Shown here piece after piece: positions 1-64,000 of a DNA stretch of 64,000 nt. Under the pieces are notes generated by a model, which saw nothing but the letters and a program-made list of their open reading frames with translations, did no database searches and had not been told where the DNA came from. Position numbers and translations under genes: made by a program. How positions within the stretch are numbered: position 1 is the stretch's first letter; each line of letters begins with the position of its first letter. Source of the stretch: Psococerastis gibbosa (taxonomy: Eukaryota > Arthropoda > Insecta > Psocodea > Psocidae); NCBI GenBank assembly GCA_963971405.1, contig OZ020489.1:6386001-6450000 (forward strand), written 5' to 3'.

Positions 1-451
1 TTGATTATAGCATACCTTCCTATAGGTTTTACTTTTAGGCTATATTTTTAAATTCTGGAACTTTGACTTTATCAAAATTAATGGTTAATTGTTAGGTATT
101 ATTAATAATGGCAGCTAACATAACTAGTTACTGGGCCAAACATGCGAAAGACCAAAGAAGAAAAATGGTTCGTAGGTTAGGTACTGTAGGCCCTATATGC
201 AAAGTAGTAGGCTATTTATTCCATTTCCAACCATAAGGCACGATATATACCGTAATACAATTCAGTAGATTCTCGATTTCGTCATGGAAAATAGTCAAAA
301 CAGTAACTATTTAAATTAGCTGTCATAATTAATAATACGTAACAATTATTATGGTAATAATAATTTGATAAAGTCAAAATTCTAGAATTTAAAAATATAG
401 CCAAAAAGTAAAACCTATAGGTAGGTAGGCCTAGGTATGCTATGATCAAAA
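1..451. mobile_element. Foldback (palindromic) MITE
   Basis: Bases 1-78 and 363-448 are inverted copies of each other. The outermost arms read TTGATTATAGCATACC on the left and GGTATGCTATGATCAA on the right. The spacer has no coding potential that I can see. A short third partial copy of the arm lies at about 495-545. The element may begin before the window edge. Confidence 0.75.
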
Positions 452-699
452 TCTATTACATACTGGTTGCATTTAGGCTTCTGATAATGTTTAAGTGCCG
501 GAGGTTTTACTTTTAGACTATATTTTAAAATTCTGGAACTTGTAAGTTGTACACCTTCCTCGTTGGAGGGGTAGAGCCAATTGGACTAAGTCCTGACACA
601 TGCGCAGAACAAGGATCAAGGCCAGCATTTAAGTTTTCGTGTATATAACACTTACTTTTTAAATTAATTTTGGTTGAAGAGGCAACCTCCACGCTATAA

Positions 700-842
700 C
701 TGAAATTAGAGGAGAAAAACTGGACTTGGCGGGATTCGACCCCGTTGTTGCTTGTGGTCGAGCGGTTAAGACGACGCCCCGGTTAGGCGTAGATCGTGGG
801 TTAGAATCCCGCTAAGTCCAGTTTTTCTCTATCCTCTAATTT
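700..842. repeat. tRNA-like sequence inside a hairpin
   Basis: Two inverted arms (about 702-735 and 804-842, including GTCCAGTTTTTCTC on the right) enclose a tRNA-like core at 750-812. The core has an A-box-like TGGTCGAGCGGTTAAG and a B-box-like GGTTAGAATCC with one mismatch to the usual GGTTCGAATCC. It is not a good functional tRNA, because no clean acceptor stem is visible apart from the long hairpin. It is most likely a tRNA-derived foldback or SINE remnant. Confidence 0.5.
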
Positions 843-899
843 CAGTCCATTTAAGTAGACTAACAAGCTGCTGCAAGTCCATATGATGAATGGGAACAT

Positions 900-1245
900 C
901 CACACCTGCAACACGAGGTAAAGGAGAGACCTTGTACGGGCAGCACCACGCACAGCCGAGTGTGAGCGACTGGATCCTATACTACATGGTTTCGCCTACC
1001 TTAAAAAACTCCTGATTGAACTGAGAGCGGCGAGAAATGCTACTAATTTCCCAAAATTGCTTGCTTAGAGACCATCTCTTAGAGAAAGCTTTCTACTCTG
1101 TCACTGAGGCACTAGCATAATGACAATTATAGAACCAGGTACCTGATTTTGACGATATTGTGATGATTTTACTTTATAATTTCTTGTCGATTACTTTTGT
1201 ATAATTTAACAGAAATATAATATTTATTTATTTACACTTCAAACA
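900..1245 (+). mobile_element. LINE 3' end fragment (CR1/Jockey-like)
   Basis: One frame around 965-1070 reads as the C-terminal end of a non-LTR reverse transcriptase ([11 protein letters not shown] followed by KLL). The segment from about 955 to 1240 recurs at 29875-30120 with the same order and high similarity, so it is a dispersed repeat. The rest of the element is missing. Confidence 0.6.
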
Positions 1246-1344
1246 AGAAGCACTGTGTTTCTACAAGCTATGTAAAGGACGTCTTGATAGCTTAACGGAA
1301 ATACAGTATCTATTGTATTGTATTGTAGCTCTTCATTCCGGAGT

Positions 1345-1870
1345 TTGTCGTATGATTCCTCACAGTTCAGGGGGAATCTGAGGTACCATATAACACCTAA
1401 ATACACTATACAGACAATTGTGGGACTGTGGACCCTATAAAGAAGAAGATGAGGTTATATTCTACGGAGATGTAGTCGAAACAGGTGCAGGTCAATCCGG
1501 TTCGAATACATCTCCGTAGAATACATGCATCTCGTCTTTTTCTTTATAGGCCATCGCATAGGTCTTCTTTATAAGTCCCACAATCTTCTGTATAGTGTGT
1601 ATGGTACCGTGGAACGGGGTCAATAGAAACATTGTGGTGAATAGAAACAAAACTTTAATTTTTTTTTAAGAAGGCTATATTATAATTATTTTTATTTTTT
1701 TATTGCTAACACTCCATACCACCAAGGGAAGTTTTAAAAAATAATTATAATATAGCCTTTTTAAAAAAAATTAAAGTTTTGTTTCTATTCACCACAGTGT
1801 TTCTATTGACCCCGTTCCACTGTACCTCAGATTCACCCTGACATCTGAATCAGGGGAATCATACGACAAG
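1345..1870. mobile_element. Nested foldback elements
   Basis: Three palindromes share this interval. An outer pair of arms lies at about 1350-1386 and 1822-1866 (GTATGATTCC / GGAATCATAC). One internal palindrome spans about 1420-1585. The third has arms at about 1609-1690 and 1735-1822, carrying GGAACGGGGTCAATAGAAAC and its inverse. No gene is seen. From 1870 to 2396 I see nothing recognisable. Confidence 0.7.
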
Positions 1871-2396
1871 ATGCATGCTCAACCACATTGAACCGTACTG
1901 GAAGATCCAAATACAGAGATCGGTAGACATGGTGAATCAGAACACAAAACTTGTATCGCGATGATTAACACAGTGGCTCCAAGGCCGATCAAATAGCAGG
2001 GCTGGCCAACACGTATAAACTTATCGCATGCCTTCCTTGTCCAACCGGCCCAATTAGGCTAACTGTAGCCTATTTATGGTAAATAGCATGCGGGTATCAA
2101 ACAAAGAAACCGCAGTGGCAAACAATAGGTCTAACGAATAAAGTTATGTGCGTGCTCTTTTCATTTACATTTCGCCCATTCCATTGTAAGGCAAAGTATA
2201 TTTGAAGTATACCGGTACATCCTACTGTATGTGATGTTATTGTATGTATGAAGAACGCAAAAGTAGTCGATAAAGCGCGGGAGCGACGACTATCATGGTG
2301 GGGCTTCGTCGAAAGAAGGCGGCCAGATGAGTCTACAAAGCGGATAAAACACATCAAAGCCGAGGGAAAAAGAAGACGAGGACAGCCCAGGCTGAC

Positions 2397-2755
2397 GGTT
2401 GTTTATATAGACTTTTTATTTAATTAACAATGCAAGTCATTAAAAATTTGGCTCATGGAAGTTGTTTAAGACTGCTTCATGCAACATGTAATAGGAAATA
2501 TTAAATTTTTTGTTACTTAGTTCTTTCATATATATCAGAACGGACTAAAATTATGCGTATTCTGGGATTTTTGGAAGAACTACAAAACCGAAAAGTAAAA
2601 ATACCCGATTAAATGATGCACGAAGTAGTCTACTACAACTTCCATGAGCCAAATCTTTAATTACTTGCTTTGTTAATTAAATAAAAAATAAAAAGTCCAT
2701 AAAAACAACAAATTTTGGGGTGCTCATTTTCTACGTAGCATGTCCTCTTAACTAA
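2397..2755. mobile_element. MITE family C, copy 1
   Basis: Inverted arms at about 2420-2465 and 2636-2690 (ending in TTAATTAA) flank an AT-rich core. The same element recurs at about 58125-58380 and 62775-63135. The shared downstream block ends TACGTAGCATGTCCTCTTAA. Confidence 0.75.
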
Positions 2756-2879
2756 GGATTAAAAATAATCGCGGGTTCAATAATAATTTGCCAACCTAAA
2801 TGGCGAAGGGGGTTTGATAAAAGCTATGTCCACAGCAAGCAGAGAAGACGACAGATTTCAAACTAGTGAAGTGAGAAAA

Positions 2880-3240
2880 GCCTTGCGTGTGTAAAAATCT
2901 CACGAAATATGTACCGTACGTATCATATCAATCAGTGATGAGAAAAATATTAGAACAGAAGAAATTTTCCAGAACTAAAGCTTTTTATTTAATATTTATT
3001 TCTCAACTCTTACAGGTTATTGAATTTGTACAAAAAGTGATTGGCGTGGTAGGCGCTAGAAAGGAGTTCAAGAGCTGTGGACATTTTGTGTTAGTGAAGG
3101 CCACATGTTATATATCGAAATGTAGGGAAGCATTTCTGCTAATTTAACGGATATTTTTGATAGACATTTCCTGTGAAAATCGGCTTTTTACAAAATAATG
3201 CGTACTGTTGGTACTCCGATTTGCTCTTTAGTTGTCAGAA
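2880..3240. repeat. Dispersed repeat family F, copy 1
   Basis: This stretch (CTCACGAAATAT ... GGTACTCCGATTTGCTCTTTA) occurs in inverted orientation at about 49845-50190. The 86-codon open frame here is therefore repeat sequence, not a gene. A partial relative lies near 29800-29870. The flanks 2756-2880 and 3241-3450 show nothing recognisable. Confidence 0.65.
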
Positions 3241-3451
3241 ATCATTTTACACATAAAATGTCGATTGTGGAACTGAAATATGTTAAATTCCTTTAAAGAA
3301 ATAGCTCTCAACATTTTAGTACAATATCGATTGGACACTATTTCTGAGGCCATTCATTCATTCCCGACACCTTCAATATCTGTTATGTTTTAAAAACCAG
3401 GTCCAATAATTTATTGTGGCTATTTGGTTGCTGCTGGAACAGGTATATACA

Positions 3452-4174
3452 TATATTGGGTAAAGATCTGGTTAAGCTACCCCGCGGTACAAAAAGTCTA
3501 ATGAAAATGAATATAAACGTCCCATTGGCAAGTTAATTTATATTTTCAGCATGGATTGATTTATTTGCATGTCTCTAACTTGTTCCTTCCATAAAATTTC
3601 TCATACGGCGGCTATTCCATCTGTCAATATTCCGTCATTTAAACATCAATAATAAGTCTCTACCATATTATAACTTAATTTGTAATAGATAAGTCAAGTA
3701 TCTACATAATAGTCTCCTTAAAATAAACATCTCATCAATTATTGACGCACAAATGACAGATGGTCATGTAGAGTAGTGGTACGAACTCTGACTTTCACCC
3801 GAAAGGTTGTTGGTTCGAGTCCTGCACTTCCTAAATTTTCTGGCCATGCTTCGGAGGGCATGTAAAGCAGGCGGTCCCGGGCTTTCCTAGTTGAGTGTAA
3901 GAGAGGGCTTTATAGCCCTAACTCCGCTAGGTTGGCTTAGTAATAGAACAAAAAAAGTCCTTATTTATTTATTTAGATGGAATAGCCTACTAAACAATAT
4001 TTGCCTATACCGGCCAATGCAAAAATTCGATATAAAATGAGCTGAAAGTAAATAGCTATGATTCGCCGACCTTTAATTCTTTCAGAAATGGGTTTCTCTT
4101 AAACTTTATTAACGATACGTAAACAAATTTTATTATTTTCTTAGGGGTAGCTTAATTAGACCTTTACCCTATAT
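3452..4174. mobile_element. Long-TIR MITE hosting a SINE
   Basis: Terminal inverted repeats of about 32 bp (3452-3484 and 4143-4174, both carrying a GGGTAAAG and AAGCTACCCC core) match at most positions. A second inner pair of inverted arms (CTATTCCATCTG near 3612 and AGATGGAATAG at 3975) is interrupted on the right by a SINE at 3764-3974. Confidence 0.65.
3764..3974 (+). mobile_element. tRNA-derived SINE, copy 1
   Basis: The head is tRNA-like, with an A-box GTAGAGTAGTGGTA, an anticodon region CTTTCACCCG resembling tRNA-Glu(TTC), and a B-box GGTTCGAGTCC. A body of about 150 bp (GGTCCCGGG ... GTAAGAGAGGGCTTTATAGC) and a TTTATTTATTTA tail follow. AGATGG at 3758-3763 and 3975-3980 looks like the target-site duplication. 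Confidence 0.85.
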
Positions 4175-4726
4175 CGCCTCTACTGAGTCAATGGGAACTT
4201 ACTCCAAATTTACAATTAGAAAACAAAAAGAAAAATCAATACCAGATGAAGGCTAGTTTATTTCATCTCATAAAATAAATTTTGTGGAGGCTTGCTGCAC
4301 GTACGTTGGCACACTTGCGTAATACAATTTCTCTACATTACGATTAGCCTTCTCACATATCAATAAAAAATAGTTTAGCCCATGTGTAACTGCAGTTAAA
4401 AAATGCATGGCAAAGTAAATAAGCCACTCAAAATAAAAATTTGTACGTACACTACAGGTGGTTCCATTAAAAAAGAGCTTACAGTGAAATTGCAATTGAT
4501 GGCTCATTAAGTTTTCTTAGAGTTATAAGTCATAGTCATAACTGTAATTAGTATGCAAAAACGAAATGTTAATCAAAATAAAGGCCGTTTAGGAGTTAAG
4601 AGCAAGTGGTTACCCATAAAGTTTGGCTTCAAAACGTCTAACCATACGCTATGGTTATAATGGGCTTAGATTTAAAGGCAACGCAACCAAGAACATGGTA
4701 GTAACTAAAAACTAAGTTTTAATGAA
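4175..4726. other. NACA downstream flank
   Basis: AT-rich sequence downstream of NACA, presumably carrying its 3' UTR. An ATTAAA (minus strand, about 4718-4723) lies only a few bases after the stop, which is too close to be a convincing poly(A) signal; the next AATAAA on this strand is near 4257-4262. No other gene is seen. Confidence 0.35.
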
Positions 4727-5788
<1,062 letters not shown>

Positions 5789-8700
5789 ATGCATAGACGT
5801 GTAGTTGGAGGGAAGCGCATCCGTTTGGATGACCCAATACCCCCAGAGTATGAGAATCCTGAGACACCTATGACTACAGCCGACCATGAAGACATGGGGC
5901 TGACTGAACACTACAGTCGGATGTACGTTGCCAATCCTCCTACACCGCTACACTCGGGGTCTGACATTTACAATGAATCAGAGTATGAAAGGGACGAGTC
6001 TTATGAACAAAACGATCCTGATATGGGCGATGGTAAGTATACAAATATGAAGTTATTAATAAGAAACGGGAATGGCTCAATTTTGGGGCGAGCTATCCTG
6101 CCTATCCCCCTTGATTGAACATATCTATATGTTGAAAAGCTTTTATTTATAATATTAATTAAATATTTAAGCACGTCTATTTACTTTTACCACGTAGCCA
6201 TTTGTCAATCACAAAATTTTCTTTCCTTGTGGAACATGGTGAATATATTGTGTAGCGTAATTCACAACCCCCGTCCATACCCTGTATTTCGATTGTTGTT
6301 GTTGATGTGTGTGTGTTGTAGGAAATTAGTAGTGCAATGCACTAATAAGTTTTCCACTGCTCATTCAATCAGCTCATTCCACTTCACAATCGTTCTCTCT
6401 TTAGTTTATCTTGAAGCCGTTTCCTGAACGTAGTCACTGTTGGTGCTTGTTTAATTGCCTCTGGTAGGTTATTATACTGTACTTGGACCTTCAACGTACA
6501 TTGATTTCATAGAATTCCTGATACCCCTCGCGATGTTGAAGTCTTCTATGTTTCTGGTAAGATGATTGTGTACATCAGATCTCTTCGGTGGTAGGAGATA
6601 TTTTGGCACCATGTTATTAAAAAATTTATGAATAAGTTAATACCTCTTCTTTGAACGCTAAGAACTCAAGTTCATGAAGCATTTGAACAATGGGCGTGTC
6701 CTATGACTTATTGAAAATTATCCGCATTGCTTCGTTAAGCTGAATCTGAACCATTTGTATTATTTCTGTACTAGCTGCAAACCATAATGAAGAACAGTAG
6801 TTGATCTGATAGTAGCATGTAATGCTAATGATTGCCAATAATCCATCGATCACAATGAGCCGTGCTATTAACTATTCCGCGTAATTTTAAACAAAGCACT
6901 CCTGAAGGCGCCCAACTTGTCGATCCTCTTGATTTCAGGATGAGGATGAGCATTTTTGAGATTGAGTAAGAAGTCGGGGCAGAACTATCTTCTGGCCGTG
7001 TTAAATAGGTTTTTTTTTAAAATTATTTTATCACTTTTGGAGAAATGGAGTCTCAAGTCTAGTATTACATTCTGATTATTTTTCTGATAAGTAAAATAAG
7101 CCTTAAAGTGCATAAATCCCAGTTTATATTCCCAACAGTCTATAGGCTACATTAAAATGATTTTATTATTATTTCAGAACTAATAATGAGTCATTTGCCA
7201 GATTACATGGCACCGGGTACGCCTATACCGCAGCGTGTGACCAGAGCAAGAGCCAGGGGATTGAATAATCCACCACCTATCCCTCCGCTAAAGATCCAAG
7301 CCATAAAGCGGGCTATGGAAGATGACCTAACGCAGGATGCCAAGAAACCGGGTCGCAAGAGGCGTAGCGTGTATGGGGGCGCTTCTGTTGGTCGCAGTGA
7401 CGAAAACAGCTTGTACTACATTATCATGCATTCAAGGTGTTCCTTGCAAGTAGGTTTTCTGGCATTCAAGAACTATCTACGTCAGTAATAGTTATTACGT
7501 CAGTTCGCGTTACGTGACAAGCCATGTACAAACCCGTAGGCCTGTAGACGATTATCGCAGTCTCAATCTACCGACGCCTTTTCCATTGTAGGGATAGGGA
7601 TTGGCGAATAGTTCGTGCCAAACTCACAGAGCCTACTTCAGAAGATTTCTATAATTTGGCTTGTCTAGGGGAAAACCAATTTCGTGCTGTGGGGTTCACG
7701 TCAGCTTCCGCAATCCTCAAGAAATCTGCTAGTCCTATGGCTACAATGGAACAGGCGTCGACAAATCGCAATTGGGTGAATCGTCCGCGTGTACCGGGCC
7801 GCCTTTGCCAACAAATGAAAACTAGTATCAGCTCAGCCTTATTTAGGAGTGGGCAGATTTTACTCACAATGGAAAAGTACCTTAAGCCCCATTCGCGCGG
7901 GTTTTTCCCTAATTATATTTTATTACATTTTTTATGTAGTCAGGGTTCAGTGGAGCCAGTTCATTAAAACGTCCTTAGGAAAGTTTTGATAAATGGGTGA
8001 AAACCGCCAAGAGACTACCTGCGCCTGACCTTTAGCACCCTAATTACTTATTCCCCCCTTTAATGGCAGTAGGCTAGCATAGTTCTTTAACTATGTCGAA
8101 GAGTAATTTTTTATAAGACTCATTATATCCGATTATTCACACTGCTGAGTCATCATGCTGATATTGAGGTATTCTTCTGGTAAACACCCACTAGGGATTG
8201 GTTTGCTCTGTCCTCGGCCAGCCTCTTCAGGGTCCCGTGCAGTTAAAGTCTCTGAGCAGCTGGTCAAATACTCTGCAAGCGATATAACCATATTATGTGT
8301 CCTTCCTAGATAGTGTGAAGTAGAATAGAATATCGTATATTTCTGTAGGTGTGGCATGACACATAGAAACCCGTCATATTACATGTATACATTACAGTAC
8401 ATACTATATGTAATGATTTAAATGGTGGTAAAAACATCTTATCCTTAACTTATACAACAGTATATGGTCGAACACAAAAACAAATGTCATACGGTACCAT
8501 GCACTCATCTCAGATCCCTAATGTCATATATTCCCTCGTCAATCAGATATATAATAAGTCGGGCCCTAAAATGGTTACTCTTCCAGTCCATCGTGACGAA
8601 GTGTGTGACCGATCCAATTGACTCTCCGCTTGGCAATAGATGCCCCAATGTGTAACATTTTCCGATAGCACCACACTTCACGTCAGGACCTGTAGAGTAG

Positions 8701-11700
8701 TGGTACAGACTCCGACTTTCACCCGAAAGGTTGTTAGTTTGAGTCCCACACTGGCTTCATTTTCTGGCCATGCTTCTGAGGGCATGTAAAGCAGGTGGTC
8801 CCGGGTCTTCCTAGTTGAGTGTAAGAGAGGGCTTTATAGCCCTAACTCCGCTAGGCTGGCTTAGTAATTGAACAACAAAATGTCAAGATTTATTTATTTA
8901 TTTTTACTTCAAAGGCTTCAATTTGGCAAGTTTCCGCTGTGGTCCACCTTCCATACACATAGTTATTTATTTAGTTAAGGACTTTTTATTAACCTAGGCC
9001 TATTTATAGTGGCCCATACAAGCGATAATGGACAAGCTGAGAAAAGCTTACCATTGACGCAATGAAACTGGTGAAAGCATGACTTAACCAAGTACAGATG
9101 CGAGTCATTCATACCCATACAACGTTATACTGCACATTAGAGACTTGAGAGTATATAATCATATATCTGTCATTTGTTTTAGCAGAGACAGAATGCACCT
9201 GCTCACTTGCCCGGTAAGTCACTATTTAAATGAAAAAAAAAAGGTATAGAGTTTTGACAATATTGCTTAATTTTCTTACAGTCTGTTGTTGATGACTGGA
9301 TCGAAAGCTACAAGACGAGCAAAGATGACGCTCTGCTGGCTTTAATGCAATTTTTTATCAATGCTGCGGGCTGCAAGGGTAAGATCACACCGGAGATGCA
9401 CAAGTGGGAGCATGCTGCAATTATCCGCAAGATGACGGAGGAGTTTGATGAGTCTTCGGGGGAGTACCCACTTATAAGCAGTAAGTAATGTTTATTATAA
9501 TCAATAATGTGTCATATTTTAGACTACATACATGGCATCTCTATCTGGCAGCACTTGCTAAGGTTTGGTTCTGCACAACACAATCCCTCTTGTTCGCAGA
9601 ACCTAATCTAACCATACGGACAACAAAAATATATCCACAAAATATATGAGGTTGTTGGTTCAATGGGCGCCATTAAAGTGAGTAGAAAGTCAAAGCTTAA
9701 TTAAATTCAATGCACTAATCTGCCATATTAGAAATTGAAAATTAATGGTAATTCAGTATAGGAATGTTCTGATGGAGGTAACTTTTGTGTGATGAATTTG
9801 AATAATTGTAATTAAGCCGGGTTTAGAATCGTTACGATTTATCGTTGCTTGTGAACAGGTCATGAAATTGGATTGGATGATTGATGCTGGTGAGCATCAA
9901 TTTCAGCAAATCGTAACGACAAGTTGGAACCTGTTGGTTAAGTTGCTACTTGTAATCATGTAGCAACCATTTATCGCTACAATTTGATTTAGTTTGCATT
10001 GGCCGTTCATGGAGGTTATGTGTAGTTCGTTGTTTCGTTGACAATTTTTTGACATTGACAACTGCGTCTTAAATAATTCCACCAGTCATTGGGTTCATTT
10101 CGTAATTCTCGCTATAAGTTTATTTGAGAAAATTCCCTTTGTTCTTGGTCTTCGCGACTTGTTCGCTTTTTTCGCTAAACAAAGGATATATAACGACCAC
10201 AACAGTACTTCCTCCATGCCGAAACCTGATGGCCAAGTGAAGTGAAGACGAAGAATATTGGACAAGAAATCGAAGCATGTAAACAGTATCCACTCTTTCG
10301 ATAAATTGGAACAATAAAAGCGTAGATAAATTGTCGTATATCGTAGCGTGTAAACCCGGCTTATAATGAAGCTATACGTCCATGAGCCAACGGCTTTACC
10401 AAGTTGAGTCCACGAGAAGCCGGCCACCTTACCAAGTTGAATTCAGCGGACCAGAGCAGGTTCAAAGATGCAGATAACTTGGTAGTGTGCACAGTGCCGG
10501 TAGGGAAACATGGTAGGACTTGTCCTGGTCACCTCCGAACTAATCGTGTGACTTCACTGTGTTTCCTAAGTGGTTCGGAATCCACTATAATCAGGAGGTC
10601 CCCTGTCCTATGGGCCCACACCGTGGCCTGGGACTGTGTCCAACCATACTACTACTGAGTCCACGAGAGCAAAGCGTGTTTCAAACTGCGGCAAACTTGG
10701 TAGTGTGCACAGCGTTGGCAGGGGAACGTGGTGGGATATGATAACGCTCTGAGACTATACCAGTCAGTCTACGTGCGTGGCGAGTCCTGGTCACCTCCGA
10801 ATTAATCGTGTGACTTTACTGTTGTTGTTTCTAACGCCTGCTTTCAGCATTTCTGCTTTAAGCAACCCTGTCAGCCTGGCGGGTGGAGTGAGTCTGTTTG
10901 TTAACTTGAGGCACCCTAACGGCAGACACTTTCACCTCGGGGGAAGGGGAGTTGACTAACAGGGTGGACCTCCTGATTATAGTGGATTCCGAACCACTTT
11001 GGGGAACATGGTAAAGTCACACGATTAAATCGGAGGTGACCAGGACTCGACTTATACTGCCTTAGCGCGTTATCATGTCCCACCAGGTTCCCCTGCCAAC
11101 GCTGTGCACACTACCAAGTTGCCGCAGTTTGAAACATGCTTTGCTCTAATGGAATCAACATGGTAAGGCCGTTGGCACGTGTGACTTTACTATGTTCCCC
11201 AAGTGGTTCGAATCTGCTATAATCAGGAGGTCCACCCTGTCAGTCAACTCCCCTTCTCCCCGAGGTGAAGGAATTTGCCCTTAGGGTGGCTCAAGTTAAT
11301 AAACAGACTCACTCCCCCCGCCAGGCTGACTGGGTTGCATAAAGCAAATATCTTGAAAGCAGGGGTTAGATTATACGTCCATTAAGAGCCCTACGTCTAC
11401 AGTTCTGTACTACAGTGTTCCTAATGGTCTATACAGCCTAATAATGATGCCAGTAATGATGCCATTTTTTTCTTCGTATCAGCTGGACAGCAGTGGAAGA
11501 AGTTCAAAACACAGTTCATGGAGTTTGTGCAAGTTTTGGTGAAACAGTGTCAGTATTCAATAATTTACGATCAATATCTTATGGATAACGTAATTTCCCT
11601 TCTGACGGGGCTGTCGGATTCTCAGGTGAGTCAACTTTGTGATTATAATGACTTAAACTAGTGGCAAGACCATGTAACTAATGAGGAAGTCCTAACCCAA

Positions 11701-14700
11701 ATAAATGAAAAAAGGACCCTTATTGCATCCATATCCACTAGGAGGGCACGCTGGATGGGACACCTGCTTCGGTATGATAACATAGTCAGCTGTGTCATTG
11801 AGGGGACCATGGAAGGCGTAAATCGACGGGGACGGCCACGAAACGAATATCTCCAACAAGTTAAACATGATTTGGGGATAACGTCCTATGTGGAGCTGAA
11901 GAGGTCATGTCAAAATCGCGGAGACTGGAGACATCGCTGCAATATGTTGCTGCCAACCAGCCATCATCCGGCTGTAACTTGAAGAAGAAACTAGTGGGCC
12001 CGTACGAACATCCGCAGAATTTTAGAGCGCCCTTGCGCACGATGGATAAAAGTAAAGAACGATGTAATGGCTTCGATGATGTAGTATGTGGTACAATAAT
12101 TCTATCTATGATAGATGTAGTATTTGCTGCAAACCAAACGATAGATTGCCAAATTCAATAGGAAACTTGTCCATTTCCAACCTATATTTCCCCCGGGGAA
12201 GTCCCGTCTAATGAGTTCCATGTATATGTTTCAGGTGCGTGCATTTCGTCACACAGCCACACTCGCCGCGATGAAGCTGATGACAGCGCTAGTAGACGTG
12301 GCACTAACCGTTTCCGTCAACACTGACAACACACTACGCCAATACGAGGCGGAGCGGCAAAAAGCGCTGAATAAACGTGCGACTGACCGCCTGGAATCGC
12401 TGCAGATGAAACGAACCGAATTGGACGAGAATATGGATGAGATTAAGAACATGTTGACGTACATGTTCAAATCGGTGTTTGTACATCGGTACAGGGACAC
12501 GCTGCCGGAGATACGAGCTATTTGTATGCAGGAGATTGGCGTGTGGATGCGAAAATTTCACACTAACTTCCTTGATGACTCGTATTTGAAGTATATTGGC
12601 TGGACTTTGCATGATCGCGTTGGAGAAGTCAGGTAATGGGAATTTTATTCTTGTCGGGATTGCATGATCGCGTTGTAGAAGTCAGGAGGGCGAATGGATA
12701 CAAAAGCAGAGTTGTTGTTGGCGGTGAAGATGCGGAAACTAACATACTTCGGCCATGTGATGAGAAACGAAAAATATCGCCTTCTGCATGTTATACTCCA
12801 AGGGAGGATCGAAGGACGCAAATATTTATAAACTTCGATCCGGTCATTTCATTGAAAAAAATCACAAAGCTCTGAAAAATTGCATCCTATGGATAAGCAT
12901 AGGGATGCCAGTCTGCTTATTTCGATTGACAGACTATGGTTTTTCCCTTACCCATGAAAGTAACCATTACGGTTTGATGGAATAATTTTCCGTTCTTGTC
13001 GAGTGTCAAACCTCGGCTTTCCGATTCATAGTCCACTTCTCTACCAAATGGACCATTCCCGACCATCAACTCAACAATCGCCTCACACCCATTACCTACT
13101 CCCTTATCTATCTTGTACTCGATCGTTGAGAAAAGCGAGCGTAACAGTATATATTGGGTGCACAGTGTTCAGATAGGTCGGACTACAAGTTGCTGCAAGT
13201 CAAAATTACCCATAAGAAGCCCTTTGTATCCATAAGCTGTGCTGATGGCAGTACTTTGAGTTATGTCAGTATGTCTACGTCATCTATTCTAATTATCGTG
13301 GTTGGTTTCAGACTTAAATGCCTACAAGCGTTGATTCCCCTCTACGAGTCCGAAGAGCTTAAGAGCAAGCTCGAGCTATTCACGTCGAAATTCAAGGACA
13401 GGGTGGTCTCGATGACATTGGACCGGGACTATGACGTGGCGGTGCAGGCCGTGCGGCTGGTAATTTCCATTTTGAAGCATCACCGGGACATGTTGACGGA
13501 CAAAGACTGCGAGCAGGTGTACGAGCTCGTGTACTCGTCGCATAGAGCTGTCGCCCAGGCTGCTGGAGAGTTCTTGAATGAGCGGCTGTTTACCCCAGAT
13601 GAGGATTATTCTGCTATTAGAACGCAAAGAGGTATTTAGTTTTTTGAAGTTATACTTCTTTAGGCGCGAGAGAGTGAATTTTTGAGATGCGCGCGCATCT
13701 GTGACACAAAATTAACAGAATGAAGCTGCCAATAAAATAGAAATAGAACCTCGATATTAGTCGCGCATGTTGGTACACTCGTCACCTCTGATCACTGTTT
13801 TCTAGACAGGTATTGTCATCCGCCATTTAGTATCCATTTTAAGTCTGCTAGTCTGGTCTATAAGCAAAGCATTGGGTGTTTACCGATTTATTTTTAGAAA
13901 TTCATCGTTATTTATTTATTATTATTTTTAAAAAAACGTTCTACCAATTAGGGAAGTGCTTAATAAAAAAATACTAAACGTGTTTTAGTTCTTTTCAATC
14001 TTTTACTTTCTTACAATTCTTACCATATAGGAATTATAGGATACAAAATGGCGGATGACAATACCCGGGTATATAGTGCCTTACTGTTTTCATATTTATA
14101 ATATTTATCAACATGTTTGACACGTTCCTAGTTTCTACATTAACAACACGTGTTTTACTTTCATACGAGTGCGAATGGAGTTCTTGCGCAGGTAAAACAA
14201 AGATGGCGGGCTGTCGGAAAGGGAGGGGGTACCCCTGATTCTCGGACATCACCCCCTCATTTTAACATGGAGTGTATAGGCTTTCCAATGAAATTTATTT
14301 TATTATAAGAAATTTTCGCTTTTCAACGGCAAATTAGTGCTATTTATATGTTCCTTCAATACTTGCGCGGGTACTGACAAAACATTGCGGCAAAGTAGCT
14401 GCAAATAATTGTCGAAAAATATTATTTACTTGTGTATGTGAATGGTCATGGACCATGGACCACCCACCTGGGCACGGCCATGGCCACTGTAAAGTAATGA
14501 CGATATACGTATATTAATATACATTATTGATCCCAATCAAGGCCGTAGCCAGGATATTTCGGGGGGGGGGGGGTGGGGGGGGGGTTCAGAAATTTAACTG
14601 GATATTACATAGTAGTTTATATTTTTCCTCTCAAAATCCGATTCTATTTAGTATCAAGCCATTTCATCACGGGGGCGGGGGGGGGGGGGGGGCGTAATTT

Positions 14701-17700
14701 ATTATTGAATTAATGGTCATCGAGCAATACAGGTTTACATAGGAAAAATTATTTCGGGGGGGGGGGGGGGGGGGTCCGGACCCCTTGGACCACCCACCTG
14801 GGCACGGCCATGGCCACTGGAAAGTAATGACGATATGTATTAATATACATTATTGATTCCAATCAAGGCCGTAGCCAGGATTTTTCGGGGGGGGGGGGGG
14901 GGGTTCAGAAATTTAATTGGATATTACATAGTAGTTTGTATTTTTCCTACCATAACGCTAGAAATATGAATAATAACATCTTAAAACTTTAAAAATCAAT
15001 AGCGCTCAATGCATTTCATATCCTCCAATGGCCGAACAGCTGATTTTGTTTACATTATTTTCGCAATCACGCATGTGCTGTTAGTTCCGCCCTCTTACTG
15101 TGACGTCACTACGCAAGAACTCCATTATATATGTGCTAATAAATTATATTCAGTAGTGATTTAAATTGATAATTTTGATTGATATTATTTACTATTCGTG
15201 AATATTAGTGAAAAAAATTGTGCTTATATACTTTTTCAAGTGCTCCAATATAATTGAGGTTAACGATCCGTACGCATTATTTCTTGATATAAATTAAAAT
15301 ATTTTTATTTAATATAATTAACACTAAATATTATTAAATTATTAATGTTAAATATTTATTATTGGTTATTTAATATTTACACAATTTTATTATTTTATTG
15401 TAATTAAATATTTGCATGTAATTAAAAACTATTTTTTAATTATGCCAAAGAAGTATAACTTCTCACGCGGGTTCATAAGTGCACGCACCCACTTTTTAAA
15501 TAAAAATGAAACACATACAGTATATAAAATAATAAAATAACATATCGATAAGGAGGGACTGTAGCAATCACCCCGGTTTTGTAGAAACTTTTATTTTTCA
15601 TGGTATGTTATGCTGGCATGGCAGCTTTCTACGTTTTCTATCAGAGTTCAAAATAAGCACAGTAAATGTATGTAGACTACTCCCTTCTTGTCATCTGACG
15701 GGCTGTTCTGATGAACTTCCCGCGCGTAATTTGGGTTTATTAATATGTTTGATTTCAGGTAAAAAGAGGTCACCCAACACGCCGCTGATCCGGGACTTGG
15801 TTCAATTCTTTATCGAGTCTGAACTGCACGAGCACGGAGCGTATCTTGTCGATTCTCTCATAGACTCGAACGCCATGGTCAAGGACTGGGAGTGCATGAC
15901 GGATCTGTTGCTCGAGGACCCTGGCCCCAATGAGGAGACCTTGGACAACAAACATGAGACTTCCCTAATTGAACTTATGGTAAGCGCCAGGAACTTGTGT
16001 CGGTTTTGTTTAGATTAACATGGCCCTGCTGAATTGGTCGGTATAGCACATGACGCCTTGAACGAGCTCGGAGCGTACCTTGTCCATCCCCTCATAGACT
16101 CGAACGCCATGGGCAGTGGCAGTGCATGATCGATCTCTTGCTCGACGACCCTGGCCCCAATGAGGGGACGTTGGACAACAAGCATTTGGCCCTGCGTAGT
16201 CCAGTTTAAAGACGGATGAACAATGGAGGGTTGCAACTTCTTAGCGACTTTGGTGGCAAGGCGGCAGCGTGCTTGTACTTGTGCGAGTCTCTACACTCCT
16301 TGAGGTCGGAGACGTGTCGTAACTCGACACAAGTACCTAATAGGTGACTTAGTGAGGCGATTGAGGAGGTTAATCGGATACATTTATTCAATTGTTTGTA
16401 CGCGATTTAACCTTTTATAAGGCCCCCATTCCACATACGTACAACGTCAATGAAAATTATGAAATTGATGGTGGCAGCAGAATTTTTAGTATGTAAAAAT
16501 GTCTGCTGCCACCATCAATTTCATAATTTTCATTGACGTTGTACGTATGTGGAATACCCCCCTAAAAAACAAAAACAAATAAAACTTGGTATAAAAGGAA
16601 AACTTTAATTTTCCTATTCCTTTCCTTTTCGGGCAGGTAGAAAAGTAATATTTTCCTTTCCCGTCAATCATTGGCGTTATTTCTTGCTAAACATGATAGA
16701 TTTAGGACACATCAAAATATTTTCTTCAAAATTTGTAGGTGGAAAAACGGGAGTCTGACAAAGGTGGGATGGCAAATGTCATCTCGTGCCACCCCTTCTT
16801 ACGATTATGCCTAATGGATAGCTTGGTTCATCGCAATAACACATCTGCCGTTTTCCGTACTGGTTCTAACAAGTTGATTGAAATTCCTTCTGTAGGTATG
16901 CGCAATTAAGCAGAGTGCGACTGGTGAGCCGCCTGTGGGCCGCGGCAGCAGTCGGAAGCTTCTCTCCCAAAAGGAAGTGAAGGCCATACAGGACGACAAA
17001 CAGAAATTGACGTCCCACTTTATCGTCACTCTGCCCCTGCTACTTGAGAAGTTTAGTTCAGGTAAGTGTTGAAGAGGGCAGAAACGGTCTTCCTGCGACA
17101 AGGGTTGCCACTCTTGTTCTTTGTCATCGTCATCATCAATAATAGAATAGATTAGAATAGAAAAACCATGTATTTATCAACAAAAATGAACATGTGAACG
17201 TGAAATAACAACCTGTGCCCCCTCAAGCCGAAGCGTGGGAGGGTGGCACGTACGACTTACATTTACACTTACAAACCTAATATAAGTTCAATATTAATAA
17301 ATATTAACATGGAAAACAAGAAAAAAGCCGACTATTGTCCTTGTTAAGCAATGTAATAAATTGTAATGCAATGTAATTAATACAATGTCTAAGTTTCTAT
17401 TAGAATTTTTTTAAATTTACACATACAAAGCGGACTTGTTACTGAAATGCATTCCTAAGTAAAAATAAATAAATACATAAATTACAATACGTAGTTAGTT
17501 TAATTGACATAATTCCCCCTCCAGCCAGAGTACAATTTCACGTTTATAAGCCTGTACTGTTTTTTTTTCCTGGTGAATCGCTGATGTAGGTGCGTTTATT
17601 TGTGTAATTGTATAATGTTACTGCTTGGTATAGTAGTAAGCGCCGCGAGTTCGTCTTGTTCCATTTAGGGAGTGGCAGTACTTGAAACGCTGTGGACCTA

Positions 17701-20700
17701 GTGGCAGCTGAGTGTAAGGGTTTGAGAGGTGTAGTATGAAACATGGCAATGCATTTATGGCAAAATAGAAGTATATGTTTTTTGTATAGAAGTTGTAAGG
17801 GTAGTAAATTATGTGTTTTGTAAACTGTGTTTGAATGAGTTAGTACAGGAGTTTTTGTTATGATTTTAACGGTGAAATTTTGTGTGGTACGTAGGTGCTG
17901 TAGATGGGTAGCGGCTGCACCTCCCCAGAGCCCCATACAATAGCATAGTTTTGACTGGTACCAGGCTTTATATAGCTTAATAAGGGCGGCTTGTGGAAGG
18001 AATTGGCTCAGGTTATATAGCATATAGTTAATACTCCGCAAGTTTTTATACAGCTTGGTTATGTGGGGTACCCATGATAATTTTGAGTCAATAGTTACGC
18101 CTAGGTATGTTAATTCGTCTACTACCTCGATTGCATGGCCTCTGTAAGTTAATGGGTCGTAATTGTCGTCTCTTGTTTTGTAATTTAAGTACATAACTTT
18201 AGTTAATCTGCTCCAAATACCAGCCAGCGTGTGATAAGCATCGCGGGGCTGTAGACCGTTATCAATATGGCGGCTAGTGGGCCTGCACAAGATAAGAACG
18301 CAATTTCGCTGGGTGACGGGCCTGCACAAGCCAAGTACAGAGTCTAGGTATCCGTTTTCCTATGCTGCAATGTTTAAGACTTTCTGCATTGGTACATATC
18401 TCTGATAGTTGGCTTATGGTTAACGAGAGCCCCTTAAGGGATATTAAAGCTCCTGCCATTCCAGTTAATATATTTCTATGGTGATAGGTGAGTGCCCTCC
18501 ACTCTCCCCTGTCTTTCCACTTCCGCTGGTACTAGTACCACGCTCCGGAAACTGTCCCCAATCTGCTTTCTGAATTGGTGCCCCATAAGAAATATAATGG
18601 TTGTGCGACGTCTACTTTGACTCAATTGTCTCTGGCGGGAACGCAACTAGCTACACAAGCAAACCAAATAGTAGAAAGTCTACTCTTAGAGCGGCCCCAC
18701 TATCTTGGAATATTTCTTTGGACGAGGCTGTCTTATTAGGTTTATTTGTGTATGTCTAAACACTACCTTCCCTTTTTTGTTTGAATACAATTGTGGATCT
18801 AGCCGAGAGGGATACTCAGTTGCCGCCATTCGTCAAGGTTTGGGGGACTCGGGTACGGAAGTAAGGGACAATTTGGCGATGGCCCTTGAACTAGGGGTAT
18901 CATCGGTCCTGCAATGCCTTACAAGGGAGTTGGGCGATGTAGTCACGATTTAGGAGTGACTAAGTTTGTGGTGTACCTCGGCCTGCTATTGGCTTAGCCA
19001 AATGGCCGTAGTTAAAAAAAAATAGAAAAGAACAAACAATTAAAACACATTTCTTGTAGATCCGGAGAAGCTGGCGAATCTTCTGTACATCCCACAGCAC
19101 TTCGACCTCGAGTTGTACACCAAGTCGCGGCAAGAGGTGCAACTGGATTCGCTCCTGAGTAAAATCGCAAAGATTGTGGACAAGCATGAGGATACTGATG
19201 TTTTGGAAACCGCCAGCAAGACTTTGGAGGTCCTGTGTTACGAGGGACATGTCAATTATACCAAATGTCACACAGCCAGGTAATGCTAGTAATTTGAAAC
19301 TACTGCAGGCCTAGCATGACTACACCGTGCTTATATAGTACAGTGTTTAGGGTTTATGTATAATAATGTTTTTAAGTGCTTTTCGTGGACCTAGGCCTAC
19401 TTTTAGTGATCCATAGGTTCTTGCCAATGCCAACGACACCATGGATTTTCTGACTGATATTGTTTCTCTTTAAATTTCGTCTCTCCTACATACCTATAAG
19501 AGAAAGTGAAGCAACTGCTTCTTCGTCTTCCTCTCCCAACTTAGTGCCGCGTGCGCAGTGGGGGGGGGGGGGGTCGCCCCGGTCCGACGCTAACGCCGTC
19601 AGCAGCCTGATCGAGGCGATTATAATACCGGTATTTATTTAATCCCCTGGTAATAAAAATGTAAACAAGATAATTTTATAATGGAAAGTGCTATTCAAAA
19701 TTTGTTTGTTTACAGTTATAATCCTAGGGTATTTATTTAACCCCGATATTATAATCGCCTCGATCAGGCTGCTGCTCGGCCATTGTTTTCCCTCTTGTTC
19801 CGGTGAGTAGCAACTGCTACATTATATAAAAAGAGAAGATGAGCTAAATGGGTTGGGCATTTGTTGAGACACGGAAATTTTGCACACATCATCATTGAGG
19901 GCACAGTGGAAGGAACCAATAGAAGGGGGCGGTCGAAAATGGAAATCATGGGTGAACTGAAGGATATAATTTCAATATTATTACAAAATTATTTTTTGAA
20001 ATTAACTTTACCCCAGCGATACAAGTCTGGATAGATTACATAGGCGCTGTTTCCACCGACCTCTCAGTGCAGAATACACATATGGTGACGTGGTAGCTGA
20101 TATCATTAATAAAGGCGGGGTTTCCACCGACCTCTCATTGCAGAATGCAAATGAAATTGATGGAAATTTTTGTTTTACTCTATGCCACAGTTAAAATTGA
20201 TCAATGATCATAGAGTAAAATCACAAACAAACTAAAATTAAAAAATGGCGTCATGGGATATGTTAAGTACAAACATTTTAATAGATTTCTATAAAAGAAA
20301 AATTCAAATTTCCGTCAATGTCATTTGCATTCTGCAATGTGAGGTCGGTGGACCCCGGCTAAGTCTTGAATGCCTGCTACCACGTCACCGTATGTGTATT
20401 CTGCACTGAGAGTTCGGTGGAAACCCCGCCTTAGTGCTGGGGTGACATTTTTAATGTAAAATTAATTCATTAGTAACTTAATTACTAGTTACCAAGAGCT
20501 GAAGCGGAAGGCGCAGGACTGAGAGAGCTGGAAAATAATATGTAGGGAGTTGCTGCCAACCAATCGTTGAGATTATGACCGCTTAAGACAAAGATATGGA
20601 ACTCTAAACTCACCCTTTTTCATTCCTCTTTTTGCAGGGACACAATGATTGAAGGAATAGTGACCAAATACCGCGAGGCAATCGACGAATGGAATTCACT

Positions 20701-23700
20701 GGTGAACTCTAACGATGACATTCCCAACGATGATGAGATATTTAACATCGAGTCCAGTCTGAAGAAGATGAGCATCTTTTACTCGTCCCACGACTTGGGC
20801 AAGTGGGATCAGTGGGATAGTCTCTTCAAAGATGTTGTCGATTGCGCCAGGAACGATGTTAAACTTCCGGAGAGAGCCATGAAGAACTGCATTGGTAATT
20901 AAAAATTTATTTTGAAAACAGTAGTTGAAGCAGTTTTGTGGCGACATTCCGACCAAAAATGAAAATACTGTGTTGTCATCAATCCCAGACTCTCCTCAGA
21001 GCGTTCTGAAGCGTAGGGTTGACTTGAGATGGCCAATGACGAGAGGTTGCAGTGGGAACGGAAGGGAGAGCTCTGAGATTAGCGTAGAATGGGCCCCCTT
21101 CTCTCTTCAAGTTACAGCTGGCTGGCTGGTTGGTTGGAAGCAACATGTGCCATCGAAGCCTCTACTCCCCTCGATCCTGGCACGCCCTGTTCAGCTCCAC
21201 GTATATGTTGGCCCCTACAGCCTCCATCACTTTTTTTTCATGAAAGGGTAAATCGCATACAAACCATTTAATGAATGTATCCGATTGACCTCTTCAGTTG
21301 CCTCTGTAGGTTAGTACCCGTGTTGAGTTATGACACGTCTCCGCTCGCATGGCGTGTACAGACTCGTACGAGTGCAAGCACGTTACCACCTGGCCATCGA
21401 AGTCGATGTGCTGCAGATATTCTTGGGCGCCCAGGTCGGTTGATGCCTTCTATGGTTTCTTCCATGATGCACCTGACGAACTTCTCGTGTCATAGGAAAT
21501 GTCCAATCCAGTTTGTACATATGGGCCGGGCCCTTATCTTATATTTACATGCTTTTTAGGTGCGACATTTTTCGCTTTGGAATGGGAACTGAATCATCTG
21601 GAGGAGATATTGGCAGGAGGAGGCACGCCGGACAGAGAAGTGGTGGTACTACGGTCCAGACTGCATGAGTATATGGCCACTATGAAGGAGATGATGTGCA
21701 ATTCCCAGTCGCCGGTCTACCAGGAGGAGGCCTACACTGCTATTTGTGACTATTTGGTCATATTCTGCGAAAGACTTGGTAAGTTGATCAGCGTTGAACT
21801 TTCGTGTGCAAGAACTACGTAGGGCCCGAGTTGCCGAGATTCCGCCAAGACTGGCGCCGATTTAGGAATTTTGCTTGGAAATCCTCCTTTATAATTACTG
21901 CTTATTACTACTGCCAAAGAATTTATATATTAGCATAGTGAATGAGGACCGACCATCTATGGCGAATAAATGTTTGAAAAAGTCGTGTGCGAAGTCAGGG
22001 ACTCAGGGAGTAACAGTAGAGATTGAAGGATCGAAGACACGGAAAAATTAACGGAAACGTGTTCGAACCTCGGAGTAGCGGAAACGTCGATGTGGTGCAA
22101 CTGAAGATGTCCACCGCAAATGTTGACGAAACGTTTGGAAGTACGGTTTTTAGCTCGACCCTGGCCCAATCTACTGCTTCATCATGTGCTTATGCTATTA
22201 CAATATCTGTAACAAGGTCGTTAGCCACTTTTTTATTTGTACTCCGTACTGTAATTTATAACAGATAAAACCTATGTAGTTTGTATATTGTATCTGTACT
22301 TAGTTAAGTCATGCTTTCACTTGTTATACCAACGGTAAGCTTGTCACAGCTTGTCCATTATCGCTTGTAGCCGGTGTAGGTTGGCATCGAGAACGTATAC
22401 CAGTTCGCCAATAGCCCAAAATTGTTACGGAAACAATATAAATAATGTCGGAAGTCCATGGGGTCGTTGGCATTGGACAAGGGACCAATGGGTACTATAA
22501 GTAGCCCAAGGGTCATAAAAACGTCCTTCAGGGCATTATATTATATATGTTCTCTTTTTCTTAGCGGCCACGCCAGCGCTAGCCAGCTTGGCCTACACGG
22601 CAGACTCTACGCTACGGGACCTTCTAAATCAGTTTGTCCAGAAGTTTGTGTTCCTGGCAGTGGTCGATCCCTCGCAAGACGAACATAGTACAATTGAAGA
22701 CTTGCACAAGAAGCGTAACTTTCTGGCCTCGTACTGCAAGCTGATCGTCTACAATATGATACCTGTGCAGTGTGCCGTTGACGTGTTCAAACATTATGTC
22801 AAGTTTTATAATCAGTACGGGGATATTATTAAGCATACTGTCGGCAAGGCAAGGGAGATTAACAAAACTAGCTGTGCTATGACCATGGTTTCGAGTCTTA
22901 TTACGTTGTTTGTCCAGTTGCAGAGAGAGTAAGTATATATTTTATAATGCCAATAGTTAATCATTGGTTGCGGAGTATGGAAACAGTGCTTCTTCAAGCC
23001 TCTAATCCACGCCCCTGCAAGTCTAAAAGCAACGATCGAGAGTAACTTGCCCAGGGAATTATTTGAACCATTTAAATGTAGTATTCAAACTAACCACCTC
23101 CAAAGCAGACAACATTCAACTGTTTTGTTATATATAAATAAATGTTCCGTTTACGAATAGCATATGCAACAATGAATTACAATTATAATGAAGCTATTTA
23201 TATTGCTGGTCAAGTACGCAGAAACTTACTGCGCCGGTTGGATTGTACATTTGCTCTTAATTTTCCGCAATTTTCATTTCTTTGTGTTGGAACCATACTG
23301 ACATTTCCTTTCACACCCTTTACCATTTCCTTGGTATTATAAGAATACTTTTCTTATTATTTTCAGTTCACCTGGACACAAAATAAACAAACACCATGAA
23401 GACTATCTGAATATTAAAGAAGTTGCGAAACGATTCGCGCTCAGCTTCGGACTGGACGCAGTCAAGAACAGGGAAGCTATTACAGTCCTGCACCGCGACG
23501 GAATTAGGTAATTAAGATACATTCGGCCACGCCCACAGTCAGTTTTGTTATTAAAATCCCATTTCAAAGCAAATACCGATCGTAGAGCCATAAAATAGAC
23601 GAAATGGTCGTCTACAATTTGATGTATGTTATGTGGCTATCACTAATACCAATTACCGCAGTAGAGAGCCTAGAGATGTAATCTATATACTAGCCTCACT

Positions 23701-25024
23701 CGTGACAATTTGGTCGGTGACTCGGTGTAGAAAATACAGATTTCATAGGACTAATCGATCGTAAAGCGATAAATGAAAAGTCATAAGGTAGATGAAACGT
23801 TTCTCTACATATTGTTTGGGCATTATGTAGCAATAATTAATTATAAAGCTATAATCAACCTCATAATTGTTTAAAAACAGCTCGCGGGTGTGAGATTAAT
23901 GAGCATTCTCCACTCCTTTCTGTCTCTTGAATTCTGGCGAGTCCTTGAGTTCGCCAATTGTAGGATATTCACTCGGATAGGTGGAAATATGGGCAAAACA
24001 TCTAGTCGAAGGTTCAGCAAAGAATGAGCATTATATTAGAGGCGTAGTCCGTAAAGCGTACATGAGATACATAACATCGGTTTGACCCTTGGAGATCCAG
24101 CACGAGAATAGAGGGTTACTTGCGTGCAGTGGGGAAACAGGTATCCTGTGTGTGGCCCAAACGAATAGGGTGGTCTAAAGACTGTGTGAAGGGACGACAT
24201 GTATTTGGGCTTGTTGTAGGGCCGCAACACCAATAAACTATTAAAGTTCTTTCTTTGCTAACTAAAACTATTACCTTTAGATTCGCTGTAAATCCGCTGG
24301 AGAATGTGGATGACCCGACAGGACCGCCTCCTAACATCCTATTCCTCGATATAATCCTCGAGTTCACAAACAAGCTGCTCAAGCAAGACAAACGCCTCGT
24401 CCTGCAGTTTCTCGACAAGAAGATTAGCCCGGGGATGCCGTCGAGCCGCGGCGAGGACTGGCAGCCACTAGTGTCCTATAGGAATACTCTCATACAAGGT
24501 AAGCTATTTGTCATCTTATTCCTCGAGTTCGCAAAAAAGCTGCTAAATCAAAGGAAGCGGCTTGTCTTACGGTTTCTCGACAAGGAGATTAGCCCGGGGA
24601 TGCGGCGAGGACTGGCAGCCACTAGTGTCCTATAGGAACACTCTCATACAAGGTAAGCTATTTGTCATCTTATTCATCGAGTTCGCAAACAAGCTGCTAA
24701 ATCAAAGGAAGCGGCTTGTCTTACAGTTTCTCGACAAGGAGATTAGCCCGCGGATGCGACGAGGACCGGCACCCACTAGTGTCCTATAAGAAAACTCTCA
24801 TACTAGGAAAACTATTAATCATCTTATTCCTCGAGTTCACAAACAAGCTGCTCAAGCAAAAGAAGAGGCTTGTCTTACAGTTTCTCGGCATGGATGTTTT
24901 TTGAAGTGAAGTAATTTGGTATACTTTAATTTCAGGGGAAGCAGATCAGCCCCCTACAACGTCAAGGAGAGCTTACAGGGCTAGAAAGAAAGACCAGGAG
25001 GAAGATCATGAAGACGACGACTAA
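5789..25024 (+). CDS. STAG: Cohesin subunit SA / STAG (stromal antigen), 15 coding exons
   Basis: This is the HEAT-repeat subunit that binds RAD21/SCC1 in the cohesin ring and loads it on chromatin. Exons: 5789-6032, 7178-7449, 9282-9480, 11483-11625, 12235-12632, 13312-13631, 15759-15979, 16896-17061, 19060-19279, 20638-20894, 21560-21778, 22565-22928, 23367-23507, 24281-24498, 24936-25024. All introns are GT-AG; the exons sum to 3471 nt, with all phases closing to give 1156 residues (human STAG1/2 about 1230-1270). Family landmarks in order are [11 protein letters not shown] (exon 3), [21 protein letters not shown] (exon 4), [19 protein letters not shown], the stromalin conservative domain from about residue 368 ([16 protein letters not shown]), [19 protein letters not shown] (exon 6), [14 protein letters not shown] (exon 7) and FDLELYT (exon 9). 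The C-terminus is short: only 29 residues follow the VSYRNTLIQ motif, ending in a basic then acidic tail. The start context is AAAAATG, and only this ATG gives the conserved MHRR opening. Exons 5, 7 and 14 have decayed tandem copies beside them. Confidence 0.96.
6440..6850 (-). mobile_element. Degenerate LINE reverse transcriptase fragment in STAG intron 1
   Basis: Read on the minus strand, broken frames resemble the C-terminal part of a CR1/Jockey-type reverse transcriptase ([13 protein letters not shown], then a VPKY-like and a NIARGIRNS-like stretch), with several stops and frameshifts. The rest of intron 1 (6033-6440, 6850-7177) shows nothing I recognise. Confidence 0.5.
7450..9281 (+). 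other. STAG intron 2
   Basis: The intron contains the SINE at 8681-8905 and a copy of dispersed repeat H (about 8998-9130, CAAGCGATAATGGACAAGCTGAG) that recurs inverted at about 22290-22390 and again at about 42455-42545. An open frame of about 100 codons at 7656-7967 has no recognisable motif. I see no other structure. Confidence 0.5.
8681..8905 (+). mobile_element. tRNA-derived SINE, copy 2
   Basis: This is the same head, body and TTTATTTA tail as the copy at 3764-3974. ACTTCA at 8675-8680 and 8906-8911 is a plausible target-site duplication. It lies in STAG intron 2, in sense orientation. Confidence 0.85.
9813..10364. mobile_element. MITE in STAG intron 3
   Basis: The ends are inverted: AAGCCGGGTTTA at the left (9814) and TAAACCCGGCTT at the right. 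Weaker inverted similarity continues inward (ATCGTTACGATTTATCG against a right-arm CGTATATCGTAGCG). There is no transposase frame inside. Confidence 0.6.
10390..11345. mobile_element. Repeat family B, large foldback copy in STAG intron 3
   Basis: The left half (10400-10680) carries AACTTGGTAGTGTGCACAG and GGTCACCTCCGAACTAATCG. The right half (10960-11200) carries the inverse of both. Related copies or halves occur at about 38370-38640, 44815-45080, 45190-45600, 48140-48370 and 56340-56710. Apparent short proteins in this interval are frames through the repeat. Confidence 0.75.
11655..11990 (+). mobile_element. LINE C-terminal fragment (RTE-like) in STAG intron 4
   Basis: A frame of about 100 codons, with [31 protein letters not shown] and an [18 protein letters not shown] stretch, is the typical C-terminal end of an RTE-like reverse transcriptase. 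The CQNRGDWRH and NMLLPTSHH ending matches other fragments at about 19815-20580 and 43980-44045. It is truncated at the 5' side and sits in sense orientation. Confidence 0.75.
12657..12684 (+). pseudogene. Tandem copy of the 3' end of STAG exon 5
   Basis: TTGCATGATCGCGTTGTAGA and the bases after it repeat the last part of exon 5 (12607-12633) with one mismatch in 27, 51 bp downstream. The donor is altered from AGGTAATG to AGGAGGGC, so this copy could not splice. LINE sequence begins immediately after it. Confidence 0.75.
12685..12850 (+). mobile_element. LINE C-terminal fragment (RTE-like) in STAG intron 5
   Basis: One frame reads as the conserved RTE-type C-terminus ([20 protein letters not shown], then [18 protein letters not shown]). 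It is a 5'-truncated fragment. The remainder of the intron to 13311 has nothing else I recognise. Confidence 0.75.
13632..15758 (+). other. STAG intron 6, with a tandem poly-G repeat
   Basis: A block beginning GGACCACCCACCTGGGCACG, continuing to GGCCGTAGCCAGGAT and then a run of about 17-20 G, occurs at about 14455-14640 and again at 14788-14950. Two further poly-G runs lie between (about 14672-14692 and 14757-14774). ATGGCGG motifs occur at 14049 and 14203. The rest is very AT-rich and featureless to me. Confidence 0.65.
16056..16186 (+). pseudogene. Decayed tandem copy of STAG exon 7
   Basis: About 130 bp resemble exon 7 (15759-15979): the shared stretches include GAGCTCGGAGCGTACCTTGT, CTCATAGACTCGAACGCCAT and CTGGCCCCAATGAGG. 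The copy has a deletion in the middle (after GCCATGG), an early stop and no recognisable flanking splice sites. It begins about 75 bp after the true exon and is probably non-functional. Confidence 0.85.
16240..16395 (+). repeat. Dispersed repeat next to the exon 7 copy
   Basis: The stretch around TGTACTTGTGCGAGTCTCTA and the following CGTAACTC...ACACA...GGTTA order recurs at about 44095-44230, where it follows a LINE tail. It is probably the 3' UTR of an RTE-like element. Confidence 0.5.
16428..16555. repeat. Perfect 54-bp inverted repeat (hairpin) in STAG intron 7
   Basis: Bases 16428-16481 and 16502-16555 are exact reverse complements over 54 bp, with a 20-nt loop between. The arms contain GATGGTGGCAGCAGA. 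Such perfection suggests a very young foldback MITE; a transcribed hairpin giving small RNAs is possible, because it lies within STAG pre-mRNA. I have no evidence for the latter. Confidence 0.9.
17544..18329 (-). mobile_element. LINE reverse transcriptase fragment antisense in STAG intron 8
   Basis: A 261-codon open frame carries the thumb/connection region of a Jockey- or CR1-type reverse transcriptase ([20 protein letters not shown], then [13 protein letters not shown] and [22 protein letters not shown]). The palm motifs (FADD etc.) are missing, so the element is 5'-truncated. No transposition is expected from this copy alone. Confidence 0.85.
19602..19772. mobile_element. Palindromic MITE (family G1) in STAG intron 9
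   Basis: About 170 bp with terminal inverted repeats GCAGCCTGATCGAGGCG / CGCCTCGATCAGGCTGC, and inner arms TACCGGTATTTATTTAA / TATTTAACCCCG. The same element is inserted in the SINE at 62375-62748, and a diverged inverted core lies at 50530-50620. A run of 14 G sits just upstream (19560-19573). Confidence 0.85.
19810..20580 (+). mobile_element. LINE tail split by foldback element D
   Basis: The outer parts (about 19820-19960 and 20490-20580) resemble the RTE-like tail at 11655-11990: a [12 protein letters not shown]-like frame with [12 protein letters not shown], then the GTTGCTGCCAACCAATCG ending. A family D foldback (about 20040-20435) lies between them. Confidence 0.6.
20040..20435. mobile_element. 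Foldback MITE family D, copy 1
   Basis: Inverted arms carry GTTTCCACCGACCTCTCA on the left and its inverse GAGGTCGGTGG on the right. Two nested arm pairs are present. The core has AATTGATCAATGATCATAGA. Copies lie at about 30560-30895 and, partly, at 53690-53830. Confidence 0.75.
21370..21530 (-). mobile_element. LINE tail fragment antisense in STAG intron 10
   Basis: On the minus strand the sequence resembles the RTE-like tail of 11655-11990 (a [12 protein letters not shown]-like stretch, then an EGINRPGRP-like stretch), heavily decayed. The rest of intron 10 shows nothing I recognise. Confidence 0.4.
21960..22400. repeat. Repeat remnants in STAG intron 11
   Basis: Bases 22085-22190 (GAAGATGTCCACCGCAAATG ... 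TCGACCCTGGCCCAATCTAC) recur inverted and diverged at about 55840-55930. Bases 22290-22390 are an inverted copy of repeat H (see 8998-9130). No gene is seen. Confidence 0.45.
24499..24900 (+). pseudogene. Three decayed tandem copies of STAG exon 14
   Basis: Directly after the exon 14 donor, the sequence repeats exon 14 with a unit of about 154 bp: copy 1 at 24499-24652, copy 2 at 24653-24807, and a truncated copy 3 at 24808 to about 24897. Copy 1 keeps the exon end CATACAAG and a GTAAGC donor; copy 2 has lost its donor (GGAAAA). All lack the segment ATGCCGTCGAGCC between the ISPG and GEDW codons, which shifts the frame. Reading through the real donor stays open to 24635, so intron retention would give an alternative C-terminus. 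Confidence 0.9.
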
Positions 25025-25059
25025 ACTATGGCATAATAATATTATTGAGCCGAAAGGGC

Positions 25060-25510
25060 TACTTTCTGTACATAAATAATTAGTTTACTCGTGACTTCGT
25101 GGTATTTCATTTTAATAAACAAAAAATAACAAAAACTTGTTATAAAACCCGAATTAGTAAAACCCAAATAATCGTTAAGAAATTAACTTTGTCTAAGACA
25201 TAACATTCACACAATCGTCCCCTCTAGTAGATCTAGCTAGTAGGTTAGGAATAGGTAACAGCCACGCCCCCTCCCACCCCAGTCCCCAGTCCTATATAAA
25301 CCAAGGTTTCCTCTCCCTAGTCAAATTTGCATCTTCTCCTCGAGTTGAGCAAGTCTCAAATCGCAGATAAGGTGTAACTGCTAGTGGGTTTCCCTCTGTA
25401 GATTCTTGTAGTTCTTGCCGAAAGCGCTCAGGGTTTTATACTAACACAAGTGGTTTCTTAGACAAAGTTAGTTTTTGTTATTTTTTGTTTGCTACTTTCT
25501 GTAGGCTGCA
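25060..25510. mobile_element. Repeat family A, supplying the STAG 3' end
   Basis: The left part (25070-25195) is in direct orientation and the right part (about 25330-25510) in inverted orientation, relative to the copy at 49577-49835. The left part contains ATTACTCGTGACTTCGTGGT-like sequence (TTTACTCG here) and TTTTAATAAAC. The only AATAAA I see close after the STAG stop (25114-25119) lies inside it, 90 bp downstream. Other copies are at about 32360-32530 (inverted) and 62024-62110. Confidence 0.7.
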
Positions 25511-26125
25511 TTCCGTATTTTCTTTGTAATTAGGTCCGTTTTTAGTGTAGTATACCATTATTTTGTGTTCTGTAGTATATTTTCTAATAAATCCGTTACG
25601 GTCTTTCCTAATCTTTGTATTTAAAAATGTTATTTTATCCATTGACTCGGATAACACGGCTACAACGTATACGTTTTTTAGGTTGAAGCTCAGTTTGCTA
25701 TACCTACAGGCTATGGCTGCTATGAGGGTAAGCTTATATTTTATGCTAGTTTACGCCTCGAGTGTCGACTGGATCAGGTCAAGGAAAAACTTCGTTTAAA
25801 CATTAAAAAACTAACAAAACCGCGTATAATAAGTGGACTGAGGAACTAGGGGGAATTCAAAGTAAGGAGCTTCTAAAAAATACCGATACGAGTGAATCGG
25901 TAGATTATTTCCAATATATCAATTAGTGTGGGTATCGAGGTAGATAATGTGTAAATAATTGGCCTAGGTTTAAATTTGGGATGCCTCGGCTTTCTCTCAT
26001 CCCAAAGGACTGAATTGGTTGATGGGGCGGTTGCACGAATTTTTATAGTTCTACCATCAGAAACAAACTGCCAACCTATTGGGTTTTGTTTACATTAATA
26101 GCGAGTTCAATATGTGCAATGTGGT
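25511..26125. other. STAG-TRABD intergenic, first part
   Basis: AT-rich sequence with a 78-codon frame at 25563-25799 that has no recognisable motif and no splice context. I see no gene here. Confidence 0.4.
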
Positions 26126-26445
26126 TTTGAAAAAAATAGTTTTTACGAACATTTTTTTGTTAGTTTTTAGAGGGTAACACCCAAAAGTTAAGCCCAAATA
26201 TATAAAAATGGTTCCGAGATACCAATGATTTTTGTTAGGTACCGTATACCGTAGGCCTACCGTAACCTACATGCCAAATTTCATCAAAATCCACCTAATA
26301 GTTTGTCCACAAATCGACGGACCGACAGACAGATTCGTAAAAAAAACACTTTGTTCCTTCTTCGAAAGGTGTAGCATCTCGAAATTGAATATTTCAACCA
26401 TCGCAATGTCATACTTAAGTGCATTAATAGGAAAGAAATAACCGG
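26126..26445 (+). mobile_element. Diverged copy of repeat family E
   Basis: The order ATGGTTCCGAGAT ... CATGCCAAATTTCATCAAAA ... CGACAGACAG ... TCGTAAAAA matches the family E copies at 36587-37135, 46485-47337 and 51091-51953, but only this distal part is present. From 26446 to 28290 I see AT-rich sequence with no recognisable gene or repeat. Confidence 0.6.
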
Positions 26446-28329
26446 TTGCAATAAAATTTATGCAGTCCATCTTATGCACATTTTCAAAAATTCTTGGTTA
26501 GGCTAGACAAATTTAGATTTCATCTGTAGAAATCATTGAGTTTCAGCCAAAGTTGTAAAATACAACGATTAAAATAATTGTCACATTTTAAATTTTGCGC
26601 TAAAGATTCCTTTGAGCCCACTAGTAGGCAATTTCAATTTTATTCTGTTGGTAGTCAGTGAGCTTTGCCCGATGCCGCTCGTGTTCATCGTTGAGTTGTC
26701 AACAATATTTAATGTTTCTGTATTTTAAACTTATTTTTGTTGAATAACATGAAAATTTAATTGATAATTGAAAAAAGACACACCGCGAGCCAAGGCCCTC
26801 CTAATTTTAAATAAAGCCTTATTTTCGTAAGTAGTTAATTTCTTGTCATTTAACGTCGATACAACCTGTTGCATTTCTATAGCTAATTGTCACGGAATTT
26901 TATTCAGATTGTCAGGTATCTGCATTGCATATGACTCGTCTGTAGGCTTAATAGAAACAGCGTTACTGTAGCTTGTATTTTGTGGCCATTACGATAATGT
27001 ATCTATGGCACTAGCCATTTATGAAAGCAGGTTGATCTGATGAAACTGCCGGATTCTGGGGCATTTTGTGGTATAGCCCTAAACTATAAACAATTACGTG
27101 GCCTGGTACAGTTTTTTCCACATCACATTTATCTTAAGTCCAAGCTTCCTCTACCATTGGTGATGACCTCAGTGTTTGCTGCTTATCTTATAGTGCAGCT
27201 TCGGCCCTGCGGGAAGTATTGCTTTAGTGCACAGACCAAAGTGAATTAGTGATTTATGTAAGTGATTGTATGGAGATACATATTCACAGACAACAACAAC
27301 AGACAACAACAGATGGCGCTTTGGGGACCACAAGTGTTTCTAAAAGTAAATTGTTTCTTATCTAGCAATTCCTACAACGCTCTCAGACCCTACTCCATGT
27401 ATTTAAAGTGGATCCGACACAATGTAGAATTACTAGCTTAAAACGCTTAACACACATGATGGTGGAAGCCGTCTCTCCCATCTTGTTGGGTAATGGACAA
27501 AGATTGATTGATCGCAGCGATTAATATTTTAGTGATTTTCTATGTTGAGAGTAATTTAAATTAGAATGTCATTACATTTGCACCCATACATACGCATATT
27601 ATTAGCATCGATGCAGCCTTGACCTTGATAATATCAGCAGTTATATATTAAGGCTCAACAATAAATGAGGGGGCCCTGTAGTCAGTGGTAAAGATACAAT
27701 ACAATACAAAAATTAGAGTCCCTGACCAGCCAGAGCCGGATCGACCGTGTCAAACAAAAATAGCCACCCGAGAGGGTTTTGTACGAAAGAAGGAGTCTAG
27801 GAAATTAGAATAAATAGCAAGTAAAATCTGTCTATATAGATTTTTAAATGAACCTCATCCTATACGAATTACGGTCATTGAATAGGGCTGATCTGAGATC
27901 AGTAAATTTTTGACTGACAACACATTGTTATTTTCAATGCAGACTATAACTCCCTACTAAACTGAAAATTGAAGGAGTTTATTTGATATGCTTGAGCCCA
28001 GGTGTGTGGGTCTACGAAGTTATTTGCCCCCACATTATTTTTCTTGCTGTTGTGAGCTTTACGAAAGTGGTGGGGAGGCAGACGTACGTCGAGCCCCAAG
28101 TTATATTGTTGTGTCTACAAATAAGCACGGTTTGACACATGTGGGTATCAAGTCCCATTTTAAAAATCCGGAAAACACCCCAAGGGCGTCCACATAACTA
28201 CAGACGTTGTTTTCCAGCCTTTGCCTGAATCGGAAATCTTATAAGCCAGCAGCTATTTTTGATGTCATATCGATTTTAAAAATGTTATTGTTTTAGGTGT
28301 ATACTTGTTCTATTGCAACAATAATCAAA

Positions 28330-30121
28330 ATGGACGAAACTGTAGAATTGGACATTAGTAGCAGCGATTTGGAAAGCTCGGTGGTTGTAATTTCGGAAGA
28401 TGACGTCACGCCATCAGTTACGCCCTCAAAAGTAACTCCTTCGAAAGTTACACCCGCATCCAAAAGAAAGCGGGATGTGTTGATTGAGATGGAAGAAGGT
28501 GAAGGAAGCAGTAAGTTCTGTTTTTTATAATATTCAAAGCCACATAAATAGGCAACGCGTAAGCCCCCATGTTATGATTAAAAATTAAAATAATAATAAT
28601 AATAATATACGGGTATAATACGTTCAAAGCGATAAAACCATTAGGCTTCTATTCAAGCCAGGCTTGCACCAGGGATTTTCATTTGAGGTTTTTATTTTCA
28701 GTTGTCCCGAGGTTAGGGTATGAGAGGTGGCAATATTTTGCAATTTATTTTCCCCCCCATATTCAGAAGGCCTTACTTCGTAGTTTCCAGGTTTGTTATC
28801 GGGTGTAGCAGCCCACCCGACCAGAGCTCTATCTGATATTGTGAGAAATGTATATTTAAATGAGGGCTATAATAACAGAAGGGGGGGGGGGGGCTACATT
28901 TGCCATGATGGCTAGGTCTCTAGATCTAACTTAGCTGGGTTGATTCATTAATAAAACAGAAAGTCATTATTTAAAGGACGTTTATTAACTTTGATTACCT
29001 CTGGAGCACATACAAACTAATGAACGATTCAGTACTTAACTATTGGTTAGGCCTAATACAGTACACAGATTACACAAAAGTCACAATTTAAGAGTCTTCC
29101 TTTAGATTACAACGCAAAAATGAGCAGAAAAGAAGTCTTGAACGCCACTGATTAAATACTTTTCCCACCTACGAGGAAAATTAGTTAATTTGATCGTCAT
29201 TAGTAGTATAGAACCAGTGGCGTATGTACCCGTATTACTCCTTTTTAAAATCAAATGGTGTTCACTTGCGGCAGTGGCAAACGCCGTCGCGGCACCGCCC
29301 GCCCCTGAAGCCCTTATTCATGGTGAGGCAGTGCGCTGCGCAGGCAGCGTGATTGACTGATCCCCATGGTGTTGAGATGCTGAGAAGGTCGCATGTGGCG
29401 CGCGCCAGCCGCGCACCATGATCTGCAATAGCCCCCAATGAAGATTTAGGACAAATAAATAAATAATAACCACTAGAAAACCTTTTTTTAGTGTATGCAT
29501 GTGTTGAATTGTTGTATGTGCTGCATGTTGCCTGAAGATATGGTGCGATTATTAAACGAAGACAATAAATAAATAAATAATGGTTTTTTGTTCTATTACT
29601 AAGCCAACCTGGCGGTGATAGGGCTATGAAGCCCTCTCTTACACTCAACTAGGAAGACCCGGGACCGCCTGTTTTACATGCCCTCCGAAGCATGGCCAGA
29701 AATTGTAGCAGGTGTGGGACTCAAACTAACATCCTTTGGGGTGAAAGTCGGAGTCTGTACCACTACTCTATATGTCCTGGCAGCCTTGCAAGTGTAAAAA
29801 TGAACTGTCTCATGAAATATCGATTGTATCGAGTTGTTAAAAATATCACATCTCTTAGAAGAAATTTTTCCTGGGTGAGCGACTGGATCTTATACTACAA
29901 GGTTTCGCCTACTTTATAAAACTCCCGATTGAACTGAGAGCGGCGAGAAATGCTTCTAACTTCCTTAAATTGCTTAGAAACCATCTCTTAGAGAAAGCTT
30001 TCTACACTATCACTGAGGCACTAGCACAATGACAATGACAGAACTACCTGATTTTGACGATATTTTTGACGATTTTATTTTATACTTTCTTGTAGCCTAC
30101 TTGTATTGTATAATGTAACAG

Positions 30122-30157
<36 letters not shown>

Positions 30158-33100
30158 TTATATATTTATGGGTAGGCACCGATTGGCCACAATTTATTGT
30201 CAAAATGTATTTGTAATAAAAACAGTTAGTGCAGGCTTCCGGAGGAAAGAGTTCGAAAGCTGTGGCCAATACAACATACCCTTTTAAGGATCAGTCTCAG
30301 CAACGCTTGGACAGTTTTCGTAAGGACTACTAGATGGCACCGCTAAGCATTGGAACATGTGGGGGCACCGCCCTACTCCATAAAATTGGCTCGGCTAAGA
30401 ATTCTGATTCCATGGTTATTGGTAAAGAATTCTCATTCCAAGGGTTATGGAGTAGGGCGGCACCCCCGTGTTCCAGTGCATAGCGGTGCCTCCAGTATTC
30501 CTCCCGAAACCATTTTTAAGTGTGGTGAGCGCGGTCCTAAGGTGCCCATTCCATTGACCGGCTAGGGCTATTTCCAAAAACGGTGACGTGGTAGCAGACA
30601 TTCAAGACTTAGGTGAGGTTTCCACCGACCTCGCATTGCAGAATTGATGGAAATGTTTATTTTCCTCTATGCCATAGTTAAAATTGATCAATGATCATAC
30701 AGTAAAATCACAAACAAACAAACTAAAATTAAAAAATGGCGTCATGGGATATGTTAATTACAAACATTTTAATAGATTTCTATAAAAAGAAAAATTCTAA
30801 TTTCCGTCAATGTCATTTGAATTCTGCAATGCGAGTTTGGTGGAAACGCAACCTAAGTCTTGAATGTCTGCTACCACGTCACTGTTTTTGGAAATAGCCC
30901 TAGCCGGTCAATGGAATGGGCGCCTAAGGAAATAATGAAGAGCTTACCTTGGGATTGATGAGGTTCATTTAAGGGATCTAGAAATTTGTCATTGCGAGCG
31001 GGCTTGGCCAACGCGACTGCGCACAGTCCCAGAACAGCGAGCACCAGCAGTACCTTCATTGTGTATTTTTTTTACGTTATGCACACACCTTAAACAAACA
31101 ATTTGGATCGCTTAATAAGCAGTTTTGTGACACACACCCTAGAGTTAAATAGTTTTTTGTAGCCTATAGTAATCTTGGCATCACCAATGGTAATAATTTT
31201 TCTTCTGATGGATAGAGTCATACCAAAATTCAGATTCAAACGTAGGCTATATTCAATTAGAGTGTGTAATCAGGGCTATTAGTAATATAATACTAATACT
31301 ACTTTTAAATTCATGGTAGCTCCAAAGCATTTTAGTGCATTCAATTTATGAGTCTAGTTCAGGAGATTCTTAACCCGTAACCTATTGTCTTCTAATGATT
31401 CACAAAATCACAAATAGTGCTTGTCTCGTGAAGAGATTGAAGTTGTCGGGCGTAAACCCTTTATTGGTGTCATATTTTAATGCTTAATTATTTGTCTTAA
31501 AATTTATTTATTTGTGATGCTAGTAGCCTGGTTAGGCGACTATAAATTCGAAAATGTCAATAAAGAGAAAAAAAAGCGAAGTTGTTGCATAGTCAGAAGT
31601 AAACAGGGTTCGCCTGCTAGATACTGTTTATGGCTCCCGGTAGGTATCTGGGTATCTATCGGCTATAAACGCCCTGAAAAGTATAGAATTCGAACCAACA
31701 ACCTTTCGGGTGAAAGTTAAGAGGCGTTTTCACTACACTAAATGTGCTGAAAATATTGAAATAAATTGAGTTACTTACCGGTGAAGAAGTAAATCTGTAT
31801 TGATGATGAGCAATGGAGCGCACCAGGATTTTATACCGGGGCTTGCAGACTGATGCAAGTTGTACGTGAACTCTGTATTGAACTTATGGAGAGGCGTTTA
31901 TCTGAGATAGCGGGGAAGTCCCTGTGGACTCCTCTGACTGGGAGTCCCCTCTTCATCTGGTATGCACATAGCTGCACAGCGTATTAGCAGGAGCGGAAAC
32001 ATCGAATTTGGACAGTGGGTAAAGAACTGTACTCTGAAATGAAGGTCGGAGTTCGAGACTCGACATAAGAAATTTTTAGAGTTACTTTCCTACAACCCAG
32101 CAAGGGCGATATATCAAAGCGTTGACATCTTGTATGGCAGGCCAGTGCGCCAGGTGGTCTGTAGTGCCTTTCTCAGCAAGCAGAGCGGACACACTGGATT
32201 GTCGACCACCCCTATTCTGTGAAGATGGTTTTGCAGAAAATCGTGCAATCGGCACTGCCCGGGGGCGGTTCCTGGGGATGGGTTAGAATATTCTGTCCTC
32301 ATGCCTTGAAAACTGATGCACTGAGTAGACCTTATTGAAACTAATACAAAAAATGACATTTGCATCTTCTCTTCGGGTTGAGCAAGTCTCAAATCCTTGA
32401 TAACGTGTAACTAAGCTAGTGGGTTTCCCTCTGTAGATGGCAGTTCCTGCCAAAAGTGTTAAGGGGTTTATTCTTACACTAGTGGGTTTCTTTGACAGAG
32501 TTAATTTTTTAACTGTTATTTGGGTTAACATTTTACTAGAGGAAGAAGAAAATTTGTACAAATGCTAGTTATAACAAGGTTTATTTAAAAAAAAAAATAT
32601 TTTTTTTTTGCTTGCTCACTATGTAGAGACGTTTATCTGAGAGAGGCCGGGGAAATCCCTGTGTGGACTCCTCGAGAGGGAGTCCCCCTGTTCATTTGAG
32701 ATGCATATAACTGTATTTAGCGCATTGGTAGTGGAGGAAAATCGCTGGCAGATAAAAAAAAAACACGGAGATAACACGCGGGGTCTTGAACTGCTTATGC
32801 TGGGCTACGGATGATTGATTAAGCCTGTAGCTCATGCTTTAAATTCATTAATTTTCACTAATTTTTGTGTTATTTTAGGGTGCGTTATTGCGTATGCAAT
32901 CTTATAGAGCCCCCTGCTGAGTATTGCTACTTTGTACTCGAATCATGCTCAACAACCGTCCGATGCAATTACCAACTCTCATCAGACCAGGGAGTGCTTT
33001 GACAGGTTTAGGCAATCTCTAACATGTACATGTACATGGTCATTGGGACCATTAGACAAAGCTTCTTCTTTATATGCCTTTAGCGAAGCTTGTCAACCAT

Positions 33101-36100
33101 CATGGCAATTTGGACCTTGGAGACTGCTGCTCTGAAAAGGAGCTCTTGCCTTGTTCTCCATAGCTTGGGTCCATTCCTCCATACCATGTAGAACAGTGGT
33201 TCCCAAACTTTTTTGGAGGCGGTGCCCTTTTTTACAAGGGTTTAATAGGCGGTGCCCAGCATGGCCCGAACTTATAGCTAATGCATATTCAGTATTGTAC
33301 ATGAAGGCCCACAAAAGAACATATTTTACCTACCCTTACAAAACTCAACTTCTCAAAATATATAGGCTACATAAAATAAATAACTTTTGGCGGGAAAATA
33401 CAATTGTTTCAATTATAATTTTTTTTTATATAGTTTTAAATTATCGTTTATTTATGTTTTACCTAGTCTGATTCCCCATGGCGCCGCGGTGCCCATAGAG
33501 AGTTGTCGCGGCTATAAAGCCCTCTCTACACTCAACTAGGGACCGCCTGCTTAACATGCCCTCCGAAGTATGACCTGAAAATGTTGGATGTGTGGGACTC
33601 GAACCAACCACCTTTCAGGTGAAAATCGGAGTTCATACCTCTATTCTGACTGACGTTTGAAAACACATAACTTTCCACCATGCTCAATGGTAGGTCCAAC
33701 AACAGATTCCGGCACCGATGTACTTTCTGCATTTTGATGAAGACATGTTGAGCATAATTCAGGTGCACAGGGTTCAAATTTCTGGGACTGCAGGTTGCTG
33801 CATGCCAATATTGCCAGCAAAAAGTACTGGGTTTCCACAAGGACACTCATTGCATGTTCATCGCAAAACACCCCTCTTGCTACGCCACTGGCGTGGCCCA
33901 TACTCATTAGCAACCATGTAAGGTTTCTTTGATAGTGGTGGTCGTTGGATAGGGAGTGGCAAATGGTTATTACATTATATTATATTTATTTCCTATTTAT
34001 GTGTTAGTATAAGAAAAGCTTTGTGATGGTCGACATTTTCGATTTCGATATTTCAAGGGATTTTCTCGTTTTGTAGTATTTACGATTTGTCGGTACTCTG
34101 TAGCTCTGTCTGTTTGTCGATTTGTCGACGTTGGATTCAATAAAATTCGGCATGTGAGTTCGCGAAAATCATGTATCGGTTGATGCTTTCTATTTTGGGC
34201 TAACTCATGTTTGGGGGTTTCACGCCCCCCAAACGACTATGCCATTATTAAATGTTTAGTAATATATTACTATGCCCACTCTATAGACTGTCTCATCGAT
34301 CAATCAAGAGCTTTAGGGCAGGAAAATTCGAGACAACAGAAATGAAGCGAATGAGCCGGGTTTATAGGTCATAGAAGCCTATTACGCTAATTGGGACAGG
34401 TGGATTGGTTCCCTTCGAGAACTGGGCCCTGGGATACCAGCCCGTCGGCCCAAGTTACTATTGGTACATTGAGTACATTGTTAGCCTAGCCAAGTGTCTT
34501 CGTAACTGAAATTAGAGAAGGTTACATCTTCAACCCAAGTTAGTTTAATATATACATATATTGCAATATATTAAGTGTCTTCGTATTGTGGTAAACACAT
34601 TTATGATTTGTATTCTTTATTGCAGAAGGTAGTGGAGACTTGGCTGAATTTTTGGCAATGGAGCGAGAAAGTCCGGAGCTGCGGAGGAAAAGTAGAGGCA
34701 CAACTCCTGTAACTCCTTCCGAACCAGCTAAAAAAAATAGTAAGTAGGCTGTTGTATTATTATTATTGACTTGGACCCAGGACACCAAAAAATTGTTTCT
34801 TTTGAACGAAAAGTCTTGTTTGTCTGTCTGTTCATGGTTTTTCTGCCAAACCACTCAACGGATTTGGTGTTGAAGGTTCACAAAAATATTCCCTAAGGGA
34901 AATGATGTAAACAAAACCCACTGATAGTTTGATTCTGGGCGAAGAATAAGTATATCGCACTATATTATAAACTATATTATGTCAATGTTCACAAAAAAGG
35001 ACTAAAAAATTATTTTGTCGAATCTAGCTAGCGGGGGAATTATTTCAACCAATTAAAACTAAACTGCTCCAAAGATGGTTACTTTCAGCTGTTTTGTGGT
35101 ACTGCGCCCAAAAGAGCCAGAATAAATGATGCAAACTGATGCAAGAACTATACGAGGCCAGAGATAAAAATAAATACTTTGCAACAATATTTCCGGATAT
35201 TAAAAAAGCATTTGACACAGTCCCGCATGATAGACTACTGCAAAAACTTGATAGACTTGGTATCAGAGGAATCGCGGGGAAATTGTTGAAGAGCTACTTA
35301 TCAAACAGATCACAGCAAACTAAAATAAAAGATACACTAAGTAAACCGAAAGCTATATCAATTGGTCTCCCGCAGGGATCTACTCTGTCAAGCCTATTTT
35401 TCATTCTGTACGCAAATGATCTGATGTCAGTAAACATTTCAGAAACAGTAGCTGCTTTTGCAGACGATACGAGAATTACATGGACGGCTGATACAACCAC
35501 CGAGCTCCAAAACAAAATGAACAGAGATTTCAAAATTATACACGATTGGCTGAATAGCAACCTTTTAACCCTAAATCTCAACAAAACCACATACATAGAC
35601 TTCACCAATAAGAAAAACCCGGAGCATCAACTTTCAATCCCAAATATAGTACAAGTGGAGGCGACAAAATATTTAGGAATTTTGAAAAATTAAAATGGGA
35701 CCACCAAATAATACTCACGACAAAAAAAAACTAAGGAAGACACTACATAACTTCGTCCAATTGCGAAACATAGTCAGCATCAAACTAAACTAAATTATTT
35801 ACTACGCAATAGTGCAATCGCACTTGAAGCTATGCAATAACTGCATGGGGAGGGGCATATCATAATGTGAATGAATGTAGTACAAAGAAAAATCCTAAAA
35901 ATTATCTACAGAGTAGACAACAGACACCCAACAACAGAACTGTTCCAAACAGCTGAAGTACTTTCGATCAGACAGTTATTTATAAAAGAATTAAATAAAA
36001 AAAATTAAAAAAAAAATGTATATATATAAAAGAATCAATAATTGAATTACAAAAAAATTGACACATAATACCCTTGTATGAACACCACTATGATACAAGA

Positions 36101-39100
36101 AGGCAACAAACACGCCCACTTCAGCAGCAACGTGCAAGAACCACACTAATACAACACCAAACGCAATACGTGGGAATCAAACATTACAACAGATTAAACA
36201 TAAATTTGAAAGCAATCGAAAACATGACAGCATTCATAAAACAACTAAAAACATGGGTAAAACATAACATAGACAAGCCCCTACACCTCCACATGATTTG
36301 CTTGCGGCAGTGGGGACCAATAGAAGATCCGCCATCTTTTGGCCTCAGATTTTCGCGCCAAATGAAACTCTATGGTACCCAACCCAACATTTTTAAAACA
36401 AAAAAAAAGTGTCTTTATTAAATATTTAGGCTGTCTAACTTCACTATTATAATTAATAGGCTTTCCCAAAATAGCTGAAAATTATGTGGATTAAAAATAA
36501 ACAATAGCATCAAAAAATTTCAATCATCCAAAACAACAACTATACTGTACCCTATGAAAGAACCGGTCCGAGTTTACTCGAACATGCTTTCCAATTTATC
36601 AATTAGTAGGGAGAGAAAATGAATAATTTCATGGTAAATAATTTTCCTACGGTTAAATTTCGGATATCTCGGGGGGGGGGGGGGGGGGGGTGTCCACCTG
36701 ACGTCACTGGAGGTGAGGTAACCTCAATATATTTAAAACACATTACTACACAGTAATAATGGCAGGGCAGGCAATGCATTTCAGCGCGAAGTTTCTATCA
36801 TTTAAAAAAAAAAAAATTTTTGCGCAAAAGCAAATAGGTTTTTGGGAAAGCCAACTGTCCGGTTTCGTTACTCAACTTAACACCTAAAACATGCCTGAAA
36901 AAAAAATGGCCTCGAGGTATGATTTTTGTGAACCTACATGCCGAATTTCATCAAAATCGACCGAGTAGTTTGCCCGGAAATCGATGCACAGACAGACAGA
37001 CAGACAGACAGACATTTCGTAAAAACCACTTTTTTGGGTTCCTGGGACCTGAAAACGTGTAAATCCGTTGAAATCTCGGAATCGAAAATTTCGACCATCA
37101 CAAAGCTTTCCTTATACTACGTATAAATTGGAAAGGAAAAATGTAGCAAATGGAAAATTAAATTGTAGGCAATAATAACAGGGCAACAAAAAGGCATTTT
37201 CTCTTAGTTTTTAAATAAAATACAGAATACCCCCTGCTGTGAGCCCAAAAATGGCGGAAATCAAATGACCATGCGACACTAGCGCCAATGGTACTTCTAG
37301 TATATTATATTAGAAGTTCTTTGAACATAGATACATAAGATAGGCAACAAATAAATACCGTAACACACAGAATATCTCCATATAACACTATAAAAGAATA
37401 CACTAACATGAGGAGAAAATGCATAAACCGCACACGGATTAGTCCTGCATAACCTCTAACCTCTCTGTCTAACCCTTTTTTGTATTTTTTTTTGATTATA
37501 TATTATATTTTCATTTCATATTCAATTTCATAAATTTCCGCTTACTTCTAGCCTGTGCAACCATGAATAGCAATTAATTTAACAAAGGGTTAGTTGGAGT
37601 TAGATTGCCTGTTGTATTAGTAGTCTCTAGAGGCAGGGGCCTCACAGTCATAGAACAATTAGATTGCCTGTTGTATTAGTAGTCTTTAGAGGCAGGGGCC
37701 TCACAGTCATAGAACAATTAAGGGGGAGCCTGTTGTCAGGGGAAGGGGTCCCGCCCTAGTTGTTCGAAGACTGTGAGGCTCCTGCCTCTAATGACTACTA
37801 CTGGCAATGTAAGCCCAACTAACCCTTTGTTGAATAATATGGCACCATTGCCATATCCTTTACCAAAAGAATAGTAATTCATCTCTGTGATGTTAATTTA
37901 TAATTCGCTCTTATTCTTGTTGTACGACAATTTCCATGCATTGGAGTGTATTTAAGACAATTTACACTTAATCCCGGGTAAGTTAGTTATTACGTTGGTG
38001 TTAGCCCTACTGACCATGTCCAACTGTTTATTTTCAGATGTACCAGACGTAGTAGGTGAAACGGATTTTGATAGCAAATTACCAGAAACCGTAACGTTAC
38101 TTCGCGGCGCAAATGGCGTCAAAATTTATGTTGTCGGCACTGCGCATTTCAGTGAAGAGTCGCAGAACGATGTTAGCGTAGTTATGGAGGCGGTCAAGCC
38201 GCACTGTTTAATGGTCGAGCTCTGCCACGCCAGGACAGATCTGCTCTTGTATGATGAAGAAACTATTTTAGCTGCGGCTGGAGATCTTAATTTTCGTAAG
38301 TACCTGTCTGTTAATATTTAATATTATAATAGCAACCAACAGAGCATACATGGGTTAATTGTAAGAGTGGGCCAAGCCGGCCGCCATACCAAGTTCAATC
38401 CAGCGGACCAGAGCAGGTTCAAAGCTGCAGATAACTTGGTCGTGTGCACAGTGCCGGTAGGGAAACATGGTAGAACTTGTCCTGGTCACCTCCGAACTAA
38501 TCGTGTGACTTCACTGCGTTTCCCAAGTGGTTCGGAATCGACTATAATCAGGAGGTCCACTGTCTTATGGGCTGGCATAGGACAGTCAAGTCGGGGTCGC
38601 TGTGAGGCCTAAGTCGTTATTAACACGACGAACACTACTACTACTAAGAGTGGGCCAAAAGGCCCAAAATTCGCCCAAATGGAAAATAAAGACAATTTTC
38701 TTTCTTTCTTTCATACCTGAGATTACTCAAGTCCAGGCTTATATCTAGACCCACTAAGTTTCTATAGTTTATTTATTTAATTTACTAGATTTCAGGTTCA
38801 TTCACTTGATACCTGATACATTTACTTGATACACAATATCACATGGTATTTTTACTTTGTGGCGCTGCTGAATTTTACAATGCGTGAAATTTTAGTCCTC
38901 GTACGTTCATTAAATAAGTGCAACACCAAAAATTAAAAGTACTCAATGACATTGTGTATCAAGTAGTCCTCTAAAACTTCCGTCTTAATTTTAATGCAAG
39001 TCCAAGAGATTTAGCAATAATTATTGGATAATTTGACGCAAACAAACTAAGAGTATATGAAAGGAAGATAGCAAGGAGGATCTATGGACCCCTATGCGAA

Positions 39101-40748
39101 GACGGAGAGTGGCGTGTAAGAAACAACGCCGAAATAGACGCAATACTCATCGGAGAAGACATAGTCCGGTTTATAAAGGCGGAACGTTTAAGATGGCTGG
39201 GTCACGTCGTAAGAATGTCAGACGACCGCATGCCGAAAAATATGTACAAAGCAAGCATGACAGAAAGACGACTGGCCCGACGACCTCGAAAACGCTGGAA
39301 GGATGAGTTGGAAACTGACCTACGCGAGTTGGGAGTCCCTAGATGGTGGAGCGTTGTACAAAACCGAGATGACTGGAGGAGTGTTGTCGAGCAGGTCAAA
39401 GCTCATCAAGGGCTGTACAGCCGGAAGAAGAAGAAAGACCTGTATTTTAAAATCGGCTTAGGCCTGGTACCCATTTCTACGATTTGCCATGGGAACAAAT
39501 GAGTTGGTGCAACAACAGTCAATTCCTGCACGCACTTCCCATGATTTTTGATGCGTGTTCTGGGTGTGTTGAGGGAGAAACCGTGCCTCGGTCAGCTTCA
39601 CAACAGTCTCAGAAATCCTCTGTAGTTGTGGTTTTCCAACTGCCCATTTGCTACAAAGACAAATTACTCAGCGAGTCACCAGCGTTTGAATCGTCTGTAT
39701 GTATTGTATTTTTGTTGTGGAAGGAAATAAACACATTTATTCTTATTATTATTATTACTCTTTGGCGCTACGGCCCGTAAAGGGCCTTGGCCTGCTCGGT
39801 CACATCACGCCAGCCTGCGCGGTCCTGCGCTCTCCTTCGTCAGTCATTGACGCCAAGGGTCGCCAGATCCACCTCGACGTCGCATCCGTGGTTGTCCCAC
39901 TCATCGTCTCCCTTGGGGCACCTTGTGTAAGGCTGCTCTTGTAGCCCTACTTTCTGGCATTCGTTCCACGAGCCCTAGCCACCTGATGCGGGCTGTCTTG
40001 ATTTCGGCTACTATGGGAGGTTCTCTGTATAGAGCTGGTCATTTCTACTGATACGCCACTCTCTCTCTCTCTCTTATTATTACTAGCTTATATTATTTGC
40101 CCATTTCATCCTCCCCGAATTCTTCTTCCACTCCGAACGCAATCATTATTGTTATTGTTTTCCAGAAAAAATTATGACAGTGATGCGACGGGACGGCGCA
40201 GTTCAAGGTCTGCTGTATCTGACTCTGCTCACCATGTCGGCCCACGTGACCCGAGAACTCGGCATGGCGCCGGGCGGTGAGTTTAGGCGCGCGTACCGCG
40301 AGGCGCTCAAACTACCCAGCTGTCATCTGTTGTTGGGCGACCGAGCTATTAGTGTCACAGTTGCCCGCTCGCTCGCAGCACTCTCCTGGTGGCAATGCCT
40401 CAAACTGTTTTGGAATTTAATTCTCAAGAAAGAGCCAATCAAGTAAGTTTAAGAGGCAAGGGCTTACCTTTATAAATTTTGCTTTGTGACGAGATGTGCA
40501 GGAAGTTGGCCTTGGGGCCGATGAGTGGCGTGGTCTGGCGAAGGACAGGATCCGTTGGCGTGGTGTTGTGAATGCGGCCAAAAGTCCCCCAGTGCTGACA
40601 GCGCCAACTTAAGTCAAGACGAGAGCCGTGACATGTCTTAGTCCCAAGAGCTTCTAAGCTGGGGGGCCAGGTCAAGTTAGCCCTAATACTTTATTTATAT
40701 ATACTGAATACTACAATATATGATAGGATGGAAAGCTTATGTTTGAAT

Positions 40749-40806
<58 letters not shown>

Positions 40807-42339
40807 AAAACCGAGATCCGTGTATTACAAAGATACAACGATAACTAGGGTAACTTGATACCCAAATATACTACGAAAAACTACGAATGGTTTGCTGCTG
40901 TCTATTTTCGAGTGTTCTTCTTCTTCACAGGTACAGCTTCCTTAAGGAAGCAAGGCGCGAGGCTTCGTGAATCTTTTTTATTTTTTACACTCTGAACCAA
41001 TTAACAAGGAAGGTGCGATCTAATAGGTTTTCTTTACATTAAATACAGCACCTATATGTGAGTTTAGTCGAGTTACCGCCAGACGGACATTTCCTAAAAA
41101 TCGTGAAAATCCGTTGAAATCTCGAAATCGAAAATTTTCGACCCACAAAGCTTTCCTTGTACTAACTTATAAAGTAGATTAGGTCAATAGTGGTAAGCTA
41201 AAACTGACGCATAGTAGACAAAGGTCAGCCTAAAAATGTAAAACAGCATTGCAGCATGGCCGCAGGTATCCATGAAATTCCTTACTTAACTTATGTATTC
41301 TTCCCATTAAATTTTTATTATTTGGCTGTGTTGTAGAAAAGAGGATGTGGAGCGCTGTAAGCAGAAGGATTTCTTAGAGGCAATGCTCTTGGAATTAGCC
41401 GGAGAATTTCCCAGTTTGACGCAGACATTAGTCCACGAGAGAGACAAGTACCTCACATTCAGTCTGCAGAATGCTGCTACAGCATCTGGTCTGCTGTCAG
41501 ACAGTCAGCAGCCTATAAGGTAAGCAGTAGAGGTGGTGAGCGGGTGACGCTGCAGTCAGAAAGACTTCCTAGAGGGGCAGTGGGCAGATATTAATTTGAT
41601 AAGGCTAGGATTAGGCTATGCAGAAATTAAGTATTGGCGATCCTTTTCTACATTTCTACCTTTTGAGGCATCAATCACTATTCTCATTCTCAATACCATT
41701 CATACCCTGTATCTAACTGCACACTGCAACAGCTACGCTCTAGCCTACATAGTGTACAGAAGCAGAAATCGTGCGCATAGCGTGAGTATGGTCAAGATGG
41801 GCCACATTCCCGGGGTTCAGGAACATTTCGAGACTGCTTCCAACAAAGTTGGCTGATAGTCCCACTTTCCTCTCTATCGTCCCGGGTCTTTAATCTCGGG
41901 TAAATTTCCATATTCTTGTACTATTTCTGTGATTAATTTTTGCAGGGTTGCAGGCGTGGTCGGGATGGGCCACGTTCCCGGGGTTAAGGAACATTTCGTG
42001 ACTGCTTCCAACAAAGTTGGCTGAAAGCTTTTGTCCCGCTTCCCTGTCTATCGTCCCGGGTCTTTAATCTCGGGCAAATTACCATATTTTTATACTATTT
42101 CTGTGATTAATTTTTGCAGGGTTGTAGGCGTGGTCGGGATGGGCCACGTTCCCGGGATCAAGAAACATTTCGGGACTGTCACAGACGAGGAAGCCCGGCA
42201 GCTTATGATTGTCCCGCCTCCTAGCCTATCGTCCCGGATATTCAAGTTGACCATTCGAGGCGTCATCATAGGCGGTATTGCCTATGGTGCCTATAAAGTT
42301 CTGCCCTACGAAAGAATCATCCAGTTTGCCCGGCGCTGA
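28330..42339 (+). CDS. TRABD: TraB-domain-containing protein (TRABD), 6 exons
   Basis: Exons: 28330-28510, 34626-34739, 38038-38295, 40166-40442, 41337-41519, 42120-42339. All introns are GT-AG and the sum is 1233 nt (410 residues) with phases closing. The N-terminus (1-98) is acidic, Ser/Thr-rich and has a repeated [12 protein letters not shown] stretch; only the part from about residue 115 is conserved. The TraB/PrgY-like domain shows VVGTAHFS (about 130-137), [24 protein letters not shown] and [20 protein letters not shown] (exon 4), [14 protein letters not shown] (exon 5) and [13 protein letters not shown] (about 339-351, exon 6). A hydrophobic segment (about 375-400) near the C-terminus may be a membrane anchor. 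Animal TRABD proteins are poorly characterised; a related TraB protein acts at mitochondria, so the function here is unassigned. The ATG has a CAAAATGG context; an upstream TTTTAG at 28291-28296 may be the acceptor after an untranslated exon. A defensin gene lies antisense in intron 1. Confidence 0.94.
29262..31059 (-). CDS. Insect-type defensin, two coding exons, nested in TRABD intron 1
   Basis: This is a secreted antimicrobial peptide precursor of 90 residues. Exon 1 (30948-31059) encodes a signal peptide (residues 1-18, [18 protein letters not shown]) and part of the propeptide. Exon 2 (29262-29422) encodes the propeptide end (HGARLAR) and a 45-residue mature peptide starting ATCDLLS and ending GVCHCRK. 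The donor is CAAG|GTAAGC and the acceptor ATTGCAG|AT, phase 1. Six cysteines (48, 65, 69, 81, 86, 88) follow C-X16-C-X3-C-X11-C-X4-C-X-C, the CS-alpha-beta defensin pattern; the third loop (X11) is two residues longer than the common X9. [10 protein letters not shown] and GGRC are family hallmarks, most like hemipteran and coleopteran defensins. Defensins of this kind disrupt Gram-positive bacterial membranes and are induced through Toll/Imd. An untranslated first exon and a TATA promoter lie upstream. Confidence 0.93.
29563..29782 (-). mobile_element. tRNA-derived SINE, copy 3
   Basis: This is an inverted full-length copy with an AATAAATAAATAA tail at the left and the tRNA-like head at the right (CCACTACTCTATATGTCC). 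It lies in the defensin intron, in the same orientation as the defensin gene. Confidence 0.85.
29870..30152 (+). mobile_element. LINE 3' end fragment and TA microsatellite
   Basis: This is a second copy of the fragment at 900-1245 (ELRAARNA-like frame, then AGAGAAAGCTTTCTAC). It ends in a (TA)n tract at about 30125-30152. It lies in the defensin intron. Confidence 0.7.
30330..30495. repeat. Foldback in the defensin intron
   Basis: The left arm (30332 to about 30400, with GGGGGCACCGCCCTACTCCA) and right arm (about 30425-30494, with GGAGTAGGGCGGCACCCCCG) are near-perfect inverted copies that meet around AAGAATTCT. Confidence 0.8.
30535..30930. mobile_element. Foldback MITE family D, copy 2
   Basis: Its outermost arms are CCCATTCCATTGACCGGCTA (30545) and its inverse ending at 30922. 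Inside are the family D arms (TTTCCACCGACCTCGCA) and the core seen at 20040-20435. It ends 26 bp before the defensin exon 1 donor. Confidence 0.8.
31060..31088 (-). other. Defensin 5' UTR, second exon part
   Basis: A TGTTTGTTTAAG acceptor (AG at 31089-31090 on the minus strand) precedes the ATG by 29 nt. Joined to the leader exon at 31779 onward, it gives a conventional short 5' UTR. The boundary is inferred from splice-site form only. Confidence 0.5.
31779..31949 (-). promoter_or_regulatory. Defensin promoter: leader exon, TATA box and two kappaB-like sites
   Basis: On the minus strand a TATAAAA (31829-31835) stands about 50 bp before a good donor (CACCG|GTAAGTAA, exon end 31779). Transcription would therefore start near 31800-31806 and give a leader exon of about 25 nt. 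Upstream are two NF-kappaB/Rel-like sites: GGGGAAGTCCC (31912-31922) and GGGAGTCCCC (31940-31949), roughly 80-115 bp from the TATA box, a usual arrangement for insect immune genes. Motif matches are exact; function is inferred. Confidence 0.75.
31980..32075 (+). repeat. Second tRNA-like sequence
   Basis: CAGTGGGTAAAGAACTGTAC and GGAGTTCGAGACTCGAC resemble A and B boxes of a tRNA-derived SINE that differs from the main family. It is short and without a tail. A comparable antisense element is near 43615-43680. Confidence 0.35.
32360..32530 (-). repeat. Repeat family A, inverted copy
   Basis: GAGCAAGTCTCAAATC, GTGGGTTTCCCTCTGTAGAT and GTGGGTTTCTTTGACA follow the order seen inverted at 49690-49835 and, in the same orientation as here, at 25345-25480. 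Confidence 0.7.
32625..32750 (-). promoter_or_regulatory. Duplicated copy of the defensin upstream region
   Basis: This stretch repeats 31890-32010 (shared words CGTTTATCTGAGA, TGTGGACTCCT, GGGAGTCCCC) and carries GGGGAAATCCC (32649-32659), a canonical kappaB site, plus a second GGGAGTCCCC (32678-32687). No TATA box follows; a family A repeat (about 32360-32530) sits where the core promoter would be. It is either a distal enhancer or the remnant of a second defensin gene. Confidence 0.65.
33194..33500 (+). mobile_element. hAT-like MITE remnant
   Basis: CAGTGGTTCCCAAACTTTTT at the left end is the typical hAT terminus. No clean right terminus is visible before the SINE fragment at about 33500, so it is truncated or interrupted. 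Confidence 0.4.
33497..33655 (-). mobile_element. tRNA-derived SINE, copy 4 (partial)
   Basis: Inverted; the body (GCCCTCTCTACACTCAACTA) and head (CCACCTTTCAGGTGAAAATC) are present, but the AT-rich tail is missing. From 33655 to 34600 I see no recognisable element. Confidence 0.75.
35125..36290 (+). mobile_element. LINE with reverse transcriptase, in TRABD intron 2
   Basis: A 184-codon open frame holds the palm of a non-LTR reverse transcriptase: [40 protein letters not shown] and [10 protein letters not shown] (the catalytic ADD). After 35693 the frame breaks many times, but the sequence continues to the end of the ORF ([10 protein letters not shown]-like frame near 36270). The FPDIKKAFD block retains D, and PQGS is present, but the copy is dead. 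A 3' part of the same family lies inverted at about 53890-54830. Confidence 0.85.
36587..37135 (+). mobile_element. Repeat family E, copy 1 (TIR element with poly-G and CAGA tracts)
   Basis: The ends are inverted (CTTTCCAATTTAT at 36587 and ATAAATTGGAAAG at 37135). Inside are a run of about 20 G at 36671 and a CAGA tract at about 36990-37012 after CGAATTTCATCAAAATCGAC. The length is about 550 bp, against about 855 bp for the other two copies. It is non-coding. Confidence 0.8.
37578..37836. mobile_element. Foldback with an internal 68-bp tandem duplication
   Basis: The terminal arms are ACAAAGGGTTAGTTGG and CCAACTAACCCTTTGT. The left half contains two successive copies of a unit (AGATTGCCTGTTGTATTAGT ... 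CATAGAACAATT) with a period of about 68 bp. The right half carries one inverted copy of the GGCAGG...CTCACAGTC portion. Confidence 0.75.
38370..38645 (+). repeat. Repeat family B, copy 2
   Basis: This has the same order as 10400-10640: ACCAAGTTCAATCCAGCGGA, AACTTGGTCGTGTGCACAG, GGTCACCTCCGAACTAATCG, then CACTACTACTACTA. It lies in TRABD intron 3. The 81-codon frame here is shared with 10404 and 44834 because it is the repeat. Confidence 0.75.
38820..38972. repeat. Inverted repeat around ACTTGATACACAAT
   Basis: ACTTGATACACAATATCACA at about 38823 is mirrored by ACATTGTGTATCAAGTAG near 38949-38966. It is a short AT-rich foldback in TRABD intron 3. Confidence 0.55.
39040..39440 (+). mobile_element. 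LINE C-terminal fragment in TRABD intron 3
   Basis: The fragment reads (with a frame change) as a reverse transcriptase C-terminus: [20 protein letters not shown], then [18 protein letters not shown] and [18 protein letters not shown]. It is truncated at its 5' end. From 39440 to 40165 I see nothing else that I recognise. Confidence 0.8.
40749..40804 (+). repeat. (GA)n microsatellite in TRABD intron 4
   Basis: About 28 uninterrupted GA units lie in TRABD intron 4. A partial family E fragment follows at about 41075-41170 (AATCCGTTGAAATCTCG). Confidence 0.95.
41772..42119 (+). pseudogene. Two tandem copies of TRABD exon 6 upstream of the real one
   Basis: The real exon starts at 42120; exon-like copies start at 41946 (copy b) and about 41772 (copy a), giving a period of 174 bp (58 codons). 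Copy b keeps the full acceptor (TTTTTGCAG) and reads in frame for 26 codons ([14 protein letters not shown]...) before a TGA at 42022-42024. Copy a has lost its acceptor but ends in the same ASNKVG-stop. Both share CTGCTTCCAACAAAGTTGGC in place of the real exon's sequence, so one derives from the other. Use of copy b would truncate the protein before the hydrophobic C-terminal segment. Confidence 0.92.
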
Positions 42340-42718
42340 AGGTAGGATGCTAACATTTTTTTCTTTGCATGGTTTGATGGCTGCTTTGATCTGAATGGAT
42401 AAATATACGGTATATACATACAATATACATTGCCAAACGCGTGTAAGTGCTTCATAATGTCAACCCACACCGGCTACAAATGACATTGGACAAGCTGAGG
42501 CATGCTTACCATTAACGAAATTGAGTTCGTGTACCAGATAGCTTAGGGTATTTATTCATTATATTATATTTTATATATATTACTTGTATTCATTATTTTT
42601 CAATTACTTAATTATTATTATTCTTACCATTTATTGTTACAGATTTACATATGTAGGCCTATAAAGAGACTTCCTGGGTCAGTCATCAAGGTCTGCTCCT
42701 GCTTTTCTGTCGACAATA
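42340..42718. other. TRABD downstream flank
   Basis: This should hold the TRABD 3' UTR. I see no canonical AATAAA in the first 250 bp. A copy of repeat H occupies about 42455-42545 (ACATTGGACAAGCTGAGGCA). Confidence 0.4.
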
Positions 42719-42726
42719 GTCTATAA

Positions 42727-42951
42727 CAGAGGTTCTCAAACTTTTTTCGTCGCGGACTCCTAAATGATATAAAATTGCATCGCGACCCACTAAATTTTAC
42801 ATATATGATTAATTCTTTATATATGACTTAAATTGAAAAAAGAAACTTGTTATTCAATTCAATTCTATGTAGTGTATAACTGGCAGACGAGACCACGCCG
42901 CGACCCGACCCACTTGGAAATTTTTCGCGACCCACACTTTGAGAACCCCTG
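42727..42951 (+). mobile_element. hAT-type MITE with 8-bp target-site duplication
   Basis: The element is 225 bp. Its termini are CAGAGGTTCTCAAACTTTTT and the inverse CACTTTGAGAACCCCTG. It is flanked by exact direct repeats GTCTATAA at 42719-42726 and 42952-42959, the 8-bp duplication diagnostic of hAT transposition. No transposase is present. Confidence 0.93.
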
Positions 42952-42959
42952 GTCTATAA

Positions 42960-44616
42960 AAAAAGAACTGAAAAGTGAACGGTAATTAAATCAATATTCA
43001 TTAATTTTTCAAGTGTATTGATTAATTAATTTAAAAATAATAATTCATAAATACACAATTTGTCCTGTTTATATTCCTAATTTGTTTCCTAGTTTATTGT
43101 TTAGTAGATCTACATATATTAGGCCCGGTGCACACTGGCAGATTTCACCTGCAGATCACTAAGGCGGATTTTAGCCTAAGTGTACCACCTCCCAGCAGAT
43201 CTGCTTCGTCGAATCTGCCTTTGTGCTCTGGGGGCCTTAGTGGTATCATTCGTGCGGCCGCGTCTTGCTACTACTCAATAGCCGCCCTCACATTCCTGCC
43301 AAGTGTATACGAACCGATATAATCATAATAATAACAGGTGAACCTAAGGTGAAACCATGGGTAGACATACTTAAAAATATATTTTATTATTACCATAACA
43401 TTCTATATACAAGCAATAGTCGACATTGAACAGTTGTCACAGGAGAAAGATCACTTGAACGAAAATTGGCAATTTGTTAAGAATATTTAGAACTCTTCTT
43501 TGAGCATTTAAGTTTCTTTGCGCATAAAAATGAACAATTTACACGATTTTATTAAGAAAAACTTAAATTAACGTGGGAATTACTCGTAGATGATGGGATA
43601 TTGTATCGAGATGGTATCGAGTGTCGAGTTTCGAACCTTGGTCTCCCGCTTCATAGTCCAATTATCTATCAACAGGACTATTCTGAAACAGGGGAAGGCT
43701 ACACCTAGGCGATAAACCTTAAAAGTGAGACGGCAGGTGCCTATTTCATTACTAAACCATAACTTGAGAAGGTAATGCATTCAGATTGTGTCAACAAACA
43801 GCGGTCGAAAATACAATGGGCACCGCGTCGTTTATAGGTATGTCCTCAGTCGCAGAATTCTCGGGGACACATGTATATCGCTTTGTTTATATTCTGATTT
43901 GCTGTTATTGTTGTCCCAATTTTGTAATGTTGTTTGTCTCTCTATTTAAAAAAACTTCAACTGTACGGCGTACAAGGACCTGAAGAGGCTGGCCGAAGCT
44001 AGAACAGATTGAAAGATACGGAGCATGTTGCTGCTAACCAATCGCTAGTGGTTGTTTACCAGGAGAAGAAGCTGTCTTGCAACGGCCTTCGATGGCATAG
44101 CGGTAGCTTGTTCGTACTTGTGCGAGTCTCTACCCATCATGCTATCGGCGACCTCTCGTAACTCAACACAGGTATTACCTACAGAGGCGACTGAAGAGGT
44201 TATTCGAATACATTCACTGAATTATTTGTATGTGAATAATTTTTTTTTTAAAGAAAAAAAAACTTAGAGTGGTTCTCATCATAGATTGGAAAGTCTCGGC
44301 TAGGTATTCTGCACTGCTCCGCCATGCATTGGTGGATGGCGATGCCGTCAAGTATTCCTTCCCCACACTTGTCAAGCAAGAACGGATCCAGCGGAAAATT
44401 TATGTGGGGGGGGGGGGGGTCACAAGTTGTATGTAAGTTTAAAAGGTAATTTTGATGTTGCAAATTTTGAGTTTTATTCATATTTTTAAAAAAAAAATTA
44501 CGATAATGAATTTACTTATTTAGGGGGGGATCCTGACCCCCCATGGAGCCGCCATTGTTGTCAAGCTAGGGTGGAACCAAGGAAGTCCCTAAAGCTATAA
44601 TTTTAGAACAAATTAT
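42960..44616. other. TRABD - elongase A convergent intergenic region
   Basis: This region holds a tRNA-like antisense stretch (about 43615-43680, GAGTTTCGAACC), a LINE tail (about 43980-44045, CATGTTGCTGCTAACCAATC), the dispersed repeat shared with 16240-16395 (about 44095-44230) and a poly-G run at 44405-44420. AATAAA on the minus strand at 44473-44478 lies about 140 bp past the elongase A stop and could be its poly(A) signal. No gene is seen. Confidence 0.5.
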
Positions 44617-47160
44617 TTAGCTCAGTTTTTGTGTAGATTTCGTATAGTTCTGAAGGTAGAATTTGAAGAAGAGAACAAAAAACAGAGCAACGGTGTATAG
44701 CGTGTAAAAGCCCATGACTTGTGACATGGCGCAGTCGAAGCACCAAACCAATAACACGTAGCCCATGGTTATTAGGAATTGGACCTGAAAATAATAGAGT
44801 ACAGAAGTTAGTGTTGCATACCGCCATACCAAGTTGAATCCAGTGGACCAGAGCAGGTTCAAAGCTGTAGATAACTTGGTCGTGTGCACAGTGCCGGTAG
44901 GGAAACATGGTAGGACTTGTCCTGGTCACCTCCGAACTAATCGTGTAACTTCACTGTGTTTCCCAAGTGGTTCGGAATCCACTATAATCAGGAGGTCCAC
45001 TGTGCTATGGGCTAGCATAGGACAGTCAAGTCGGGGTCGTTCTATGGGCCCAAATATGAGGCCGACGAACACTACTACTACTAGTGTTGCATATAATGGG
45101 AAACGTGCACGGTTGCATAACTTGATAGTTGAAGGAAGTGTCATAGTTTTTACGATATAAAAGCAGAGAAATAGTGACTTGCTTGTTTTCCAACGTCTGC
45201 TTTCAGCATTTCTGATTTAAGCAACCCTGTCAGCCAGATGGGGGAGTGAGTCTATTTATTAATCTCTCTTTTCAATTCCATTCCTGTTATTTATAATATA
45301 AATTTTTTAAAAAGTTAACCTTATTAACTTGAGGCACCCTAAGGACAGGCTCCTTCACCTCGGGGAGAAGGGGCGTTGACTGATATAGTGACATGGTGGA
45401 CCTCCTAATTATTGTGGATTCCGCACCACTTGGGGATCATAATAAAGTCACACGATTAATTTGGAGGTGACCAGTGACAACTGACTGGTATAGTCTCAGC
45501 GCGCTATCATGTCCCACGTTGTTCCCCTGCCAACGCTGTGCACATTACCAAGCTTGCTGCAGCTTGGAAAAGGCTCTGTTGTTTAGTATTTGACTTGATA
45601 TGGTCGCTGGCGTTTCTGTTGAATTGTAAATAAATAAATAAATATCGACTTTTTTTGTTCTATTACTAAGCCAACCTAGCGGAGTTAGTGCTATAAGCCC
45701 TCTCTTACACTCAACTAGGAAAGCCCGGGACCGTCTGCTTTACATGCCCTCCGAAGCATGGCCAGAAAATATAGCAAGTGCGGGACTCGAAGCAACAACC
45801 TTTCGGGTGAAAGTTGGAGTCCGTTCCACTACTCTACATATCATGATATCATTGTAATCATGATCCGGAAGCAAGTTGTCCGTTGTGATTTATGAGCCTC
45901 CTCCATTCCTTTCTGTCCCTCCACTGCATGATTATTCAGGGCATAAATGAAATCGTCTCCTTTTTAACCTTGTAATATTTTAAAATATTATTCAGGACTT
46001 TTGCATTCCCAAAAATTTGCGCGATTACTTAACTTGAAATTTGTAGCATATGCAATGTTCTACAAGCCATACTTACTTTATGCATTAGAAAAATGTAACA
46101 CTCACCAACTGCATTGCAGTCAAGTACTTCTTCCACCAGATATATTTGGCGTATTTAGGACCCAACGCTGATATAAAATAGTAGGTGTACATTATCAAAT
46201 GAACTGTGGTGTTGAGGTATTGCAATACTGCAAACACTGGGTCTAAAAAAATCATATTATAATAGAATAATTAAAATATAGCGATTATTACTGCAAGGGA
46301 ACCAGGCACCAAGATATACAATTCGAAGATTGCATCACTTCCTAAGTACTTTACAGGGTCCTAGAAAACAATTAATATTTCCTCTTACACGAATCTGACC
46401 TCGAAATCCAACATTTTAATACGTTTTAAAAGTTAGAGTAAATGACAGCAAAAAAAAGAACCGGTCAGAGTTTACTCGAACATGCTTTCCAATTTATCAA
46501 AATTAGTAGATAGAGAAAATGAGTAATTTCATGGTAAATAATTTTCCTATGGTTAAATTTCCGATATCTCGGGGGGGGGGGGGGGGGGTGGGGTTTGTCA
46601 ACCTGACGTCACTGGAGTTGAGGTAAATTCTAGATAGGTCAGACCAACACATTACCACACAGCAATACTGGCAGGGCACGCAATGCATTTGAGCGTGAAT
46701 TTTCTATCATTTTTTCAAAAAAACATTTTTTTTTACAAAACCAAATACTTTTCTGGGAAAGCAACCTGACCGGTTTCGTTACTCAATTTAACACCTAAAA
46801 CATGCCTGAAGGTAGAAATCATCGATAGGAAGGTTTCGCAGAAAAATTATTTTTTAGTCATTTTTCATTAAAATTTACATATTTTTATTTTTTTTACCCC
46901 CAGAAGCAACCTATCAAGGGGCAAGCGACCCCACGCATTTCGTTAATATTAATAACGACTACAATATATGTGAATTTAAAAGAAATCGTTGGAGCCGTTT
47001 TTGAGAAATAATTTTTTTATACGTTTTTTTTTGGAGTTTTTTGAGAATAAAACCCCCCCAAATTAAGTTAGCCCCCCCCCCCAAAAAATGGTTCCGAGGT
47101 GTGAACCTACATGCCGAATTTCATCAGGATCGACCTAGTAGTTTGCCCGGAAATCGACGC

Positions 47161-47193
<33 letters not shown>

Positions 47194-50100
47194 ACGACAG
47201 ACAGACAGACAGACATTTCGTAAAAACCACTTTTTTGGGTTCTTGAGACCTCAAAATGTGTAAATCCGTTGAAATCTCGGAATCGAAAATTTCGACTGTC
47301 ACAAAGCTTTCCTTATACTACGTATAAATTGGAAAGCAATATACTGTTAAGGGATTGAAATTTTCGAACTGCGCCAATTCCAATGTCCTTGGTTGGTAAT
47401 ATAGACTGTAGACAGGGAATTCTGGTGTGTCCAAAGATTTGGGTGTATTCGACTACTCTCCGATTTAAAATGTTTTGGCAATTACAAGGGCCACGACGCA
47501 GGTCCCCTTCACAGGCTGCACTTAGTGTGGCCCTTCTGATTTCTCAGTTATTGTAATATGTTTTTTAATAATAAATACTCATACTCATACATTAGCTTAC
47601 CTTCTATGTATTTGTTGAACGCCCAAGTTGCGGCAACCATACTGGCATGGTGATAGACATGCAGAAAAGTGATCTGCCTCTGTTTCTTCCTTAGTACAAT
47701 GAATACCGTGTCCAATAGGTCCACAGCCTTCGCCATGAAGTACAGCCAAGTAACGTACGTGACATCCGGATGGAACTTCATGGGCGAACCTTGTGGACGG
47801 CATGGAGTTCTATAAGTAGTCAGCACAGCTTCTGATCTCAGGGGCTAAATAATGATAATTAATTAAATAAGAAACCTGTCAATAATCTTCTTCTTCTTTA
47901 GTTTCAATCTAACGATTGGTTTGCAGCAAATCTTTCCACCTCCTCCACTCCTCCCTGTCTTGGGCCGTTCTCATTAGTTCCAAGTAGGTTCCGAGACTAG
48001 AATATTAGCTATTAAATATTAACTCATTGCGAAAGTATTATGGGATGTTTTACCCTGTTATTGGATATTCTGCAAGTTTCTACACACGAGTAAACATAAC
48101 TTACACTTATATCTGATAGAACCTTGTTTTGTTTTTGTTCTCCAGCGCCAGCTTTCAGCATTTCTACTTTAAGCAGCCCTTTCAGCCTGGCGTGGGGAGT
48201 GAGTCTGTTTCTTAAGTCGAGGCCCCCTAGGAGCTGACTCCTGCACCTCGGGGAGAAGGGGAGTTTACTGACAGGTACCAGGGCTGATCTCCTGATTATA
48301 GACTTAGTTATCACCAAGTTTTACCAAGTTTTCTGCAGTTTGGAACAGGGTCTGGTGGGTTCAACTTGGTTTGGCCTTTGGCTCCAAATACCGTGAGAAC
48401 CAAAATTAGCAACAACCTTACCTGTATTAAAACATATCCTGCGAAGACGACTTGTATGAAGTTATACACTTGCAGTATGGATTTGAGTTCATACGGCTTC
48501 CTGTTGGCCATGGCAGTCGGGCCAATCCAAAAGATAAAAGTGAAGTAGGCTGCGAGAATGGCGAGCATGGGCCTGGCGTTGTCCATTAGCAGGTAGGGCT
48601 CCACGTCTGGAATTAATAAAAAGGCCTACAACCATACCCCGAACCAAAACAAATAACTTACCCGGGGATTTTTGTAAACCTTCTAAATACGGTATTAAAA
48701 ATAACCCGCTTCAACGCAGACGACATTCAATGGTTTTGTCATGTTAGCAGAATAGAGCCCTGAAAAAATGTTCCATCTGCGTCTACCATAATTATATATA
48801 TGTTATAAATTTTATCCAGGGAATTATAACGAATTAAAAATTAAATTAAAAATTATTTGAAAACATTCATTGCTGTTCTTGTTGCATATGCAAGGTGGAG
48901 CATAGTTTTTGCATGGCTCTGTTGCCAACAGATATTGGAGGTTAGGCGGGTATTCCACTGGTCAATTTTCCCGTCAAGAGTCTGCTACCATATTATAACT
49001 TAATTTATAATAGATATGTTAAGTATCTACATAATAGTCTCCTTAAATTAAGTTATAATATGGTAGCAGACTCTTTTTAATCACATTTGGCGGGAAAATT
49101 GACCAGTGGAATACTCGCTTTAGCAATGTAGAGACTCAGTCCGATGATACTTGGAAGTGGAACACTTAAAAAAATCGAATAAACTTGGCGTTCCGATTAT
49201 GCAAGTTTTCGAATAAACAAAATGTTCTTAATATCATCCTGTCTTGGTCTGGTAGTAGAATACATAATTATGTACATATTGTACTGTATCTATTGTATTG
49301 ACGGGGTTGCATTACAAAATAAAATACAGCACAACGCAAAGGCATAGCCCATGCACTTGAATTTACTCTTGAGTGAAAAGTAACCTTGCTGCCATCTTTA
49401 ATGCATTGGTACAATTATGAATTATAGCCTTTAAATTTTTCCATAAAAAGATGTTTATTTACTAAACTCATAGATTTTCAGAACCTTGCTTAAAATTTAT
49501 CAAAATATTAAATTGTCAATATCTCGAGGCTAAAACAAAGTTGCCCTTGGTTGCACTTGTATGACCCTCTAAAGACATAAATAATTAGATTACTCGTGAC
49601 TTCGTGGTATTTCATTTTAATAAACAAAAAATAACAAAAACTTAGAGTTTTAGAAAAACTTGTTATAACAACCCGAATTAGTAAAACCCAAATAATCGTT
49701 AAGAAATTAACTTTGTCTAAGAAACCCACTTGTGTTAGTATAAAACCCTGAGCGCTTTCGGCAAGAACTGCCATTTACAGAGGGAAACCCACTAGCACAG
49801 TTACACCTTATCTGCGATTTGAGACTTGCAAATTTTTGTTACCCTCTAAAGAGCAAATCAGAGTACCCCCGCACTATGCGTCTTTAGTACAAAGTCGATT
49901 TTCACAGAAAATATCGAACGTAAAGCCGTCAGAAATATCCTTTAAATAAGCAGAAATGCTCCATCACTAACACTAATTGTTCACAATTAATAAATTCCTT
50001 CTTCGGGACTACCACACCAATCGTTTTTTGTACAAATCCAATTCAATAATTGTGCCTATAATGGCCAATCTGTGTTGAAAAGAGATAATTTTAAAAAAAA

Positions 50101-50295
50101 AAACCTCTGAAACATGTTTTCTGTTCTAATATTTTTGACAACTCTACGATTGATATTTCATGAGGCTTTTGATTTTTACACCTGTAAGGCTTCTCCCCCT
50201 CCAATTGTCCCTCCGTATGGATATAAACAATTAGCCTTACCTGTTGAGTTCTGAAGTATTTTCCCCTGGAACTCCATATTGTGAATAGGTTCCAT
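44617..50295 (-). CDS. Very-long-chain fatty acid elongase A (ELO family), 5 exons
   Basis: This is an ER 3-ketoacyl-CoA synthase that condenses malonyl-CoA with long-chain acyl-CoA. Exons in order: 50241-50295, 48422-48606, 47601-47844, 46106-46242, 44617-44784. Introns are GT-AG, 789 nt in all, 262 residues. The family motifs are complete: KAVDLLDT (119-126, family KxxExxDT, with D for E), HVYHH (142-146), NTTVHLIMYTYY (172-183, NxxxHxxMYxYY) and TAMQLVQ (203-209, TxxQxxQ). Hydrophobic stretches near 30-50, 65-80 and 212-255 fit a multi-pass protein. The start is the first ATG of a small exon whose phase-1 donor gives the family's DV/DP before the first membrane segment. An acceptor at 50310-50312 (minus strand) implies an untranslated exon upstream. 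The C-terminus KLS has only one lysine of a retrieval motif. It is a tandem paralogue of elongase B. Confidence 0.95.
44815..45085 (+). repeat. Repeat family B, copy 3, in elongase A intron 4
   Basis: This is nearly the same sequence as 38370-38645, including the CACTACTACTACTA end. It begins about 30 bp from the last-exon acceptor of elongase A. Confidence 0.75.
45190..45605 (-). repeat. Repeat family B, opposite half
   Basis: GTCTGCTTTCAGCATTTCTG, CTTGAGGCACCCTAAG, GGTGGACCTCCTAATTATTG and GCTGTGCACATTACCAAGC follow the order of the right half of 10390-11345. Together with 44815-45085 it forms a large foldback. Confidence 0.7.
45628..45850 (-). mobile_element. tRNA-derived SINE, copy 5
   Basis: Inverted full-length copy: AAATAAATAAATAAAT tail at left, head at right (CAACCTTTCGGGTGAAAGTT). 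It lies in elongase A intron 4, in sense with that gene. Confidence 0.85.
46485..47337 (+). mobile_element. Repeat family E, copy 2
   Basis: Same TIRs as copy 1 (CTTTCCAATTTAT / ATAAATTGGAAAG), about 850 bp. It has a poly-G run at 46571, a poly-C run near 47072 and a CAGA tract (about 47160-47215). It lies in elongase A intron 3. Confidence 0.8.
47885..48000 (-). mobile_element. LINE tail fragment
   Basis: Read on the minus strand, the sequence matches the ending common to RTE-like tails here (GGGAGGAGTGGAGGAGGTGG, then GCTGCAAACCAATCG and a GAAGAAGAAG end). It lies in elongase A intron 2. Confidence 0.55.
48140..48370 (-). repeat. Repeat family B, partial
   Basis: CAGCTTTCAGCATTTCTAC, GCCTGGCGTGGGGAGTGAGT, CACCTCGGGGAGAAGGGGAG and TTACCAAGTTTTCTGCAG follow the family B order. 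It lies in elongase A intron 2 and reaches within 55 bp of exon 2. Confidence 0.7.
48946..49118. mobile_element. Palindromic MITE in elongase A intron 1
   Basis: The outer arms (48946-48974 and 49091-49118) share GTATTCCACTGGTCAATTTT and its inverse. The inner arms (48977-49004 and 49047-49074) share AGAGTCTGCTACCATATTAT and its inverse. Part of the inner sequence (CTACCATATTATAACTTAAT) also occurs at about 3660-3680. Confidence 0.85.
49577..49835 (+). repeat. Repeat family A, most complete copy
   Basis: ATTACTCGTGACTTCGTGGT, then TTAATAAACAAAAAATAAC, CAAATAATCGTTAAGAAATT, and CTGAGCGCTTTCGGCAAGAA. The end (GCGATTTGAGACTTGC) matches 25345-25375 inverted. Confidence 0.75.
49845..50190. repeat. 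Dispersed repeat family F, inverted copy
   Basis: This is the inverse of 2880-3240: TAAAGAGCAAATCAGAGTAC here matches the end of that copy, and ATTGATATTTCATGAGGCTT its start. It lies in elongase A intron 1, 50 bp from the exon 1 donor. Confidence 0.65.
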
Positions 50296-50529
50296 AGCGC
50301 TGGATAGCACTGTGGATGACAAAAAATGACCCTAAGTTCAGGTACAGGGGAGTTACGGTGTCATGTGAAGGCCAAAACCTATGGCTATACTTAAGTTTAA
50401 ACGGTGCCACAATCCAAATGGCGTTGACTATGTTTTGTACACTTTAATACCTACTGTGTTATTATTATACACCTTTGGGTTAAACAGGTATCTGTGGGTC
50501 TACTGTGCCGTTTAGTATTAACTTTTTCT

Positions 50530-50620
50530 TGGGAGTTAAAAATGTAAACAAAACTATTTTGAATAGCACTCTCCATTCTAAAATTATCTTGTTTACATTT
50601 GTAATCCCAGGTATTGATTG
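50530..50620 (-). mobile_element. Remnant of palindromic MITE family G1
   Basis: GAATAGCACTCTCCATTCTA and AAATTATCTTGTTTACA are the inverse of the core of the elements at 19602-19772 and 62481-62637; the terminal repeats have gone. Confidence 0.6.
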
Positions 50621-51090
50621 AAAATAAGTGTAACTGTCATTTTCTGAATATTTAACCTACAGTTGGTTTTCGTAGGCTAAAGGTGTGCGACATGCTGATT
50701 TCTATGTATATTTGTTAGGTACTGTTCATGGCGGGTAAAAACGGGCTAAATCGTTAGGCGAAATAAAAATATGAAATCTACGCGGTTTTTAAATAGTAGA
50801 ATATAGAATTCCCTGATTTTGGTGTGTTCCTGTAACTCTATTAAATTTATGGTGATTTGAGATTAACATAATACTGTGGTTTATTTTTTAATACCGCCAT
50901 TAGTACGGTGTTAAAATATGCGCGGGCAATTCAAACTAATTAATTATTGGAATTTTTCAATTGAAGGAAATACTAATAAACATTAAAATGTACAGGTAGC
51001 ATTTTGAAATATAATAAGAATTTTAATTGATGTGTCTACATCTATGCGATCCTATAGTACAAAGAACCGGTCCGAGTTTACTCGAACATA

Positions 51091-51953
51091 CTTTCCAATT
51101 TATAAATTAGTAGATAGACTTAATGTGAAATTTCATAGTAAATAATTTCCGTATGGTTAAATTTCAGATCCCTCGAAGGGGGGGGGGGCACCTCAATATA
51201 TTAAAAACCCCTTAAAACTCAATTGTATATTCTGGAACGAACAGACCAATACATTGTAACAGTAGTAACAATGACACATGGCACGTATGGCATGTATTGG
51301 AGCGTGAATTTTCCATAATTGCTTCAAAAAATAATTTTTTGTACAGAACCAAATATTTTTTTGGGAAGCAACCTGTCCCGTTTTTGTTACTCTATTGAAC
51401 ACCTAAAACATACCTGAAGATAGAAATCATCGATAGAAAGGTTCCACAGAAAAATTATTTTTTAGTCATTTTTCATCATGAAAATTGAGTTATTTTTATT
51501 TTTTTACTCCCAGAAGCAAACTATGAAGGGGAAAGCGACCCCCTGCATTTTGTTAACATTAATAACGACTACAATATATGAATTTAAAAGAAATCGTTGG
51601 AGCCGTTTTTGAGAAATAGTTTTTTTAGACATTTTTTTTTTTAGTTTTTAGAGAACCCATTCAAATTGGGTTAGCCCAAAATAAAAAATATTGGTCCCAA
51701 GATATGATTTTTGTGAACCTACATGCAAAATTTCATCAAAATCGGCCCAGTAGTTTGCCCGGAAATCAATGAACAGACAGAGAGACAGACAGACATACAA
51801 TACAGACAGACAGAGCGACAGACAGATATTTCGTAAAAACCACTTTTTTTGGGTTCCTGGGACCTCAAAACGTGATGTAAATCCGTTGAAATCTCGGAAT
51901 CGAAAATTTCGACCATCACAAAGCTTTCCTTATACTACGTATAAATTGGAAAG
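51091..51953 (+). mobile_element. Repeat family E, copy 3
   Basis: About 860 bp with the same TIRs, a short poly-G run (51179-51189) and imperfect CAGA tracts (51772-51825). It is closest in length to copy 2. Confidence 0.8.
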
Positions 51954-52926
51954 CAATAATAGTGTAGTTATGTAGTGAAATGTAGCACATCTGGAAAGTT
52001 CAATTCTAACTACTGTAAAGTCAAAAAAATTCCCAGATTCTTGATTCTCTTATTTCGCTTAAAGAGGAAGGTTGCCTCTTCAACCTAAGTCAATTTGCGA
52101 GGGCAGTTGGAGATTTTAAATTTGTGTGGCTTGCAGAGGACAGAGTTCCGGCAAAGAAGGATGAAAAAGCAAGATATTTTCAAATATATAGTGAAGAGGA
52201 CATCGTCAGCAGGATCGGTCCGATATCCCAGCAACCACCGCGATTTTATTAACCCTGAAAATTGTAGTTATCAAATATAATAACAGATAGGATATGAGAA
52301 TGAACCTACATCAGCTGACTTAGTTTTACTCAAATTTATTTCACAAATTTTCAATTTTAGCATCTTATCAATTTACCGATTGCAAAGTGTTCATCAACAA
52401 ATTTTTATCAGCGAGTAAAATAATGTTCTTTGCTATAAAATTAATCGTTAAAAAATAAGTTTACAAAAAATAGGAAACAAACTTTGCATATCAGAGAGCT
52501 TCTATAGTATAATAATGGTCGATAAATTTGACTCATCGGTTAATAATTTAATTTTCGTAAAACCCCCAGTTTTCCTGGTTTATTTAAAAAAAAAAAAAAA
52601 ACATGGGTTTCTTATGGGGGGGGGGGGGGTAGGGGGCTATAGCCCCAATGAACGCCCCCGTTCTTTTCCTGTTCGGTCAAATTATTGTTTTTATGGTTTA
52701 TTTAGGTGTTATCGTAAAGTTATTTATAAACGAGATAAAATCGACGATAAAGGTTTTAAATTTAATTATTCTTAAAATGTATTCTGTGTACGCGCTTGCA
52801 CTGTAAAATTAGGCAAAGGTCCTCCCGGGCCTATTAATAATTCAAAAAAATTCCTCTTGGTATACTTCCTATAATATTAAAATAATACTCGAAATTATTT
52901 AAACAATTGATAAAGTTTTTACGTAC

Positions 52927-53070
52927 CTGTTACAGCTAGTAACGTCAAGCCCAGCTGCCTTACGCGTATTGTCTGCGACCTTCGCTATGATGCCGAGTAC
53001 CAACTGTGCTTATTTGGTACTGTTCTGATTTACATTTGCATTCAAACCATCTTCTATGGCACATATTGTT
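52927..53070 (-). other. Candidate untranslated first exon of elongase A
   Basis: On the minus strand a good donor (TGTAACAG|GTACGTAA, exon end 52927) has no coding frame attached, and elongase A exon 1 begins with an acceptor. This could be the leader exon. The 5' limit is unknown and I see no TATA box. From 51954 to 52926 there is only AT-rich sequence, with a poly-G run at 52617-52629. Confidence 0.25.
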
Positions 53071-53134
53071 CTGTTGTACGATAATATAATAATTCAAAAG
53101 GGTGTTTCATTCGCTAATACAATACCTAAAATAT

Positions 53135-53540
53135 GTAAATATTGACTTTTTGTTATGTTACTAAACCAACCTAGCCATGGACGGATACAGGGAGGGGGGC
53201 AGCTGGGGTAGCTGCCCCCCCCCCCCCCGAAATTTGGCAAATTTATTGTAAATTAATTTATTACGCTCTGATTTAATCGATCCTACATATATCTTTCCTA
53301 TTTTGACCCACAACTACCCCCCCCCCCCCCAAATGGGCTGGATCCGTCCTTCTTCAACCTACCGGCCTAGCGGCGTCAGGGCTATAAAGCTCTCTCTTAC
53401 ACTCAACTAGGAAGGCCCGGGACCGCTTCACCCCCGAAGTCCTCCGAGGCAAAACCAGAAAATTAAGCAAGTGTGAGACTCGAACCAACCACCTTTCGAG
53501 TGAAAGTTGGAGTCTCTACCACTACTCTACATGTCCTGAT
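53135..53540 (-). mobile_element. tRNA-derived SINE, copy 6, split by a nested element
   Basis: The SINE is inverted. Its tail-side part ends at CCAACCTAGC (about 53176) and resumes at CAACCTACCGGCCTAGCGG (about 53356). Between them lies a foreign block of about 180 bp. Confidence 0.85.
53177..53355. mobile_element. Poly-C-bearing MITE nested in SINE copy 6
   Basis: The ends are roughly inverted (ATGGACGGATAC at left, GCTGGATCCGTCC at right), with two runs of 12-14 C inside (about 53215-53229 and 53319-53330). CAACCTAGC/CAACCTACC on either side may be the target-site duplication. Confidence 0.7.
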
Positions 53541-53639
53541 GTGATATCTAGTGAGTTGGCCACCTGTTGTTGAGAATAGAGAGAGAGATGCGAGTAAAGT
53601 AAATGTACACTATTGGTTAATGTTAAAGCGCTTATTCCA

Positions 53640-53830
53640 CCTACGTTAATAGTAAATAGTAAATGTGGTATTGACGGACCTTTCCAGTTTTACTTTGTGG
53701 CATAGTTAAAATTGATCAATGATCATAGAGTAAAATCACGCGCTGCAAACAATAACAAACTAAAATGGCGTCATGGAATATGTTAAGTACAAACATTTTA
53801 TATTTTATTGTTTATAAAATAATTTTCATC
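53640..53830. repeat. Foldback family D, partial copy
   Basis: AATTGATCAATGATCATAGA and ATGGCGTCATGGAATATGTT are the family D core (see 20040-20435); the arms are mostly gone. Confidence 0.6.
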
Positions 53831-53889
53831 CATTAAACAGATCGGTGAAGGTCGATCAAATCAAATCAAATCAAAAAGCTGTATATTTT

Positions 53890-54830
53890 TACAAGTTTTT
53901 TTTTACAATTATAGGGGTGACTTACCGCAGGACTAGTCCGTGTGCGGTTTAGGCTTTTATACAAATAACTCAATAACTACAAATAACTGTATGGAAACCA
54001 AAGTTGAATTATGCTTGTTTTGTTGTTGTGTTAGTATATTAGTATAATCACGTAGGCTTCCATCGCCGGAGTCTGGTGAGGAGACAAAGGGATGCGAGCT
54101 AATAGGCCGTGGTCGATCCGCTCGTACTCCTCCGTCACCTCATGTTAGTGTATTAGTAATTAGTAATATGTTAGTATTGTGTGCGTAAAAGATTGGAGAT
54201 ATTCTGTGTGTTATTTATTTTTTTGTCTATCTTATGCATCTATTTCTTGTTTTACCCATATTTTTAATTGTTTTTTGAATGCTGTCATGTTTTCGATTGC
54301 TTTTAAATTTATGTTTAATCTGTTGTAGTGTTTTATTCCTACGTATTGCGTTTGGTGTTGTATTAGTGTGGTTCTTGCACGTTGCTGCAGCAGTGGGCGT
54401 GTGTGCTGCCTTCTTGTATCATAGGGATGTTCATATAGGGGTATTATGTGTCTATTTTTTGTATTTCAATTATTGATTCTTTTATAAATAACTATCTGAT
54501 CGAAAGTACTTCAGCTGTTTGGAACAGTTCTGTTGTTGGGTGTCTGTTGTCTACTCTGTAGATAATTTTTAGGATTTTTCTTTGTACTACATTCAGCTTC
54601 TCTATCACATTTTGATATGCTCCTCCCCATGCAGTTATTGCATAGCTCAAGTGCGATTGCACTATTGCGTAGTAAATAATTTTGTTTAGTTTAATGCTGA
54701 CTATGTTTCGCAATTAGACGAAGTTATGTAGTGTCTTCTTTAGTTTTTTTGTCGTGAGTATTATTTGGTGGTCCCATTTTAATTTTTCATCTATGATTAT
54801 TCCTAATTTTTTACTGCTGTTAAAATGCGT
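53890..54830 (-). mobile_element. LINE 3' part (same family as 35125-36290), inverted
   Basis: On the minus strand, 54492-54713 reads [20 protein letters not shown], then [19 protein letters not shown] and [20 protein letters not shown], matching the decayed part of the TRABD intron 2 LINE. Further on, the CGCACACGGACTAGTCCTGC block matches 37430-37452. Confidence 0.8.
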
Positions 54831-56046
54831 AGGCCTAAAACCCCACTATTTTGCGTTTATATTTTCAAATTTTTCCCCCGGGGGAGACCCCCGGACCCCC
54901 ATCTTCGGGTTAAATGTAATATTATTTCTATACTTTCTAAACCGTCGTAATGATATCATCGCATTTTAGTCCGCATATCCGCAATATGTTATAAACCTGT
55001 GTTCGCACCGAAGCTGAACCCTCCAATTTTGATGTGCCTATGCTATCATAGTATATACGAGTAACACCATAACCTCTAAGGAATACACTAGATACAATTG
55101 AATTCTCAAGAAGTAAATTTACACTAAATAGGATCTCAGTTGGCACAGCCCCCCCCCCCCCCCCCGAAAAAAAATCCTGGCTACGGGCTTGCTAGGTAGA
55201 CTCCTAGAACCCCCTTCCGATTTGGGGTTTTCTATCTGAGCCCCCCTCTCCGTAGGGTCCCTTATTTCGAAAGGGGCAGTGTGTCCTAATCTTACAACAA
55301 GCCCAAAAATAGATTTAACACTCCTGAGAAAAATACTTTCAGTTCAAAATTTCCCTTCGACGACTTATCACCTACCATACAAATTAAATACCTATAAGTA
55401 TGTAATACTAATTGACGTATTTTTTCAAATTTCTTTTCCATTGAATTGATGTAGACCTATTTCTAGGTATATTTACGAAAATGCCTAGGGTTTCACTATT
55501 TAAAAATCACTGTTTCAGTAAACATATAAGCACCTCTTTAATTAATGCTAAGTATTGTACAGTATAATGTCATTACATAGTACCTATTTTATAATATCAA
55601 TGGCTTTCACGACTGGAGTTGAACCAGGTTGAACCGTTTTACTACTAAGCCTCCGAGGTATTCTCTTCAACCTCTGAAGATGTCACCAAAGAATATGACG
55701 AAACGTCAGGAATAAATGCTGCTGCGACCAGCTAGCCCTGATCACCTTCTTCTTCGGCGCAACAGCACGCAGTGAGGTGGTTCCTCCCCCCCCCCCTATT
55801 CTCGCTCTGTACCTAAGTACGGATTTTGGACATTACGGAGCAGTAGAATCCGGTCCGGGCCAAGGTCGATCTGGAAAGCGTACTTCCAAAATGTTTTGTC
55901 AAAATCTGCGGAGAACATCATCAGTGGCTTTACGTAGACTATTAAGATTGTATCTTGGAGGCTTAGTAGCCTACGTACATATGTACATATCATGTAAATT
56001 AGAGAAGTTCATGTCTCTGTTGGAGTATCAGAATCTGTGCAGCAGC
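54831..56046. other. Between LINE and elongase B
   Basis: Poly-C runs occur at 55149-55164 and 55788-55797, the first beside CTGGCTACGG, the same context as the poly-G repeats at 14541. A repeat shared with 22085-22190 lies at about 55840-55930. The stop of elongase B is at 56047. I see no gene. Confidence 0.5.
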
Positions 56047-59000
56047 CTAATTATCTTTCTTTCCCTTCTTGTTGTAAGTCTGTATGTAAAAATTTCCAAA
56101 CAGGATAATGAGTAGAGAAACAGCGGCTAAACTAAAATATACCAAGGCGTAAGAGCACTGACAGTCGTTCAGCAATAACCAAATTCCATATATAGCGCCT
56201 ACCACAAATTGTATCTGAAAATTACAAAAAAGTCATGATAATTTTTAGGCTATTCAAAGATAGGCAAAAAATACAACAAGCAACGATAATTAAATAGAAA
56301 TGATAGCGCCTAACCACAAGCTAAGTAAGGCAGATAGGTTTGTTTGTTTGTTTTCCAACATCTGCTTTTAGGTTTCTGCTTTGAGCAACCCTGTAAGTCT
56401 GGCGGGGGGAGTGAGCCTGTTTGTTAACTTGAGGTACCCTAAGGGCAGACTTTTCACCTCGGGGGAAAGGGGAGTTGACTGACAGGATGGACCTCCTGAT
56501 TATAGTGGATTCCGAACCACTTGAGGAACATGGTAAAGTCACAGGATTAAATCGGAGGTGACCAGGACTCGACACGCACTTAGACTGGCTGGTATAATCT
56601 CTGCACGTTGTCATGTCCCACTATGTTCCTCTGCCAACGCTGTGCACACTACCAAGTTTTCCGCAGTTTGGAACAGCCTCTGAGCTGGTTGATTCAACAT
56701 GGTATTTGGTTGGCAGATAGGTGGCATTTTTCAAATTGTCGTAGAAATACCTAATCAATTTTTATAAATTTAAGATGTCCGATTTGCTATTAATATAGGC
56801 CTACGTCGACTTACCAGCTGAATTTTGGTTAAATGCTTCTTCCACGAAGTGTATTTGGCATATTTCGGACCTAGCGCTGTTATAAAATAGTAGGTGTACA
56901 TTATCAGATGGACGAAAGTGTTCAGCATGGAGCATATCTGTAAGGACGGGTCTGAAACCAATCAATAAATGATAAAATTATCAGGTGGATGAAAGTGTTC
57001 AGCATGAAGCATATCTGTGAGAACGGGTCGGAAACCAATCAATAAATGATAACATTATCAGGTGGATGAAAGTGTTCAGCATGAACCATATCTGTGAGAA
57101 CGGGTCGGAAACCAATCAATAAATGATAACATTATCAGGTGGATGAAAGTGTTCAGCATGAAATATATCTGTAAGGACGGGTCTGAAACCAATCAATAAA
57201 TGATAAAATTATCAGGTGGATGAAAGTGTTCAGCATGAAGCATATCTGTGAGAACGGGTCGGAAACCAATCAATAAATGATAACATTATCAGGTGGACGA
57301 AAGTGTTCAGCATGGAGCATATCTGTAAGGACGGGTCTGAAACCAATCAATAAATGATAAAATTATCAGGTGGATGAAAGTGTTCAGCATGAAGCATATC
57401 TGTGAGAACGGGTCGGAAACCAATCAATAAATGATAAAATTATCAGGTGGATGAAAGTGTTCAGCATGAAGCATATCTGTGAGGACGGGTCTGAAACCAA
57501 TCAATAAATGATAACATTATCATGTGGATGAAAGCGTTCAGCATGAAATATATCTGTGAGGACGGGTCTGAAACCAGTCAATAAATGATAACATTATTAG
57601 ATGGACGAAAGTGTTCAGTATGGAGCATATCTGTAAGGACGGGTCTGAAACTAATCAATAAATGATAACATTATCAGGCAGATGGATGAAAGTGTTCATT
57701 TACCATTTTGAATGTCCAGAGAAGAGATGAAACGTCTTTATTAAAGTATATTCAAAACATGGCACCCCCAGGCAGTACTCCCAGTCACTGAACGACAAAA
57801 TCTAATCACTTGCAGCCCTATTGTGGCGATTTGAAAGAAGAAAGAAAGAAAATTGTCTTTATTTTCCATGTGTTCGAATTTTTTGGCCTTACTCTTACAA
57901 TTAACCCACAATATTGTTACAAAAATACTACAATATTATTATAAAAATAAATAAATAAATACATTTCTACACAGATTTGGGTATAACGTAACGTTTTAAA
58001 CAAAAAAGTGCAAATAAGCGGGAAATTCAAATTGATAAATTGATCCTTGGCTATAGTTTTGGTATTTTACAATTTTTTCTCCCTTAGATGTAGACACATT
58101 GAGACACATTAATTTTTCTTACTTTTAATTTTTTTATAAATTAACAAAGCAAGTTATTGAAGATTTGGCTCATGTAGGTTGTATAATGCCTAATATAATA
58201 GGAAATATTACATTTTTGGTACATTAGTTCTTCTATAAAAACCAGTGGGGACTAAAATTTCGCGTATTCTGAGATTTTTGGAAAAACTATAAAACCGAAA
58301 AATAAAAATACCCGATTATATGATGCACGAAGTAGTCTTCTATGACTTTTTGTACTTAGCATGTCCTCTTAATTAAAATTCTTATTATATTCCAAAATTC
58401 TATACCTGTACATTTCATTGTTTATTAGTAGCCTATTTCCTTTAATTATAAAACATTGCAACCATTCTCTTGTATTCCAGTAATTTTGAATTTCCCGCGC
58501 ATTTTGCACTCTTTTGTTTAAAATAATTGAATCAATAGCTAACACAGTGGGGGTTTATTTTAACACGTCACGTGGCACATTTCTAATGCGGTATTAAAAA
58601 TAAACCGTGGTATTATATAAAGCCCGGCGTTACGTTTATCCCAAATCATAATAGGGCTGCTGGCGATATAAAATGTCGCCCAGTTTGTATATTATTTTAT
58701 GTTCTATTCAAAAATTCTATACATGTACATTTCATTGTTTATTAGTAGCCTATTTCCTTTAATTATAAAACATTGCAACCATTCTCTTGTATTCCAGTAA
58801 TTTTGAATTTCCCGCGCATTTTGCACTCTTTTGTTTAAAATAATTGAATCAATAGCTAACACAGTGGGGGTTTATTTTAACACGTCACGTGGCACATTTC
58901 TAATGTGGTATTAAAAATAAACCGTGGTATTATATAAAGCCCGGTGTTACGTTTATCCCAAATCATAAATATAAAATGTCGCCCAGTTTGTATATTATTT

Positions 59001-62000
59001 TATGTTCTATTCAAAAATTCCCAATACCTATAGCTATGTGAGCTCTACTCTCTAAATTATAATAGTAAGAAAATACCTTGTATGTATTTGAAGTAAGCAA
59101 AGGCGACCGAAATTACGGTAGCGTGATGGTAGATGTGCAAGAAACTGATCTGCCTATTCCTTTTCCTCAGAACAATGAACACGGTGTCGCACAGGTCAAA
59201 GATCTTGGCTAAGAAGTACAAATAGGCGATATGGGCCATGTTAGGGTGGAGCTGCTGAGGCGAGCCCAAAGGTCTGCATGGCGATGTGAAGGTGGGCATA
59301 ATACCATCCAGTAGAAATGGCTGAAACATACGGTAGGCAACATTGGCATAAATTTTAATGATTTTGGGGACTAAGTTTATTGACCTTTTTAGGGAGATTC
59401 ATCTATCTATTGAGATTGTGACCAATGTTCCACTTTCGGAAAATTTCTTCACAACTTTTCATTTCATGACCCCCTGAGCCTAAAACCACCCTCCGTTCAA
59501 AATGTTATATATATATATATATATATATAGATACATAATTATGAATTATACACTGTACAATATACTAGTATATCAATCAATCAATCAATCTTTGTCCATG
59601 ACCCACCAAGGTGGGATAGACGGCGTCCAAAACAAAAAACATCTAGAACAGAAACAAAAAATTTCATGCGGAAGCATACGTTAGATGGGGGGAGGGGGGA
59701 GGTTATGTTTGAGCATCCCAGCTTATTTCCCTGAACTCGCTCAAGCTGTACAGTGGACATTCTTTAATTTTCCTGTATATACTGTATATATATGTATATA
59801 TCGATTTTAGGAAACACTTCCGTAAATATTATCCGATTTTGATAAAACTTGGCACAAAAATTGATCACAGAAATGCCTTGATCGAGTTCGTTAACCAGCT
59901 TGATCCACTATTTAGTTACAAGATGGCGGCCGATTGAAACCTTGTATAATTCATATCTCAGTTAATATTGGTCGCAGAGGAATGAATTTAAATCTGACTG
60001 AAAGCCCGTATTACTATCTACGATAATGATAATCGACACTTTTTACGACAATTTCAAGATGGCGTCCAGCCTAAGTAAAAATAATTTAAAAAGTAAAAGT
60101 TCATAGTCGTCATTGTTTGGAACACAAGAGTGTTTTGGGTGTTGATGTTGTGGTCGGGAAAATAATGAAGTATATTTTATTGATGTGACAACGTCTAATA
60201 AATCAATGAGCGCTGGCTGGAATACTAGGTGCATGTGCGAAAATTGTGACGTCATGCGTGATGTTCGTGGGTGATGTTGGTGGGTGATGTTGGTGGATGA
60301 TGTGCATTCGTAACGAGGGTCTGTAACGCGGGTTTAAAGCAGATGTAGTAGGTCTATCTCAATTTAAATTACATACTCATGTCTTCGTCTATTCTTCCTC
60401 TTTCAGGCCATGCTATATTTGTTAAGAAAGGGCAAGGGGTTTGGCTTTGGGGGTGTGAAACTTGAGGAGGTGCGCCCAAATTTGGTCCGAATTTGCCGAT
60501 TTTAATAGAAACAGGCCCTTCTCGGCCGCGTTTTTGGGAATGTTAATATCTATTTGAAAACTTCAAACTACTTTAGTTCTTTTCCGCCTTTCTTACTCTT
60601 TCCCGACATGTATTCAGTTTTACTATCCGTCTCTTCGTTCAGGCTCAGGTGAGTATATAAGCCTTTCGTGTTTCGGCGGAAAATAGGTTCAAAGGGTACT
60701 TTTCAATTTACATGCATAGAGTAAAAAATTCCAAAGCCTGCAATTTTCAACCGAAATTAATTTTTAATCTCTCATTAGAAGCAGTATGAATTAAGGTTTC
60801 AAACGAGTATAAATACATATTTTGAAATTCACCGCATCACCCGTTAAACATGAGTGGAATACAAATTTGGTAAAAAATGACGCATTTCCAGCAATCCCAT
60901 TTGAATTGCATGGGTGGGTTTAAAGGAATTTTTATGGGCTGATTTGGAAGGCATATGTTAATTTAAATTATGTCCATGTCTTTGTCTATTCTTCCTCTTT
61001 CAGGCTATTCTATATTTGTGGTGATCAAGAAAGGGGTTTGGCTTTGGGGTTGTGAAACGTCACGGGGTCACGATTTTCAACAAAAATAGGCCTCTTTCGG
61101 CCGCGTTACTATCTATATAAAAAATTCAAACTACTGAAGGGCTTTTGAGGTTTTCCACATTTCTTTCTCTTTCCAGCCATATATTATTTAAGTTAATTGG
61201 TTAATTAAGTTTAAGTTAATTTTGGCATTGGCGTTGTCACGTTAAATTATCGTCCGTAAACCGACTTTACAACCGACTTACAGACAACCAATTTTTTTTA
61301 TTACATAGGCTGATCGGCCTGAGCCTAAAGGTTTTTTTTCTTTATTGCTGGTACTGTTTCTTACCTGTACAAGAATGTAGATGGCTGATGCGATTTGTAG
61401 CAGGTTGTATACTTGCAGTAAGCCTTTAAGTTCGAAGGGCTCTCTATTAGCCATAAACGAAGGACCCAGCCATAACACAAATAACAGGTATGCGATAACT
61501 ATCGAGATGGAAGGAACGGGACTTCCCATCAGCCAAAAAGCGTCAATTTCTGTGCAATAAAAAATGATATATTAGAAAGAAAGAAAATTGTCTTTATTTT
61601 ACAAGTGGACGAATGTTTGGTTTATCGGCTCACTCTTATACGAACAATTAACCCATTACCGCAGAGGTAGAATACATATAGATAGTATTTTGTCTCTGAT
61701 AGTTTGTACAGTATTTAACTTACATGTAAATTATAGAGGGTTCATGACGTATTCAGTGGTAATTTCAAGCTATTTACATGACATTATTGCATACTAATGG
61801 AGAATAGAGGAGAATATGATGTTTGCCATACTTAATGAAATAAGAAAAATACTTCTCAAACCTATAGTGTTGGGTATGCTGTTGTACCGTACAACTTGTA
61901 CGGAAGTAAATTATGGCACATTTATGAACAGAAAAAAAAGCTAGAAGCGTTCAAGATGTGGCGCTCTTGCTATAGAAGAATTTTGAAAATATATGGTGAT

Positions 62001-63651
62001 ATCATGTAGCAATAGGTCATAAATAATTAGATTACTCGTGACTTCGTGGTATTGCATTTTAATAAACAAAAAATAACAACAAATAACAAATAACACAAAA
62101 TAACATTATTATAACAATTATTTTTTGTTTATTTTAATAGCAATAGGTCGCTTGCACCTTGCCCCTTGACCGCTGGGGGCAAAAATATAAAAAAAACTCA
62201 ATTTTCATGAAAAAATAATGCTTCTGCGGAACCTTTCTGTCAACCCTTTCTAACATCAGGTGTGTTTTAGGTGTTAAATAATGTAACACATCCGAACAGG
62301 GTGCTTTCAGAACTAATTCTATTAAGGGGCAAGCGACCTATTGAGTTTTGTTTACATTAAGAGAATATGCTACGTCAAGACATGTAGCGTAGTGGTACGG
62401 ACTCTGATTTTCACCCGAAAGGTTGTTGGTTCGAGTCCCACACTAGCTACATTTTCTGGCCATGAGGGTATGTAGAGCAGCAGCCTGATCGGGGCGTTTA
62501 TAATACCGGTATTTATTTAATCCACTGGTAAACAAGATAATTTTATAATGGAAAGTGCTATTCAAAATTTGTTTGTTTACAGTTATAATCCTAGGGTATT
62601 TATTTAACCCCGGTATTATAAACGCCTCGATCAGACTGCAGGTGGTCCCGGGCCTTCCTAGTTGAGTGGAAGAGAGGACTTTACAGCCCTAACTGCGCTA
62701 GGTTGGCTTAGTAATAGAAACAACAAAAAGTCCTTATTTATTTATTTAAAAATTGGCACCCGAAAATTAAATACCTCTCATTTGTTATTTAATTAACTTA
62801 GCAAGTTATTAATAATTTGGCTCATCTAAGTTGTAGAAGACTACTTTGTGCATCATATAATCGGGTATTTTTACTCTTCAGTTTTGTAGTTCTTCAAAAA
62901 ATCCCAGAATACGCGAAATTATAGTCCTGTCTGGTATTTATGAAAGAACTAAGGTACCAAAATTGTAATATTTCCTAATACCGTATATTATTACGATGTA
63001 TGACGTAGTCTTCTACAACTTCCATGAACCAAATCTTTAATGCCTTGCTTTGTTAATTAAAAAAAATATGAAAAGTCATTAAAAACAACAAATGGCGGGG
63101 TGCTGATTTTCTACGTAGCATGTCCTCTTAATAACGACTACATTGTAGGGTGAATTTAAAGAAAATCGTTGGAGCTGTTTTTGAGAAAACCATTTTTAAT
63201 ATTTTCTTTTGAGAGCTTCTGCAGTGGCGGAGCGTGCATTTCAGGCGGGCAATGCCGCCATACACTCAACAAATCCTTAGAATGTATTTATGAGATTCGT
63301 TGAAATCTATAGAAAGCCGCGAGCAAATAAAATTGTACTAGCATGATGTTATCAACGCAGTCTAAGAAAATTAAGAACCTCGTCCCGTTAGAATTAAAAT
63401 GTTTTCTTTTTTGTTTTCAAATTGTTACTTTTCAAGAAGATAGAACATGCTATATAAATTGATGCGTGTTTTCTTTCTTTTAAACTTAATAAATAGGCTT
63501 ACATATTTGCAAGCATTACACTCTCAATTATTATCCCACGCTCCGCCACTGAATTTCTGTTGAACTTCTTTTTATTATATTAGGTACCGTATATTGTTAT
63601 AATTTATACTGTACCTGACTGACTCAGCAGATACTCTTCTTGTAAGTCCAT
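56047..63651 (-). CDS. Very-long-chain fatty acid elongase B (ELO family), 5 exons
   Basis: Exons in order: 63615-63651, 61365-61549, 59077-59320, 56815-56951, 56047-56214. All introns are GT-AG, 771 nt, 256 residues. Motifs: KIFDLCDT (113-120, D where the family KxxExxDT has E), HIYHH (136-140), NTFVHLIMYTYY (166-177) and TKIQLIQ (TxxQxxQ). It ends KKDN, a clear dilysine (KKxx) ER retrieval signal, which elongase A lacks. Exons 2-5 have exactly the sizes of those of elongase A, and exon 4 aligns at about 32 of 46 residues by eye, so the two are tandem duplicates. The first exon is only 12 codons (MDLQEEYLLSQS), chosen because its phase-1 donor restores the frame; an acceptor at 63698-63700 suggests an untranslated exon upstream. 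Substrate is unknown. A 77-bp tandem array adjoins exon 4. Confidence 0.94.
56340..56710 (-). repeat. Repeat family B, in elongase B intron 4
   Basis: CACATCTGC-like opening, GAGTGAGCCTGTTTGTTAAC, GGACCTCCTGATTATAGTGG, GGAGGTGACCAGGACTCGAC and GCTGTGCACACTACCAAG follow the right half of 10390-11345. Confidence 0.75.
56904..57710 (-). repeat. 77-bp tandem array made from the elongase B exon 4 acceptor
   Basis: TCAG(G/A)TGGATGAAAGTGTTC starts at 56904 (inside the real exon) and then at 56981, 57058, 57135, 57212, 57289, 57366, 57443, 57520, 57597 and 57674: ten exact 77-bp steps. Each unit holds the first ~48 bp of exon 4 and ~27 bp of the intron before it, including the acceptor. On the minus strand the acceptor is GTTTCAG|ACCC in some units, but GTTTCCG|ACCC (destroyed) in four: those with GGGTCGGAAAC near 57025, 57102, 57256 and 57410. 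As 77 is not a multiple of 3, chained use would shift the frame. Confidence 0.95.
58125..58380. mobile_element. MITE family C, copy 2
   Basis: AATTAACAAAGCAAGTTATT, TTTGGCTCATGTAGGTTG, TACCCGATTATATGATGCAC and AGCATGTCCTCTTAA follow the order of 2397-2755. It lies in elongase B intron 3. Confidence 0.75.
58395..59025. repeat. 317-bp tandem duplication in elongase B intron 3
   Basis: A unit starting AAAATTCTATAC and ending TTATGTTCTATTCA is present twice (about 58395-58711 and 58712-59025), nearly identical, with a small deletion near 58966 in the second. Each contains GGGGGTTTATTTTAACACGT. It ends about 50 bp before exon 3. Confidence 0.85.
59321..61364 (-). other. Elongase B intron 2
   Basis: A (TA)n tract lies at about 59503-59528. 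Bases 59800-59990 contain a TTGATAAAACTTGGCAC / AAGATGGCGGCCGATTG repeat-like block. A 150-200 bp module (GTCTATTCTTCCTCTTTCAG ... GGGTTTGGCTTTGG ... GGCCGCG) occurs at about 60380-60590 and again at 60970-61180. No gene is seen. Confidence 0.5.
62024..62110 (+). repeat. Repeat family A fragment
   Basis: ATTACTCGTGACTTCGTGGT and TTAATAAACAAAAAATAAC are present as at 49577; the rest is missing. Bases 62150-62345 then resemble an inverted internal part of family E (GGAACCTTTCTGTC). Confidence 0.65.
62375..62748 (+). mobile_element. tRNA-derived SINE, copy 7, split by a MITE
   Basis: The head (GTAGCGTAGTGGTACGGACT) and body are complete, but the body is interrupted at GTAGAGCAG (62480) and resumes at GGTGGTCCCGGG (62641). 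It ends in TTATTTATTTA. It lies in elongase B intron 1, antisense. Confidence 0.9.
62481..62637. mobile_element. MITE family G1 nested in SINE copy 7
   Basis: Nearly the same as 19602-19772 (TIR CAGCCTGATCGGGGCGTTTA / AACGCCTCGATCAGACTG). Comparison with the uninterrupted SINE body (AAAGCAGGCGGTCCC) shows CAG on both sides, so the target-site duplication is about 3-4 bp. Confidence 0.88.
62775..63135. mobile_element. MITE family C, copy 3
   Basis: Inverted arms AAGTTATTAATAATTTGGCTCA-like (62803) and its inverse AACCAAATCTTTAATGCCTT (about 63027). The end TACGTAGCATGTCCTCTTAA is identical to copy 1. It lies in elongase B intron 1. Confidence 0.78.
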
Positions 63652-63715
63652 TCTGGTCTATGTAGCCTAGCACCACCACGAATCAGCACGTATAGGCCTG
63701 AAAATACAATAATAT

Positions 63716-63912
63716 AAAATAAATACATATTGGCTTTTTGTTATATTACTAAGCCAACCTAGCGGAGTTAGAGCTATAAGGCCCTGTCTTACATACACTC
63801 AACTAGGAAGACCCGGGACCGCCTGCTTTACATGCAAAATGTAGCAGGGACTACAATCATCAACTTTTCGGGTGAAAGTCGGCGTCTGTACCACTACTCT
63901 ACATGCCCTGAC
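63716..63912 (-). mobile_element. tRNA-derived SINE, copy 8, just upstream of elongase B exon 1
   Basis: An inverted copy with a deletion between TTTACATGC and AAAATGTAGC. The head is at the right (CCACTACTCTACATGCCCTG). It begins 18 bp beyond the acceptor at 63698-63700, so the intron feeding elongase B exon 1 contains it. From 63913 to 64000 nothing is recognised. Confidence 0.85.
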
Positions 63913-64000
63913 GCGCTGAGTCTAAGTATACAATCATGGCCATTTGGGATTATTAAAATGCCGGGGTTTATTTTTTAATACCGCAGCAGCAAGGTGTCAC

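What the first reader, a model, noticed from the sequence alone, without database searches (positions are those of the whole stretch)
5789..63651. Repeated tandem copying of exons with their splice sites
Five exons in three of the five intron-containing genes have decayed copies directly beside them: STAG exon 5 end (12657), STAG exon 7 (16056), STAG exon 14 (24499-24900), TRABD exon 6 (41772-42119), and elongase B exon 4 (56981-57710). The copies cross exon-intron boundaries, so they are DNA-level duplications and not retrocopies. Unit lengths differ (51, about 300, 154, 174 and 77 bp). A genome in which short local duplications repeatedly catch exons, leaving decoy splice sites, is something I have not seen described as a general feature. 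It may reflect error-prone replication or repair, or simply that duplications over exons are the ones a reader can recognise.
Basis: partly seen in the sequence, partly recalled or inferred. Interest (0 to 1): 0.85.

Follow-up and report, generated by a model that had tools for sequence, protein, structure and literature searches.

The report
Tandem repeats straddling exon edges
In this arthropod DNA, short stretches of genes have been copied next to themselves, in three cases carrying duplicate splice signals along; the same kind of structure is known from lancelets, and this one window does not show that exons are special targets.

Summary
The five exon copies are real, and a search of all 34 exons finds these five and no others. 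Details need correcting. Only three cross an exon-intron junction: STAG exon 14 (154-bp unit), TRABD exon 6 (174 bp) and elongase B exon 4 (77 bp, about 10 units). The STAG exon 7 copy matches the exon's interior, starts 79 bp away, and has offset 234, not 300. The STAG exon 5 copy stops at the junction. Seven decoy splice sites are intact; six score at least as high as the real site.

A residue survives: of five contiguous head-to-tail arrays, three cross splice junctions (P 0.0095; 0.029 with an assumed detection correction; post hoc, n = 5).

[quoted passage not shown] passages read). Most likely this is the same kind of thing in an arthropod: ordinary tandem duplication, tolerated because one intact exon edge remains. 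Own-genome searches did not complete.

The parts
24281..24498 (+). STAG exon 14, functional copy with donor GTAAGC at 24499
24499..24894 (+). about 2.5 further units (154 bp) of the exon 14 end plus the start of the intron; donor intact in copy 1 (24653, same score as the real one), lost in copy 2 (24807); copy 3 truncated
42120..42339 (+). TRABD exon 6 (last coding exon), functional copy with acceptor TTTTTGCAG
   Evidence: Pfam PF01963
41789..42119 (+). two decayed upstream units (174 bp): copy b (exon part from 41946) with an acceptor identical to the real one, copy a (from 41789) without a usable acceptor
56815..56951 (-). elongase B exon 4, functional copy; its first 54 nt and 23 nt of intron form the 77-bp unit
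   Evidence: Pfam PF01151
56952..57698 (-). nine further 77-bp units plus a partial tenth, upstream of exon 4 on the coding strand; acceptor AG kept in 5 of 9, changed to CG in 4 of 9
12596..12632 (+). end of STAG exon 5 that has a copy nearby
12651..12686 (+). copy of the end of STAG exon 5; stops at the junction, no donor
15825..15955 (+). interior of STAG exon 7 that has a copy nearby
16059..16185 (+). decayed copy of the interior of STAG exon 7, with a 4-nt gap; 79 bp after the exon, not contiguous with it
37600..37720 (+). control: non-exonic contiguous tandem duplication, 59 bp, 98%, inside one arm of an inverted repeat (37577-37662 / 37756-37835)
58385..59020 (+). control: non-exonic tandem duplication, 317 bp, 94%, in elongase B intron 3, the same intron as the 77-bp array

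Best explanation
These are ordinary short local DNA duplications in a repeat-rich arthropod genome. Three happened to include a splice junction and grew by further unit copying into mirage-like minisatellites. They survived because a duplication across a junction leaves one complete exon edge: the 5'-most unit keeps the working donor (STAG14), the 3'-most unit keeps the working acceptor (TRABD6, ELOB4), and the other units fall into the intron. The intronic units then decay, while in the elongase array units have been copied over one another, including the one with the exon. Shown here: the copies, the junctions, the decoy sites, repeated rounds at STAG14 and ELOB4, and similar overall rates in exons and random windows. 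Inferred: the mechanism (slippage or unequal exchange), neutrality, and that splicing still picks the right site.
For: 5/34 exons and 252/1,700 random windows have local copies. Contiguous tandem duplications also occur outside exons (37600, 58385). Copies carry intron plus exon at three loci. Use of a decoy would break the protein in each case tested: STAG decoy 1 runs into a stop within its 154-nt extension, TRABD decoy b meets a stop, and all 9 elongase extensions meet a stop at the same codon. Stepwise history: copies 1 and 2 of STAG14 share changes and an 11-nt gap absent from the exon, while copy 3 agrees with the exon at three sites where copies 1 and 2 do not. Elongase units 1, 4 and 6 are identical over 77 bp and, with unit 2, share the AG-to-CG change; unit 5 is 1/77 from the exon unit although adjacent unit 1 is 7/77 away. 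The synonymous share of exon-copy differences is above the neutral value for STAG7 (0.38 against 0.20), STAG14 (0.29-0.56 against 0.22) and TRABD6 (0.36 against 0.26), as expected of a constrained exon beside a drifting copy; the elongase units scatter on both sides of neutral (0.17-1.0 against 0.22); counts are small.
Against: Among 5 contiguous arrays (class drawn up by me from offset and aligned length), 3 cross a junction (expected 0.57, P 0.0095), and exons exceed random windows for contiguous arrays alone (3/34 against 37/1,645, P 0.041). By single-unit footprint 5 of 11 loci touch exons against 1.9 expected (P 0.027; all 13 loci P 0.047). Some random-window hits lie in element-like or simple repeats, so the control rate may be too high. 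A real junction preference is not excluded. No RNA or read data.
Confidence: 0.74

Rival explanations
1. Splice junctions are preferred birthplaces of tandem arrays (a true 'mirage' process shared by lancelets and this arthropod), for instance through transcription- or splicing-linked breakage and repair.
For: 3 of 5 contiguous arrays cross a junction, P 0.0095, or 0.029 if exon copies stay detectable 1.48 times longer (an assumed exon rate of 0.35). Of the four separate TRF arrays with units of at least 30 bp, three cross junctions and the fourth (37600) has only 2.1 copies. Lancelet mirages sit at exon edges too.
Against: n = 5, post hoc, in a finding picked because of this feature. Over all 11 loci, 3 junction crossings against 1.13 expected is P 0.090, over all 13 P 0.103. 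Overall rates are like those of random windows. 5 of 11 loci on exons by full footprint is P 0.25.
Confidence: 0.14
2. The copies are functional: decoy sites or copied exon parts are used for alternative splicing, or for tuning mRNA levels through premature stops.
For: Seven decoys keep intact sites, six scoring at least as high as the real one. The STAG14 read-through stays open for about 45 codons and encodes an exon-like peptide before its stop. Mutually exclusive exons are believed to originate by tandem duplication (PMC6071210, abstract read).
Against: Each decoy use tested (1 STAG, 1 TRABD, 9 elongase) ends in a stop; no copy aligned is a complete exon with both sites; in lancelets such repeats are reported not to disturb regular splicing.
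Confidence: 0.06
3. Assembly artefact: mis-joined haplotypes create false local copies.
For: One lancelet mirage appears aberrantly assembled in the draft genome (PMC3087553, passage read). No reads could be checked.
Against: Exon-copy identities of about 83-92% over most of the length (98% for one elongase unit), gaps, and units of different ages in one array do not look like two alleles joined. The unit number of the 77-bp array could still be wrong.
Confidence: 0.04
4. Some copies came with mobile elements (captured exon fragments) and not by tandem duplication.
For: STAG5 and STAG7 copies are not contiguous and cross no junction. By eye, the sequence after the STAG5 copy looks like a retroelement reading frame; this is recall and was not searched.
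Against: Within the window, the STAG7, STAG14 and TRABD6 loci have no second match more than 2.5 kb away at score 60 or more, ELOB4 for 2% of its length (STAG5 was not among the loci of that call). None of 15 local inverted-repeat loci, the class that looks like mobile elements, touches an exon.
Confidence: 0.02

Closest known systems
[quoted passage not shown] Adh3, globins BflGb6 and BflGb9, troponin C, PGBD5)
   Same: Units span an exon edge plus intron, at either the 3' or the 5' boundary; units of 10-72, 60, 108 and 150-160 bp there, 77-174 bp here; unit identity 81-100% in BflGb6, about 83-100% here; many but not all units keep AG/GT; signs of unit homogenisation (PMC3087553 and PMC3902484, passages read)
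   Different: Here an arthropod (arthropod defensin gene); no haplotype, RT-PCR or instability data; in elongase B the exon-bearing unit itself is nearly identical to an inner unit
Internal tandem repeats at exon-intron boundaries in human segmental-duplication genes
   Same: Tandem units overlapping splice boundaries; 162 alignments before and 27 intron modifications after manual inspection (PMC2812944, passages read)
   Different: There recent paralogues with transcripts showing novel introns; here single host genes with decayed intronic units
Intron gain by tandem duplication of exonic sequence
   Same: Local duplication of coding sequence next to splice signals (PMC2891723, abstract read; PMC4974935, listing and start of abstract)
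   Different: Here an existing intron is lengthened; whether any intron position is new was not compared with orthologues
Tandem exon duplication leading to mutually exclusive exons
   Same: Local exon duplication with flanking intron (PMC6071210, abstract read)
   Different: Here only exon parts are copied, and the copies are broken

Membership tests
Lancelet-type mirages | tandem units spanning an exon-intron junction | tested here: met
   met for STAG14, TRABD6, ELOB4; not met for STAG5 and STAG7
Lancelet-type mirages | some units retain AG/GT splice signals, others not | tested here: met
   STAG14 1 of 2 decoys, TRABD6 1 of 2, ELOB4 5 of 9
Lancelet-type mirages | concerted turnover of units | tested here: met
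   ELOB4 only: units 1, 4, 6 identical; unit 5 is 1/77 from the exon unit
Lancelet-type mirages | regular mRNA splicing despite decoys | not testable with these tools
   no RNA data
Lancelet-type mirages | length differences between haplotypes | not testable with these tools
   one sequence only; own-genome search did not complete
Mutually exclusive exons | second copy is a complete exon with both splice sites and an open frame | tested here: not met
   partial copies with stops or gaps
Intron gain by tandem duplication | a new intron position in the gene | not tested
   intron positions were not compared with orthologues

The most novel reading that the evidence does not exclude
Splice junctions are genuine hot spots for the birth and growth of tandem arrays in animals as far apart as lancelets and arthropods, so that genes of some lineages are studded with arrays of competing, near-identical splice sites that the spliceosome must ignore by position alone.
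Probability: 0.14. Interest if true: 0.72.

Novelty: new member of a known kind. Interest (0 to 1): 0.34.

Why it matters
The arrays are natural splice-site competition experiments: in one elongase intron five upstream acceptors keep AG, four of them scoring at least as high as the real one, yet only the last can give a working protein. If lancelet-type mirages are common in arthropods too, they are a mutational class worth annotating, a likely source of wrong gene models, and raw material for intron change. If they are not enriched at junctions, they simply show what tolerated tandem duplications look like.

Tried and rejected
Overall exon enrichment: not supported by the matched-window test. 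Treating all five loci as one class was rejected, because STAG5 and STAG7 lack the junction. Copies as alternative exons: rejected for lack of a complete copy. Breakpoint microhomology: looked at by eye in printed sequence only; no breakpoint could be fixed. Lineage beyond 'arthropod' was not settled. Whole-genome and relative comparison: not obtained. Papers: ten searches. One search returned nothing; two searches gave mostly papers on alternative splicing. No arthropod mirage was seen, but only listings were scanned (at most 20 rows each, 12 of 4,051 papers, 12 of 86), of open-licence papers only. The original Adh3 and troponin C papers were not seen; they are cited through PMC3087553 and PMC3902484.

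Full report
What is in the window. I rebuilt six genes from the sequence: NAC-alpha (one coding exon), the cohesin subunit STAG (15 exons), TRABD (6), an arthropod defensin (2) and two elongases (5 each), 34 exons and 7,173 bp in all, with GT..AG at all 28 introns. Pfam matches are TraB, ELO, NAC, STAG (first 654 residues given) and arthropod defensin. The organism is therefore very probably an arthropod; I did not settle it further.

Checking the five copies. Each exon was aligned locally to its own 1-kb flanks. A tile scan of the whole window that ignores gene models finds 13 local direct-repeat loci (one low-complexity hit dropped), five of them on exons; a BLAST scan finds 13 loci with four on exons, missing STAG5. 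The three strong cases are contiguous arrays: STAG exon 14 (154-bp unit, 92% matches, 2.9 copies by TRF), TRABD exon 6 (174 bp, 89%, 2.3 copies) and elongase B exon 4 (77 bp, 91%, 10.4 copies). They carry exon plus intron. The other two are different: the STAG exon 7 copy is an interior piece at offset 234, 79 bp beyond the exon, and the STAG exon 5 copy is 37 nt that stop at the junction.

Decoy splice sites. With weight matrices from the window's own introns (the tested sites left out), the STAG14 decoy donor at 24653 scores 11.5, the same as the real one, and the next decoy is dead (-1.4). The TRABD decoy acceptor at 41946 scores 8.8, the same as the real one. Of nine full elongase decoys five keep AG (13.4 three times, 11.2, 14.5; the real one 13.4) and four have CG. 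So seven decoys are intact; six match or beat the real site and one is weaker. GT and AG positions of the window have median scores of -4.7 and -5.4 (plus strand). Each decoy use that I tested (1 STAG, 1 TRABD, 9 elongase) ends in a stop. The working site is the one that leaves the exon whole.

History of the arrays. STAG14 copies 1 and 2 share changes and an 11-nt gap against the exon, and copy 3 agrees with the exon at three sites where they do not, so the array grew in at least two rounds. In elongase B, units 1, 4 and 6 are identical and with unit 2 share one splice-killing change, and the exon-bearing unit is one difference from unit 5 but seven from unit 1, so copying between units has included the exon unit. 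Synonymous shares of exon-copy differences lie above neutral for STAG7, STAG14 and TRABD6 and scatter around it for the elongase units.

Is there a link with exons? I ran it within the window. At the threshold of the shuffled maximum, 5/34 exons and 252/1,700 random non-exonic windows have a local copy; without windows touching the five arrays, 202/1,645; without two dispersed-repeat clusters as well, 163/1,593. At score above 100 the figures are 4/34 and 86/1,700. Two cautions: the random windows overlap one another, so P values are approximate; and some of their hits lie in element-like or simple repeats (for example near 24-541 and 37600), so the rate for single-copy intron may be lower than given. 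Placing loci at random: 5 of 11 loci touch exons (two dispersed-repeat loci dropped) against 3.5 expected by full footprint (P 0.25) or 1.9 by single unit (P 0.027; 0.12 if exon copies stay detectable 1.48 times longer, an assumed value). With all 13 loci it is P 0.047. Crossing a junction: 3 of 5 contiguous arrays, P 0.0095 (0.029 scaled); 3 of all 11 loci, P 0.090; 3 of all 13, P 0.103. None of 15 local inverted-repeat loci touches an exon, against 5 of 13 direct ones (Fisher P 0.013); I read the inverted ones as mobile elements, by form only.

My reading of these numbers. A general bond between exons and duplication is not shown. A narrower bond between splice junctions and contiguous arrays is suggested by three loci and cannot be told from luck, since the finding was picked for them and I drew up the class afterwards. 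Survival gives a simple reason for the form (inference): duplications inside exons damage proteins, while those across a junction leave an intact exon edge.

Known kind. Lancelet genes carry 'mirages': tandem repeats across intron-exon boundaries in Adh3, globins, troponin C and PGBD5. Units are 10-72 bp (Adh3), 60 and 108 bp (PGBD5) and 150-160 bp (globins); BflGb6 units are 81-100% identical, only some keep splice signals, two haplotypes have 6 and 3 units, and RT-PCR suggests regular splicing (PMC3087553 and PMC3902484, passages read). Human internal tandem repeats at exon-intron boundaries are also described (PMC2812944, passages read). The window's three arrays meet the three mirage features that I could test; splicing and haplotype length could not be tested. 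I saw no arthropod report in the listings of ten searches of an open-licence library, which is weak evidence of absence.

Limits. The own-genome search did not complete (13 attempts), so there is no genome-wide rate, no relatives, no reads and no RNA.

Noticed in passing
37577-37835: A 59-bp tandem duplication lies inside one arm of an inverted repeat (37577-37662 / 37756-37835).
   Followed up: partly
30535-30930; 10656-11370; 44917-45480; 1603-1826; 62638-63826: Local inverted repeats (15 loci in the window) that look by form like small foldback or terminal-inverted mobile elements; none touches an exon.
   Followed up: partly
29262-31059: An arthropod defensin gene (two exons, minus strand) nested in the first intron of TRABD on the opposite strand.
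   Followed up: partly
35139-35693: Reverse-transcriptase fragment (PF00078) of a retroelement inside a TRABD intron.
   Followed up: no
42180-42201 against 42006-42027 and 41838-41856: Within the TRABD array a stretch of about 22 nt of the working exon differs far more from both copies than the rest does, while the two copies agree with each other, as if that patch was replaced or evolved fast.
   Followed up: no
14560-14900, 19560, 36670, 53210, 55150: Repeated runs of G or C of about 10-20 bases, several next to what looks like the same element end (seen).
   Followed up: no
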